A DNA stretch of 64,000 bases, taken from the NCBI GenBank assembly GCA_030762935.1, contig CM060883.1, forward strand, positions 49,029,001 to 49,093,000, written 5' to 3'. A model generated the notes under the pieces. The model was given only the letters and a program-made list of their open reading frames with translations, was not told the DNA's origin and did not search any database. The position numbers and the translations under genes are program-made. Within the stretch, counting starts at the first letter, position 1, and each line of letters starts with the position of its first letter. Positions 1-64,000 of the stretch are shown piece after piece. The DNA is from Hymenopus coronatus (taxonomy: Eukaryota; Arthropoda; Insecta; Mantodea; Hymenopodidae).

Positions 1-623
1 GTACACAGGAGTTGACAAATTCTTATTTGAGAAAAGTATAAGCATTTAAAAGCTGAAACTAAAAACAATGAATACGGTAAACTCCACGAAAAAATATATA
101 TAACATAAATTATGTGTTTTAACGAGCTCTACATTTTCTCTTACAGTTTACTAGTTATGCAAAATTCCGCAAAATTTATACACGATAAAGATGCCTTCAG
201 AGGCTATTCCCAGAAAATTGAAGATATACACTTTGTCATGTAAATATATTTAATACGACATTTTAAACAAAATCGTTAAGAGTCATTTTTGAGAAAATAC
301 ACATTTTTGAAAATTTTTCCATGTAAAGGGTAGTTGGGGTGGGAGGGATTTTCTTAAAAATCTTCGTGTCGCATTCTTGGAAGATACTGAACTTAGGTAC
401 CTAGTTGGATATTTAACGCTCTTTTCGTTTTTGAGCTATGCTGTACACACACACATACGCGCTTTCAGATAGACATTTTCTAAAATGCCTTTTTTTTTTT
501 TTTTTTTATATACAGGTGGTCTCAAAACATGGATGTCCGGTGAAATCTCGTATAGAATTTTTGGGGGCAATACAATACCTTCTCTATACACCTTGAACAT
601 AGTACGTGTAGAGAAAGTAAAAA
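1..623 (+). mobile_element. Family A element, 5' part cut by window edge
   Basis: Joins the family A body at the conserved GGAGTTGACAAATTC block and runs to the tail hairpin and the AGAGAAAGTAAAAAA end near 623. In the microsatellite slot there is only a short CACACACACATACGC run, followed by a T20 run at about 488-507. The CAAGATATAC-like core and the GGTAGTTGGGGTGGG block are present. No coding capacity is seen. Confidence 0.85.
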
Positions 624-1949
624 ATCGCTGTGGCTAAAGGAAATGTTGAATAAGTTGGAGTTGCAAGTAGCTATACGTTATGGTAATAATAAAGCTAAAA
701 TACTAAATAATGCAACAAAAAAGTAAATAATTGAAATTTTTCACGTGAGAAATTATCTTTCATTTTAAAATTAATGCATTACAAAACGTATTATAACACC
801 GTAGCATCTAGATGTTCCGCAGTGGATAATGACGCCTTTTCATTTCTTAAATACCGTATATTAGCAATTATCATTTCCTTGCATCGTCATTTTAAATACA
901 TGCATTATAATCTATTTCTTGCACATGAAAAAACCATAATTTCTTTGTATCTTTATAATTAATACATTATAAAACATTTAACATGGTGGCTTCTATTTCG
1001 CAGTGGATACTAACATAATAATTTCACTTTCCAGCCCAATGGTGTCATGTGGCATCATTATATGTCTTTAATTATCTACCTTCATTGTGTATATTTCAGT
1101 ATTTTCTTTGAATTTATTGATATCAATGCGGCTTAGATCAAGCAAAAGTGAAAATAGAATTCCTTTAAAGATAAAATTTTTTTCTAACAAATACTAATTT
1201 TGCTGCACTTCAATGCTATCGAGATCCAGTCACCACTTAGATATGCCAACCAGCGTTTATTTTACCTGGGCCCATTTCTTCCTTTATCACAGTAACATTG
1301 TATCGAGGATTCCAACCTAGGTTAACCTGTGATATTAAAAATTTAGAGCAGTGATGTTCAGCGTTTTAGAAGTTTAAACAACTGAGCTACCAATAAGATA
1401 TCAGATAAGACAAACTTTTTAAAGCAAATATGCATCTTATGGCATCGGCATTCTAGAGCAATTTCATCGAAAATTAATCGGGCTGGAAAGAGTTAAATAC
1501 GCTATTTTAGTTGTGTAACCTATGTATACTGTTATGTATGCAAAAGCACTTGAAACATCACAAATACCACAGTTTGTAATGGTTATTTCTCACTGAATAA
1601 CCTCCTGTTGTCACCTCGTGGTTATTTATTCAGAAAATATTAGTTGGGAAGAAATAATAGCAGCTGAGTAACGACAATATAACCTTGTTTATTATTTTTT
1701 TTAATTTGTTTATTTTAAGTCGCTTTACAGCTACGTCATAACGCGACTGTACGGCCTTTTATGACAATTTAATTATAATACAAGAAAATATTAATACACA
1801 CATTAAACAAAATATAACCGTGTTTATTCACGTAGTTACACATACAGAAATATTAAGAAAACGAACAGAAGACAATACAAAAGCAACTCAAATATTAATA
1901 TACAAATTATTACTATTTTATTTATTTATTTATTTTTGTTTTGTTTTGG
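624..1949. other. Anonymous AT-rich stretch
   Basis: No gene, RNA gene or repeat recognised. Contains AT-rich unique-looking sequence and a short open frame of 62 codons (774-962) with no recognisable motif. Around 1718-1760 the string AAGTCGCTTTACAGCTACG recalls arthropod SINE bodies, but no tRNA-like head is visible. Confidence 0.6.
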
Positions 1950-2152
1950 GTAGTTTAACGTCCTTTAATCTAGTTGGTCATATCGGAGATAAATAAAATT
2001 GGCGGAATGAATCTCAAATTATCTCGAAGTCCATGGAGTTTAAAGTTTCTCGATATTCTTCTCAAGATAAGGGAAAACTCCGAAAAAAACTCTATCCGGC
2101 TAACTGTTGAATGTGAGGCAGACACGCTACCCCCACACTACCTAGGCAGGCA
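1950..2152 (-). mobile_element. SINE family C, copy 1
   Basis: Left part AGTTTAACGTCCTTTAATC, then a body with CTCAAGATAAGGGAAAA and the segment GAATGTGAGGCAGACACGCT that corresponds to the tRNA-like head of copy 3 (63241-63440). The same left part is found at 40671. Minus orientation is inferred from the head being on the right. The head has lost its B-box. Confidence 0.6.
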
Positions 2153-2372
2153 TACAAATTATTACTCGAGCTATTAGAATTATCATTTGAGAAAAATGCA
2201 GGTGGTCTTATAAGCTTGGTAGACATAGCATAAAATTATATCATTAATCGCCCGAAATGGGACGGAATTTCGGATTTTAAGCTAGAAATTGATTTTCACC
2301 TTGTGTCAAAAAGTTCTATGCCAAGTTTAGTCGAAGTCGGTACAATGGTGTGGAAAAATATAACAAAAAATT

Positions 2373-3098
2373 TATCTGTTACACTCACATGACTTTCTCT
2401 AGCTACTCTACATACAAATTTCTTACAAAAGATAATTCCTTCAAACCCATGCTAATCCAGATAAACATTAGCAGAATTTTATTACTTAGTTCCTTATAAG
2501 TAGAATGAAACTAAGGGAATGCACTAGCCTAAAATGATAGTCAAATGTTTTAAATGCTGTCGTTATGTGATTGTCATTCCAAATCGCTTCTTTGCTTAGC
2601 CGGAGTAGAACAAAAGAAAACGGACACTTCCGTCTGAGAAAAATATAAGTACTTCACAATTGAAACTGATAACAAGGAATACTTCGAAAACGGTAAGCTC
2701 CACGAAAAAATATATGACATAACTTGTCTATTTTAACAAGATCTACATTTTTTGTACAGTAAGTCTTTGTCTATCTCTTACGGTTTACTAGTTATGCCAA
2801 ATTAAGCAAAATTCATCCAGAATAAACAGGTCTTTAGAAAATATTCCCAGAAAATTCAAGATATACATTTTAATTGTGATAGAAATGGCTGTAATGTGTG
2901 GTATTTTAATCAAAATCGTTAGAGCCATTTTTAAGAAAAACAAAATTTTCTATCATTTTTCCATGTAAAGGGTAGTTAGGGGCAAGGGGATTTTCTTGAA
3001 AATCTTCGTGTCGCATCCTTGGAAGATACCAAACATAAATACCCTGTTTTGGTATTTAACCGTCTTTTCGTTTTTGAGCTATGCACTCTATACTCACG

Positions 3099-3142
<44 letters not shown>

Positions 3143-3289
3143 CGGACCTGTATCTGGAAATGCTTTTTTTTTTGGTTCAGGGGGTCCTAAAACATGTATT
3201 TCCGATTAAATATAGACATTGAATTTTTAAGTGGAATACAATACTTCTCTATCCCTATGTATATGTACATACGGGGCTAGAAAAAGTAG
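2373..3289 (+). mobile_element. Family A element, full length (GC-type ends)
   Basis: Head ATCTGTTACACTCACATG with subterminal ACTTTCTCTAGC. The tail hairpin CCCTATGTATATGTACATACGGGG ends in GCTAGAAAAAGT. Head and tail share the TAGC variant of the subterminal repeat. (CA)n lies at about 3100-3136. This copy is a good reference for element length (about 0.92 kb). Confidence 0.9.
3098..3136. repeat. (CA)n microsatellite inside a family A element
   Basis: An uninterrupted CA run of about 18-19 units at the slot between the AGCTATGC block and the GGACCT block. The same slot carries the dinucleotide run in the other copies. Confidence 0.95.
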
Positions 3290-3802
3290 TAAATAAATAA
3301 ATAAGAACAAAACAAAACAAAAAACCAACACACAGAGATTTAAAAGCTACAAATGTCAGAAATGGTGCTAACAAACGTTTATTTTAATACGCTCCACACA
3401 AAAGAAAATTGTTTCAGCAAACGTTGGGATTCGAGCCAAGGAACGCTGTGTCTGAAGTCTCAACGCTGCAGAAACAATTTTAGTTTCTATCTCTCTGCTA
3501 GTTCCACACGTAAAATGAAATTGCCTGGAGCTGTCCGTGGAAATATTAGCACTTGATGCATCTACCGAAAGAAATGTTCCCAGAAAGTCGCGAGCGTCAT
3601 GTGTTTTATTTGCTTGTAGTTTTGCATAGGAAAACAAGTCATATTTACTCGTCAATACGAGACATTCAGCAAATACGTGTCGCATAGCAACAAAAAATAT
3701 ATGATGTCATATCCGTTCTGTTTTCATGGAAAAACATTGGAGGATGGATATTTCTGATTTATTGGAATATTGTGACCAAGAGAAGGAATTTGAAGAAAAA
3801 AA
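3290..3802. other. Anonymous spacer with possible SINE remnant
   Basis: Starts with a (AAAT)n/(AAAAC)n low-complexity run. Around 3425-3470 the minus strand reads GGCTCGAATCCCA, which resembles a tRNA B-box. No A-box is convincing, so a SINE is only possible. A 105-codon minus-strand open frame (3368-3685) matches nothing I know. Confidence 0.4.
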
Positions 3803-4650
3803 AATCTGATGTGTTCCATTTGCATGACTTTCTCTACATCACTGCAACAAAGTATCGTTGAGAAAAACTTATTCTTCCATTTTTTTCATGCTAATCGAGA
3901 AAAAATAGCACAAAGAGTCTTTTTTACTTGCTTCCATGTAAGTAGAAGGGAAAATAAGGGAGTACCTTAGGCTAAAGTGATAGTCAAATCTTTTAAAAGC
4001 TGGTTGCTATTTGAACGAAGTTCCTTTGTTTGTATTGACAGGAGTTGACAAATTCCCATATGAGAAAAGTATAAGTATTTTAAAGCTGAAACCAATAACA
4101 AGAATTATCTCAAAAACGGTAAACTCCATGAAAAACATGTGTATAATATAAATTGTATGTTTTAACGAGATCTACATGTTCCGTAATGAAAGTTTTTGTC
4201 TCTGTGTCTTATGGTTTACCAATTATGCAAAATTCCACATAATCCATGCAGGATAAAGTAGTCTTCAGAGCTATTCCCAGAACATTCAAAATGTACATTT
4301 TGTTTGTCATGTAAATATCTTTAATATAGGATCTTTTAATCAAAATCGTTAGAGCCATTTTTGAGAAAAACAAAATTTTCGGAAAAAGCTTCAAAGTTTG
4401 CTTGGAAATCTTCGTGTCGCATCCTTGGAAGGTAGCAAACTTAAATACCAAGTTTGGTATTCAACGATCTTTTCGTTTTCAGCTGTCGTCCACAGATACA
4501 CACACACGTACGGACATGTTTCTTTTTTGTTTTTGGATTACGTTGGACCCAAAACATGTATTTAGGTGAAATCTCGGTATCGAATTTTTGGGTGAAATGC
4601 AATACCTTCTCTGTACACAATGTACATAGTACGTGTAGAGAAAGTAAAAA
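3803..4650 (+). mobile_element. Family A element, near full length (ACA-type ends)
   Basis: Head ATCTGATGTGTTCC with ACTTTCTCTACATC. Tail ACACAATGTACATAGT followed by CGTGTAGAGAAAGTAAAAA. Head and tail both carry the CTCTACA variant. The microsatellite slot is reduced to ACACACACGTACGG. The next copy starts at the very next base. Confidence 0.9.
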
Positions 4651-5163
4651 TTTGATGTGACCCATTCATTTGACTTCCTCTAGCTCTTCCACAAACAACC
4701 TTTCGTTACAAAAGATTACTCTTTTAAATATGACAGGCTAATCGAGATAATAGCAGAAATGATCTTAGTACTTGCTTTCTTATGAGTAGAAAGGAAATAC
4801 GGGAATACATTAGCTAAAGCAATAGTCAGGCCCTTTAAAAGCTATCGCTATGAGAAAGAATTGAATTTTGTCTCTCTTTTGCATTCCCGGGAGTAAAACA
4901 AAAGAAATGAAAGTTGACTTCCCGCTTGAGAAAAGTAGTCAAAGTTGAAACCAACACCAAATATGTTACAATGAGATGTACATTTTTTCTGCAGTAAGTT
5001 TCTGTCTATCTCTCACGGTTTACGGGTTATACATCTCATCTCTAGAATGAAGAGGTCTTCTGAGGCTATTCCCAGAAAATTCAAGTGATACATTTAATTT
5101 GGTGTGTAAATATATTAAATATACGGCATTTTAATCAAAATCATTACAACCATTTTTGAAAAA
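4651..5163 (+). mobile_element. Family A element, 3' half lost
   Basis: Head TTTGATGTGACCCATTC and CTTCCTCTAGCTC directly abut the tail of the preceding copy. The body is followed to the GCCATTTTTGAAAAA block, where the next copy's head takes over inside an A run. Confidence 0.85.
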
Positions 5164-5883
5164 AATCTGTGTTACACTCACATGACTTTCTCTAGCTGTT
5201 CTACAACTTCATACATAAGATTCTTCTTTCTGCACCTTGCTAATCGTGGTACTCATTAGCACAATGTTCTTATTATTTAGTTCCGTATAAGTAGGAAGAA
5301 AATAAGGGAATACACTAGGCTAAACCAATAGTCAAATGTTTTAAAAGCTGTCGTTATGCGATTGTCATTACAAATCGTTTCTTTTCTTGGTCAGGAGTAG
5401 AACAAAAGAAAAACGGACACTCCCGTCTGAGAAAAGTATTAAGTACTTCACAACTGAAACTAATAACAATGAATACCTCGAAAACGGTAAGCTCCACGAG
5501 AAAAATGTATATGACATAAATTGTGTATTTTTACGATACCTAAATTTTTGGAACAGCAAGTTTTTGTCTATCTCTTACGGTTTACTAGTTATGCCAAATT
5601 AAGCAAAACTCATCCAGAATAAACAGGTTTTCTGAAGCTATTCCCAGAAAATTCTAGATATACATTTTATTTGCTAGGTAAATATCTTTAATATATGATA
5701 TTTTAATCAAAATCGTTTGAGCCATTTTTAAGAAAATCAAAATTTTCGAAAAAAGTTCCATTTAAAGGGTAGTTTAGGGTGGGGGGGATTTTTCTCAAAA
5801 CCTTCGCGTCGTATCCCTGGAAGATACTAAACTTAAATACCAAGTTTGGTATTTTAGCTACTTTTCGTTTTTAAGTTATCGTG

Positions 5884-5937
<54 letters not shown>

Positions 5938-6096
5938 CACACACACGGACCTTTTTCTGAAAATGCTTTTTTTTTGGATACAGGGGGTCCTAAAACATGC
6001 ATTTCCGGTGAAATCTTGGTATCGAATTTTTGGGTGGAATACAATACTTCTCTATCCCTATGTACATTGTACATATGGGGCTAGAGAAAGTATAAA
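5164..6096 (+). mobile_element. Family A element, full length with long (CA)n
   Basis: Head ATCTGTGTTACACTCACATG with CTCTAGCTG. Tail CCCTATGTACATTGTACATA followed by GGGGCTAGAGAAAGT. Ends are matched as TAGC/GCTA. The microsatellite runs from about 5887 to 5934, among the longest in the window. The body is otherwise close to the 2373 copy. Confidence 0.9.
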
Positions 6097-6235
6097 TCAA
6101 ATTTTTGGAAAAATGCTCCATGTAAAGAGTAGCTGGGTGGGAGATTTTCTTGATTATCTTCGGGTCTGAGCCTTGGAAGATGATGAACTTAAATACCCAG
6201 TTTATATTTAACCCACTTTTGAGTTTTGGAGCCAT

Positions 6236-6315
<80 letters not shown>

Positions 6316-6447
6316 AACTGACGTTTTTCAAAACTTCTTTTATATGATTCAGAGGTCTCAAAACAAATATTTCCGGTGAAATCCCGGTATCAATTTTCGG
6401 ATGGAATACAAGAGCTTCTCTTCCTACTAAGTATTAGAGAAACTAAA
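6097..6447 (+). mobile_element. Family A element, 3' part only, diverged
   Basis: Begins in the ATTTTTGGAAAAATGC block and ends with CTACTAAGTATTAGAGAAAC, a shortened tail hairpin. The microsatellite slot holds a compound (CA)n(TA)n run at about 6236-6312. Confidence 0.8.
6236..6312. repeat. Compound (CA)n(TA)n microsatellite
   Basis: A run of about 15 CA units passes directly into about 23 TA units, in the usual microsatellite slot of the surrounding family A fragment. Confidence 0.95.
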
Positions 6448-6564
6448 AACGAAACGACGGCTAAATATCAAAATTTATATTGTTCACCATCCTCTAAGGA
6501 TGCTACAGGGCGATTTCAAGAAAATCTCTCACCCCAAAGTGCTCTTTAAATGAAAAACTACACC
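6448..6564 (-). mobile_element. Family A fragment, central block
   Basis: Minus-strand remnant of the GGATGC...TTTCAAGAAAATC...CACCCCAAA block, sandwiched between two better copies. It is too degraded to define ends. Confidence 0.55.
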
Positions 6565-7433
6565 TTTTTACTTCCTCTAGCCCTGTATGTACAAGGTACA
6601 TAGGGAAGAGAAGTACTGTATTCCACCTAAAAATTCGTTGTCGAGATTTCACTGGAAATACATGTTTTAGGACCTCCTGAGTCCATAAAAAGCATTTTCA
6701 GAAATAGGTCCACGTGTGTGTGTGTCTGTGGACAGCATAGCTCAAAAATGAAAAGACGGTTGAATACCAAACTTGATATTTAGTTTTGGTATCTTCCAAA
6801 GATGCGAAACAAACATTTTCAAGAAAATCCCCCACCCCTAACTACCCTTTACATGGAAAACATTTTGAAAATTTTGTTTTTCTTAAAAATGGCTGTAACG
6901 ATTTTGATTGAAATATCACATATTAAAGCCATTTCTATCACAAATAAAACGTATATCTTGAATTTTCTGGGAATAGCTTCTAAAGACCTGTTTATTCTGG
7001 ATGAATTTTGCTTACTTTAAAATAACTAGTAAACCGTAAGAGATAGAAAAAATCTTACTGTACATAAAATGTAGATCTCGTTAAAATTCACAAGTTATGT
7101 CCTAAACATTATTTTCGGGAACTTACCGTTTTAGAGTTATTCCTTGATATTAGTTTCAGTTGTGAAGTACTTGTACTTTTCACAGACGGGAGTGTTCGTT
7201 TTTCTTTTGTTCTACACCTGACCAAGATATAACGACAGCTATTAAACCATTTGACTATCACTTTAGCCTAGTGCATTCCCTTAGTTCCAGTCTACTTATA
7301 AGGAACTAAGTAACAACATTCTGCTAATGTTTATCTCGATTAGCGTGGTGTTGAAAGAAGAATTATCTTTTGTAAGACGTCTGCTTGTAGAGTGGCTAGA
7401 GAAAGTCATGTGAGTGTAACACATCAGATTTTT
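6565..7433 (-). mobile_element. Family A element, full length (GC-type ends)
   Basis: Starts TTTTTACTTCCTCTAGCCC with the hairpin GTATGTACAAGGTACATA and ends GGCTAGAGAAAGTCATGTG...ACACATCAGATTTTT. The microsatellite is short (GTGTGTGTGTCTG). An open frame of about 70 codons on the plus strand (6802-7020) recurs in other copies. Confidence 0.9.
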
Positions 7434-7899
7434 TCTTTTCTTCTTCTCAGGAACGACTCTAACAACGTTGATGTACAATAGGTTACAGATGTTCCAAGAT
7501 ATGTGCAAGTCAAATAAAATGTACCTAATATATTTAATTTTCTGCGAATAGTTTGTGAAGTGCAGTTCGGAACCATAAAAAATGAAGATCTCTTTCAAAC
7601 ATGCAATATAGTTATGTCAAATAAATTTTTGTGATATTAGTCATTGGTATGAACTTTTTTCATGCAATATGAAATTTCCACGCTATAGAAAACGCTTTTA
7701 AACTTCTGAAGAGAGCTTTAGTTTTCTGTGTCGCTTTATCTTTAACGAAATGTTTAATGAAAGTATCTTTGTAAAGGATTATTTCAATGAACATGAGGAA
7801 AATATAAAATATCTACGTTTTCATAAGAGTAGTTGTATAAGCTAATGGGTAGACAAGGTCATATAAAATCAGGTGATCAGATATTTTAGTTTATAATTA
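7434..7899. other. Mostly anonymous; one old family A trace
   Basis: At about 7517-7560 AAATAAAATGTACCTAATAT and TTCTGCGAATAG echo the minus-strand family A core, suggesting a very old fragment. The remainder is AT-rich with no recognised feature. Confidence 0.4.
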
Positions 7900-8017
7900 C
7901 ATGGTGTATAGAAAATGTATTGTACTGCATCCAAAAATTCGATACCGAGATTTCACCGGAAACATGTGTTTTGAGCTCTCCTGAATCCATAAACAAACAA
8001 ACAAAAATAGAAAATTG

Positions 8018-8061
<44 letters not shown>

Positions 8062-8712
8062 GCATAGCTCAAAAACGAAAATCCCGTTAAATACCAAACT
8101 TGGTATTTAAGTTCAATATCATCCAAAGATGTGACAAGGAAGATTTTCAAGAAAATTTCCCCACCTCAACTACCCTTTACATGGAAACATTTTCGAAAAT
8201 TTTGATTACAATATCGCGTATTAAATATATTTACATAATAAATAAAATGCACATCTTGAATATTCTGAGAATAGCCTCTGAAGATCTCTCTATTTTGGAT
8301 GCATTTTAAGAAATTTTGCATAAATGGTAAAACGTAAGAGATGCATAAAAACTTACTTAACAAAATATGTAGAGCTCGTTATAACACACAATTTATGTTA
8401 TATACATTTTTTTTTTTTTGTAGAGTTGGCCGTTTTTTAGATATTCCTTGTTGTTGGTTTCAGTTTTAAAATACTTATACTTTTCTCATATACGAACTTG
8501 TCAACAAGTAAAGAAACGGATTTCAGTCCCATAGCAACCGCATTTTAAAACATGTGACTGTCGGTTAGGCTAGTGTGTTCCCTTCTCTTATAAGGAACTA
8601 AGTAATAAGACCGTCTCTGCTAATATTTATCTGGATTAGCATGAAATAGAATAAGCTTATTAGGAATAATTTGTCAAGGATATGCCGGGAAAGTAATGTG
8701 AATGACTATGGT
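7900..8712 (-). mobile_element. Family A element, both ends degraded
   Basis: The left tail has lost the outer hairpin arm (starts GGTGTATAGAAAATGTATTG). A (TG)n run lies at about 8022-8058. The right head is diverged (GGGAAAGTAATGTGAATG). Confidence 0.85.
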
Positions 8713-9446
8713 TAAATATTTTAATTCACTAGTGGTTATTAGCAGTTTTAAAAAGTCAATAATTATATTTTCTGAAGCAAGGATGGTGCATCCGCGCTTC
8801 TGTAAAGAAATGGTACAGCTAGTATTGGAAAACGATGGAGAATGTTCGTATCTGTGGACATCTAAATGAAAAATGAACGTGCACTACTCAAAAGAAAAAG
8901 AAAATATATGAAATCTTATAGGAAATAATTACAAGCTCTCGATTAGAGAAAATACAGGACCAGCAAAGGCGAACAAAGATTTAATTGAGCTCGGCGAAGA
9001 AAATAAGTAAAAAAGAAAGCCCTAATGAAGTACTTTACTTGGTAAAGGAATAAGAGTAAAATGAGCAGCCAGATAAAAAAAAAATAAAACAATTATAATA
9101 GACAGACGTAATGAAAGTTTCGTTTCAAAGAAAATCATTGAAACATAAAGCAAGCCATTTTTCTTTATTTTCCCCCCTTTTTCTTTCTTTCTTCAAAAGA
9201 CTTATACTATTGTGTAACACTTAATAACAAATATAACATTTCTTTTCGAGCATGCACTGCGACGTAGTGTACAATTTTCACAAAATGCAACCATTATATT
9301 AGAACTCTTTCAGCTTGCTCAGTTTCCTCAACTTAAACACTTCTTCGTTAATTGTATATGGTAAGTTGCAGTTCTATTACAAAACATCGAATTACATTTA
9401 CGCAACTAGAATGGATAATTCTTCTAAAAACTATCCTCAAAAAAAC
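8713..9446. other. Anonymous AT-rich spacer
   Basis: Purine-rich and A-rich sequence with no recognised repeat end, tRNA-like box or coding signature. The short plus-strand frame at 9315-9530 overlaps the next element and is not supported. Confidence 0.5.
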
Positions 9447-9708
9447 CTTATGTGTTCCATTCACATGACGTCCATCTGTTCTTCAAACACACTAGCAGAT
9501 AAGGTCTTATTAATTAGTTCCTTATACTAAGTAGAAGATAAATAAGGAATGCACTAGGCAAAAGCGATAGTCACATGTTTTAAAACCAGTCGCCTTGCGA
9601 TTGTCATTGAAATTCCTTCTTTCTATGGCCAGGAGTAAAACAAAAGAAACGACAACTTCCTGTTTGAGAAACATACGAGTGTTTTAAAACTGAAACCAGT
9701 AGCTAGGA
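9447..9708 (+). mobile_element. Family A element, 5' third
   Basis: Head CTTATGTGTTCCATTCACATG and the following AAGTAGAAG...AGGCAAAAGCGATAGTC and GGAGTAAAACAAAAGAAAC blocks are present. The copy stops in the GAAACCAGTAGCTAGGAAT block. Confidence 0.85.
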
Positions 9709-10110
9709 ATGAAATGCATCAGATTTTTAGTTTCTCTAGCCCGTATATACAATGTATATAGTGAATAGAGACGTATTGTATTCCACTCAAAAATTCGATG
9801 TCGAGTTTTCACCTGAAATGTATACGCGCGCGCGTGTATTTTGGACAGCATAGCTGAAAAACGAAAAGACATTAAAATTTTTGATTTTCTCAAAAATGCT
9901 TTAACGATTTTATTTAAAATATATATTAAGCTATTTACATCGCAAATCGTAAAATGCATATTTTGAATGTTCTGGAAATAGCCTCTGAAGAGCTCTTTAT
10001 TTTGGTTGAGTTTTACAGAATTTTGTATTACGGTCAAACCGTGAGAGATAGACAAAAACTTACCAAAAAATGTAGATCTCGTTAAAAAACGCAATTTACT
10101 TAAATACATT
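9709..10110 (-). mobile_element. Family A element, interrupted
   Basis: A 19-bp relic of a minus-strand head (GAAATGCATCAGATTTTT) abuts a fresh tail (TTTAGTTTCTCTAGCCCG) at about 9724. The microsatellite slot holds CGCGCGCGTGTATTTTGG. The copy breaks off in the ACATTTTT run, where the next copy begins. Confidence 0.8.
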
Positions 10111-10960
10111 TTTACTTTCTCCAAACGCACTATGTACATAGTGTATAGAGAATGTATTGCACTCCACCAAAAAATTCGATACCGAGATTTCACCGGAAAT
10201 ATATGTTTTAGGGTCCCCTGTATCCAAAAGGTCAGAAAAAGGTCCGAGTGTGTGTGTCCGTGTGTCAGTGTGTCAGTGTGCCCGTGTGTCTGTGAACACG
10301 ATAACTCAAAAACGAAAAGTCGATAAAATACCAAACGTGGTATTTAAGTTTAGTATCTTCCAGGGAGGCAACACGAAGATTTTGAGAAAAAATCCCCCAC
10401 CCCAAACTACCCTTTACATGGAACTTTTTTCGAAAATTTTGATTTTCTAAAAAAAATGGCTAACGATTTGGATTAAAATATCGTACATTAAAGTTATTTA
10501 CCTGACAAATAAAATGTATATTTTGAATTTTCTGGGAATAGCCTCTGAAGACTACTTTATTCTGGATGAATTTTTCATAACTACTAAACCGTAAGAAATG
10601 GACAAAAACTTGACACACAAAAAATGTAGAGCACATTAAGACACACAATTTATGTTATATGATATTTTTTCGAGGGGTTGATCGTTTTTGGTTTCAGCTT
10701 TGAAAAACTTATACTTTTCTCATACCGGAATTTGTCAATTCGTGTCCATACAAACAAAGGAATTTCAGTCACCAGCTTTTGACTTCTCTTTAAGCAATGA
10801 TACTCCCATATTTCGCTTCTCCTTACAAGGAAGCAAGTAATAAGGCTATTTCTGCTAATTTTTTCTCGATTAGCTTAAAATAAATATAAGAATAAGCTTA
10901 TTGACAATAATTTGTTACACAGAAGTAGAGAAAGTCATGTGAATGGAACACGCCAGATTT
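10111..10960 (-). mobile_element. Family A element, full length
   Basis: Tail TTTTTACTTTCTCCAAACGC with hairpin CACTATGTACATAGTG. Head ...AGTAGAGAAAGTCATGTGAATGG and CGCCAGATTTTT. It begins inside the T run of the preceding copy. The microsatellite is an irregular (GTGTGTC)n-like run at about 10247-10291. Confidence 0.9.
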
Positions 10961-11059
10961 TTTGGATTCAGGGTGTTTCCGGTGAAATCTCGGTATCGAA
11001 TTTTTGGGTCCATTATAATACCTTCTCTATACACTGTACATAGTACGTGTAGAGAAAGC
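10961..11059 (+). mobile_element. Family A solo tail
   Basis: Only the last 100 bp of the element: GGATTCAGGGTGTTTCCGG, GAAATCTCGGTATCGAA, then ACACTGTACATAGTACGTG and TAGAGAAAG. It directly follows the head of a minus-strand copy. Confidence 0.8.
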
Positions 11060-11442
11060 GTGTACGTGTGTAAGCAAAGTAAGTTTAACTCAGTCGCCTG
11101 AGATACTGTACCGCACTACAACGGTAGTTACATTGCATGTTCCATCCCTATAGTACGATTATGAATTATCAATTTTATCCATTATCACATTTCTACACCC
11201 TTAAGAAAATATTAAGCTTCTATTTACAATACCATCCAGAGTAGGTTTAAAACTCGATGCATATATTATACACGTACATAGTATTTAATGATAATGCTAA
11301 TAAAGATGATAATAATGACCATATTCAACCAACCGGCCGACCGACCAACCAAACTAACTACTACTACTAATAACATGAATGAATGCAATTATCAGCTTGA
11401 TGATTCACTTTGTGTAATTTCTTTACATTTCTTTTGCGATTA
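11060..11442. other. Anonymous spacer
   Basis: No recognised element. Contains AT-rich sequence with ACCAACCGGCCGACCGACC and a TAATGATAATG-like low-complexity stretch. Confidence 0.5.
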
Positions 11443-11910
11443 TAGGACCCCAAAACATGTATATTTAAGCTGAAATATCAATATCAAAAGTTTGGGTGTA
11501 ACTGGGTGGAAAAAAAACACTTTACCTGTTTACTAGTAGGTTGTAAACATCCTTTCTTTTTGGATATATGACTTCAAAACATGCATTTATAATTAAATAT
11601 CAAGCAACAAACCATTGGGTAGTATTGAATTCTTTCTGTGCCTACTAGGTAAGTAGTAGAGGAAGAAAATATACTTCCCTTTTTGGTTTTAGGGTCAGCG
11701 AAACTATATTTGCATTGAAATATTATCAAATTTTTGTGTGGAATGTGATAACTTCTATGTCTACTAGTAAAAATTACAGAAAGTAAACATATCTCTTTTT
11801 GGGACTACAGAAACCATGGAACGTATATGACCGGTGAAATCTTGTTATCAAACTTTTGGGTGAAATGCCATACTTTTAACGGAAAAACTAGAAATTACAT
11901 TAACACTTCG
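11443..11910 (+). repeat. Tandem array of decayed family A tails
   Basis: About four successive units of roughly 110 bp, each with a block like CAAAACATGTAT, GAAATAT..TATCAAA, TTTGGGTG/TTTGTGTG, a shortened CTACTAG hairpin core and AGAAAGTAAA. Unit ends lie near 11525, 11670, 11785 and 11895. Heads and bodies are absent. The divergence suggests an old array. Confidence 0.6.
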
Positions 11911-12611
11911 TTTTCGCTGCTAGAGCAATAAACGAAGTGAGTATACAAGATTCAGCCACGCCGTATTTAATTTTCCAGCAGAGCCACGATAAAAAAACCC
12001 TTCAAGGCAATGGAATTGAAACGGGGGAAAGAGAGAAGGGGAAATGTCGTTGAGAATGATTTGTACTCTACAGAATTCCAATATTTTCTCTGAAGAAACG
12101 GAGGAGAAAGCTCTTTGTTGATTTAGTAGCATCTTTCAGTTGGCACAGCTTCGGTCAGTGATAAGAACGGGTGGATACCTATATATGAGTGTGTCGTCTT
12201 TAATCTCCTTCCTTACTACTCCTCAAGTGATTGCTTTCTGTTGATATTAAATAACACTGGCCAATCTTATCCTGGTCTCACAGTCGTCGAGAAAATGTCG
12301 GATAGCATACTCAATATCCAAAGTTCCACACACAAAGTAAAATAGCTGATCAGAAAGGCAACTATCCAACTAAGGTCACTCATCACACTAAAAGTCCGCT
12401 TTCTAGTTGAACTAAGAACATTAAAAAGAGTTGAATTCACAAGGAAGTCACGACGCATTCTTCTACAAAATATTCTTCTTTCCCTATTACCTAAACTGTA
12501 GCAAATGGACAATTCAATAGTAAGTTTTGACATCCCCTGAATAAACATTTAGGGCAAAAATGACCTGTGCATGCATGTATAAGCAGCCTAACTCAAATTC
12601 TTCTTAGGGGT
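11911..12611. other. Anonymous stretch with a 93-codon open frame
   Basis: The minus-strand frame 12267-12548 and the 70-codon frame 11920-12132 have no motif I recognise. This region is slightly richer in GC than the family A copies. No repeat ends are seen. Confidence 0.4.
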
Positions 12612-13126
12612 AAGCGAAAGGAAGATTTATCAAAACCCCAAACTACCCTATACATGGAAAGATTTTTCTTTCTCATAAATGGCTATGGCGATTTTGATTT
12701 ATCGTTAGATAAATACTAAACTTGGTATTTAATTTCAATTCATTTCAAGTATGCAATACAAGATTTTTAACATAAACCCCTCCATCTCAAACTACCTCTT
12801 ACATGGAAAACCGTTATTTTGATTTTCTCAAAAAAAAATGGCGGTTTGATTAAAATAGCACACGTTTTAAGATATATATATTCTCCATTCTGAATGACGT
12901 TTTCACAATTGCAAAACTCTAGGAAATACAGACAAAATCTTATTACAAAAAAGCACACAATTTATGGCCTTTTTGTGTAACTATTTCCAAGGTATTCTTT
13001 ATTACTGATTTGGGGTTTTTTTTTTTTTTTTCAAGCGGATACATACAGTTCATTTTTTTTCCCTCCTGGTCATAATACTCAAGTCCATGGAATTTCAAAC
13101 CACGACAAAAGCATATCGATTTAAAA
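12612..13126 (-). mobile_element. Family A fragments, two overlapping partial copies
   Basis: Two minus-strand central blocks follow each other (AAACTACCCTATACATGG at about 12640, AAACTACCTCTTACATGG at about 12790). The second extends through AATTTATG and CTCCTGGTCATAA towards the head, which is lost. The duplication may reflect two insertions or an internal tandem. Confidence 0.7.
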
Positions 13127-13127
13127 A

Positions 13128-13968
13128 AAAATCTGATATTTTCCATTCACATGCCTTTCTTTATATCTCTGTAACAAATGATGGTTAATCTTCTATCTAC
13201 TTCCTGCTAATCGAGATAAATACTAGCAGGATGGTGTTTTTGTTTAGTTCCTTTATAAGTAGAAGGGAGATAAGAGAATACACTAGCTAAACCGACAGTC
13301 ACATGTTTTAAAATGTGGTTACTATGGGATTGAAATAAGCTTCTTTGCGTGATCAAGTTCCCGTATGAGAAAATTAAGTATTTTAAAACAAACCAAAAAC
13401 AAGAAATGTCTTGAAAACGGTCAACTCCAAGAAAAAAATGTAAAATGACAGAAATTGTGAGTGTTTAAGGAAAACTAAATTTTTATGTAGTAAGTTTTTG
13501 TCTGTCTTACAGTTTACTAGTTATAAAAAATTCATAAGAAAAAAAATCCAGAAAAAATAAGTCTTTAGAGCCTATTCCCAGAAAATTTAAGATATACAGT
13601 TTATTTTTTACATAAATATCTTAAATATAAGAGATTTTAATTAAGATAGAATTTTTTCGTGAAAATCAACATTTTCGAAATGTTTTACATGTAAAGGGTA
13701 GTTTGGGGTGGGGCGGTTTATTTGAAAACCGTCGTGTCGTATCCTTGAGAGATACTGAACTTAAATATCAAGTTTGGTATTTAATGGGCTTTTCGTTTTT
13801 GAGCAATGCTGCCAACAGACAAACACATGCACGGAGCTTTTTCTAAAAATGCTTTTTTTTGGATTCAGGGGTTCCAAAACATATATTACCGGTGAAATAT
13901 CGGTATTGGATTTTTGGGTGCAATCCTTTATGCACTATGTACATTGTACGTGTAGAAAAAGTGGAAAT
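13128..13968 (+). mobile_element. Family A element, near full length
   Basis: Head AATCTGATATTTTCCATTCAC with CTTTCTTTATATC. Tail TGCACTATGTACATTGTACG followed by TGTAGAAAAAGTGG. There is almost no microsatellite (AAACACATGCACGG). Point decay is moderate. Confidence 0.88.
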
Positions 13969-14424
13969 CTTAACATGAATACTTGAGAGGTTATATCTGG
14001 CATTAAAATGTATCCAATGTATCCCTGTTTGAGTGTCAAGTAGTGTCGAGCATTATCGTTTTTTAACACAACAGGTTTGCTACTTTGTGTGGGCCTGGCC
14101 AAACTTACGACTGACGTCGGCAGTATCTGCAACACAATTAATTGAAACAGTTTAAAGTAATTTGTTGCGGCTGTAACAGTTGAATAACCAGTTTTTGTTA
14201 GTCACTTGTATTTGTAACATTGTTTGCGTCGTATGTTTGGCAGTCGCGACCTTGATTAAATTAATATGCAGTCTGTGGGACCTCGAGTCCTTCATGATTA
14301 AGTGTGCGGGCTTTCCGTGACTTTGCGGTTGCACCGAGTACGGCAAAGGAAAGGGCGATTTTAAATTATGTTCATTCTGTATAAGAAAACATTTTTTCAC
14401 AATACTAAAATATGGTTATTAACC
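13969..14424. other. Anonymous spacer
   Basis: No recognised feature. Two short minus-strand frames (13935-14135 and 14152-14400) lack motifs. Base composition is less AT-rich than the neighbouring repeats. Confidence 0.45.
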
Positions 14425-14585
14425 AACGTAACTTGACATTTATTTTTTGAAGTGCATTGATTATTTTCAAGTGCGGACCATTCACTTCCAGACACTCCTC
14501 AAACCTCGGCCGTAAGCTGTGCATACAGCGACGCAACATGGCCATGGAATTATTGGGGGTTTCATGAGGGATATTGGCCTTTACT
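14425..14585 (-). pseudogene. Possible transposase C-terminal relic
   Basis: On the minus strand one frame reads ANIPHETPNNSMAMLRRC and then CLEVNGPHLK. This resembles the extreme C-terminus of Tc1/mariner-superfamily transposases, which often end in an Arg-rich helix followed by Cys-x-x-x-x-Gly-x-His. The upstream frame is closed by stops. No terminal repeats were found, so the assignment is weak. Confidence 0.35.
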
Positions 14586-14728
14586 TAGTTGGTTAGTTAT
14601 TTCCTGTAATTCCTAAGTAATGGTGACGAGGGATCAGCTAATCGCTCACAGGTGGCGCTGTAGGACGAAATCACAATTTGCGGACGCGAAATGGCGGAAT
14701 TTTGCCCAGGAACCTCCTTTCTAGGCAT

Positions 14729-14763
<35 letters not shown>

Positions 14764-14810
14764 TGCAAATAAACATTACACGTGATCACCGGCCTTACTT
14801 CACCATGCTA
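14586..14810. other. Spacer with long T run
   Basis: Contains a T run of about 33 bases (about 14727-14759), possibly the poly-A end of a minus-strand retroelement. GCTAATCGCTCACAGGTGGC is unassigned. Confidence 0.5.
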
Positions 14811-14913
14811 CAGATTTTTGCGTCCGAAAAAATTCATCAACCTCCCCAAGGTTAAACCCGCAATTTGGATTTTAGAGGCTAGCATGGTAACCACTACATC
14901 ACGGAGGGTGACT
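14811..14913 (-). mobile_element. SINE family D, diverged 5' part
   Basis: Shares TTTGCGTCCGAAAAAATTCA, the B-box region and GGCTAGCATGGTAACCACTAC with the better copies at 16593, 18431 and 55765. The tRNA-like head lies at the right end. The T run to its left may be its tail. Confidence 0.65.
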
Positions 14914-15731
14914 AATATTGGATTTTAGTACTTCAATACTTTTCGGGCGATTTTTAAAGACAACTCTCCAATATCCACATGCGAAGACATAGCAGACGGT
15001 CAATTCTGGGGACCTTGCTGACCAGGTGATGTCACCTCTAATGAGGATGATTTGATTTTGAAAAATAATTTATTGAATATTGGGGTGAGTAGTATTTCGA
15101 TCTTTGGGGGGATATATTAAATTGAATACTGCCGATGAACATTATTTGAAGGGCTGCAATATTTCGACTGTGTAGATTATGCTACCTTCGCTCACTCAAG
15201 TGCACTGCTTAAAGCCTGTAGAGATGAAAATGAAGATCTAAGTGCAATATTCCTCTCCGGTAAGTTCACTGCAGCAAAACGCTCCACCACCGAGCGCACT
15301 GGACTTCTATTCACAGCAACTTTTGGAGCATTTTCTCTGATGGATCCTTGGTCCTTCTGCTAGCTGGAGGCTTCTTGAGTACCGAACAAGTTTTCTCAAA
15401 AGTTCTTAATGCATATTTTCATGAAATGAACAGATGGGGCGAGGTCATGGCGTTCTAAATTAAAATGAAAACACACACACACAAAACCGAAACTTCCTGG
15501 CGTTAAGCTGAAACATAAGTTCATGTAACATTTTCCTCTCAAGTGCATGATTGCAAACATCTCATCACTCCTTTATCGTTTACTTCTGCTATTGGAATAA
15601 CGAGGTAGAACTACAAAAAGATGAGTTATTTGTGTTTTTAGCATTTGGAGCTAAACTGAGTCATACAGCACAAAATAATACTAAAGAATTGGATTCTACA
15701 CTATATACTGGAATAAAGTTGTGAATAAAAA
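14914..15731. other. Anonymous spacer
   Basis: No gene or repeat recognised in about 0.8 kb. Contains a short (CA)n at about 15471-15484. No long open frame. Confidence 0.5.
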
Positions 15732-16589
15732 AATCTGATGTGTACCATTCACATGACTTTCTCTATATCCCTACAACAACTATTCTTAAAAAGTACACTT
15801 CTATTTACTTTATGCTAATCAAAAAAAATTAGCAGAAATAGTTTTATTACTTGCTTCCTTGTAAGTAGAAGCAAAATAAGGGACTATCATAGGTTAAAGT
15901 CAAGCTGGTTGCTATATCAATGAAGTTTGTTTATATGGATAGGAGTTGATAAGTTCCTGTATGAGAAAAGTATGTTTTTCATAGCAGAAACAAAAAATAA
16001 GGAATGTCTCAAAAACGTCGAACTCCACGAAGAAAATGTATATAACATAAATTGCGTGTTTTAATATGCTCTACATTTTTTGTGTAGTAAGTTTTTGTCC
16101 ATCTCCTACGGTTTAGCAGTTATTCAAAATTCAGTAAAATTCATCTAGAATAAACTACTCTACAGGGGCTATTCCCAGAAAATTCAAGATATACATTTTA
16201 TTTGTCAGGTAAATATCTTTAATATACGAAATTTTAATCAAAATCATTACAGCCATTTTTGAGAAAATCAACATTTTCGAAAAAAGTTCCATGTAAAGGG
16301 TAGTTGGGGGTGCGGGATTTTTCTCAAAATCTTCGTGTCGCATCCCTGGAAGATACTAAACTTAAATACCAAGTTTGGTATTTTACCGACTTTTCGTTTT
16401 TGAGTTATCGTGTTCACAGACACACGGACACACACACACACACACGGACCTTTTTGTGAAAATGCTTTTTTTGGATAATGGGGATCGTAAAACATATATT
16501 TCCGGTGAAATCTCGGTATCGAATTTTTTGGTGGAGTGCAATACCTTCTCTATACACTACGTATATAGTGCGTATAGAGAAAGTAAAAA
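15732..16589 (+). mobile_element. Family A element, full length (ATA-type ends)
   Basis: Head ATCTGATGTGTACC with ACTTTCTCTATATC. The tail ends GCGTATAGAGAAAGTAAAAA. Both ends carry the CTCTATA variant. Short (CA)n at about 16431-16446. The hairpin CACTACGTATATAGTGCG is well kept. Confidence 0.92.
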
Positions 16590-16592
16590 TAA

Positions 16593-16706
16593 ATGAAATG
16601 GAGTTTTATATATGGACAAAAAATATATGGTCCTCCGCCGGGTTTGAACCCGCGACCTTGGGTATATGAAGTTAGCATGGTAACCATTACACCGCGGAGG
16701 GCGACT
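16593..16706 (-). mobile_element. SINE family D, internally deleted copy with intact tRNA-like head
   Basis: Left end TGAAATGGAGTTTTAT is shared with 18431. The body is missing. On the minus strand the head starts CCTCCGCGGTGTAATGGTTA (A-box-like), continues with B-box GGGTTCAAACCC and closes with GCGGAGG, which pairs with the leading CCTCCGC as an acceptor stem. It starts three bases after a family A tail. Confidence 0.75.
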
Positions 16707-17269
16707 AAATAAAGATGTCAGGCATGTTGACAGCAATTTTGTGCCTTGGTTCTTGCACAACAGATGGTTCAGCGATGGCAGGAATGGATGGATACTGGGA
16801 TTTAGTGTCCTACCCAAGGCTGTTTTACGGGTTGTCCCTCTTCAGCCGCGTTAATTGGTTTCGTTAGCTAGTTTAGTTATTTGATGCGGCTAATTCGTCC
16901 AGATCGCCAGATTTCTTCTCTTTTTTTCCTTTATTTATTTTCAAAAACCTAATGCAATACATTTTTGAGGCAGGGCATTTTTGTGTTATCTTCTAGTATG
17001 TTTTTGGCTAATCCTGTATTTCGTGGTGATCCGTTTTCGTTTCGTTGAAGCCTTTGCCGTTGCCTGTGCGCTTCGTGTTGAGATTTTCCAAGGTTTTCTT
17101 GGTATATGAGGTGCTAAGTTCTTTTATGTCGTCTGCTACTTCTTCTGTGAAGCTCTTTAGGTTTTCATTTTGGTGATATATGTGTATATTCCTCTTTTTT
17201 TCATTTTCCCCTAAATTTCCTGTGTTTATCGTTTTCTATTTAAAGATAAATACTCAGATACATTCAGAA
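16707..17269. other. Anonymous spacer
   Basis: No recognised feature. T-rich tracts on the plus strand, and no open frame with a familiar motif. Confidence 0.5.
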
Positions 17270-17361
17270 CAAAGATACACCCATGCCCGAGGCGGAGCTC
17301 GAACCACGATCTCCTGCGCCATGAAGCACACTCGCTTTAGCGAGTGCAGCCATGGGGACCG
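17270..17361 (-). mobile_element. tRNA-like SINE head (family I)
   Basis: The minus strand reads CACTCGCTAAAGCGAGTG (a perfect 8-bp hairpin), GGCGCAGGAGATCGTGG, then B-box GGTTCGAGCTCC and GCCTCGGGCATGGGTGT. From memory, that last phrase resembles tRNA-derived SINE heads in orthopteroid insects. A promoter-competent A-box is not obvious. Confidence 0.5.
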
Positions 17362-17431
17362 GCATGTGATGAGTTTCTTGATGGCAGTCGAGGTATTTTA
17401 TGCTAGCCTGTACTTCCTTGATTTTTATTTT

Positions 17432-17457
17432 ATTTTTTTTTTTTTTTTTTTTTTTTT
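17432..17457. repeat. T26 homopolymer
   Basis: Long uninterrupted T run about 30 bp left of a minus-strand family A tail. Confidence 0.9.
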
Positions 17458-17487
17458 GTATATCATGTAGTGTTGTTTGTAGGTCTT

Positions 17488-18357
17488 TTTACTTTCTCCA
17501 TACGCACTATGTACATAGTGTATAGAGAAAGTATTGCACTCCACCCAAAAATTCGATACCGAGATTTGACCGGAAATATATGTTTTAGGGTCCCCAATAT
17601 CCAAAAAAAGCATTTTCACAAAAAGGTCCGTGTGTGTGTGTGTGTGTGTCTGTGAACACGATAACTCAAAAACGAAAAGTCGGTAAAATACCGAACTTGG
17701 TATTTAAGTTTAGTATCTTCCAGGGATGCGACACGAAGATTTTGAGAAAAATCCCCCCAACCCCAACTACCCTTTACATGGAACTTTTTTCGAAATTTTT
17801 TATTTTCTCAAAAATGGGTCTTACGATTTTGATTAAAAATTCGTATATTAAACATATTTATCTGACAAATAAAATGTATATCTTGAATTTTCTGGGAATA
17901 GCCTCTGAAGAGTAGTTTATTCTGGATGAATTTTACTAAATTTTGAATAACTGCTAAACCGTTAAGAGATGGACAAAAACTTACTACACAAAAAATGTAG
18001 AGCACATTAAAACACACAATTTATGTTATATACATTTTTTTCGTGGAGTTCGTCGTGTTTTAGACATTCCTTATTTTTTGTTTCTGCTATGAAAAACATA
18101 CTTTTCTCATACAGGAACTTGTCAACTCCTATCCATATAAACAAAGGAACTTCATTGACATAGCAACCAGCTTTTGACTATCACTTTAAACTACGGTTAT
18201 CCCTTATTTCGCTCCTACTTACAAGGAAGCGAGTAATTAGACTATTTCTGCTATTTTTTTCTGATTAGCATAAAATAAATAGAAGTATAAGCTTTTTAAG
18301 AATTATTTGTTGCAGGGATATGGAGAAAGTCATGTGAATGGTACACATGAGATTTTT
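17488..18357 (-). mobile_element. Family A element, full length (CCATA-type ends)
   Basis: Tail TTTTTACTTTCTCCATACGC with hairpin CACTATGTACATAGTG. Head ATATGGAGAAAGTCATGTG. Tail and head both show CTCCATA, a third matched variant of the subterminal repeat. (TG)n at about 17629-17650. Confidence 0.92.
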
Positions 18358-18430
18358 TGTAGTAGGCGTCTATGTTTATCGCAGTTTATGCTTCACTATT
18401 GTTGAAGTGACGTTTTTGAAGTTCTCGTAG

Positions 18431-18687
18431 TGAAATGGAGTTTTATTTATTATCGCTCTTTAACTGCTGTTGTTCTCAGCGAACCATTCTATACTAGGCG
18501 TGAAATACCGTTTAATTTTGCTCAGAGGCCTCTCTAACAGGCTGGAGGTTCTTTTACGTGCCGTAAATCTACGACTCGGAACCAACAGATTTACGCCCGA
18601 AAAAAGTCCATCGTTCTCCGCCGGGTTTGAGCCCGCGACCTTGTGTATATGAAGTTAGCATGGTAACCATTACACCATGGAGGGCGA
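18431..18687 (-). mobile_element. SINE family D, full-length copy
   Basis: From the right, a tRNA-like head (CCCTCCATGGTGTAATGG, B-box GGGCTCAAACCC), then a body with TTTACGGCACGTAAAAG, ending in the ATAAAACTCCATTTCA tail on the minus strand. It gives the order of blocks for the family. Confidence 0.75.
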
Positions 18688-19142
18688 ATTTCTCGTAGTG
18701 GCTGCTTACTGATTGGTTGTGGTTCCTGCGGAGTCAGTAGTGATTGGTTCAGGTGTGGAGATGTTCTTGCGTTTGTGCTCAGTTGTGTGTGCTTCCTGTC
18801 TTGTGGATGAGGCATTCAGGACTCTTATCAGTCTTCACAAATCAGGAGTCTAGATATGTTTCATTGCTATCATTGATAATTTCCACACGTGTTGGCCATG
18901 AAAATTCGATGACTGCTTAGATTTTAACGGAACACATTTTGAACATCTACCGTAAATAGACATACACTGTTGATGTAGTTACTGACGATTAATTCATTTC
19001 CTGTTTTAACAAATATATGGCTTTTACATCATTATCCACTATACATTGAATGTGTTTCCAAAATTCACATATGAATTCGTTTTATTTTTATCAGACTAAA
19101 TCTAATGTATAGTTATTTACCTATCTTTAGTTCAGGTCTCGA
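18688..19142. other. Anonymous spacer
   Basis: No recognised gene or repeat ends. Confidence 0.5.
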
Positions 19143-19262
19143 GAATACGATCGGATAGCTAGTGGTCAGCGAGTTGGCTTTTCACCCGGAGGTCCCGGGT
19201 TCGATTCCCGGCTGGGGCGGGGAATTTTTCTTTAACCAGAATTAATCCCTATCCCCCACAGA
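19143..19262 (+). mobile_element. SINE family F, tRNA-Glu-like head
   Basis: GCTAGTGGTCAGCG (A-box-like), GGCTTTTCACCCGGAGG (anticodon-arm region with TTC as in tRNA-Glu) and GGTTCGATTCCCGG (B-box), followed by a GGGGAATTTTTCTTTAACC body. The expected acceptor stem does not pair, so this is a SINE head and not a functional tRNA. Confidence 0.65.
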
Positions 19263-19898
19263 GTCTGGAAGTATGAATAAGAGAGGGAATATGTGTGTGT
19301 ATAACGATATAAAAGTGATTAACCTAACGTTTCAAAAACCTACAGTAATAAAAGCTATTTCACAAGTCAAAGCCCCCGATATGACCATTGAAGTTAAAAG
19401 TACGAATGATAAAGAAAAAAAAAAACAAAAAAAAAAACGCCACCTCTCGTTAATGGCAATAGCTGATAATAAACACACAGGTACGTGGCGAACCGGATTT
19501 AAAGCCCAAAACAAAACATTCGGCTCTCAAGTCCTATTCTGTTGCCAGACTGTGCAGACAATATATTAAATAATGTTGAATTATCTCCGTTACCCTACAA
19601 GATACATAACATTTTTTGGGACTTATTATTCATTATATTTGGATCTCCCAACATGTGAAATTTGTACACTCATACCCCTAACCTCCTGTATATACCAGCT
19701 GTTGACCTGTCCACTGACCTGTTTACTGAGTGGCATTATCACCAGTGTGACAGTAACAGAATGCGCACGCAATAGTCGTGTTTTTCATTGATTTATAAGA
19801 GAAAACACGTAACGTAGAATACAACGTTCCTCTGCTGGATCCAGTTTAACTTGGAAATAAATGCAAGATAATTATTTAAGTATAAGAACGGTGCATTA
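19263..19898. other. Anonymous stretch with 98-codon open frame
   Basis: The plus-strand frame 19273-19569 has an internal Lys-rich run (KEKKKQKKKR) from an A-rich tract and no domain I recognise. It may be partly SINE tail. No splice or promoter signal stands out. Confidence 0.4.
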
Positions 19899-20200
19899 TT
19901 ACTTTCTCTGCTACGTATAGTAAGTAGATGAAATATGACATTCCACCACAAAATTCGATATGACTTTTCACCGGAAATAACATTTTGAGGCCCAACGTCA
20001 AATTAGCCTAATCTAATGCAATGGATTAAAATAACCTATTTGGAGATTTACAAAACAAATAAAATGTGTATGTTTATTTTTCTGAGAATAGCCTGTGAAG
20101 TCCTTTTCCCTTGGAAGACATTTTGTATAATCTTGTATAACTGATAAGACGAAGATGCCCACACCAAAAATGCATTTTAAACATGCTGTTTATTTTAAAT
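19899..20200 (-). mobile_element. Family A element, old and 3'-half only
   Basis: Tail TTACTTTCTCTGCTACG with shortened hairpin, AAAATTCGATATGAC, then a jump to the AACAAATAAAATGTGTATG core. The microsatellite region is deleted. Strongly diverged. Confidence 0.65.
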
Positions 20201-20979
20201 AGCTTTGTTGAGAGTAACCATATTTATTAGTTCGAATCATTCATTACTTCCGTCATTATTTTGAAGTCCTATCAATATTCAGTAGTTTCTAGCGATTGCA
20301 TAGATACATTGTGTGGGATTTTCTCGTGATCGAAAGGGGTTGCGCATTAGCAAATTTCTGTGATGTCCCATTCATGAGCTTCATAACCAAACAGTATGAG
20401 TTTAAGCGAACTTCCATCTATAAATCTGAAACTTCAAGCTTTAAATTTACTGCATTGTGGGATCATCTTTGGGATTTTAAATCAGAAAGAGAATTCGGAT
20501 GTTCAGGTCGAAAATCAAATTACACTTTTCCAAATCAGAAGGTAGATTGAAAATGGTCTGATACTGTGTAAATGATTCATTTAACAGTTATGAAATGACT
20601 TGTTTGAAATAAAAGTTGACTCCTATTTCATTCATCCTTGGTAGTTGCAGTTTATGAATAAAGTTCTGGGTTAAAACGTTTGTTTCGTGGAGCAAGACAC
20701 CTGCGCAAAACCTCTCTTACTTCACATGAGAATATTTAGATTACAACACAATGCACTGCAAACTGGTTTTCATTATTTATGAATCGTTACAATTTGCATG
20801 CAAAATACGTGGGTGTTAGCTTTCTTACACCAACGTGTCTGTGCGAGAACTGGTTTCACCTGAACTATGTAATGTGTTACAGTACCTTGGCTATTTCTCA
20901 GAATATTCCTCTATGTAACAGACGATTATCTCCAAGTGGACAGATAAAAATAAGAAATCCTTGATTTCCCAGGCACACA
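20201..20979. other. Anonymous spacer
   Basis: Two short plus-strand frames (20296-20550 and 20779-20964) have no recognisable motif. No repeat ends seen. Confidence 0.45.
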
Positions 20980-21085
20980 TTTACTTTCTCTTAAACTATC
21001 CACCCAAAAGTTACATACCGAAAAACATTTGCAGCTGCCTAAATGTAGAGAAGGACATGTGAATGGAACGCATCAGAAGATTTTT
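20980..21085 (-). mobile_element. Family A miniature: both ends, no body
   Basis: Only about 105 bp: tail side TTTACTTTCTCTTAAACTATC and CACCCAAAAGTTACATACCG, then directly head side AATGTAGAGAAGGACATGTG, GAATGGAACGCATCAGAAG and a T run. It is an internal-deletion derivative keeping both termini. Confidence 0.7.
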
Positions 21086-21424
21086 ATCTCTCTGATAATT
21101 TATTTTAAAAAAACTTCTATTTCATTCTTATCGAGACAAACATTAGCAGAAATGGACTATTACTTGTTTCCGCGTAAATAGAAGTCAAATAAGGAATACA
21201 CTAAACTAAAGCATTAATCAAATCTCTTAAAAGCTGATTGCCATGTACGAAGTACATACGTAGTTGAAACTCATTTCTCTGTATGGCCAGGAGTTAATAA
21301 ATTACCACGTCAGAAAAGTTTAAGTATTTTAAAACCGAAAACAATAACAAGGAATTTCTCAGAAATGATCAACTCCGAATTTAAATGTATATGATGTAAA
21401 CTGTGTGTTTTAACCAGATCTATA
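21086..21424 (+). mobile_element. Family A element, 5' part interrupted
   Basis: Starts just inside the head (CTCTGATAATTTATT) and runs through CAGGAGTTAATAAATTACC to AACCAGATCTATATTTTT. There a minus-strand copy begins inside the T run that reads ACATTTTTT in intact copies. Confidence 0.8.
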
Positions 21425-22264
21425 TTTTTACTTTCTCTAGCCCCGTATGTAGAATATACATAGTGGATAAAGAAGGTATTGAATTGCACCCAACATGTAT
21501 TTCACCGGAAATACATGTTTTAGGATACCCTGAATCCATAAAAAACATTTTCAGAAAAAGATCCGTGTGTGGTGTGTGGGTGTGTGTGTTTGTCTGTGTC
21601 TGTGAACAGCGTAGCTCAAAAACCAAAAGACGATTAAATACCAAACTTGGTATTTAGATTTGGTAACTTCCTACCCTTTACATGCAACAATTTTCGAAAA
21701 TTTTGCTTTTCTTAAAAATAGCTCAAACGATTTTGACTAAAATACCATATATTAAAGCTATTTCCATAACAAATAAAATGTATACCTTGAATTTTCTGGA
21801 AATAGCTTCTGAAGATCTGTTTATTCTGGATGAATTTTGCTGAATTTTGCTTAACTAATAAATCGTAAAAGATAGACAAAAACTTATGACACAAAAAAAT
21901 GTAGATGGCAATAGAGCACACAATTAATGCCATATACATTTTTTCCCCCTGGAGTTGGCCGTTTTCGAGATATTCCTTGTTATTTATTTCAGTTTTAAAA
22001 TGGTGAACATTTTCTGATTTGGGAACCGTCAACGCTTGACCACGCAAAGAAACAGATTTCATTCCCATAGCAACCACATTTTAAAACATTTGACTGTCGG
22101 TTTAGCCTAATTTACTCTTTTATTTCCCGTCTACTTATAAGAAACTAAGTAATAAGACCGTTATTGCTAATGTTCTAGCATTAAATATATAGAAGAATAA
22201 GCTTACTAACAATAATTGGTTACAGAGATGATGAAGTCATGTGATTGGAACACATCAGATTTTT
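21425..22264 (-). mobile_element. Family A element, near full length
   Basis: Tail TTTTTACTTTCTCTAGCCCC and hairpin GTATGTAGAATATACATA. Short (GTGTGTGT) slot. The head has lost part of the subterminal repeat (GATGATGAAGTCATGTG) but keeps ACACATCAGATTTTTT. Confidence 0.88.
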
Positions 22265-23144
22265 TAAAATTGTAATGTAACATTGTCAAACATTACTCAT
22301 TAAAGTAAATGTAAGTTGCCATAGCCTCTTTATCAAGAAATTGCAAATATAACAGCTAATCTCCTATTTCACAATCACCAGTTACAAACTCTTACGGTTT
22401 GATAATTTAACCAACGAGTCTGTAAACTGTTTAGGCATTCAAGTACCTTGAGCAAAAGTTAACGTGACAAGTCCATATTAATCACATTTGTAAAAACCAT
22501 CAAGAGTGATATATTTGTTAGGAAAGTTTAAAAACAAGTTGCCCAAACATTATGCAAATCAAGCTACTTTGCTTACTTTCAAAGTATAATCAGGTATGGT
22601 TTATTACTGTATGGAAATAATTCTGGCCTAAAACATATATTATTACTGCAAAAAATGGCCAAAAGAATAATCACCAGATGTTTTCCTGATTCTTTTTTTT
22701 TAATACAGAAGGAATCTGAACTGTGTATGTTTTATATATTCTTGATCGTTTAATGCTTCTAAAGAAAAATGTCTCAAATTACGAGCTCAGAAGACATTAT
22801 CACTTCCACAATACAAGGTTTTACCAAACACAATTTTCAAGGTTAAATAAAATACATGTCCACTATTTTTTTTTTTTTTTTTTTTTTTTAACTACTGAAT
22901 GTACATAATATGCTGCCTATGAGAAATAGCATTTTAAATTTCAGACAGTATAAGATTCAAATAAGTTTAAGGCAAAGAAAAAAACATTTTATAACATGCA
23001 AGACTGTTTTAGTAATATATCTTACTTCTAAGTTAATTTTAATTTATTTTATACTCATTATTATGTTCAATTTCGTAATTTTAATTTATTAATAATGCAG
23101 TCTATGACAATAAACATTGGATAGACAGAGTACCTGGTACGTAA
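22265..23144. other. Anonymous AT-rich stretch
   Basis: No recognised element in nearly 0.9 kb. A T22 run at about 22867-22888 is the only obvious structure. Confidence 0.5.
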
Positions 23145-23229
23145 ATAGAGAAGGTTTGCACCCGCTCAAAATTTCGATACATCATACTAATCGAGGTAAA
23201 CTTAAGCAGAAATTGTCATTATTACTATT
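23145..23229. mobile_element. Two tiny family A fragments
   Basis: A minus-strand tail piece (AGAGAAGGTTTGCACCC, CAAAATTTCGATAC) followed by a plus-strand head-proximal piece (CTAATCGAGGTAAAC, AAGCAGAAATTG). Confidence 0.55.
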
Positions 23230-24020
23230 ACATCTAATGTGTTTCGTTCACATTATGTCCTCTAGCTTTTTGACAAACAAACATTTGATTCAAAATATTA
23301 ATATGTTATCTACATCATGCTAATCGAGATAAACATAAGCAGATTAGTCTTATTACTAGCTTCCTTGTAAGTAGAAGGGAAATAAGAAAATGCACAGGCT
23401 AAAGCGATAGTCTCGTCCATGAAAAACTGGTCGCTATGCGAAACAACTGAAAGTCCACTATCTTTGCTTTCCAGGAGTAAACAAACAAGAAACGAGAGGA
23501 AAGTTATCCTTTTATTAGAAAGGTTTAAGTGGATAATCTGGAATATCTCGAAAATGGTTTAATTCTACAAAAAAAATATATATGATACAAATTGTGTGTT
23601 TTGATGAAATATACATTTTTTGTGTAGTAAGTTTTTGTATATCTCTTACGATTTGGCAATTATACAAAAATCATGAAGAGGTCTACAGAGGCTATTCCCA
23701 GAAAACCCAAACATAAGGTAATTTAATCAAAATCGTAAGAGCTATTTTTGAGAAAATCTAAATTTTCGAAAAAATGTTCCATGTAAAGCATAGTTAGGGG
23801 TAGGGGATTTTCTTGAAGATCTTCCTGTCGCATCCTTGAAAGATACCAAACTTAAATACCAAGTTTGACAAGACGCACACAAGGGCATATTTCTAAAACG
23901 CCCTATTCGATTCTGGGAGTCTCAAAACATGCATTTCCCCGGTAAAAATCTCGTTATCGAAATTTTGGGTGTAATACAATTCCTTCTCTATACACTATGT
24001 ACATAGTACGTGTAGAGAAA
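23230..24020 (+). mobile_element. Family A element, internally shortened
   Basis: Head ATCTAATGTGTTTCG with CCTCTAGCTTT. Tail CACTATGTACATAGTACG followed by TGTAGAGAAAA. The region before the microsatellite slot and the repeat itself are cut down (AAGACGCACACAAGGG). Confidence 0.85.
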
Positions 24021-24026
24021 ACAATT

Positions 24027-24425
24027 TTTAGAAAAAGGTCCGTGTGTCTATGAACTCAGAAATGAATAAAATACTAAACTTGGTATTTAAATTTAATATC
24101 TTCCAACAATTCGACAAGAAGATTTTGAGGAAAATCCCCCAACCCCAAACAACTCTTTACATGGAAACATTTTCGAAATTTTTGCTTTCTCAAAAATGTC
24201 TCCAACGATTTGCAATAAAATAGCATATAAAATGTATTTAGATGACAAATAAAATGTTTATCTTGAATTTTCTGGCAACAGCCTCGGAAGAACTCTTTAT
24301 TCTGGATGAAATTTCTAAATTGTTCATTACTAATAAATTAGAGATAGACAAAAACTCACTGCACAAAAAAGGCACTTCTCATTAAAACACACAATTTATT
24401 TTATGAATATTTTTTGTAGAGTTGA

Positions 24426-24464
<39 letters not shown>

Positions 24465-24766
24465 TATACCTTGTTATTGGCTTCAGTTTTAAAATATTTA
24501 AAACTTTTCTCACACGGGAATTCGTCAACTCCTGGCAATGCAAAGAAACGGATTTCAATCACATGGCAACCAGATTTTAAAATATTTGGCTATCGCTTTA
24601 GCCTAATATATTCCCGTATTTCCCTTCTATTTACAAGGAAGCAAGTAGTAAGACCATTTCTGCTAATGTTGACTAGATTAGCATGAAGTAGATAGAAGAA
24701 CATGCTTTTTAACAAAATTTTGTTACAGAGATGTAGAGAATGACGTGAATGGAACACATCAAATTT
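24027..24766 (-). mobile_element. Family A element, tail missing
   Basis: Begins at the AGAAAAAGGTCCGTGTG side of the microsatellite slot. It contains a T34 expansion at about 24429-24462 in the block that is normally TTTTTT. Head ATGTAGAGAATGACGTG and ACACATCAAATTTTTTT. Confidence 0.85.
24429..24462. repeat. T-homopolymer inside a family A body
   Basis: Expansion at the GTAGAGTTGACAATTTTTT block. The corresponding site in other copies is a short T run. Confidence 0.9.
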
Positions 24767-25239
24767 TTTTCTTATAAAATTAGTATAGATTTTGGGACGT
24801 TAATATATGTAAGCCAAGCGTTTTCATATCAAGTGTTTATTTTTGTTAATGAAAGGAAATTAATGCCATATTGATTTATTGTTATGTGGCAAAGAAAAAA
24901 TTAATTACTGAAGGTAATTAACTTGTAAGTATTCTGTGAATATCAGAATATTGAATTTAATGTGTATTTTAAGTATAATTTCAGTTATAATCAGAGTTAA
25001 TTATTTAAAAAAAATGCAACAATGATAATTGCATTGCTACGTGCATGAAAAAGGAAGTTGTTCTTTCTAGTGTACCGCATCCCCAAGCGTTGTATACCCA
25101 TATTTAAATCTTCACTAAGCGCAAATAGCTTATGAAATAAATAGTATATGTATACCAAAAGTAATTCATTTATAAATAAAAGGCAATCTGTATTATATAC
25201 TTCCTTAAAGAATGTTTAATAAGGAGAAACATGTAGAAT
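24767..25239. other. Anonymous AT-rich spacer
   Basis: No recognised repeat or coding sequence. Confidence 0.5.
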
Positions 25240-25800
25240 AAGCTTTGAGCCTATATAAGAGCTGAACAGACGCTCAACCTTTGTCATTCCTTATTGGTCA
25301 GTCTTCACGTGATCATTGCTTGGCACAAGGGTAGCGTCCTGTACATTTGGCGGGAACGCGTGCTGTTACCATGCTTGTGGAATGCAATCTTAATTTACCT
25401 GTGCCATCCTACAGTGTTAATAATTATTATATCCAGTGATATTGAAGAATATATAAGAACATCTTACCAGTGAAATCAGTGTTTAATTTATCAGTATTAT
25501 ATTACCTCCCTCACGGCCACGACCCTAAGACGTAATAATAATAATAATACCTCTTACCTTGAGTAATACTAAAAAGAATCTCAATTAGCTCGCCGACATA
25601 TTTGTAATAAATTGTCACTTAACCGATGAGCAAAAAGGGATTTTGTAACAATGTGTTGCTTGCTCCGTTGCTGTGAGCCGGTATTGTGTCGCGTATCACA
25701 GTTTAAATACCACAGTGCGCCTGGTTTAACATTTCTGCGTAGGTTAAGGAAGCCATAGTGAGCGACTTGGCTTGAGAAGCTGTAATTTCAAGTCAGTGAA
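25240..25800. other. GC-richer stretch with TATA-like motif
   Basis: CTATATAAGAGCTGAAC at about 25251 is followed within about 50 bp by GGTCAGTCTTC, an initiator-like string. Downstream is richer in GC than its surroundings and includes (TAA)n at about 25533-25548. It could be a solo LTR, a promoter of an unseen transcript, or chance. No LTR termini or duplication were found. Confidence 0.25.
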
Positions 25801-26045
25801 TTAATTTTCCGCACAAACTGGTTTGCAAAATTACTGGTTCAATATTTGCAAACGCTCTCGAGCGACTTCTGTGTTTATATTTTAATTAGAAAACAGGTTT
25901 TACATAGGCAAGTAGCAACCACAAAGATTGCACTTCAACAGTTTCAGCTATATTTTGTGCAACACTGTAACCATCTTGTTTATTACTTTCATAAGATGCA
26001 CGGAGTTGAACTACTTGACCTCAAATCTGTCTTATAAAGGAAGCA

Positions 26046-26448
26046 TCTGCTGTGTTCCATTTGCATGGCTTTCTGTACATCTCAGAGCAAATTATTGGTA
26101 AAAACTTATGCTTATGTCTACTTCATGCTAATCGAGATAAACATTAGCAGAAATGGTTTCTTGTAAGTAGAAGGGAAAATGAGGGAATACACTAGGCTAA
26201 AAAGATAGTTAAACCTTTTAAAAACTTGTTGCCATGTGGTTGAAATCCGTTTCTTTGCATTGCCAGGAGTTGACAAATACCTGCAGGTAAAAAGTTTTAA
26301 CCATTTTAAAGCTCAAACCAATAACAAAGAAAATCTCATAAATTGTCAATTCTACGAAAAAAATTCATATGACATAAATTGTTCATTTCAACGAGATCTA
26401 CATATTTTGTGTAATACGTTTTTATCTATCTCTTACGGTTTACTAGTT
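26046..26448 (+). mobile_element. Family A element, head half
   Basis: Head ATCTGCTGTGTTCC with CTTTCTGTACATC, through the body to GGTTTACTAGTTATG, where it meets a head half in opposite orientation. Confidence 0.85.
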
Positions 26449-26797
26449 ATGTCATATACGTTTTTTTGTTTGTTTTTTTTGTTTTGTTTGTTTGTGGAAT
26501 TGGTCATTTCTGAGATATTCCTTGTGATTTGTTTTAGGTTTAAAATACATAAACTTTTCTCAGACGTAAAGTTGTCAACTCCTGGCCCTGCACAGAAACA
26601 GATTTCAACCACATTGCAACCAGCTTTTAAGAGATTTGACATTCGTTTTAGCCTGGTATATCCCTTTATTTTCCTTCTACTTATAAGGAAGCAAGTAATT
26701 AAGACACTTTCTGCTAATGTTTATCTTGTTTAGCATAAATTTTAACAAAATTTATTACAGCGATGTAGAGAAAGTTATTTGAATGAAACATATACCT
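26449..26797 (-). mobile_element. Family A element, head half, inverted relative to neighbour
   Basis: Runs from the ATATACGTTTTTTTG block out to ATGTAGAGAAAGTTATTTG. With 26046-26448 it forms an imperfect inverted repeat of roughly 350 bp arms and almost no spacer. Confidence 0.82.
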
Positions 26798-26908
26798 TTT
26801 TTATACAGCAGACCCTAAAACTGGTATTTCGGTGAAATTTCGATATCGAATTTTTGGATGGAATACAATACCTTCTCTATACACTATGTGCATAGTACGT
26901 GTAGAGAA
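26798..26908 (+). mobile_element. Family A solo tail
   Basis: AGACCCTAAAACTGGTATTTC, GAATTTTTGGATGG and the hairpin CACTATGTGCATAGTACG end at GTAGAGAAAGT. The next plus-strand head follows at once. Confidence 0.82.
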
Positions 26909-27744
26909 AGTGCTTCCATTCACATGACTTTCTCTACATCACTACAACAAATTATTCTATTTACTTCATCTAATCGAGAAAAAATTAGCAGAAATAGTCT
27001 CATTACTTGCTTCCTTGTTAGTAGGAGCGAAATAAGGGAGTACCATAGGTTAAAGTGATAGTCAAAAGATAGTTGCTATGTGACTGAAGTTCCTTTGTTT
27101 GTATGGACACGAGTTCACAAAGTCCTGTATAGAAAAGTATAAGTTTTTTATAGCTGAAACCAAAAACAAGGAATCTCTCAAAAACAATCAACTGCACGAA
27201 AAAATGTATATAGCATAAATTGTGTGTTCTAAAGTGCTCTACATTTGTTGTGTGGTAAGTTTTTGTCCGTCTGTTACGGTTTAGCAGTTATGCAAAATTC
27301 CGTAAAATTGACCCAGCATAAAGTAGTCTTCAGAGGCTATTCCCAGAAAATTCATAATATACATTTTATTTGTGAGGTAAATATCTTTAATATACGATAT
27401 TTTAACCAAAATCGTTAGCAATTTTTTAGAAAATCAAAATTTTCGAACCAAGTTCCATGTAAAGGGTAGTTTGGGGTAGGTGGATTTTTCTCAAAAGTTC
27501 GTGTCGCATCACTGGAAGATACTAAAGTTAAATACCAAGTTTGGTATTTTACCGACTTTTCGTTTTTGAGTTATCGTGTTCACAGACACACGCATACACA
27601 CACACACACACAGACCTTTTTCTGAAAAAACTTCTTTTTGGATACAGGGGACCCTAAAACATATATTTCCGGTGAAATCTCGGTATTGAATTTTTGGTGG
27701 AAATGCAATACCTTCTCTATACACTATGTAAAGTAAAGTAAAAA
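26909..27744 (+). mobile_element. Family A element, tail hairpin half lost
   Basis: Head GCTTCCATTCACATG with ACTTTCTCTACATC directly follows a solo tail. (CA)n at about 27595-27610. The tail shows CACTATGTAAAGTAAAG, so the second hairpin arm is deleted. Confidence 0.88.
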
Positions 27745-28013
27745 GTCAATGAACGGTATTTGAGCACTGAAGTCAAACACTGCATCAACACCATGGTTTA
27801 TCTGCAATGAACTTAAGGACAGCTTAAAAGTCCTATTCCGGTAATGTCAAATGTGGTAAATCCATAACTTAGAAACTATTTAAGATAACAGGTTGAAATT
27901 TATCATAGCATACAGGCGCATCTCCTCCAAGTTCACTAATCTATTTACAATTATTACTTAATATAAGGAGGAAGTTTCTCAGTTGCACAATCTTTTAAAA
28001 CACATTTATCAAC
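27745..28013. other. Anonymous spacer
   Basis: Nothing recognised. Confidence 0.5.
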
Positions 28014-28787
28014 ATTTTTACTTTCATCTAGCATCATATGTACAATGTACATAGGGATACAGAAGTATTGTATTCCACCCAAAAATTAGATACCGAAATG
28101 TCACCGGAAATACGTTTTAGGACCCCCTGTATCCGAAAAAAGCATTTTGAGGAAAAGGTCCGTGGGTGCGTCTGTGAACACGATAACCCAAAAACGAAAA
28201 GTAGCTAAAATACCAAACTTGGTATTTAAGTTTGGTATCTTCCACGGATGCGACAAGAAGATTTTGAGAGAAATCCCCCCCAAACTACCCTTCACATGAA
28301 ACTTTTTTCGAAAATTTTGAGTTTCTTAAAAATGGCTCTAACGATTTTGATTAAAATATCATATATTAAATATATTTACCTAGCAAATAAAATATATATC
28401 TTGAATTTTCTGGGAATAGCTTCTGAAGGCTTGTTTATTCTGGATGAATTTTGCTTAATTTGGCATAACAGTAAACCGTAAGAGATAGACAAAAACTTAC
28501 TATACAAGAAATGTAGGTCTTGTTAAAATACACAAGTTATGTCATGTACAGTTTTCTAGTGGAGCTTACCGTTTTTGAGGTATTCATTGTTATTAGTTTC
28601 AGTTGTGAAGAACTTTTATACTTTTCTCAGACGGGAGTGTCCGTTTTTCTTTTGTTCTACTCCTGGCCAAGAAAAGAAGCGATTTGTAAGTACCTCGATT
28701 AGCAAGGTGCAGAAAGAAGAAGAATCTTATGTATGAAGTTTGTAGAACAGCTAGAGAAAGTCATGTGAGTGTAGCACATCAGATTTT
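28014..28787 (-). mobile_element. Family A element with an internal deletion near the head
   Basis: Tail TTTTTACTTTCATCTAGC. Hairpin ATATGTACAATGTACATA. Head CAGCTAGAGAAAGTCATGTG. The segment normally following GATTTGTAATGACAATCGC is skipped (GATTTGTAAGTACCTCGATT). Almost no microsatellite. Confidence 0.88.
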
Positions 28788-29152
28788 TATAGAATTAACT
28801 TCTTATTAAAATCAACTTAATGTCCATCCTAAAATATAATTTCGGTATCGGCAATTGAGTAAACAGGTAATTTAATTGTCTTCAATAGTTTCTATACAGT
28901 ACCACTTAGCATTCTCTAAAACCCGGTTGAAAGCAAAAATGCAGAAAACAAATTCGCAGATATCTGCAAAGACAAAAACAACATGGTTGAGTACATACAG
29001 AAGCTGCCATGTTTAAACAGCAGTACCAATTTGTAGGGCAAAATCCCTCCTAAAATATGGGCTAAGGTTTATCTCTCTCTAACGTAATATAGCAGTAATG
29101 CAATTTTTCTGCGAAGTGTTGAATTTAGTACAAAGTACCAGATATAGTCACA
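28788..29152. other. Anonymous spacer
   Basis: Nothing recognised in about 365 bp. Confidence 0.5.
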
Positions 29153-29253
29153 TTTTTATTTTCTCTAGCATGTATATAGAGAAGGTATTGTATTCCATTC
29201 GAAACTTCTAAACCAAGACCACCAAAATACATGTTTTGAGACACCCTGAATAA
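29153..29253 (-). mobile_element. Family A solo tail
   Basis: TTTTTATTTTCTCTAGC, a shortened hairpin (ATGTATATAGAGAAGG), and CAAAATACATGTTTTGAGAC, ending CCCTGAATAAAAAA where a plus-strand head begins. Confidence 0.75.
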
Positions 29254-30031
29254 AAAAAATATGTTCCATTCACATGACTTTCTCTACATCTCTGCAAAGA
29301 AAAAATTAGCAGAAATAGTCTTATTACTTACTTCCGTGTAATTAGAAGAGAAAAAAAGGGAGTACCTTACGTTAAAGTGACAGTCAAAAGCTGGTTGCTA
29401 TGTGATTGAAGTTCCTTTGTTTGTATGGACAGGAGTTGACAAATTCCTGTACGAGAAATATAAGTTTTTCAAGGCTGAAACCAAAAACAAGGCATATCCA
29501 AAAAACGATCAACTCCACGAAAAAAAAGGTATATAACATAAACTATGTGTTTTAATGTTCTCTACATTTTTTGTGCTTTTTTTTTTTTTTTTTTTTTTTG
29601 GTGTTCTTACGGCTTACCAGTTACACAAAATTCCGTAAAATTCATCCGGAATAAAATAGTCTTCAGAGGCTATTCCCAGAAAATTCAAGTTATACATTTT
29701 ATTTGTCAGGTATATATCTTTAATTTACGATATTTTAATCAAAATCGTTAGAGCCATTTTTAAGAAAATAAAAATTTTCGAACTTTTTTTCATGTGAAGG
29801 GTAGTTGGAGGTGGGGGGATTTTCCCTAAAATCTTCATGTCGCATCCTTGGAAGATACTGAACTTAAATACCAAGTTTGGTATTTAACGGTCTTTTCGTT
29901 TTTGAGCTATGCTGCACACACACACATACACACACGGACATTTTTCTGAAAATGCTTTTTTTGGATTCAGGTGGTCTCAAAACATGTATTTTCGGTGAAA
30001 AATCCGTATGGAATTTTTGGGTACGTATAAA
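29254..30031 (+). mobile_element. Family A element, hairpin deleted
   Basis: Head ATATGTTCCATTCACATG with ACTTTCTCTACATC. A T run at about 29576-29599. The tail is reduced to GGGTACGTATAAAGAAAGT. (CA)n slot ACACACACACATACACAC. Confidence 0.85.
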
Positions 30032-30052
30032 GAAAGTAAAAATTAAAAAATG

Positions 30053-30087
<35 letters not shown>

Positions 30088-30719
30088 AGGCAGCATAGCT
30101 CAAAAACGAAAAGCCAGTTGAATACCAAACTTGGTATTTAAGTTCAGTCTCTTCCAAGGATGCGAATCGAAGATTTTCAAGAAAATCCCCAGCTATCTTT
30201 TACATGGAACATTTGTGAACATTTTGATTTTCTCAAAAATGGCTCTAAGGATTTGGACTAAAATATCATATGTTTAAGATATTTCCATGACCAATAAACT
30301 ATATATCTTGAATTTTCTGGGAATAGTCTCTAAAGACCTCTTCATTCTGGGCGACTTTTTTGTAACTCGTAAACCGCAGGAGACAGACAAAAGCTTACTA
30401 TACAAAAAATGTAGATTTCATTAAAACACAGAATTTAGTTTGAGAGAAATTGGTTTCAATTTTAAACTACTTAAGCTTTTTTTCAAGCGGGAAGTCGACT
30501 TTCGTTTCATCTTTGTTTTACTCTTGGTAATGCAAAAGAGAACCGAATTTCAATATTTTCACATAGCGATAGCTTTTAAATCGTGTTAATATCGTTTAGG
30601 TTTTGTGTATTCCCTAGTTTCCCTTCTACTTAATAAATGAGTAAGTAATAAGAGTAATTCTTAAAATGTTTAGCTTGATTACCATGAAGAAGTTGGAAGA
30701 ATTTGCTTTTGTAAGGAAG
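30032..30719 (-). mobile_element. Family A element lacking tail and head tip
   Basis: Begins at AAATGTCCGTGTG next to a (TG)n run (about 30055-30084) and runs to TTTGTAAGGAAG. There the outer head is lost and another minus copy begins. Confidence 0.82.
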
Positions 30720-31573
30720 TTTTTTACTTTCTCTAGCCCCGTGTGAACAATGCACATAGTGGATAGAGAAGGTATGGTATTCCACCCAAAAAATTCGATA
30801 CCGAGACTGCACCGGAAATACGTGTTTTAGGACCCCCTGAATCCAAAGAAAGCATTTTCAGAAAAGAGGTCCGTGTGTGTGTGCGTGCGAGGTCTGTCTG
30901 TGTGTGTCTCTGGACAGTTTGGTATCTTCCAAGGGTGCAACACGAAGAAATCCCAGCACCCCTAACTACTCTTTACTTGGAAAATGTTGTTTTTCTTAAA
31001 AATGGCTTAAACGATTTTGATTAAAATGCCACATATTAAAGCCTTTTTCATCAAAAATAAAATGTATATCTTGAATTTTCTGGGAATACGTTCTGAAGAC
31101 CTGTTTATTCTAGATGAATTTTGCTGAATTTTGCGTAACTAGTAAGCCGTAAGAAATAGACAAAAACTTAGTACACAAAAAATGTAGATATCATTAAAAT
31201 ACATATTTTACGTCATATACATTTTTTCCCTGGAGTTCACCGTCTTCGACATATTCCTTGCTATTAGTTTCAATTGTAAAGTATTTATACTTTTCTCAGA
31301 CAGGAAGGTTCCGTTTTTCTTTTGTTCTACTACTGGCCAAGCATAGAAGCAATTTACAATGACAATCGCATAACGACAGCTTTTAAAACATTTGGCTATC
31401 ACTTTAGCATAGCGCATTCCTTTAGTTCCCTTCCACTTATAAAGAACTAACAAATAAGAACATTCAGCTGATGTCTATCTCGATTAGCATTGTGTTAAAA
31501 GAAAAAGTACCTTTTGTAAGAAGTTTCTAGAGTAGCTAGAGAAAGTTACGTGAGTGTAATACACCAGATTTTT
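30720..31573 (-). mobile_element. Family A element, full length (GC-type ends)
   Basis: Tail TTTTTACTTTCTCTAGCCCC. Head GTAGCTAGAGAAAGTTACGTG and ACACCAGATTTTTTT. The block between the microsatellite and the CTTCCAAGGGTGC segment is shortened. Confidence 0.9.
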
Positions 31574-31793
31574 TTTTAATTTATTGAATAAGAATATGCT
31601 CCATTGCAAAAAGATATTACATGTTTTAGTTTTCTTTTGTGTTATGTTTCTATTGAATCAAGTGTGTGTCTTTTAAATATGTAATGGAACAAGTATGAAT
31701 GTGGAAAATTGTTACTTTCATTAAGTGTAATTTCGAAAAGATAATCGCTACATGTTTATAAATTCCAAAGGTATTAAATTTATATCTTGCGAA
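31574..31793. other. Anonymous spacer
   Basis: Nothing recognised. Confidence 0.5.
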
Positions 31794-31834
31794 ATCTAGA
31801 GAAAGCCAAATGAATGGAAACATCAGATTTTTAA
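31794..31834 (-). mobile_element. Family A solo head
   Basis: TCTAGAGAAAGCCAAATG, AATGGAAACATCAGATTTTT. Sequence to the left is not recognisable as family A. Confidence 0.6.
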
Positions 31835-31923
31835 GAATCAGTTTCGTAAATATAATGATTGAATATATACCAAATTAAAGAGGAAATTCTAATAAATGAG
31901 AATATACAACACCATGTAAAAAA

Positions 31924-32692
31924 ATTTACTTTCTCTACACGTACTATGTGCATAGTGCATAGAGCAGGTATTGTAATGCAACCAAAAATTCGATACCGAG
32001 ATTTCACTGGAAATACATGTTTTGGGTCCTCCTGAATCCAAAAAAAAAAAAAAGCATTTCTGGAAAATGATCTGCGCGCGCGCGCGCGCGTGTTTGTCTG
32101 TGAATTGCATAGCTCAAAAACGAAAATACCGTTATTTACCAAACTTGGTATCTACGTTTGGTATCTTGCAAGGATGCGACATGAAGATTTTCAAGAGAAT
32201 CCCCACCCCAAACTACCCTTTACATGGAACGTTTTTCGAAAAATTTTATTTTCTCAAAAATGACTAACTATTTTGATTAAAATATCGTATACTAAATATA
32301 TTTACCTGACAAATAATATTAAATATCTGGAATTTTTTGTGAATAGCCTCTGAAGACTATTTTGGATGAATTTTACGGAATTTTGCATAACTGCTAAACT
32401 GTAAGAGATAGACAAATTCTTACCACATAAGAAAAGTAGAACACATTAGAACACACAATTTATGTTATATACATTTTTTTCGTGGAGTTGATCGTTTTTT
32501 AGATATTCCTTGTTTTTGGTTTCAGCTTTGAAAAACATACTTTTCTCATACAAGAATTTGTCAACTCCTATCCGTAAAAAAGGAACTTCAGTCACATAGC
32601 AAATAGCTTTTGACTTCACTTTAACCTATGATACTCCCTTTTTTCGCTTCTACTTACAAGAAAGCAATTAATAAGACTATTTCTGTTATTAT
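31924..32692 (-). mobile_element. Family A element, head missing
   Basis: Tail TTTACTTTCTCTACACG with hairpin ACTATGTGCATAGTGC. The microsatellite slot holds (CG)n then TG (about 32075-32092). It breaks off at AGACTATTTCTG, about 90 bp before the expected end. Confidence 0.88.
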
Positions 32693-33183
32693 CCATACAA
32701 TGATATATATACCAAGTAAAATAGAAGCATTATTTGACAATTTTTGTCGTTCAGTCTCAATGCTTACTACCGAGGTGGTTTCCATGATTCATCCCCAACA
32801 GGTGGTAACCCTTGCTGAGATATGAAAGGCGGACCTTGGAGATGCAGACATGGAGGACAACAACCCCGATATGTCAGCTCGAGTCACGAACCAGTTCCTA
32901 CGCCTACAACTTGGTGCAGGGTCGAACCTTACCTTTCCTTCTTAAGGACACTGGTGTCTGTACTTTTACATATTCATTAAATACACAGCTTTTCGAGGCT
33001 ATGGTTAGCATGCTTCTTCGCTCTCCACCCCATCCCATTTAGAGAATATGAAACATCACCTAAAATATTTTACAAAATCACATTACGAAAGATGACATAA
33101 ATTAAAATTTATATACTTTGCTAAAATTGTACAGAAACTTTTAAATTAATTTACACAGAATATAAGTGAAACACAAGCTTGAA
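32693..33183. other. Anonymous spacer
   Basis: 32800-33050 is richer in GC, with a 76-codon frame (32812-33042) that matches nothing I know. No repeat ends. Confidence 0.45.
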
Positions 33184-34263
33184 AAATCTGATGTATTCCA
33201 CTCAAATAACTTCTTCTAGCAGTTCCATATACAAAATCTTCTTACAAAAGAACCAATCAATCACTTTGCCTCAAGAGTACGTACATTGCATAGACACTGT
33301 CAATTAAATAAAAAGGAAAGTAATAAATTTTAAAAGAACAATACTCACAGTCAGGAAGTACTAATACATAATACTTTAAAATATTCATTAACACCATATA
33401 TACATAGATCTAATAAAAGTCTTTTAATTGCTATTTTAAAATTATTAGTGTCCAAAATTTTAACATGCTGTAGTAAAGTAGTATGTTATACAATTTTAAA
33501 CCGAAGTCATTAAAACTGTTTTTAGTTGTTACATTTCTGCACAAGTTAATCCTTAACTGTAGAGTATTTCTTTATCTACACCACGTTAATCGAGATAATC
33601 ATTATCAGAATTGGTCTTATTACTTGCTTTTTTATGAGTAGAAGGGAAATAAAGAGTATACCTTAGGCTAAAACGATAGGGATATTTCAAAACGATCAAC
33701 TCCATGTAAAAATGTATATAACATAAACTGTGTGCTTTAACGTGCTCTACATTTTTTGTGTGTTAAGTTTTTGTCCATCCCTTACGGTTTAGCAGTTATG
33801 CCTAATTCCGTAAAATTCATCGTGAATAAAGTAGTCTTCAGAGGCTATTCCTAGAAAATTCAAGATATACATATTATTTGTCAGGTAAACATCTTTAATA
33901 TACGGTATTTTAATCAAAATCGTCACAGCCATTTTTTTAAGAAAATCTAAAATTTCGAAAAAAGTTCCATGTAAAGGTTAGTTTGGGATGGGGGGATTTT
34001 GCTCAAAAATCTTTGTGAAGCATCCCTGAAAGATTCTAAACTTAAATACCAAGTTTGGTATTCTGGCGACTTTTCGTTTTTGAGTTATCGTGTTCACAGA
34101 CACACGGACACACACACACACACACACGGACCTTTTTCTGAAAATTCTTTTTTTTTGTTACAAGGGACCCTAAAACATATATTTCCGGTGAAATCTCGGT
34201 ATGGGTGGAGTGCAATACCTTCTCTATACATTAAGTACATGGTACGTGTAGAGAAAGTAAAAG
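33184..34263 (+). mobile_element. Family A element interrupted by a 0.3 kb insert
   Basis: Head ATCTGATGTATTCCACTC with CTTCTAGCAG, up to TCTTACAAAAGA at about 33250. The body resumes at about 33549 with TTTCTTTATCTACACC and GTTAATCGAG. Tail CATTAAGTACATGGTACG followed by TGTAGAGAAAGT. (CA)n at about 34110-34126. Confidence 0.82.
33251..33548. other. Unidentified insert in a family A element
   Basis: About 300 bp of AT-rich sequence splitting the element between two adjacent conserved blocks. No inverted ends, tRNA-like boxes or clear target duplication seen. Confidence 0.5.
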
Positions 34264-34727
34264 TTGAATTAAGTTTTGGTTCCCCGTGTTCTTGGTTTAA
34301 CAATCTTAAAAGAAGAAAAACATTTCTGAAGCTCGTCTAACAAAAGCGAAACATTAACTGTTTTGAGTTATCACATACGTTCTGTCATTGAAGAAGATAC
34401 AACAGCTTAGTAACCTTACTAAATATCAGACACACGTATTTATTTACTGGTTTGGGAATCAGTAAATGACTCCCTGGCCTTCCCGCAAGCAGTGTTGGAG
34501 CTCGATGAGTTCCGGTTGGAAGGTCATCATGGCAGTTTCTAAAGATTTGGCCTTCCTTGTTGACAATTATTTTCTGTACTTGGGATTTATGTCCGGCTGA
34601 AATGAAGTAACCAAGTAAATAAATACTTAAATGAGCTTAACCAAAAAGCAAGAAATTACTATACAGTGTATCTTGAATGGTGTCATACTGGAGGGACGTG
34701 CTCCTAACATCAAAACAGAAAAATCTG
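34264..34727. other. Anonymous spacer
   Basis: No recognised element. Confidence 0.5.
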
Positions 34728-35329
34728 ATGTTTCACACTCACATGACTTTCTCTAGCTGCTCTGCAAACAAACTTATTACAAAAGATTATTCTACTTGCT
34801 ACACAATGGTAATCGAGACAAATATTAAGAGTGTTCTTATTAGTTAGTTCCTTATAAATAGAAGAGTATTAAGGGAATGCACTAGGCTAAAGTGATAGTC
34901 AAATGTTTCAAAAGCTGTCGTTATGCATTTGCCTTTACAAATCACCTCTTTGCTTGGCCAGAAGTAGAACAAAGAAATACGGACACTTACTGTCTGAGGT
35001 AAAGAATAAGTAATTTACTATTGAAACTAATAACAAGGAATATCTCGGAAATGGCTAGTTCCACAACCGTAAAGGACATTGTGTGTTTTGACGAGATCTA
35101 TATTTTTTGTAAAGTTTTTTGTCTATCTCTAACGGTTTAGCAGTTAAGCAAAATTCATCCAGAATAAACAGGTTTTCAGAGGCTATTCCCAGAAAATTCA
35201 AAACGCATTTTATTTGTGATGTAAATATATTTAACACACAGTATTTTAATCAAAATAGTTAGCGGCATTTTTGAGAAAAACAAAAATTTCAAAAACTTTT
35301 TCCATATATTAATGGTAGTTTTGGGTGGG

Positions 35330-35372
<43 letters not shown>

Positions 35373-35531
35373 TATTTTTCTAACAATTCTGTTTTATTTT
35401 TATTTTTTGGGCTCACGAGACCTAAAAACATATTTCAGGTGAAGTTTTGACTACGGATGTTTAGGTGGAATACCATACACTCTTTAGCTGCTATATACAT
35501 TAAATGTACATGCGAGCTAGATAAAGTCAAA
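34728..35531 (+). mobile_element. Family A element with variant hairpin
   Basis: Head ATCTGATGTTTCACACTC with CTCTAGCTG. Tail TAGCTGCTATATACATT paired with AATGTACATGCGAGCTA, then GATAAAGTC. The arms differ from other copies yet still pair, and head and tail share TAGCT. (CA)n at about 35331-35370. Confidence 0.88.
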
Positions 35532-36340
35532 AATCTGACGTATGCCATTGATATGACTTTCTCTACATCCCTGCAACACATTATTGTTAAAAAGCTTATG
35601 CTTGTATTTACTTCCTGCTAACCGAGAAAAAATTAGCAGAAGTAGTCTTATTACATGCTTCCTTGTAAGTAGAAGCAAAATAAGGGAGTACCATAGATTA
35701 AAGTGACAGTCAAAAGTTGGTTGTTATGAGACGGAAGTTCCTTTGTTTGTAAGCACAGTAGTTGACAAATTCCTGTATGAGAAAAGCATGTTTTTTAAAA
35801 CTGAAACAAAAAACAAGGAATAACTCAAAAACGACCAACTCCACGAAAATATATATATATAACATAAATTGTGTGTTTTAATGTGCTCTACATATTTGTG
35901 TGGTAAGTTTTTGTCCATCTGTTACGGTTTAGCAGTTATGTAAATTCCGTAAAATTCCTCCAGAATAAAGTAGTCTTCAGAGGCTATTCCCAGAAAATTC
36001 AAGACATACATTTTATTTGCCAGGCAAATATTTTTAATATACGATATTTTAATAAAATCGTTAGAGCTATTTTTGAGAAAAACAAAATTTTCGAAAAAAC
36101 TATGTAAATGATACTTTGAGGTGGGGGGATTTTGCTCAAAATCTTCGTGTCGCATCCCTGGAAGATACTAAACTTAAATACCAAGTTTGGTACTTGACCG
36201 ACTTTTCGTTTTTCAGTTATCGTGTTCAGAGACACACGGACCTTTCATATTTCCGGTGAAATCTCGGTATCGAATTTTTGGGTGGAGTACAATACCTTCT
36301 CTATACATTATGTACATAGTGCGTGTAGAGAAAGTAAAAA
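35532..36340 (+). mobile_element. Family A element, second unit of a tandem pair
   Basis: Head ATCTGACGTATGCCATTG with ACTTTCTCTACATCC follows the previous tail without spacer. Tail CATTATGTACATAGTGCG followed by TGTAGAGAAAGT and an A run. The microsatellite is lost (GAGACACACGGACC). Confidence 0.9.
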
Positions 36341-36424
36341 AAAAAAAAAAAAAAAAACAGTTTAGGCTATTTACATACTGATGTTTTTCTGTAGTCTATC
36401 GTTGTACTTCTAGGCTGATTCTAA
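36341..36424. other. A run and short spacer
   Basis: The A run at the tail end continues to about 36357, then unassigned sequence. Confidence 0.5.
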
Positions 36425-36728
36425 ATGATATATCGATCATATCCACTCCCTTGATGCAAGAAGTATTAAGAGACAAGAGTTTTGTTTCACAAAACATGTG
36501 TTAAGTAATTATATTTTATTGCCTGTTTTTGAAGCTCAGCTGTGAAATGATACTGAAGTACCTGTCTCTGAAGCTTCCTTACATGAGACGATGCGCAGTC
36601 ATTAACATTTTCAAAAGCCCCCTGTAAGGGCAGCCAACCTTCCAGTTATTACTCCCACGATCGTTTAAAAGCACTGACATTCAAAAAGACATGCAGCTAA
36701 ATGAAAGGCAAGTGGCAGATAAAGTAAA
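36425..36728 (+). repeat. Dispersed repeat X (two blocks)
   Basis: Block 1 (about 36425-36507, ATATCCACTCCCTTGATGC, TTTTGTTTCACAAAAC) recurs at 37381-37466. Block 2 (about 36579-36712, CAGCCAACCTTCCAGTTATT, AAGACATGCAGCTAAATGAA) recurs at 40905-41024. Nature unknown. It abuts family B. Confidence 0.6.
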
Positions 36729-37118
36729 TATCTGATTTCTTACATTCGCATGATTTTATAAACCCTATTCTTACAAAAGCGTATTCTTCTATTTCATGTT
36801 GTATCACAATTAAAGGTTTTGTTTTAAATTTCCTTGTAGGACCAATAGGAATAGGGGACTAAAGTAGCACAGCTGGTAGCTATGTGATCACTTTGAATTG
36901 CCGTTCCTTTTACTTGATCATAGAAGAAAGATATAAAGAAAAAGCTACTTAACACATTAGAACATTTCATTATTGAATTAAGCTATTTATAGCTATACAT
37001 TTTTAATTCAATGGATCTCAAAACTTTTCCTTCCGGTTAATTTTCGGAATAGAAGTCTTGGGCTAAATACAATATTTATATTCCTATTGTAATAGTTAAG
37101 CTGTAGATAAAGTAAAAA
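36729..37118 (+). mobile_element. Family B element, full length
   Basis: About 390 bp: head ATCTGATTTCTTACATTCGC with a weakened subterminal repeat (GATTTTATAAACCC), and tail TATATTCCTATTGTAATAG, GCTGTAGATAAAGTAAAAA. Same plan as family A but without the (CA)n slot and without the internal palindrome. Confidence 0.75.
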
Positions 37119-37380
37119 CCTAATTTGTTAATTCATGTCTTTCTCAACCCATTCTTCAACAAACTATTTTACAAAATCTTATTCTTCTATCCATTTCACG
37201 TTTTATCATAATTGAAGGTTTCATTTTATATTTGCTTATAGGCCCAATGGGAATGGGAGAATAGAGTAGGAATAAGCGATAGAAAATATTTTAATAGCTG
37301 GTAACTATGTGATTGTTTGAAATTGCTTTCTGTTTGCTCTACCATGAAAAAAGGAAAGAAAGAGAAAGAATGTTTTAAAA
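37119..37380 (+). mobile_element. Family B element, 5' part, tandem with previous
   Basis: Head CTAATTTGTTAATTCATGTC with TTTCTCAACCCATTC directly follows the preceding tail. Shares AATGGGAATGGGAGAATAG and GCTGGTAACTATGTGATTG. Stops in the AGAAAGAGAAAG tract. Confidence 0.72.
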
Positions 37381-37466
37381 TATGATATGTCAATCGAATC
37401 TACTCCCTTGAGCAAGAAGTAATTATGAAACCAGAGTTGTTATTGTTTTGTTTCACATGTTAAACA
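37381..37466 (+). repeat. Dispersed repeat X, block 1, second copy
   Basis: ATATGTCAATCGAATC, ACTCCCTTGAGCAAGAAG and TTTGTTTCACATG match 36425-36507. Confidence 0.55.
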
Positions 37467-37468
37467 TA

Positions 37469-37995
37469 CACGGTTATTCTAAATTAGTTACCTGATAATA
37501 AAGCTAAATTATAAATAGTTATCTTACGTAGTTTATTTCCATTTTCCATTATAGTCATTGACATAACATTAAGTTTTATTTGCAATGTTTACAAATTTTC
37601 AATGTGACTCTGTTGTCACTCGGCAGATATCCCATCTGTACGGCAGTTCATCCCAGATACGCGTGATCTACCCGAGCTACCGCTACGTTAATTCGATGAC
37701 GAAGCTCATCCGGGTTGTACACGTTATCTTTAACGTAACCCCACAGACAAACGTCTTTGTACAGTAATTTTCGATGTAGTTTCATGAAACCACAGACAAC
37801 GCTGCGCTGCAAGACTCCTTGGCGAGTGATTCACATTTTCCCCGCCAGACGAGCGAGCGAGTGCATGTAGCGAAGTCTGACGACCACGTTTAAAACTTGA
37901 TATGACATACGGTTTGATGAACGTGAATAAATTTCCCTCAACAGTTTCAAAATAATTCATTCATACTTTCAGGTAACTACTTTAGAATAACCCTG
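37469..37995 (-). mobile_element. Decayed mariner-type transposon, internally deleted
   Basis: The left end CACGGTTATTCTAAATTAG is the near-perfect inverted copy of the right end (CAGGGTTATTCTAAAGTAG on the minus strand). The TIRs are about 28 bp. TA flanks both ends (37467-37468 and 37996-37997), the expected Tc1/mariner target. The interior carries a transposase remnant. Confidence 0.72.
37585..37767 (-). pseudogene. Mariner-type transposase C-terminal fragment
   Basis: The minus strand reads LWGYVKDNVYNPDELRHRI followed by NVAVARVDHAYLG and then a stop. The LWGY-VKDNVY and ELR-RI pattern follows the last catalytic residue in a common arthropod mariner-like transposase group. The same region occurs in the element at 47692-48543. 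The catalytic core and N-terminus are absent. Confidence 0.6.
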
Positions 37996-38010
37996 TATAC
38001 TATATACTTT

Positions 38011-38880
38011 TTTTTACTTTCTCCGTACGCACTATGTATATAGTGTATAGAGAAAGTATGCACTCCACCAAAAATTCGATACCGAGATTTCACCGGAAAT
38101 ATATGTTTTAGAGTCCCCAATATCCAAAAAAAGCATTTTCACAAAAATGTGCGCGCGTGTGTGTGTGTGTGTGTGTCCCTGAACACGATAACTCAAAAAC
38201 GAAAAGTCGGTAAAATAACCAAACTTGGTATTTAAGTTTAGTATCTTCCAGGGATGCGACACGAAGATTTTGAGAAAAATCCCCCCACCCCCAACTACCC
38301 TTTACATGGAGCTTTTTTGGAAAATTTTGATTTTCTCAAAAATGACTAACGATTTTGATTAAAATTTCGGATATTAGACAAATTTACCTAACAAATGAAA
38401 TGTATATCTTGAATATTCTGGGAATAGCCTCTGAAGAGTAGTTTACTCTGGATGAATTTTACTAAATTTTGAATAACTGCTAAGCCGTAAGAGATCGACA
38501 AAAACTTACTGCACAAAAAATGTAGAGCACATTAAAACAGAATTTATGTTACATACATTTTTTTTCGTGGAGTTCGTCGTTTTTGTGACATTCCTTATTT
38601 TTGGTTTCTGCTATGAAAAACGTATACTTTTCTCATACTGGAACTTGTCAACTCCTATCCATATAAACAAAGGAATTTCATTGACATAGTAACCAGCTTT
38701 TGACTATCACTTTAACCTACGGTTGTCCCTTATTTCGCTTCTACTTACAAGGAAGCGAGTAATTAGACTATTTCTGCTATTTTTGTCGGATTAGCATAAA
38801 GTAAACAGAAGTATAAGCTTTTTAAGAATTATTTGTTGCAGGGATATGGAGAAAGTCATGTGAATGGTACACATCAGATT
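38011..38880 (-). mobile_element. Family A element, unit 1 of a triple tandem array
   Basis: Tail TTTTTACTTTCTCCGTACGC with CACTATGTATATAGTG. Head ATATGGAGAAAGTCATGTG and ACACATCAGATTTTT. The microsatellite starts GCGCGCGTGTGTG at about 38151. Very similar to the two units that follow. Confidence 0.93.
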
Positions 38881-39021
38881 TTTACTTTCTCCATACGCAC
38901 TATGTACTTAGTGTATAGAGAAAGTATTGCACTCCACCAAAAAATTCGATACCGAGATTTCACCGGAAATATATGTTTTAGGGTCCCCAATGTCCAAAAA
39001 AAAGCATTTTCATAAAAAGAT

Positions 39022-39079
<58 letters not shown>

Positions 39080-39783
39080 GTGAACACGATAACTCAAAAA
39101 CGAAAGTCGGTAAAATACTAAACTTGGTATTTAAGTTTAGTATCTTCCAGGGATGCGACACGAAGATTTTGAGAAAAATCCCCCCAACCCCAACTACCCT
39201 TTACATGGAACTTTTTTCGAAAATTTTGATTTTCTCAAAAATGGCTCTAACGATTTTGATTAAAAATTCGTACACTAAACATATTTACCTGACAAATAAA
39301 ATGTATATCTTCAATTTTCTCGGAATAGCCTCTGAAGAGTAGTTTTTTCTGGATGAATTTTACTAAATTTTGAATAACTGCTAAACCGTAAGAGATGGAC
39401 AAAAACTTACTTAACAAAAAATGTAGAGCACATTAAAACACACAATTTATGTTATATACATTTTTTTCGTGAAGTTCGTCGTTTTTGTGACATTACTTAT
39501 TTTTTGTTTCTGCTATGAAAAACGTGTAATTTTGTCATACAGGAACTTGTCATCTCCTATCCATATAGACAAAGGAACTTCATTGACATAGCAACCTGCT
39601 TTTGATTATCACTTTAACCTACGGTTGTCCCTTATTTCGCTTCTACTTACAAGGAAGCGAGTAATTAGACTATTTCTACTATTTTTTTCTAATTAGCATA
39701 AAGTAAATAGAAGTATAAGCTTTTTAAGAATTATTTGTTGCAGGGACATGGAGTAAATCATGTGAATGGTACACATCAGATTT
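38881..39783 (-). mobile_element. Family A element, unit 2 of the array
   Basis: Tail ACTTTCTCCATACGC with CACTATGTACTTAGTG. Head ACATGGAGTAAATCATG. The tail shares the T run that ends unit 1. (TG)n of about 25 units at about 39025-39077. Confidence 0.93.
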
Positions 39784-40664
39784 TTTACTTTCTCTAGCCC
39801 CGTATGTACAGTGTACATAGGGATAGAGAAGTGCTGCATTCCACCCAAAAAGTCGATATTGAGATTTCACCGGAAATACATGTTTTAGGACCCCCTGAAT
39901 CCCCTTCCAGAAAAAAGGTCCATGTGTGTGTGTGTGTGCGTGTGTGTGTGTCTGTGAACACGATAACTCAAAAACGAAAAGTAGCTAAAATACCAAATTT
40001 GGTATTTAAATTCAGTATCTTCCAGGGATACGACACGAAGATTTTGAGAAAAATCCCCCCACCCCAAACTACCCTTTACATGAAACTTTTTTCCAAAATT
40101 TTGATTTTCTTAAAAATGGCTCTAACGAATTTAATTGAAATATCGAATATTAAAAATATTTACCTGACAAATAAAATATATATCTTGAATTTTCTGGGAA
40201 TAGCTTCTAAAGACCTGTTTATTCTGGATGAATTTTGCTTAATTTGGCATAACTAGTAAACCGTAAGAGATAGACAAAAACTTACTATACAAAAAATGTA
40301 GGCCTTGTTAAAATACACAACTTACGTCATGTACATTTTTTTCGTGGAGCTTACCGTTCTCGAGGTATTCATTGTTATTAGTTTCAGTTGTGAAGTACTT
40401 CTACTTTTCTCAGACGGGAGTGTCCGTTTATCTTTTTTTCTACTACTTATGAAGAAAAGAAGCGATTTGTAATGACAATCGCATAACGACAGCTTTTAAA
40501 ACATTTGACTATCGATTTAGCCTAGTTTATTCCCTTATTTTCTTCCTACTTAAAAGGAACTGCTGAATACCTCGATTAGCAAGGTGCAGAAAGAAGAATA
40601 ATCTTATGTAAGAAGTTTGTAGAACGGCTAGAGAAAGGCATGCGAGTGTAACACATTAGATTTT
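39784..40664 (-). mobile_element. Family A element, unit 3 of the array (GC-type ends)
   Basis: Tail ACTTTCTCTAGCCCCG with TATGTACAGTGTACATA. Head ACGGCTAGAGAAAGGCATG. Tail and head share CTCTAGCC, unlike units 1 and 2, so the array joins two subfamilies and is not a simple duplication. It contains a 150-codon plus-strand open frame (39804-40256). Confidence 0.93.
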
Positions 40665-40670
40665 TTTTTT

Positions 40671-40834
40671 AGTTTAACGTCCTTTAATCTGGTGGTCATA
40701 TCAGACGATGAATGAAATTGGTGAAATGATGCTCAAATGACCTCGGGGTCCTTGGAGCTTAAAGTTACTCGACATTAAGATTTTAAAACATAAACATGTC
40801 TGAGCCTTAACCTTATGAACGTGAGGCGGGCTAC
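40671..40834 (-). mobile_element. SINE family C, copy 2
   Basis: AGTTTAACGTCCTTTAATC and TCATATCAGACGATG match 1950 onwards. GAACGTGAGGCGGGCTAC corresponds to the tRNA-like head boundary. It follows the T run at the head of a family A copy. Part of its body (40773-40816) reappears inverted at 47519. Confidence 0.6.
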
Positions 40835-40904
40835 ATTTTACTGTCAATTGTCTGAAATACCCCTCCTTGAGTGTTCCTTACATCAGAGGAGAACGTAACA
40901 TTTG

Positions 40905-41024
40905 CACATAGTCATCAACATTTTCAAAAACACCCTGTAAGAGCAGCCAACCTTCCAGTTATTACTCCCACGATCGTTTAAAAGCACTGACATTCAAAAA
41001 GACATGCAGCTAAATGAAAGGAAG
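40905..41024 (+). repeat. Dispersed repeat X, block 2, second copy
   Basis: CAGCCAACCTTCCAGTTATT through AAGACATGCAGCTAAATGAA is nearly identical to 36630-36712. Upstream similarity fades. Confidence 0.65.
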
Positions 41025-41331
41025 ATTTAATTATTTGAGCTTATTATTTTTTAACACAAGGTTTGCGAAATTTGTTCCGCGTTCACATTAATTAAAGTAA
41101 ACCACAAGCTGCATGCCACATAAACTCTGTGATGTATGCATTCTTTGTTCCCACAACTACCTCCGCGCAGGTTCGAACCTCGCTTTCTCACGCCATAATG
41201 CTATGATACCAGCATAATTGTATACCGGTTCACGCACTACAACACTTTTACAAAACTAATATCAATATTTTAAAAACCTGGTGTATACCATTCACACGAC
41301 TTCTCTGTAAAAACTTACTTATAAAGGCTTA
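41025..41331. other. Spacer with possible tRNA-like relic
   Basis: Around 41160-41215 the minus strand has GCGAGGTTCGAACCTGCG, a B-box-like palindrome. No clear A-box. Otherwise nothing recognised. Confidence 0.4.
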
Positions 41332-42207
41332 TTACTTTCTCTATAGGTACTATGTACATAGTGTATAGAGAAGGTATTGCACTCCACCAAAAAATTCGAT
41401 ACCGAGATTTCACCGGAAATATATGTTTTAGGGTCCCCTGTATCCAAAAAAGGTATTTTCAGAAAAAGGTCCGTGTGCGTGTGTGTGTGTGTGTGTGTGT
41501 CCACGTGTCCGTGTGTATGTGAACACGATAACTCAAAAACGAAAAGTCGGTAAAATACCAAACTTAGTATTTAAGTTTAGTGTTTTCCAGGGATGCGACA
41601 CGAAGATTTTGAGAAAAATCCCCCCACCCCAAACTACCCTTTGCATGGAACTTTTTTCGAAAATTTTGATTTTCTAAAAAATGTCTAACGATTTTGATTA
41701 CAATATCATATATTAAAGATATTTACCTGACAAATAAAATGTATATTTTGAATTTTCTGGGAATAGCCTCTAAAGACTACTTTATTCTGGATGAATTTTG
41801 TATAACTACTAAACCGTAAGAGATGGACAAAAACTTAACACACAAAAAAGGTAGAGCATGTTAAAACACACAATTTTTGTTATATACGTTTTTTTCGTGG
41901 AGTTGATCGTGTTTTAGATATTCCTTTTTCTTGGTTTCAGCTTTGAAAAAACCTAACCTTTCTCATACAGGAATTTGTCAACAGTCCATACAAGCAAAGG
42001 AACATCAGTCACATAGCAACCAGCTTTTGGCTTTCACTTTAACCTATGATACTCCCTTATTTCGCTTCTACTTACAATAAAGGAAGAAACAAGATTATTT
42101 CTGCTAATTTTTCTCGATTAGCATGAAATAAAAGATACTCTTATTAACAATAATTTGTTACAGAGATATAGAGAAAGTCATGTGAATGGAGCACATCAGA
42201 TTTTTTT
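41332..42207 (-). mobile_element. Family A element, full length (ATA-type ends)
   Basis: Tail ATTACTTTCTCTATAGG with ACTATGTACATAGTG. Head GATATAGAGAAAGTCATGTG and GCACATCAGATTTTTTTT. Both ends carry CTCTATA. (TG)n at about 41480-41500. Confidence 0.93.
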
Positions 42208-42497
42208 TCTATATACTTCAAGACTAATCGAGATAAACATTAAAAGAAATGTTATTACTTGCTTCCTTATGAGTAGAAGAGAAATAAGCAGTACCTAGGC
42301 TAAATCAGTGGCCAAATAATTAATATCTGGTTGCTATGTGATTGAAATTAGTTTCTTTGCATTACCAAGAGTTGACAAATTCCCCGTAAGAGAAAAGATT
42401 ACGTATTTTAAAATTGAAACCAATTACAAGGAATATCTCGGAAATGGCCAACTCCACGAAAAAAATATATATAAATGACACAAATTGTGTATTTAAC
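42208..42497 (+). mobile_element. Family A element, 5' part without head tip
   Basis: Starts TCTATATACTTCAAGACTAATCG and runs to ACACAAATTGTGTATTTAACG. It is back to back with the minus copy on its left, so two head regions face each other. Confidence 0.8.
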
Positions 42498-42571
42498 GCC
42501 CGCAGGGCGTAGCCACTATGTTAAGAACTAATTTTGAGGGAACAAAAAACCTAAATATGATAGATAACATT

Positions 42572-42734
42572 TATCCAACATTTCGCTATCGAATTAAGCT
42601 GTTTATAGATACACTAACGAATATTTTTTAATTCAGTGGATCTTGAAACCTATCTTTCCTGTTAATTTTCAGTATATAATTATGAGGCGAAGTATCTGCT
42701 TCTATTGTAATAAGTAAGCGGCAGATAAAGTAAA
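42572..42734 (+). mobile_element. Family B element, 3' part
   Basis: ATTAAGCTGTTTATAGATAC, GTTAATTTTCAGTATATAA and tail CTTCTATTGTAATAAGTAAG, GCAGATAAAGTAAAAA. The next family B head follows directly. Confidence 0.7.
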
Positions 42735-43023
42735 AATCTGATTTTTTACATTCGCATGATTTTCCCAACCCACTGTTCAACAAATGATTGTTCTTCTATT
42801 TCATTTAGTATCACAATTAAAGCCTTTGTTTCAAATCTCATTGTGGGCCCAATAAGAATAGGGGACTAAAATAGGCTTAAGCGACAGCAAATCTTTTAAG
42901 AGCTGGAAGCTATGTCATAACTTTGACTTTTGTCATTTTTACTTGGCAAAGAAAGAAAGAGCGATTTAACACAGAACATTTCGTTTCTGAATTAAACTGT
43001 TTATAGCTATACATATTTAATTC

Positions 43024-43035
43024 AATTGATCTCAA
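43024..43035. repeat. LINE target-site duplication, left copy
   Basis: AATTGATCTCAA, repeated at 47137-47148. Twelve bases identical. Confidence 0.85.
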
Positions 43036-43285
43036 GATGATGATGATGATGATAATGGTGTTTAAGGGCGCTCAACTGCCGAGGTCATAAGCGCCCTTAC
43101 GATTAAAACTTGGCAATAGGCAGTAAGAAAATACCAAAAAAGGAAAAAAACACAAGTAAAAGTGCTAACAAAGTTGAAACTGAAGTAACAGAACGGTCCA
43201 GCCCTCTAAACAGAGCTGGATATAAAACTCCATCTAAAATCAACACATTAAAATTAAAAGAGTTTAAAAAAAAACTGCTATCACA
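43036..43285 (-). other. LINE 3' UTR and (CAT)n tail
   Basis: From the tail inwards the plus strand reads AATGGTGTTTAAGGGCGCTC, AACTGCCGAGGTCATAAGC. The triplet tail replaces poly-A, as in several I-group elements. The GGTGTTTAAGGGCGCTC phrase is familiar to me from insect retroelement 3' ends (recollection only). Confidence 0.7.
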
Positions 43286-46200
43286 CTAAAACGTCAAGGT
43301 AAAAGAAAGTTTTGCTAAAAATTTAAAAACCCTGTCCACTGCTCTTGGGTCATCTGCCAGGACCTCAGCAAGAGAGGCCGGCATGCCCATACATGACCGA
43401 ATGTGTGCCAGGTGACCACACTCCAGCAACACATGACGAACTGTCTGTGCCTCCCCACAGAGCGCACAGACAGGAGCAGGTTCACGTTTAAAAAGGTAAC
43501 TGTGAGTAAAAATACAGTGGCCAATTCTTAGCCGAGCTAGTACTACCTCCTCCCGGCGGAATAAACGAGAGGAGGTTACCCAGTTGACAGGGAGGTCCTT
43601 CACCTCTCGCAGCTTATTACCACGGAGAGCCGACCACTCCGCATGCCAAGTCGAAAAAACGGCTCTCCGTACAGCCACTCTAAAATCTTCTGCTGTTGAA
43701 TGGGTAATCGTAACACTGGGCGCTGTGACTGCCGATTTCGCTGCCAAATCCGCCGTGTCATTCCCTGGCAAGCCAACGTGTCCAGGAATCCATGCGCACT
43801 CCACATTAAAACCAGAAGCGTGCAAAATGCGGAGAACGTCCTGGATGCGCTGCACCAAAGGATGGTAATTGTACAGCTCACGAATGCTCTGAAGGGCACT
43901 AAGGGAATCACTAAGAATAAGGCAGTCACCTAATTTTCGACGTCGAATATACAGAAGGGCTTGATAAATAGCATATAGCTCGGCAGAATATATAGATGTG
44001 CAACTAGGCAAGCCGTAAGTAGAAGTTGCGGTGCCAGTTACAAAGGCACATCCAACACCGTCGGGGCTCTTACTACCATCGGTGTAAATACAAATACGGC
44101 CACTGTATTTGGATAAAAATTCTAAAAAGCAACGACGAATACTATCAAGAGGCGTAACAGATTTCCCGTTGAGCGTCATCCCGAGATCGACATGGGAGGT
44201 AGCGCGTAACCAAGGGGGGTGTATACTCTCTCCCTTGGGTAACAGCCGAGGAATGTCAACATGGTGCTGGCGTAGAAGCTCACGGAAACGAAAACCTGCT
44301 GGCCTGGGGCTCAGAGAGCGGAGGCAGTATCGCTCGTGCAGCTCAGGGGAGAAAAAAGCGTGATAAGATGGATGCCCTGGCATACACTTCAGCCCACAGC
44401 CATAATTAGCAAGCAGGACATCACGCCGACAACGCAGAGGAGGTTCTCCCGATTCGGCGTAGAGGCTAACAACTGGGCTCGTTGGAAAAGCTCCAACGGC
44501 CACACGGATGCCCTGGTTATGGACTGTGTCTAACCTTCTGAGCACTGAAGGTCGAGCTGAAGAATACACAATGCTGCCATAGTCCAACTTCGAACGAAAC
44601 ACAGCACGATAAAGACGGAGCAATGCCGTCCGATCCGCACCCCAAGACTTGCCACTTAGTATCCGTAAAAGATTTAGAGAACGGTCACATCGTGCTCTAA
44701 GCTGTGCTATTTGTGGTGCCCAACAAAGTTTCCGATCGAAGATCAAACCAAGGAATCTCGCCTCGTCTGCGAAAGGAAGTAAATCTGGCCCGAGTCGAAG
44801 AGACGGCGGCATTTGCCACTTATGGCGCCAGAAGTTAACGCAGACTGTCTTCTCAGCGGAGAAACGAAAACCGTGTTTCGAGCTCCATGCATAGAGATTG
44901 TCCAAACACCGCTGGAGACGGCGTTCCAAAAACGGTGTACGCTGAGAAGTACAGAAGATGGCAAAGTCGTCCACGAATAAACAGGAAGAGACACCTTGAG
45001 GCACACATAGTGATATGGAATTTATCGCAATAGCAAATAGAGTCACGCTGAGTACCGAGCCCTGCGGCACTCCGTTCTCTTGAATAAAATGGTTAGATAA
45101 AACCGAACCCACCCTCACTCGAAAAACGCGGTCCCGCATAAACTCCTGAATGACCAACGGTAGGCGTCCACGTATGTTCCAGTTGTGCAGAGAACGCAAT
45201 ATTCCCGCCCGCCAACACGTGTCGTAGGCCTTCTCGAGGTCAAAAAATATCCCAACTGTGGGGCTGTTCTTAAGAAACCCGTCCATAATCTGAGTTGACA
45301 GAGAGACAAGGTGGTCAGCAGTTGAACGTCGTCGTCGAAAGCCACACTGGATGTTCGTCAGAAGATTGTGGGATTCCAGCCACCACACCAACCGTCCATT
45401 GATCATGCGTTCCATCACCTTGCACACGCAACTGGTGAGGGAAATAGGACGGTAACTGGAAGGAAGATGGCGGTCCTTTCCAGGTTTAAGAATGGGTATG
45501 ATGGTGGCCTCCCGCCACTTGTCTGGAAAAATGCCATCAACCCAGACACGATTATAGACCTCGAGTAGGAAATCTTTGCCATCAGGAGAGAGATGTTGCA
45601 ACATTTGGACGTGGATACCATCTGGACCTGGTGCTGAGTGTCGTGAAGAGGAGAGTGCATTGTCTAGCTCTGCCAGGGTGAAAAGGCGATTATAATCCTC
45701 AAGGTTGCCAGAAAGAAACGAGAATTCTTGAGATTCCACCTGGTTCTTAACGGTAAGAAACTCAGGGGAATAGTTGCCTGAGCTAGACACCTGAGCGAAA
45801 GCACTGCCTAAAGTATTCGCCACGTCAAATGTATCAACAACAGCTCCGGTAGGTGTTTTGAGACCGGCGATGGGCATATGGTTCGGTTTCCCAGCCACAC
45901 GTCTTAACTTATCCCATACGACAGAGGAAGGTGTATGTCGATTAAAGGAACCCACGAATTTATTCCATGACATCTTTTTGCTATCCTTAATAACCCGCCT
46001 AGAATGTGCACGCATCCGTTTATAGTGTATCAGGTTATCCAGTGTGGGATAACGCTGGAAAACCCGTAGAGCTCCTCTGCGAGCGCGAATAGCATCCCGA
46101 CAGTCAGCGGTCCACCAAGGTACCGGAAATCGACGGCTGTAGCCAGTCGAACGCGGAATGGATTGCTCAGCAGCAGAAAGAATGGTCTCTGTAAGATGTT

Positions 46201-46975
46201 CGACCAAGTGGTTCACAGGGTCGTGCTCTTCGTAGCTAAATTCAGCCAAGTGGGAGTACAGTTCCCAGCTGGCGTGGTCTAGGCGCCAACTAGGTAAACG
46301 GGTGGAACATACAACGGGTGTCAAGACACTAATACGACAGGGAAAGTGGTCACTAGAATGCAAATCCGAGATGATATTCCAGCATAAGGTGACTGCCAGC
46401 TGAGGGGAACAAATTGCAATGTCAATGTGTGAAAAACTATGAAATGCGTCAGATAGAAAGGTGGGCTCTCCGGTGTTCAAGAGAGCAAGATTCTGACTAT
46501 CCAAGAAGTCTTTAAGTAGCGTACCTCTCGCACAAGCCCGAGGAGAGCCCCAAAGAGGGTGATGGGCATTCACGTCGCCTACCAATAAAAAGGGTGGTGG
46601 CAACTGCGAAATGAGGTGTTCTAAGTCGCTGTGCGAGAGGTCCGCAGATGGAGGCAAATAGATACTGCAAATGGTGAATGAAGCGGAGGGTAGCTTAATG
46701 CTGACAGCAACGGACTGGATTGCAGATTGTATGGGTACGGAGTTGGCAAAAATATCATCTCGAATAAGCATCATTGTGCCCCCATGTGCCGGGACGCCGT
46801 CCTCCGGGGATAAATCACATCGTACGGAGGAGTACTGCCTGATGGTAACGGTGTCCTGTGGACGGAGCTTCGTCTCTTGTAAACATACAGCCAAGGGTTC
46901 ATGCTGGCGCAGCAACAAGTCAAGCTCTGGTCGATGTGGTCGAATTCCGCGTATGTTCCAATGGAGGATAGCCAT
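43286..46975 (-). CDS. LINE ORF2 polyprotein: APE endonuclease, reverse transcriptase, RNase H
   Basis: Encodes 1229 residues that nick target DNA and copy the element RNA at the nick. Residues 1-215 form an APE-type endonuclease with N7, E34, D134/N136 (GDVNAHH), SHID at 182-185 and D209-H210. A linker leads to the reverse transcriptase at about 490-760: SYRPISL at 507-513, CGFRRRRSTADHL, catalytic D579 in FFDLEKAYD, GVPQGSVLS at 635-643, and FVDD with D669/D670. RNase H lies at about 960-1080 with D966 (YTDGS), E999 (SAEL), D1023 (LSDS) and D1073 (GNDTAD). A C-terminal Cys-Cys-His-Cys knuckle uses C1170, C1173, H1181 and C1186. The start at MAILHWNIRG is chosen because the endonuclease begins there and the ORF1 stop is only 22 bp upstream. 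All catalytic residues are present with no frameshift or stop, so the protein may be functional. Base composition is richer in GC than its surroundings. Confidence 0.95.
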   Translation of the reverse strand: MAILHWNIRGIRPHRPELDLLLRQHEPLAVCLQETKLRPQDTVTIRQYSSVRCDLSPEDGVPAHGGTMMLIRDDIFANSVPIQSAIQSVAVSIKLPSASFTICSIYLPPSADLSHSDLEHLISQLPPPFLLVGDVNAHHPLWGSPRACARGTLLKDFLDSQNLALLNTGEPTFLSDAFHSFSHIDIAICSPQLAVTLCWNIISDLHSSDHFPCRISVLTPVVCSTRLPSWRLDHASWELYSHLAEFSYEEHDPVNHLVEHLTETILSAAEQSIPRSTGYSRRFPVPWWTADCRDAIRARRGALRVFQRYPTLDNLIHYKRMRAHSRRVIKDSKKMSWNKFVGSFNRHTPSSVVWDKLRRVAGKPNHMPIAGLKTPTGAVVDTFDVANTLGSAFAQVSSSGNYSPEFLTVKNQVESQEFSFLSGNLEDYNRLFTLAELDNALSSSRHSAPGPDGIHVQMLQHLSPDGKDFLLEVYNRVWVDGIFPDKWREATIIPILKPGKDRHLPSSYRPISLTSCVCKVMERMINGRLVWWLESHNLLTNIQCGFRRRRSTADHLVSLSTQIMDGFLKNSPTVGIFFDLEKAYDTCWRAGILRSLHNWNIRGRLPLVIQEFMRDRVFRVRVGSVLSNHFIQENGVPQGSVLSVTLFAIAINSISLCVPQGVSSCLFVDDFAIFCTSQRTPFLERRLQRCLDNLYAWSSKHGFRFSAEKTVCVNFWRHKWQMPPSLRLGPDLLPFADEARFLGLIFDRKLCWAPQIAQLRARCDRSLNLLRILSGKSWGADRTALLRLYRAVFRSKLDYGSIVYSSARPSVLRRLDTVHNQGIRVAVGAFPTSPVVSLYAESGEPPLRCRRDVLLANYGCGLKCMPGHPSYHAFFSPELHERYCLRSLSPRPAGFRFRELLRQHHVDIPRLLPKGESIHPPWLRATSHVDLGMTLNGKSVTPLDSIRRCFLEFLSKYSGRICIYTDGSKSPDGVGCAFVTGTATSTYGLPSCTSIYSAELYAIYQALLYIRRRKLGDCLILSDSLSALQSIRELYNYHPLVQRIQDVLRILHASGFNVECAWIPGHVGLPGNDTADLAAKSAVTAPSVTITHSTAEDFRVAVRRAVFSTWHAEWSALRGNKLREVKDLPVNWVTSSRLFRREEVVLARLRIGHCIFTHSYLFKREPAPVCALCGEAQTVRHVLLECGHLAHIRSCMGMPASLAEVLADDPRAVDRVFKFLAKLSFTLTF

Positions 46976-46997
46976 TGAGTATATTATGGGATAAGTT

Positions 46998-47136
46998 TCA
47001 AATCGAAAGACGCTTCTGCAGATTGGGATTGGCTGGTCGGTTCAATTTGTTCTTCTTAGGCGTTGGGCTAGTACTATTTTCAGGAGCACGATCCTGCCGT
47101 TTCCGCACTGTCCCTCTGGCAGTGGCGGCAGAATCA
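46998..47136 (-). pseudogene. LINE ORF1 C-terminal remnant
   Basis: The last 45 codons of ORF1 before a TGA at 46998-47000. The tail is basic (TVRKRQDRAPEN, then PKKNKLNRP) and ends QKRLSI. ORF1 of I-group LINEs encodes an RNA-binding Gag-like protein. The zinc knuckles would lie upstream and are lost with the 5' truncation at the target site. Confidence 0.75.
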
Positions 47137-47148
47137 AATTGATCTCAA
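47137..47148. repeat. LINE target-site duplication, right copy
   Basis: AATTGATCTCAA, identical to 43024-43035. Confidence 0.85.
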
Positions 47149-47243
47149 AACCTTTCTTTGCGATTACTTTTTGGTATAGAATTCTTGGGCGAAATACAGT
47201 ACGTATGTTCCTACTGTAACAGCTAAGCTGTAGATAAAGTCAA

Positions 47244-47500
47244 AATAGAATTTGTTAAATTCACATTACTTTCTCAACCTATTCAACAAACTATTTTACA
47301 TAGATATCTCATCTATTTCATGTTTTATCACAACTAAAGGTTTTTATTTTATATGTGCTTGTAGATCCAATGGGAATGGTGGACTAAAGTAGGCTTAAGC
47401 GACAGAAAATCTTGTAATAGCTGGTAACTACGCGATTGTTTGAAATTTCGTTGTTTGCTTGACCATGAAAGAAAGAAAGAGATATAAACACATGTTTAAA
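47244..47500 (+). mobile_element. Family B element, 5' part, tandem
   Basis: Head AGAATTTGTTAAATTCACATT follows the preceding tail. Shares CCAATGGGAATGGTGGAC and GCTGGTAACTACGCGATTG with 37119-37380 and stops at nearly the same AGAAAGAAAGAG tract. Confidence 0.7.
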
Positions 47501-47691
47501 AAAAAATCATACAAAATGATAAGGTTAAGGCTCAGACATGTTTATGTTTTAAAATCCTAATGTTCTGAAGGCATGAAAAAGTTGGACAAAATATATTGAT
47601 CACAATGTTGAAAAATCTCTTAAATCTTATCGTTCCTTGGTCAAAGAACTTCATTATCTCGTAAGTGTTCAGAAAATAAAGCCCTTTAATA
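47501..47691. other. Spacer with inverted piece of SINE family C
   Basis: 47519-47562 (GATAAGGTTAAGGCTCAGAC, TGTTTATGTTTTAAAATCC) is the reverse complement of 40773-40816. The rest is unassigned. Confidence 0.55.
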
Positions 47692-48543
47692 CAGGGTTAT
47701 TCAAAAAGAAAGAACAGATGATTCCAAGGTACATGTAGAGAGAAAAGTGTACATTTTTATAATATGCATTCAATATGAGCACCGTGTTACACGACATATG
47801 TCAAAACGATGGCACATTTCTTGCCACACACGAATCAGCTGGTCTCCAGTTATCGAATTTACAGCTTCAACAATTCGATGCCGTAGATCTTCAAGAGTGC
47901 CAGGCATAGGAGGGATAAAAACACCCCATAGATAAAAATCACACGGAGTGAGATCTGGAGACCTGGGAGGCCATCTGCGATAAAGTTGATCTGCTCCTCC
48001 TCTCGCAATCCAACGTCCTGCAAACGTGTTATTCAAGTGACGTCGGACGTGGTAAGTGAAATGAGGAGATGCGCCATCTTGCATGAAAAAAAATTCATTG
48101 GAAAACATTAATCGTTGAGTAAAATTGTCTTCTTCCACATCTTCTAACATGCCAATGTACAATTCGTACCGTTTGTTGTGGACGTCAGAATTCAATGCAG
48201 TTTGCATGGCTTCAGGTGCAGACGATGTTTTAGAACTCGCCATACCGTTGGTTGCTTGCTGGTGATGTGGATTTCTTTGGGATCCTTTCGTTGAACTGCA
48301 ACAATGGACCCTAACTTTGCTAATTGCAGCACACAAAATGATTTCTCTTGAGGTGTCGCCGCCATTTCACTACAGACATACAAACAACAGCGCCAATGCG
48401 GCCGTGATTGGAACTTCTACCCCTCCGCGCTATTTCAATTGTAAACTTTTCTCTCTACATGAACGTTGGAATCATGCTTCTATCTTTTGTAGTTTAGCAG
48501 CAATAAAAGTTTGAAATGTGTTCTTTCTTTTTGAATAACCCTG
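47692..48543 (-). mobile_element. Mariner-type DNA transposon, internally deleted, perfect TIRs
   Basis: An 852-bp element. The terminal inverted repeats begin CAGGGTTATTCAAAAA and match perfectly over 25 bp. TA flanks both ends (47690-47691, 48544-48545), the standard Tc1/mariner duplication. Full-length relatives are usually about 1.3 kb, so much of the transposase is missing. The perfect TIRs suggest recent movement, presumably driven from elsewhere. Confidence 0.88.
47770..48363 (-). pseudogene. Broken mariner-type transposase
   Basis: The N-terminal piece MAATPQEKSFCVLQLAKLGS (from 48363) is the helix-turn-helix start familiar from arthropod mariner-like transposases. A second piece, PTVWRVLKHRLHLKP, is the end of the DNA-binding region, so the middle of that domain is deleted. 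The C-terminal half lies in another frame (47770-48336): FMQDGASPHF holds the second catalytic Asp, and PPRSPDLTPCDFYLWG the third, about 45 residues later. It then runs to ICRVTRCSY at the natural end. The first catalytic Asp region is missing. Not functional as it stands. Confidence 0.78.
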
Positions 48544-48636
48544 TATTTGGACACATAATCACCGCCGGTAAACCGTTTCTTACAAGCAATAAAATCTACT
48601 AGCTAGTGCATAGAAATTCTTGTATTGAAGCAAAAA
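48544..48636. other. Short spacer
   Basis: Unassigned sequence between the mariner end and a family A head. Confidence 0.5.
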
Positions 48637-49454
48637 ATCTGATGTGTTCCATTCGCACGACTTTCTCTACTTCTCTGTAACAAATTATTGTTAATAAGCT
48701 AATTCTTCTATTTACTTCATGGCAATCGAGAAAAAATGAGCAGAAATAGCCTTATAACTTGCTTCCTTGTAAGTAGAAGCGAAATATGGGAGTATCATAG
48801 GTTAAAGTGATAGTCAAAAGCTGGTTACTAGGTGACTGAAGTTCCTTTGTTTGGACACGAGTAGACAAAGTATAAGTTTTTCAAAGCTGAAACCAAAAAC
48901 AAGAAATATCTAAAAAACAATCAACTCCTCGAAAAAAAGTTATATAACAAAATTTGTGTGTTTTAATGTGCTCTACATTTTTTGTCTGGTAAGTTTTTGT
49001 CCATTTCTTACGGTTTAGCAGTTATGCAAAATTGCGTAAAATTCATCCAGAATAAAGTAGTCTTCAGAGGATATTCCCAGAAAATTCAAGATATATCTCT
49101 TATTTGCCAGGTAAATATATTTAATATACGATATTTTAATCAAAATCGTTACAGCCATTTAAGAGAAAATCAAAATTTTCGAAAAAAAAGTTCCATGTAA
49201 AGGGTAATTGGGGGTGGGGAGATTTCCTTGAAAATCTTCGTGTCGCATTCTTGGAAGATACCAAATTTAAATACCAAGTTTGGTATTTAACGGTTTTTTT
49301 TTCGTTTTTGAGCTATGCTGTTCACTATGCTTTTTTGGATTCAGGGGGACCCAAAGTATGTATTTCCGGTGAAATCTCGGTATCGAAATTTTGGATCCAA
49401 TACAATACCGTCTCTATACACTATGTACATAGTACGTGTAGAGAAAGTAAAAAA
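48637..49454 (+). mobile_element. Family A element without microsatellite
   Basis: Head ATCTGATGTGTTCCATTC with ACTTTCTCTACTTC. Tail CACTATGTACATAGTACG followed by TGTAGAGAAAGT. The slot reads ATGCTGTTCACTATGC, so the CA run and its GGACC flank were removed cleanly. Confidence 0.9.
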
Positions 49455-50148
49455 GTACTAAAAGCTATCAATAGGTGGAAGAGAGATCAGTCGGGACACT
49501 GGATAAGAAGCAATTACTTCCCAAGAGACACTAAAAGGAAATGCTGAATGAGAAAACGGTCGGGGTAGAGAATGAAAGTGGAAGAAAGGGAATAAAGTAA
49601 AGGCTGGGTTAGAAAAGCTGCTTGGACACAAAACTACGTATATTTGGGCGATCGCCTTGAGCTTTGATTTGTGTTGTCTTTATCTATGTATCAATAATCA
49701 ATCAGTTCTCGTTAAAACTCCATGGACTTTGATTATTGAATTGTTTTACCACACAGAAAGTGACAGATGATTTGGCATAACTAAATAATAATGAAAGATA
49801 TCAGCATAAAACTTGATTTCAAAGTTACAGTACCTTATTCCATTTGTCAAAGCAATCTCCATTCTGTCAAGATATTTATTGTCACGGGTACCAGTTTTTC
49901 AAAGCCGATGTTATACTTTTCTACCGCCAAAGAACTTATTCGTTTCTTTGAATGCACAAAATATTCGTCCAATCGAATTTTATAGGCAAACAACTCCAGT
50001 GAATAGTGATAATTCAATGAACAAGTCTTCAGTGAGGAAATGGTGTATAATTTGCAAGTAATCAAGGAAGAACCAGCATGCCCGACAAAGACCAGAGTGG
50101 AAGTTCATCAATCGTTATGAAGGAATTGAAAACAAATGTTGATGAAAA
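49455..50148. other. Anonymous spacer
   Basis: No recognised element. Several short overlapping frames between 49791 and 50065 lack motifs. Confidence 0.5.
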
Positions 50149-50787
50149 AATCTGATGTGTTACACTCACGTGACTTTCTCTAGCTGTTCTACAAACTTCT
50201 TACAAAAGATTCTTCTTCTTTCTGCATCTTACTAATTGAGGTACTCATTAGCACAATGTTCTTATTACTTAGTTCCTTATAAGTAGGAAAAAATCAGGGA
50301 TAAACTAAAAAAAGCCATAGTCAAGTGTTTTGAAAGCTGTCGTTATGCGATTGTCATTACAAATCCTTTCTTTGCTTGGCCAGGAGTAGAACAAAAGAAA
50401 ACCACACACTCCCGTCTGAGAAAATGTAAGTACGTACTTCACAACTGAAACTAATAATACTGAATACCTCGAAAACTGTAAGTTCTACGAGAAAAATGTA
50501 TCTGACATAACTTGTGTATTTTAGCAAGACCTACATTTTTGTATAGTAAGTTTTTGTCTATCTCTTACGGTTTACTACTTATGCCAAATTAAGCAAAATG
50601 CATCCAGAATAAACAGGTCTTTAGAAGCTATTCCCACAAAATTCAAGATATACATATTAATTGTCAGCTAAATATCTTTAATATAAGATATTTTAATCAA
50701 AATCGTTATAGCCATTTTTAAGAAAATCAAAATTTTCGAAAAAAGTTCCATGTAAAGGGTAGTTTGGGGTGGGGGGATATTTCTCTG
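50149..50787 (+). mobile_element. Family A element, tail third missing
   Basis: Head ATCTGATGTGTTACACTC with ACTTTCTCTAGCTG. The body continues to GGTAGTTTGGGGTGGGGG, then ends abruptly before the microsatellite slot. Confidence 0.88.
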
Positions 50788-51009
50788 GGATATTGTATTG
50801 CACCGATACGAGTGACAATAAGTACCTTGATAGTAACAGCGATTACGTTGAGAAAAAGGCTAAGGTACTGTTACTTTGTAAATAAAGTTTTATGTTCATA
50901 TCTTTCTTTATTATTTAGTTATACTAAGACATTTGTTACTTTCTGTACATTGCGTTTGGTATGTACGCTATGAAACACAATCTTGGTTTTGCCGAACTTC
51001 TTTATCAGA
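50788..51009. other. Anonymous spacer
   Basis: Nothing recognised left of the hairpin. Confidence 0.45.
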
Positions 51010-51103
51010 AATAATATAACGAGAGCTGCAACTTTTATCAATAAATTCACGAGCAACTTGTTGCGAGCGAATTTATCTAGATAAAAGTTGTAGCTCGAGT
51101 TGT
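51010..51103. repeat. Long imperfect hairpin
   Basis: Left arm GAGCTGCAACTTTTATC and AATAAATTC, then GAGCAAC. The centre is GCAACTTGTTGC. The right arm is GAATTTATCTAGATAAAAG and TTGTAGCTCGAG. Arms are about 40-45 bp. It could be a foldback/MITE remnant. No target duplication was identified. Confidence 0.65.
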
Positions 51104-51285
51104 ATTTAATAAGACTATTTCGTGAATAGAATAACAATGAATAACCTATATGGACACGAAGAATAATATTTCTAAAATCCCACTTGTCTTGACTTATATT
51201 TGCACCGAAAGCAATGCAACTTAATGTCCATATCATAAATCATGGCCTCGATGCTTACAGAATTCGTTGAACTGGTTCCACACTC

Positions 51286-51311
51286 ACTCTCACACTCACT
51301 CACTCACTCAC

Positions 51312-51350
<39 letters not shown>

Positions 51351-51352
51351 CT
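51286..51352. repeat. (CACT)n(CT)n microsatellite
   Basis: ACTCACTCACTCACTC passes into a long CT run just left of a minus-strand family A tail. Confidence 0.95.
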
Positions 51353-51361
51353 CTGTGTGTT

Positions 51362-51510
51362 ATTTTTACTTTCTCTTGCCCCGTATGTACAATGTACATA
51401 GGGATAGAGAAGTATTGCATTCCACCCAAAAATTCGATGTCGAGATTTCACCGGAAATACATGTTTTAGGACCCCCTGAATCCAAAAAAAGCATTTCCAG
51501 AAAAAGGTCC

Positions 51511-51543
<33 letters not shown>

Positions 51544-52282
51544 CGTGTTTCCGTGAACACGATAGCTCAAAAACGAAAATTTGCTAAAATACCAAACTTG
51601 GTATTTAAGTTCAGTATCTTTCAGGGATGCGACACGAAGATTTTGAGAAAAATCCCCCCACCCCAAACTACCCTTTACATGGAACTTTTTTCGAAAATTT
51701 TGATTTTCTTAAAGATGGCTCTAACGATTTTTATTAAAATATCGTATATTAAAGATATTTACCTGACAAATAAAATGTACATCTTGAATTTTCTGGGAAT
51801 ATCTTCTAAAGACCTGTTTATTCTGGATGAATTTTGCTTAATTTGGCATAACTAATAAACCGTAAGAGATAGACAAAAACTTACTTTACAAAAAATGTAG
51901 GCCTTGTTAAAATACACAATTTACGTCATTTACGTTTTTTTCGTGGAGCTTACCGTTTTCGAGGTATTCATTGTTATTAGTTTCAGTTGTGAAGTACTTA
52001 TACTTTTCTCAGACGGGAGTATCCGTTTTTCTTTTGTTCTACTCCTGGCCGAGAAAAGAAGCGATTTGTAATGACAATCGCATAACGACAGCTTTTAAAA
52101 CATTTGACTATTGGTTTAGCCTAGTGTATTCCCTTAGTTTCTTCCTACTTATACGGAACTAAATAATAAGAACATTGTGCTGAATACCTCGATTAACAAG
52201 GTGCAGAGAGAAGAATAATCTTATGTAAGAAGTTTGTAGAACGGCTAGAGAAAGTCATGTGAGTGTAACACATCAGATTTTT
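51362..52282 (-). mobile_element. Family A element, full length, well preserved
   Basis: Tail TTTTTACTTTCTCTTGCCCC with GTATGTACAATGTACATA. (TG)n at about 51510-51533. Head ACGGCTAGAGAAAGTCATG and ACACATCAGATTTTT. It carries the longest version (166 codons, 51355-51855 on the plus strand) of the open frame that recurs in the family. Confidence 0.93.
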
Positions 52283-53269
52283 ATTATTCTGCGGCTTTGA
52301 GTTTTCAATTAATATGTCTATTTCAGCGATAGACCTTTCCCCAAAACGATTTGGAACTTCCGCCATTATGTACGGGAATATCACTGCACACTGATACTAT
52401 TATTATGAGACAAATATTAGTTCAGAGAGAAAACAAATGCACGTGGGTGCGATAAATTTAGAAAAACAATTGCACGTGGGTGTGATAAAAAAAACTAATT
52501 AAAGTGCAGAGATAATGAGTTCCAATTGGTTGGAATTTTACGCGCCAATGTACTGGATTGGCCACTTCCTACGATCACGTGTCATGAACGAAATAGTCGT
52601 ATTGAAATATTCTGATTGATTTCAAACACCGTAATTGCGTGTTTATTCCTGAATTAAAACATTTATATCACTAACAAGGGGAAAACTCTACTGATGTAAT
52701 TTTTGCCCCCAGATCTTTGAAACCGGATTCATATCCTATGGCATGAAAATGTATTTAACGCGTAGGTAGCATCAGAAAAGACGAGTGGGCAGGAGGAAAT
52801 AAATTAATGGGCCCCCAGCACGGATGTGATCCCACCTGAAAAGAAAAATGAAGGAACCGGATGGAACCAGATTATATTTCCCATCATCACATCGTATGTT
52901 CCTTATCGATTATCGATATTTCCGTGACTGTTTTACCCTCTAAAACATTCACATACATTTCTATTTCTGAGCCTCTCCTAACATGCAACTAAGGAGAACG
53001 AAGAGCACGGTTTTCAAAAAGGATTTTACTTTGAAACAGAATTAAAATGTCTAAGACCAAACTTAAAGTATACGGTGTAATTACCATAGAGTAATTGCTA
53101 ATTCTAATAAATATGTACACGTAACATACATACATATATCTGTGTATGTATTTAATAGTAAGCAAAATTATAAAAGCTAAGAACGCTATTATAAAAATGT
53201 ACGACTTAGCAATATCATAGCACATTGATATTAATTTAATTGCTTGTTTGTTTTTTTTTTTTCACCCAA
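52283..53269. other. Anonymous spacer of about 1 kb
   Basis: No gene or repeat recognised. A near-duplicate phrase occurs (GCACGTGGGTGCGATAA and GCACGTGGGTGTGATAA around 52439 and 52471), suggesting a short local tandem of about 32 bp. Confidence 0.45.
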
Positions 53270-53402
53270 GCCATGTGTAGGACAGAGCTGGATAGGTAGA
53301 GTCAGACTGAAAATTTTAATGCCATAGCCGGGATTTGAACCACGGATCTCCCGGTCTCTAGCCGATTGCTCTACCACTGACCTACCATAGCAACATGCCG
53401 GC
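53270..53402 (-). mobile_element. tRNA-derived SINE (family H), left arm of an inverted pair
   Basis: On the minus strand: GGTCAGTGGTAGAGCAATCG (A-box), GACCGGGAGATCCG, GGTTCAAATCCC (B-box), then a body with TCAGTCTGAC and CTATCC. It is a good tRNA-like promoter. Confidence 0.72.
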
Positions 53403-53465
53403 ATAGCATTGAGTTTCCCCGATAAACCACAAGGTGATCTCAAATAATTTGAGAAAAAATTCAAT

Positions 53466-53565
53466 GCTTGCCAGCATGTTGAGCAACCGACTGCAGACCG
53501 GGAGATCCGTGGTTCAAATCCCGGATATGGCATTGAATTTTTCAGTCTAACCTATCCAAATCATA
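53466..53565 (+). mobile_element. SINE family H, right arm, A-box region lost
   Basis: GACCGGGAGATCCGTGG, TTCAAATCCCGGATATGGC and TTTTCAGTCTAACC mirror the left arm. Upstream it reads GCCAGCATGTTGAGCAACCG in place of the A-box. The two arms could form a long stem around a 65-bp loop. Confidence 0.68.
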
Positions 53566-53801
53566 GCACATGCCATGCCAGTAATTCAAACGCATTCTTA
53601 CTAAACTTTAAACCCCTAAAACTTTGCTTCGTCCAGAAAACCGTATACTTTTGCAATGAAATAAATTTAGAATGCATTAAATGTTAAATGCAATAAAAGT
53701 ACAACAGTACATACTATAAACAAATAGTAATTCCGCTTTATAGCAAAGTAAAACTTCTTCTGATTGGTTAGTCTTCCCGGTAAACACGAATTGAAGCAAA
53801 C
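53566..53801. other. Short anonymous spacer
   Basis: Nothing recognised. Confidence 0.5.
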
Positions 53802-55295
53802 GGTCTGACGTGTTACATTCACATAACTTGCTATATCTGTTCTGTAAACAGACTTCTTATAAAGATTATTACTTTATCCAGCCCCGTATGTACAATATAC
53901 ATAGGGATAGAGAAGTATTGTATTCCACCCAAAAATTCGATACCGAGATTTCATGGGAAATACATGTTTTAAGGTCCGTGTGTCCGTGAACACGATAACT
54001 CTAAAACGAAAACTAGCTAATATACCAAACTTGGTATTTAAGTTTAGTATCTTCCAGGGATGCGACACGAAGATTTTGAGAAAAATCCCCCCACCCCAAA
54101 CTACCCTTTACATGGAACTTTTTTTGAGAATTTTGATTTTCTTAAAAATGGCTCTAACGATTTTGATTAAAATGTCATATATTAAAGATATTTAGCTGGC
54201 AATTAATATGTATATCTTGATATTTCTGGGAATAGCTTCTAAAGACCTGTTTATTCTGGATGCATTTTGCTTAATTTGGCATAACTAGTAAACCATAAGA
54301 GATAGACAAAAACTTGCTATACAAAATATGTAGGTGTTGTTAAAATACACAAGTTACGTCATATACATTTTTTTCGTGGAGCTTACCATTTTCATGGTAT
54401 TGATTGTTACTAGTTTCAGTTGTAAAGTACTTATACTTTTCTCAGACGGGAGTGTCCGTTTTTCTTTTGTTCTATCCCTGGCCAAGAAAAGAGGCTATTT
54501 GTAATGAAAATCGCATAACGACAGCTTTTAAAACATTTGACTATCGGTTTAGCCTTGTGAATTCGCTTATTTTCTTCCTACTTATAAGGAACTAAGTAAT
54601 AAGAGCATTGTGCTAATGAGTACTTCGATTAGCAAGGTGCAGAAAGAAGAATAATCGTATGTAAGAAGTTTGTAGAACAGCTAGAGAAAGTCATGTGAGT
54701 GAAACGCATCAGATTATTTTTTTATCTACTTTATGCTAATCATATAAACATTACCAGAAATTGATTCATTTCTTGCTTTCTTATAATTATAAGGGAATAT
54801 ACAAGGCTAAAGCAGCAGTAATATATTTTCAAAGCTATCGCTATGCAATTTTGACTGTATTCGGTATTCTTTCCGTGGCCAGAAGTAAAACTACGCGAGA
54901 AATGAAACGTATGAAGGCTTCCTGTTTGAAAAAAAAAAATGTTTAAGTATTTCAAAACCCAATTCAATAACAGGGAATATCTCTGAAAAGGTTAGCTCTA
55001 TAAGAAAAGTATGTGTCAAACTGTGTGTTTTAATGAGATTTACATTTTTTTTTAGTAAGATTTTGTCTATCTTTTACGGTTTACCAGATATGCAAAATTC
55101 ATCCGGATTAAAGAGGTCTTCAGATCCTATTCCCAGAAAATTCTAGATATACATTTTATTTTTCATTGCTGTATTTTAATCATCATGATTATAGCACTTT
55201 TAGAGAAAAACAAAACTTTTCGTGTCGCATCCTTGGAAGATACTAAACGTAGATACCAAGTTTTGTATTTTGGTTTTTGAGCTGTGTCGACTGCA
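53802..55295 (+). mobile_element. Family A element split by a nested family A element
   Basis: Head 53802-53870 (GTCTGACGTGTTACATTC to AAAGATTATT) and body 54716-55295 (TTATCTACTTTATGCTAATC onwards) are contiguous in other copies. The break is a T run. The body ends in the microsatellite slot (TGCACACACGCGCGG), where SINE-like sequence follows, and the tail is lost. Confidence 0.85.
53871..54715 (-). mobile_element. Family A element nested in another family A element
   Basis: Tail ACTTTATCCAGCCCCG with TATGTACAATATACATA. Head CAGCTAGAGAAAGTCATGTG and ACGCATCAGATT. The microsatellite is deleted (AAGGTCCGTGTGTCCGTG). The host sequence resumes directly on both sides, so the ends of this copy define the inserted unit. 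Confidence 0.9.
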
Positions 55296-55640
55296 CACAC
55301 GCGCGGAGGCAGTCGCTGTTGTCTTTGCTTTTGAAATTGTGGACAGTATATACGAGGTCGTCTCCTTTGCGCGGTGGTAGCGTTGCTACTTGCCAAGAGG
55401 GAGATTCCCAGTACCGACGTGGGGATTTTTCACCAGGGTGCACTCAGCCTCATGAGGTCCATGGGGGGCCAACTGAGGAGCTACCTGATAGAGAAGCAGC
55501 GGCTACAGGTCGAGAAGGCCGAATTAACTGCCCGGGGGGGATCCAAGCGCTAACCACGTTTCACCTCCCAATTCTGCACCCCATGAACCAAGATGGGGGA
55601 CGTAGCGGCCGGGCGGTAGACCGAGGCGCTTAGTGAGCTG
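55296..55640. mobile_element. Composite SINE-like repeat
   Basis: GCGCGGTGGTAGCGTTGC resembles an A-box and is followed by GGAGATTCCCAGTACC and GGGGATTTTTCACC. Then comes GGCCAACTGAGGAGCTACC and GAAGCAGCGGCTACAGGTC. From memory, that last part resembles a GC-rich repeat common in orthopteroid insects. Recollection only. Confidence 0.45.
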
Positions 55641-55726
55641 TGCCAAGGAGTCATATACGATGATGTGCTGAACGATGGGCACAGTCTGACATTGTTGACA
55701 CACATATGGTCTTTATACATTATGTT

Positions 55727-55764
55727 CCTGTAAATATCTTTGGTATTTTAATCAACATCGTTAG
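55727..55764 (+). mobile_element. Family A core scrap
   Basis: CTGTAAATATCTTTGG and TATTTTAATCAACATCG match the core of the element, immediately left of SINE D. Confidence 0.5.
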
Positions 55765-56020
55765 AAATGAAATGTAGTTTTATTTACTTTAACTGCTATG
55801 GTTCTCTCTGGGCATAAAAGAGCGCTAAATTTTGCTTAGAGACCTTTTCTTCAGGCTTGAGGCTCTTTTACGTGCCGTAAATCTACGACGCGGTGCCAAC
55901 GGCTTTATTTTCCTTCCGAGGGAAGCCATACTAAGGATTTTTACGCCCGAAAAAAATCCATCGTTCTCGCTGGGTTTGAACTTGTCACTTTGTGTGTAAA
56001 AGTTAGCATGGTAAACATCA
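55765..56020 (-). mobile_element. SINE family D, full-length but decayed head
   Basis: Shares the tail ATGAAATGTAGTTTTATTTA, the body TTTACGTGCCGTAAATCTAC and the head segment AAAGTTAGCATGGTAAAC. The B-box is mutated (GGGTTTGAACTTG on the plus strand). The outermost head is replaced by the next repeat. Confidence 0.7.
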
Positions 56021-56024
56021 TATT

Positions 56025-56253
56025 TTTTTTTTTGTAGTGTTTAACGTCCGCTTTTGCTGCTTTTGACACCGCAGGCGATGACACTGATGATACATGGAAT
56101 GGAGATGGAGTAACGGTGGAACGCGATGGCGGGGGAAACAGGAGCACCCGTCCCAGCGCCACTTTGTCCACCACAAGTCTCACATGCGGCCGCTTGGGAT
56201 CAAACCCGGGCCGTCTAGGTGAGAGCCGAGTGGTCTTACACCACGGAGGGTGA
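56025..56253 (-). mobile_element. SINE family E
   Basis: From the right on the minus strand: CCCTCCGTGGTGTAAGACC, ACTCGGCTCTCACC, B-box GGGTTTGATCCC, body, and a T run (plus strand) at the left marking the poly-A end. Its head begins with nearly the same bases as SINE D, so insertion into or recombination with D at the head is likely. Confidence 0.65.
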
Positions 56254-56529
56254 TAACGTTAAGAGAAATTTGAGAGAAAATAAAAAACAAGGAACATTTT
56301 TCCGCGGAAAGATTTTAGGGAGCAGGAATTTTTCTGACAAATCAGCTCAGCTATTAATTTCAACAAATCGTGGTCATCTGATTGGAGCGATATTCTCAAA
56401 AAAATGTTATTGCAGCTGATGTTCATTTCTTTGAAATCTAGTCGTAACTGAGGTTCGTATATTTAATCTCCTGTTTTGGTTATTGGTAACAGCCAACCTT
56501 AACTTTTAATAACTGTCAGTTCCACAAGT
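56254..56529. other. Anonymous spacer
   Basis: Nothing recognised. Confidence 0.5.
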
Positions 56530-56790
56530 GTACTTGTTTTTGGTTTCACCTTTGAAAAACTTATACTTTTCTTATACAGGAAGTTGTCAGCTCCTGTCCA
56601 TACAAAGGAACTTCAGCCACATAGCAACCAGCTTGTGACTATCACTTTAACCTATGGTGCCCCCTTATTTCGCTTCTACTAACAAGGAAGCAAGTAATAA
56701 AACTATTTCTTCTCGATTAGATGAAGTAAACAGAACAATTTGTCACAGAGATGTAGAGAAATTCGTGAATGGAACATGTCAGATTTTTTT
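56530..56790 (-). mobile_element. Family A element, head third
   Basis: Starts CTTGTTTTTGGTTTCACC and ends ATGTAGAGAAATTCGTG, AATGGAACATGTCAGATTTT. Confidence 0.82.
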
Positions 56791-56840
56791 TTATGACGAA
56801 GTTCGTGTCACATTCTTGGAAAACGCTGAACTTTAATACG
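56791..56840 (+). mobile_element. Family A scrap
   Basis: AAGTTCGTGTCACATTCTTG and ACGCTGAACTTTAATACG match the block before the microsatellite slot. Confidence 0.5.
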
Positions 56841-57261
56841 CAGGTTGTGTTTTCTCGTGTTGTAAAGCAGGCAGGAGGATGTATGCAATAAAAGCGGCTA
56901 TTAACGAGGTCCTGCTGGCAGTTAGAATAGTGCTAATAACAGCGAGGTATGGACCATTGGTTATGGGATTAGAACGGGTTCAATATGGGGATTACACAGA
57001 AACGCCCAGCGCTGAAAAAGAGAAACACTGACCTACTTCTGTGTATGGGGGGCGTTAACATCCTACGCCATTCAGAATGGGACAGAAGTCGAGGAGCGCT
57101 TTCGTCACAATTAAAACCATCCTCAGTTATGTTACAGTAAACTGATTGTAAATCATGCGCAATAGAAATTGTTTCTCTACTCATGTTGGAAGCCCCATGA
57201 AAAAATAAAGATAAATAAATAAATATATAAAAATAAAAATTGAAGAATTGGATGAAAACAA
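56841..57261. other. Anonymous spacer
   Basis: No recognised element. The 71-codon minus frame at 56969-57184 has no motif. Confidence 0.45.
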
Positions 57262-57400
57262 GGCTTAGTATTCAAGCTCAGTTGCTTCCAATAAAGAAAC
57301 ACACACTTTTTTAATTTTTTAAAAATGCTCGAGACATTCAAAATAGACGTGTATCTTGAGTTTTCGGGGAATAGCCTCTGTAGTTTGATCTTAAAGTATT
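57262..57400 (-). mobile_element. Family A, old central fragment
   Basis: GCTTAGTATTCAAGCTCAG, AAAATGCTCGAGACATTC and GAGTTTTCGGGGAATAGCC are recognisable but heavily diverged. Confidence 0.6.
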
Positions 57401-57954
57401 TTATTTAATAGGTTACAGTAGTAGTAATAATAATAATAATTATAATAATTTATTTATTTTCTACTTCCAGGTAACACATGGATTGCAATAAGTTTGCCCT
57501 ACATACTAAATTGCATGCCGAGTACAAAAATCATTATCAATATATCCCTATATAGTAGTATAAAACTTATTTGTTAAATTAATAGGCCATATTCTTTTCT
57601 TTACAATATTGCTATAACTGATACTTCTTAAATCATGAGACAGCCTAATTAACAACTAAAGCAAAACAACTTACCCGAAAAATTATATTTAGGAATAACC
57701 GAGTTCCTAATTTGTTATATGTAAATTGTTTGCTAAAATTAATCACTACTATTAATAAAAACAAAAATTGACTATAACATAAAGGGGAGAAAGAAACAGC
57801 TACAATTCAAAATGCTTTAAAAATAGAATTGCAATGTTCATGGGGACCACATCCTTTAATAATTCGCAGAGTTTTTAGTTTTGTCAGAGCGCTGGGGGGT
57901 ATATAAAATCATCCTTTGTACCACTGATATTATCCCATCTTAAAATTCCATAAT
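57401..57954. other. Anonymous AT-rich spacer
   Basis: (TAA)n-like tracts at about 57420-57455. Nothing else recognised. Confidence 0.5.
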
Positions 57955-58161
57955 TAAAAAAAAATTGCTATGTAAAAAATGTAGAATTTCTTAAAAGACA
58001 GAATATATGTCGCATATCTTTGTGGATTAAGATATTCCTTGTTATTGTTGAATTTTCAAACACTTATAGTTTTTGAAGTGGCTAGCCCCAAGCATTTTCT
58101 TCTCGTTATGCAAAGAAAATTAATTTTTAAAGCCAGCACATAGCCACATGCTGTTTATATG
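57955..58161 (-). mobile_element. Family A, old head-side fragment
   Basis: AAAATTGCTATGTAAAAAATG, TAAGATATTCCTTGTTATTG and CGTTATGCAAAGAAAATT trace the body towards the head. The terminus is not visible. Confidence 0.65.
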
Positions 58162-58988
58162 TTTACTTACTCTACATGTACTTGTAGAGTACACGGAGGG
58201 AGTATATTTATGGTACTCCAATTCCATACAATTTCACCGCAAATACATGTTTTGAGGCCCCTGAATCCAAATTGTTTTCAGAAGCAGGGCCGTGTGTGTA
58301 TGTGTGTGTGTGGGAACAACATAACTCTAAAGCGAAAATCGGCAAAATATCAAACTTAATAAGCATTTTCCTAGGATGCGACACGAAGATTTTAAAGAAA
58401 ACCCCATACTAACACATGCCAGAATTTTTTTTTAAAATGTTGGTTTTCTCAAAAAATGGCTGTAGCGATTTTGATTAAAATACCGTATATTCAAGATATT
58501 TACATTGCAGATAAAATGTATATATCCAATTCTCTGGGAATAGCATCTGAAGGTCTCTTCGTTCTGCATGAGTTCTGCATAACTAGTAAATAGAAACACA
58601 TAGACAAAAACTTAAAACACAACAAATGTAGATCTCGTTTAAAAATACAAGTTATGTCACATATGTACACTTTTTGTGATGTTAACCCTTTCAGAGATAT
58701 TCCTTATTTTGGTTTCAATAAAAAAAAGTTTTGTCATACTGGAAATTATCGTTTTGTTTCTTTTTTTTTTTTTTTTTTTTTTTACTCCTGGTCATGCAAA
58801 GAGAATCGGATTTCAAAGGTTTTTTAAAAGATTTGATTATAGCTTTAGCCCAGAATATTCTCTTATTTTCCTTTCGTTATGGGGAACTAAGTAATATGTT
58901 CATGTTTTCATAATAATAGAAAAATAATCTTTTGTAAGAATAGTTTTTTGCAGAATAAGTAAAGAAAGTCAAGTGAATAGGCCAACAT
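58162..58988 (-). mobile_element. Family A element, full length but diverged
   Basis: Tail TTACTTACTCTACATGTAC with a short hairpin (CATGTACTTGTAGAGTACAC). (TG)n at about 58291-58311. T25 run at about 58759-58783. Head TAAGTAAAGAAAGTCAAGTG. A divergent lineage of the family. Confidence 0.82.
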
Positions 58989-59035
58989 ATGTTTTTTTTC
59001 TGCTGCTATCCACAGATACTCGCACATGGACTTTT
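58989..59035 (+). mobile_element. Family A scrap
   Basis: CTGCTGCTATCCACAGATAC and GCACATGGACTTTTT match the microsatellite-slot region. Confidence 0.5.
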
Positions 59036-59687
59036 TTAAATGGAATGTTGGGCTTAAATATGTCTTTAATAACTATCCGGCATTTCGTTTCTTGATCTGT
59101 GCTTTTCAGCCGGCACACAAACGTGGTAACTAAAAGCTGCTTTATAATGGCGTTATCTGTTGCAAAACCTTTGTCAAGGAGATGCTGGAGAAAAAACGTG
59201 GGACAAAAGTCATTAAAACGCCGGAAAAACCGCATAAAACATGGCAAATTTGGAGTTAATGTGCGTAAATGCCTGGGTATTATTCGTGTATGAAATTTGT
59301 GAGGAGAGGCATATCATAATCCTCAAGGACAAAGCACAGTTTAAAAACAGCACAAAAAGTAGCCGTGATCTTTACACCTTCATCATACGATGCTGAATGA
59401 TTACGTGACACAAACAAAAAATCTTAAACTACGCAGTCAAGACGTCAAAGCTAACGACGTCGCTGTTGAAATGCTTCAATATGAACGTTCACAATCAAAT
59501 TCGCTTAGGAAATTTGCACGTCATTTATACGTCCTACGAGGGTCGTTCTCAAGTTCCCGACCCGAAATAACTTCTACATGATACAAAGGTTAATAGTAGG
59601 GTTTTATTTTGTGAATAGGAATGTCGCATGGTCTTCTTTTCGCAATTCTACGAGCAAACTAAAACAATTTTTAACACTGTGGCATAT
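59036..59687. other. Anonymous stretch
   Basis: Two short frames (59099-59293 plus, 58969-59247 minus) match nothing I know. CCTACGAGGGTCGTTCTC at about 59534 resembles the outer end of some insect mariner elements (CTACGAGGGT...), but no partner end was found. Confidence 0.4.
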
Positions 59688-59822
59688 ACTATTTCTAATT
59701 TCTATACACCCACTATGTTCATATTATATAGAGAAGGTATTGTATTGCACCCAAAAACTCGATATCGAGATTTCATCTGAAATACATGTTTTAAGACCCC
59801 TGAATCCACAGAAACAGCATTG
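59688..59822 (-). mobile_element. Family A solo tail
   Basis: TTTCTAATTTCTATACACCC with ACTATGTTCATATTATATAG, then GATATCGAGATTTCATCTG and ACATGTTTTAAGACCCCTG, ending at AAACAGCATTG. Confidence 0.75.
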
Positions 59823-59850
59823 GGTGGTTAGGTTTAGTCTCCCCTCCAGC

Positions 59851-60138
59851 TATTTAAAAACTAATCTACATTAAAATTAGCAGAAACTCTTTTATCTTTT
59901 TCCTTGTAGGTACAAGGGAAATAAAGCACTATACTAGGCTAAAAAGATAGTCTAATCTTTTAGGAGCTAGCTGCTTTATGGCATTGAAATCCTGTTTTCT
60001 TTGCATGGCCAAAATCATGCAAATTCTGATTTTAGAAAAGTATAAGTATTGGAACATTTAAACGAATAACAAACAGTATAATTACTAGTAATGCAAAATT
60101 CATTAAGAATGGCGAAGACTTCAGAGTCAAGATATACT
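59851..60138 (+). mobile_element. Family A element, internal 5' part
   Basis: Runs from AAATTAGCAGAAACTC to CAAAATTCATTAAGAATGG and AGACTTCAGAG. Head and 3' half are missing. Confidence 0.75.
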
Positions 60139-60246
60139 CGGGGAAACCCCAGAAGAAGCCGATGGATTAGGTAGTCCGGCCATAGGGATCGAACTCGCGA
60201 CCTTCCGAATACAGGCCACAGACGAAATCGCCTGAGCCATCTCGCA
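60139..60246 (-). mobile_element. tRNA-derived SINE head (family G)
   Basis: The minus strand reads TGCGAGATGGCTCAGGCG (A-box TGGCTCAGGCG), GAAGGTCGCGAGTTCGATCC (B-box) and CTATGGCCGGACTACC. The adjoining hAT-like element begins exactly at its outer end. Confidence 0.68.
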
Positions 60247-61152
60247 CAGTGTTGACCAAATTGGGCGAAAAGTCGCCGATTGGGCTACTAAAACACGCTT
60301 TGAAGAAAGCAATTTGCGAATTTTTGGGCTACTAAAATATTTCTGCAAAATATAACTTTTATTAATGTCTGTTTTTAACTTTATGCGCCGTTTGGTAGGA
60401 AAGAGAGTTCTAAATCTAAATTGACGAAAGACAAATACTAAATCCTCTCTGACGTGAGTAAAACTTATTTATACAATGTTATTTTAAGCCTGACAGTGTT
60501 TACTTTTGTTTATGCGCGATATAATTAATTTGCGGTACTTATTAATATTGTTGCTATGAATGGATCATAAGTTGGCATTCTCACTTGCAATGTGGTTTCA
60601 ATGAAAGCAAAAGAAATTTCAGTGCTGGTAGTTAATGTTTCATTAAACTTCTTATGCATTAGAGTTGTTGGTTTGGTTTTATCGATATTTTAACAATTAA
60701 ATTAATCAACATCAAAAGCATTAGTGCGGGAAGTAAAATCATACGAATAAAAAGTATGTCCCCATAGCAGCACATCGTGAGAATCGGCTCCTAAAATGTA
60801 ACATTTATCGTTCTGTTAATAAGATTTTATGGTTATAAGTTTATATGCATATAAGGCAACCCTCAACTGAGGGAGGTAATTAATAAAATAAATATTTCAG
60901 GTAATATTTCAATATAATTATCGGTGCAACCGGCTCGTATTTTCATACTCTTTCCTGAATCTGTGTCAGTGCAGCTCACACTAGTTAGTATTCCAACAGT
61001 ATGCCATTTATTATGATTGTGCTATACTTACAGAGATACCGGTTTTAAGAATCTTTTGAAAATATTCCAAGAGTGTTGGGCGACTTCAACTGAAACTTTA
61101 GATTATTTTAATGGTTCGGGCGAAATTTAGAGAAATGCTTATGGCAACACTG
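60247..61152. mobile_element. hAT-like non-autonomous DNA element
   Basis: Left end CAGTGTTGACC and right end CAACACTG (minus strand CAGTGTTGCC) form short inverted repeats. The flanks ATCTCGCA (60239-60246) and ATCGTGCA (61153-61160) match at six of eight positions, as expected for an aged 8-bp hAT duplication. Inside, GGGCGAAAAGTCGCC is a small hairpin, and GGGCTACTAAAA is repeated near the left end. No transposase. Confidence 0.45.
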
Positions 61153-61258
61153 ATCGTGCATGGTAGTTAACACCATTGTCAAAAGGCAATATGTTCTAAA
61201 GGTAAAAGGCCGCCGATATGGGCAGTGCTGTTAAAGGCGAGGTATAAATGAAACAGTA

Positions 61259-61999
61259 CAAATCTGACGTGTTGCATTGACAAGACTTTTCTACCTCTTA
61301 TGCAAACAAAATATTCTTACAAAAGATTATTTCTCTATCTATATCACGCTAAACGAGATAAACATTAACGTAATGGGCCTTACCATTTGGTTCCTTGTAA
61401 GTAGAAGGGAAATAAGGGAATACACCAGGGTAAAGCGATACTCAAATCTTGAAGTTCGGTTTGCTTTGCATTTCCAGAAAAACTAAAACGAATTGAAAGG
61501 AAAGACGACCCCATTTGAGAACATGCGTAGCTTAAAACTGAAACCCATAACAAGCAATAACTCAGAAAAGGTCAACTCTGTAACAAAAATGTATATCTGT
61601 TACGGTTTACCAGTTATTCAAATTCAGCAAAGTTCATCCAGAATGAACAGGTCTTCAGATGCAATTCCCAGAAAATTCAAAATATACATTTTATTTGTTA
61701 TGTAAATAGCTTTAATATACGGTATTTTAATCAAAATCGTTAGTTATTTTTGAGAAAATAAAACATTAAACAAATTTTCCATGTAAAGTGTAGTTCTTGG
61801 AAATCTTCGTGTCGCATCCTTGGGACATAGCAAATTTAGATATCAAGTTAACGATAATTTTAGTTTTTGAGCTATGCTGTCCACAGACACACACAAACGC
61901 GACCTTAAAACGTATTTCAGGTGAAATCTCGATATCGAATTTTCGGTCTGAATACAATGCTTCCTCTATACACTATGTACAAAGTAAAGAAAGTAAAAA
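61259..61999 (+). mobile_element. Family A element, shortened
   Basis: Head ATCTGACGTGTTGCATTG with ACTTTTCTACCTC. Tail CACTATGTACAAAGTAAAG, so the outer hairpin arm is lost. The body lacks the ACATTTTTTGTG block. (CA)n reduced to ACACACACAAACGC. Confidence 0.82.
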
Positions 62000-62494
62000 A
62001 GCAAATGTTTCAATAGTTACCTAATATAAATATGTCTTACTAAGCCCATTTACTAGAATATTATGTTGAAGTTACTTTTGGAAGAATGGCACACGAGAGG
62101 AAAGACAACTGAAAATTGTGACCTTGCATAAACGACAGCTATTTATGAATAAAAACCAGTAAACTTGACAGATTAATATTTATAAAGCAGGCGGTGGCAA
62201 AAAGTTTGGGAGAGGTATTGAGGTAAAGGAGAGAATCTGTCGGAAGAAATGGCTAATGAAATATTCAAAAGGGCACGAAGGGTGCGGCAAGTTCCTCTCA
62301 TCGATATCTTCACATTTCCTCAACTTGTTACAAACATCTGAATAATATGCAATTTCTCACCATTTATTCAAAAATTTCACTTGAGGGCAAAATATTCCTT
62401 GAAAAGTTACTGAATAATTCTGTATTACTGAACTGTGGAAGAAAAAGTTATCGGTGACCTACTAAATATTTCTCGATGCTTCCTAAACACATCT
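62000..62494. other. Anonymous spacer
   Basis: Nothing recognised. Confidence 0.5.
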
Positions 62495-62944
62495 GGGGAG
62501 CTGTATTCACATGACTTTTTCTAAACATTCTTCTATGAACTTATTACAAAAGCTTTCGCTTCTATCCTCTATCTCTAATTAAGCTAAACTTTCATGATAC
62601 CTTACCACTTGTAATAAATGTATAAATATGTATCTAACTGGTAAACCATATGACATTTTCCACTCACTTTTATTCAAACTATCCTTAAAAAACGTACTAT
62701 TATAGCTACTTATACACTTTGTTGTAGGTTACAGTAAGTAAAGCAAGATTTTTAAAGAGGGTGGCGCTATGTAATTACATTGAAATTCCAAGTTCTTTGC
62801 ATTCACACACGCAAAAAGCGAATAAAGACTTTCCATTTTAGAGCACAAGTATTTGAAAATTCAAAAGAAGAGCAACGAAAATACCTCGGAAATAATCAAT
62901 GCTACAAAAAAGTTTGGCATAAATTGTGTACACTCTCACTCTCT

Positions 62945-62998
<54 letters not shown>

Positions 62999-63232
62999 CT
63001 CTTATTTTATTTTTCAATAAGATCTTTCTCTTCGGGTTAGAGCCATTTCTGATAAAATCAATATTCCCAAAATTTATTCCATGTAAAAAGTAGCTTTGGG
63101 CGTGAGCACTTTGTTGTATATAAATATTATTTTTTTCCTACTTTGCAAGAGCGTTCGCTTACACGCGCGCACACACATTTTTCTCTAAAATGCTTTTAGA
63201 ACACACGGGCCTCAAAACTTTTATTTCCCAGC
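62495..63232 (+). mobile_element. Family A relative, old
   Basis: GTATTCACATGACTTTTTC marks a head. The body blocks (TTCTTTGCATTCACACACGC, ACCTCGGAAATAATC, CCATGTAAAAAGTAGC) are diverged and contain a (CT)n run at about 62946-62993. It ends in GGGCCTCAAAACTTTTATTTC, next to a SINE. Confidence 0.65.
62946..62993. repeat. (CT)n microsatellite
   Basis: About 22 CT units with a few interruptions, at a different body position from the usual (CA)n slot. Confidence 0.95.
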
Positions 63233-63240
63233 AATCCGAC

Positions 63241-63440
63241 CTTTTTTCCCCTTAGCTTAAAGTTATTTAACCTGTGGTTCATTGAGCATAAAAGCTACTC
63301 GATGTTCATCTTCTCAGGATAAGGGAAAGACCAGAAGAAAAACCTTTTCCGGGTAAGCTATCTTAAGCGAGATTCGAACTCGCGACCTCTGAATGTGAAG
63401 CAGTAACCCTACCCCTCCCCCACTATAGAGGCGTGCTGTC
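63241..63440 (-). mobile_element. SINE family C, copy with intact tRNA-like head
   Basis: Minus strand: CCTCTATAGTGGGGGAGGGG, CTGCTTCACATTCAGAGG, then B-box GAGTTCGAATCTCGC, and a body with CTTATCCTGAGAAG. It defines the head lost from the copies at 1950 and 40671. Confidence 0.62.
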
Positions 63441-63476
63441 GAATTTTTATACCTATTTTTAAGTTCATATTGGGGA

Positions 63477-64000
63477 ATGTTAAAAGTAGAAGTATTTGAA
63501 AATTAAAGCCAATACTTCGGAAATGCTTAATGCCACAGAAAATGCTATTTGGCATAAATTGTGTGCTTAAAGAAGATCCACATTTTTATGTTGTAAGACT
63601 TTGACTTACCCTTTCGGTTTATCAGTTACGTAGATCGATCAGAATGAAGAAAACTTCAAAGGCTCTTCGCAGAAATGTCAAAGTATAATATCAATTATCC
63701 TTTCAATATCTTAAACATATTATTTTAATCAAAGTCGTTAGATACACTTTTGAGACAATATAAAACAACGATACATGTTCCATGTAAAGCATAGTTTGGT
63801 TTGGGGGAATTTTCATGCAACTCTTCGTACTTTTGAGTTTTGTATTTCCAACTCACACGCGCGCGCGGGAACTATTTTTAATATAGCCTTTTTGAATCCA
63901 GGGGTCTCAAACCATGCATTTACTGAAATTTCTATATGGAAGTTTTGGGTAGAATACTATATTTCCTCTACTTAGTAATGGTAAATGAGGAAGTAAAAAT
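63477..64000 (+). mobile_element. Family A relative with variant end, head missing
   Basis: Enters at AAAGTAGAAGTATTTG and ends exactly at the window edge with TTCCTCTACTTAGTAATGG, TAAATGAGGAAGTAAAAAT. The hairpin outer stem is TTCCTC/GAGGAA, where most copies have CTTCTCTA/TAGAGAAAG. The slot holds ACACGCGCGCGCGGG. Confidence 0.75.

Follow-up and report, generated by a model that had tools for sequence, protein, structure and literature searches.

A probable Helentron-associated, non-autonomous repeat family that is likely to make up a quarter to a third of the praying-mantis genome of Hymenopus coronatus

Copies of a single interspersed repeat family cover 52.0% of the 64-kb stretch of Hymenopus coronatus DNA analysed here (the window), in 70 fragments detected with an nhmmer profile of 899 positions built from 12 copies. 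An earlier note had put the family at about 60 copies and about half of the window, and both sizes were right. The fragments lie on both strands (33 plus, 37 minus); 17 of the 70 have both ends and 30 are at least 600 bp long. When the profile was run on the same 322,080 bases in both directions, 242 matches were found forward versus 6 in the reversed sequence. Self-BLAST of the window gave a coverage of 56.3% at a depth of at least 1, 48.0% at 5 or more and 46.3% at 10 or more, and the exact sequence ATCTGATGTG occurred 11 times, counting both strands. The family is very probably a Helentron-associated interspersed element (HINE) of about 0.9 kb, lacking protein-coding genes and copied by the Rep-helicase of a Helentron in the same genome.

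Copies with both ends were found on the plus strand at 10109–10963, 17485–18357 (subtype B hairpin), 30725–31574, 51367–52282 (subtype A) and 58161–58995 (diverged), and on the minus strand at 2365–3288 (subtype A hairpin), 13126–13966, 15728–16591 and 48633–49453. Nearly complete copies lie at 7898–8705 (+), 26914–27732 (−) and 61260–61986 (−, gapped). Truncated copies include those at 5–622 (−, nhmmer, model positions 5–671 of 899), 24037–24769 (+) and 50145–50785 (−), the last two truncated at the 5′ side, and 31925–32730 (+), truncated at the 3′ side; 3′ parts lie at 23232–23867 (−, model 230–893) and 34719–35329 (−, model 294–897). The copy at 53974–54719 (+) covers model 178–898, and its 5′ piece is at 53870–53977. 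Several copies sit inside others: a two-ended subtype A copy at 5160–6092 (−) splits a host copy into a 3′ part (4646–5164, −) and a 5′ part (6094–6433, −); two-ended copies at 6569–7434 (+) and 41330–42206 (+) are nested within another HINE fragment and another HINE copy, respectively; and a copy at 29258–30022 (−) lies in a HINE copy of the opposite strand. The truncated copy at 30046–30722 (+) is the right part of the interrupted host copy.

By the HINE convention, the hairpin side is the 5′ end and ATCTGATGTG the 3′ end. The direction given in the earlier note was therefore reversed: what it called the "head" is the 3′ end, and what it called the "tail hairpin" marks the 5′ end. Read from 5′ to 3′, a T-run (the target) is followed by the 5′ subterminal repeat, ACTTTCTCTA(GC), by an inverted repeat through which the initial ~45 bases form a hairpin, and by a GT-rich microsatellite slot; the element continues with a conserved body, the inverted GCTAGAGAAAGT, a stem-loop ATGTG-N7-CACAT, CAGA and about five Ts, which seem to be part of the element. 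GCTAGAGAAAGT, an inverted copy of the 5′ subterminal repeat, lies about 26 bases from the 3′ end. As judged by eye, the subterminal inverted repeats are 12 bp long in subtype A copies such as 5160–6092 (ACTTTCTCTAGC / GCTAGAGAAAGT) and about 10 bp in subtype B. The dinucleotide run that the earlier note had placed in one slot was recovered there, with a length of at least 12 bp, in 14 of the 28 window fragments spanning it (13 GT, 1 AT); in one of the 28, such a run lay elsewhere. As that note had also stated, outer terminal inverted repeats are absent, and the ends read T5-ACTTTCTC and CACATCAGA-T5. The family has no coding capacity, the longest frame over its copies being 219 aa from stop to stop (9684–10343). 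The sole long frame in the window, of 1251 aa, belongs to a LINE outside the family.

To assess the 5′ hairpin, each 5′ end was folded singly and compared with one shuffle of itself. The arm was paired in 77 of 85 ends versus 15 of 85 after shuffling, and the two arms covaried: of the ends whose right arm has GGG, 8 of 9 have CCC in the left arm, and of those with GTG, 38 of 47 have CAC. Alifold, applied to an alignment of the 85 ends, returned no consensus structure, a result that we think reflects the unequal lengths of the two subtypes. At the 3′ end, the exact stem of ATGTG-N7-CACAT was present in 48 of 117 ends, a count taken from a limited list of patterns with no shuffled control.

What is the target of insertion? 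Flanking Ts predominated at five positions on both sides: 82–94% of 79 5′ ends (those of the 95 end matches whose start could be recognised and whose flank was long enough) and 86–94% of 77 3′ ends (of 117). A duplication of three or more bases beyond the T-run was found in none of 30 copies, and the five flanking bases were common to both sides in 18 of 30 copies versus 16.8 of 30 after shuffling. We also compared insertions inside other HINE copies with the corresponding empty sites, drawn from 371 spanning matches after leaving out tandem-junction ones, which match the element's own end. The targets were T-tracts, with extra Ts on the 3′ side. At the nested insertions 41330–42206, whose 3′-side T-run is longer than that of the empty site, and 5160–6092, which has no non-T target duplication, the left side resembles the host and the right side carries the extra Ts, which argues against a TTTTT duplication; the pattern is less clear for a nested insertion in a further locus, L012. 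A TTTTT duplication could still have occurred at copies with T5 on both flanks. Insertion is into T-tracts and leaves no target duplication distinguishable from the Ts.

Copies also abut head-to-tail in the window, at 3799–4650 (−, both ends, with the adjoining copy), at 35529–36340 (−, both ends, with 35331–35527) and in a plus-strand triple of two-ended copies (38011–38883, subtype B; 38879–39785, subtype B; 39786–40666, subtype A). Genome-wide, the exact head-to-tail junction CACATCAGATTTTTACTTTCTC occurred 7,062 times versus none for the backwards pattern, beside 184,546 occurrences of CACATCAGATTTTT. The window and 19 other regions held 8 junctions against 81 5′ ends, and the 3′ T-runs of the family made up 73 of their 2,268 T5 runs, so that junctions were about 3 times as frequent as expected from random choice of T5 runs, a figure resting on 8 events. 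The number of junctions and this excess would suit rolling-circle concatemers, an explanation that concerns the arrays and not the family as a whole. We consider concatemers unlikely: the first and second copies of the triple (38011–40666) differ by 6.5%, the second and third by 24.3%, and the third belongs to the other subtype, a pattern consistent with independent insertion into the T-run of a copy already present.

Which element could have moved the family? PF14214 (Rep) had 112 matches in the genome, and 8 of the 22 loci that were read carried the Helentron-type Rep signature RGS (..VEFQMRGSPHEH..). PIF1 helicase was matched with E 3.1e-19 and 2.6e-16, and one locus, L055, had a weak match to the PF14529 endonuclease at 6025–6936, under the Pfam cut-off (E 0.007); the ~1-kb stretch holding it is absent from a second locus, L054. 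When the 3′ region of one of these Helentrons was searched (40 of 134 candidates scored), 16 of 43 matches stopped at the 3′ terminus of the HINE family, at query 785–789 of 804, inside the terminal T-run. In L054, the 5′ part matched HINE model 74–611 (E 6.4e-67) and the 3′ part model 799–898 (E 6.8e-9); the best match to its 5′ region in the sample was the window copy at 28023–28682 (+, model 5–687), with 74% identity over 375 bp.

At four loci, one of them L054 itself, the 5′ part of L054 runs on into a Helentron body without a break (83–100% identity); at three diverged loci (C8, C19 and C21; 67–68%), this continuity is seen in the alignment only. Five relatives of L054 also matched ~90–95 bp upstream of the L054-type 5′ end, and a HINE fragment precedes this upstream stretch in each of the four relatives read. 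These relatives therefore descend from one composite of a HINE and a Helentron, and the L054-type 5′ end is thus not an independent boundary. Among 80 matches, 19 began only at query 631–648, and no 5′ end was found for these. L055 has lost CACATCAG at its 3′ end, and the piece of L057 did not reach a Helentron 5′ end. L056 was rejected as evidence on the 5′ end, as it contains a HINE insertion and otherwise only a short stretch of HINE-like sequence, perhaps just a piece of an ordinary HINE.

L054 itself differs from the HINEs in several respects: (i) the fold of its first 55 bases is weak (−3.9), and its 5′ hairpin has no second arm; (ii) identity to HINE copies over the common 5′ part is ~69–75%; (iii) by eye, the two have only 10 bp of identical subterminal repeat, against a threshold of at least 11 bp; and (iv) over the last 60 bp, 4 of 100 HINE 3′ ends reached 80% identity to L054 (median 73%). 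The short repeat and the low 60-bp identity reject L054 as the direct parent; they do not reject the HINE class. Judged by its sequence, L054 is a cousin of the family, and a direct parent was not found among the loci read. Thus, the expectation in the earlier note of a Rep-helicase element with the same ends is borne out at the 3′ end; at the 5′ end the link is weaker, with one composite lineage and three diverged loci bearing on it. The HINE reading of that note gains support from the testable structural features, which fit, and from the Helentron-type Reps.

Helitron-type Reps (RGLPHAH) are also resident in this genome, in 7 of the 22 loci read, including two (L032 and L033) among the best PF14214 matches, and the bases just outside the Ts (A on the left in 51%, T on the right in 60%) resemble an A|T target. 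A non-autonomous canonical Helitron moved by these Reps is nevertheless very unlikely. The ends of the family differ from 5′ TC…CTRR 3′; PMC4067079 names the combination of subterminal inverted repeats and a 5′ inverted repeat as a feature of Helentrons and DINE-1; and the 10-kb pieces of L032 and L033, in which the Helitron ends are unmapped, contain neither CACATCAGAT nor CATGACTTTCTC on either strand. A cut-and-paste DNA element of the Tc1/mariner type, or another MITE, with a chance hairpin would agree with two published papers in which Tc1 is the largest transposon class of H. coronatus, and a DDE_3 transposase does occur in the genome (13,126 first-look candidates, of which 150 were scored, and all of these lay over the cut-off). 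We regard this alternative as highly improbable, because the family has no terminal inverted repeats, its ends adjoin Ts and not TA, the 30 copies lack a duplication of three or more bases beyond the Ts (a 2-bp duplication being outside this count), and its 3′ end is carried by Rep-helicase elements.

As a HINE, the mantis family resembles HINEs and DINE-1 (INE-1) as described by Thomas et al. (2014, PMC4067079): 11–15 bp subterminal inverted repeats, a 5′ inverted repeat nested with the subterminal repeat, a microsatellite, a 3′ stem-loop, a T-rich target without duplication and an RGS Rep-helicase partner. The HINEs published there have at least 84% identity with their partners, in contrast to ~70–75% for the mantis family and the partner found here. 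DINE-1 differs in number, with 334 to 6,297 block-A matches per Drosophila genome (PMC2374699) versus ~0.8–1 million mantis 3′ ends. The Pacific oyster Cg_HINE (PMC7492417) has a similar left end (5′ subterminal repeat, complementary inverted repeat, microsatellite) and right end (3′ subterminal repeat, palindrome), but its centre consists of satellite-like tandem repeats, whereas the mantis body is unique sequence. Canonical Helitrons belong to the same Rep-helicase rolling-circle class and also occur in the mantis genome (L032, L033); they differ by their TC…CTRR ends, A|T target and RGLPHAH Rep, and no termini in common with the family were seen in the L032 and L033 pieces. A search of viral_contigs with two exact HINE patterns (19 and 20 bases) gave no match.

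How far does the family extend beyond the window? In 19 other 10-kb regions of the 3.127-Gb assembly, whose COX1 is that of a mantis and so overturned a first guess of a stick insect, it covered 32.4% (bootstrap 24.8–40.2%), ~20 times the DNA coverage of any other repeat detected in the sample read, the second covering 1.5% of the sampled regions. Exact ATCTGATGTG occurred 259,753 times in the genome versus 2,679 for the backwards pattern, and calibration gave an estimate of 0.8–1.06 million 3′ ends. The genome share calibrated on these genome-wide counts was mostly 25–33%, with a lowest usable value of 18%. The share of the family in the mantis genome is thus probably between about one quarter and one third. 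Its copies are old, with a median divergence from the consensus of 11%. Helentron-derived elements are abundant, yet usually minor fractions of a genome.

All DNA transposons reported for H. coronatus amount to 558 Mb. If the HINE family amounts to ~0.8–1.0 Gb, it exceeds this sum, and much of the published Tc1 would be misnamed HINE; part of the family may at least be filed under Tc1 in print. On balance, we lean slightly toward the view that this single non-autonomous rolling-circle family, with about a million copies, is the main builder of the 3.1-Gb genome and that much of the published Tc1 is misnamed HINE.

What could have driven such an expansion? Rep may have nicked the T-flanked ends of the element, and the helicase would then have displaced a single strand that inserted in a T-tract. 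Copying without excision could have raised the family to ~0.8–1 million copies and to between about one quarter and one third of all genomic DNA, and the Helentron genes read here would have decayed later. Given this decay, the expansion is probably over.

Between one quarter and one third of a large insect genome thus apparently belongs to a single family, which provides a very large set of insertions in which the target choice of Helentrons, hairpin evolution and tandem insertion can be measured. These results suggest a possible need to revisit the published transposon tables of mantises and what has been concluded from them on Tc1 and genome size, and the growth of the mantis genome becomes testable against one family.

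Comparison of the window with itself yielded 2,736 HSPs, which covered 56.3% of it at a depth of at least 1 and 46.3% at a depth of at least 10. A profile built from 12 near-complete copies assigned 52.0% of the window to the family, a non-coding repeat of ~0.9 kb, in 70 fragments, 17 of which have both ends. Across 322,080 bases (window and fetched loci), the profile matched 242 times, versus 6 times when the same bases were reversed. Thus, the earlier note's estimate that one repeat family fills about half of the window is borne out by both measures.

Aligned copies run from T5-A-CTTTCTC to CACATCAGA-T5. T occupies the five positions before the A in 82–94% of 79 5′ ends (drawn from 95 end hits, leaving out those whose start was not recognisable or whose flank was too short) and the five positions after CAGA in 86–94% of 77 3′ ends (of 117). 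Immediately beyond T5, the share of T drops to 24% at the left, where A makes up 51%, and to 60% at the right. The first ~45 bases form a hairpin whose arm was paired in 77 of 85 ends versus 15 of 85 after shuffling (mean energy −14.0 versus −6.7). Its arms covary, a right GGG accompanying a left CCC in 8/9 ends and a right GTG a left CAC in 38/47, counts uncorrected for kinship. The GT slot lies in the 5′ half, and ACTTTCTCTA(GC) is repeated in inverted form ~26 bases before the 3′ end. HINEs are described as having a 5′ module of subterminal repeat, complementary inverted repeat and microsatellite and a 3′ module of subterminal repeat and palindrome (PMC4067079 and PMC7492417). Because these modules place the inverted repeat and microsatellite at 5′ and the palindrome at 3′, the orientation first proposed is reversed, and what was called the head is the 3′ end. 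The mantis family is a real HINE-type family.

Does the genome hold a matching Rep-helicase element? PF14214 gave 112 genome matches, and 22 of them, hand-picked with weaker matches favoured, were read: 8 carry the RGS signature of Helentrons, 7 the RGL form of Helitrons and 7 neither (diagnostic from PMC4067079). All 8 Helentron-type fragments have stops in the printed frame. One such locus, L054, holds pieces of Rep, PIF1 and Pif1_2B on the minus strand; a second, L055, is 85–90% identical over the common coding part and ~1 kb longer, the extra sequence including a weak endonuclease match. Two other loci, L032 and L033, encode canonical Helitron-type Rep-helicases (RGLPHAH) with 1–2 stops in the Rep match, and are a separate rolling-circle lineage within the same genome.

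L054 terminates in ...GAGCTAGAGAAAGTTATGTGAATGAAACACATCAGATTTTTTT, and CACATCAG is lost from the corresponding end of L055. The last 804 bases of L054 gave 43 genome matches, from the best 40 of 134 candidates. Sixteen of these, each with ~70 bases or more of Helentron-only sequence, end at query 785–789, inside the terminal T-run, at 76–87% identity. L054 itself is one of the remaining 27, 12 are short matches to ordinary family ends and 14 end earlier, L055 among them. The check proposed in the earlier note, for a long Rep-helicase element sharing the supposed head, was positive at that end, and this common 3′ terminus is the strongest link between family and Helentron.

The link at the hairpin end is weaker: from base 30 on, ~505 bases of L054, whose 5′ side carries ACTTTCTCTATC, match the family (model 74–611, E 6.4e-67), but only a weak fold (−3.9) forms in the first 55 bases of L054, where the second hairpin arm is absent. 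Is the 5′ end then common to both elements? Among 80 genome matches to the first 2.4 kb of L054, three other loci are continuous from the family-like 5′ part into the Helentron body at 83–88% identity. Three diverged loci (67–68%, alignment only) span query 118–184 to 1428–1456 and so cross the point where family-like sequence yields to Helentron body; 19 matches start only at 631–648. Since five L054 relatives also match 88–96 bp upstream, and a HINE fragment precedes that stretch in all four relatives read (L058–L061), the 83–88% group is one composite lineage, not independent proof of a common 5′ end. The composite (HINE fragment, ~95-bp stretch, HINE-like 5′ part running into Helentron) was found at six places, five of which were read, and is cut short at two loci, on contigs C11 and C16; it is possibly a Helentron that moved jointly with the upstream HINE.

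How does the family insert? Duplication of at least 3 bases beyond the T-run was found in 0 of 30 copies (at most 0.2 expected by shuffling), a result that rules out frequent non-T duplication but would miss rare cases. When the Ts were counted, five flanking bases were common to both sides in 18/30 copies versus 16.8 after shuffling. Empty sites, from copies nested in other family copies, reveal insertions into T-tracts: at 41330–42206 and 5160–6092, the left flank follows the host copy and the right side gains ~five Ts. We take the Ts at the 3′ end to belong to the element and those at the 5′ end to the target, although the A/T-rich alignments leave doubt. Copies often lie head to tail (11 pairs in fetched sequence; 7,062 exact junctions genome-wide). 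In the window and 19 sampled regions, 8 junctions were found against 81 5′ ends, with family 3′ ends making up 73 of 2,268 T5 runs, a roughly threefold excess from 8 events. Origin as a single concatemer is ruled out for at least one array, the triple at 38011–40666, because its hairpin subtypes are mixed and its neighbours differ by 6.5% and 24.3%.

Other elements share the window. A young-looking non-LTR retrotransposon at 43286–47041 (minus strand) stays open over 1251 aa between stops and encodes endonuclease (PF14529, PF03372), reverse transcriptase and RNase H; by eye, L032 has a relative at 8720–9091. Matches to only the last ~220 profile positions, at 36726–36915, 37114–37337, 42732–42952 and 47243–47469 (all minus), define a sister family, its members 71–82% alike, partly head-to-tail and ending near ATCAGATTTTT and ACTTTATCT, perhaps a second HINE family. 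A 198-aa frame at 47770–48366 (minus) had no Pfam match but by eye resembles a transposase end, with a motif, SPDLTPCDFYLWG, that we take to be mariner/Tc1. SINE-like sequence around GTTTAACGTCCTTTAATC, again by eye, adjoins HINE copies at 1930–2150 and 40668–40780. The host genome also holds very many nuclear mitochondrial insertions: COX1 gave 100 matches (best 96 of 2,100 candidates scored), mainly on C21, C17, C16, C15 and C5 and also on C253, C263 and C321, many of them full length with TGA as the sole or main "stop". The COX1 on C253 is 95% identical to that of Statilia maculata; among the best 120 of 7,999 matches, where no Hymenopus was named, the top seven (95–85%) include mantises, and cockroaches and termites come next.

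Nineteen further 10-kb regions, at fixed coordinates on contigs C1–C12 (C13–C21, with the largest contig, lying outside the sample), had a mean family coverage of 32.4% (bootstrap 24.8–40.2%, range 3–65%) and hold 139 fragments, with 63 3′ ends, 50 5′ ends and 23 having both. After masking, the next-largest cluster made up ~1.5% of these regions, in a search sensitive only to families represented by two or more similar copies within the sample. Exact pattern counts, independent of this sampling, span the whole assembly (3,126,739,099 bases, 384 contigs): ATCTGATGTG occurs 259,753 times (control, 2,679) and CACATCAGATTTTT 184,546 times (control, 55). Calibrated on these two patterns respectively, genome coverage is 26.7% and 33.1% (19 regions), 24.9% and 17.8% (window) or 26.0% and 25.5% (both), with 0.85 and 1.06, 0.82 and 0.59, or 0.84 and 0.82 million family 3′ ends. 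The junction pattern gave lower values, 7.5% and 21.4%, based on a single sample hit.

Over 99 fragments with at least 500 aligned columns, the median pairwise difference was 23.4%; 94 form one cluster, at a median of 11.2% from its consensus (6.7–23.6%), and average-linkage clustering showed no split between the two hairpin subtypes. Divergence of this order agrees with the "ancient burst of Helitrons" that PMC12908712 describes in H. coronatus; the same paper gives an assembly of 3,127,590,514 bases (scaffold N50 159,059,693) and 20+X chromosomes, the X largest. Huang et al. 2023 give DNA transposons as 558 Mb (19.4%), with TcMar-Tc1 the largest subclass (PMC10415354), and the 2025 paper again has Tc1 largest, plus a large Helitron share with no figure in the text (PMC12908712). 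We found no description of the family in open-licence literature on Helentrons, HINEs and Helitrons in mantises and insects; as far as these searches show, it is new as a described member. At 0.8–1.0 Gb it would be larger than the entire DNA class of Huang et al., but not at the 0.56 Gb of the lowest calibration (18%). Part of it may have been filed as Tc1 in print, Helitron or unknown being equally possible. The mechanism of the mantis HINE family is ordinary, and its share of the genome extraordinary.
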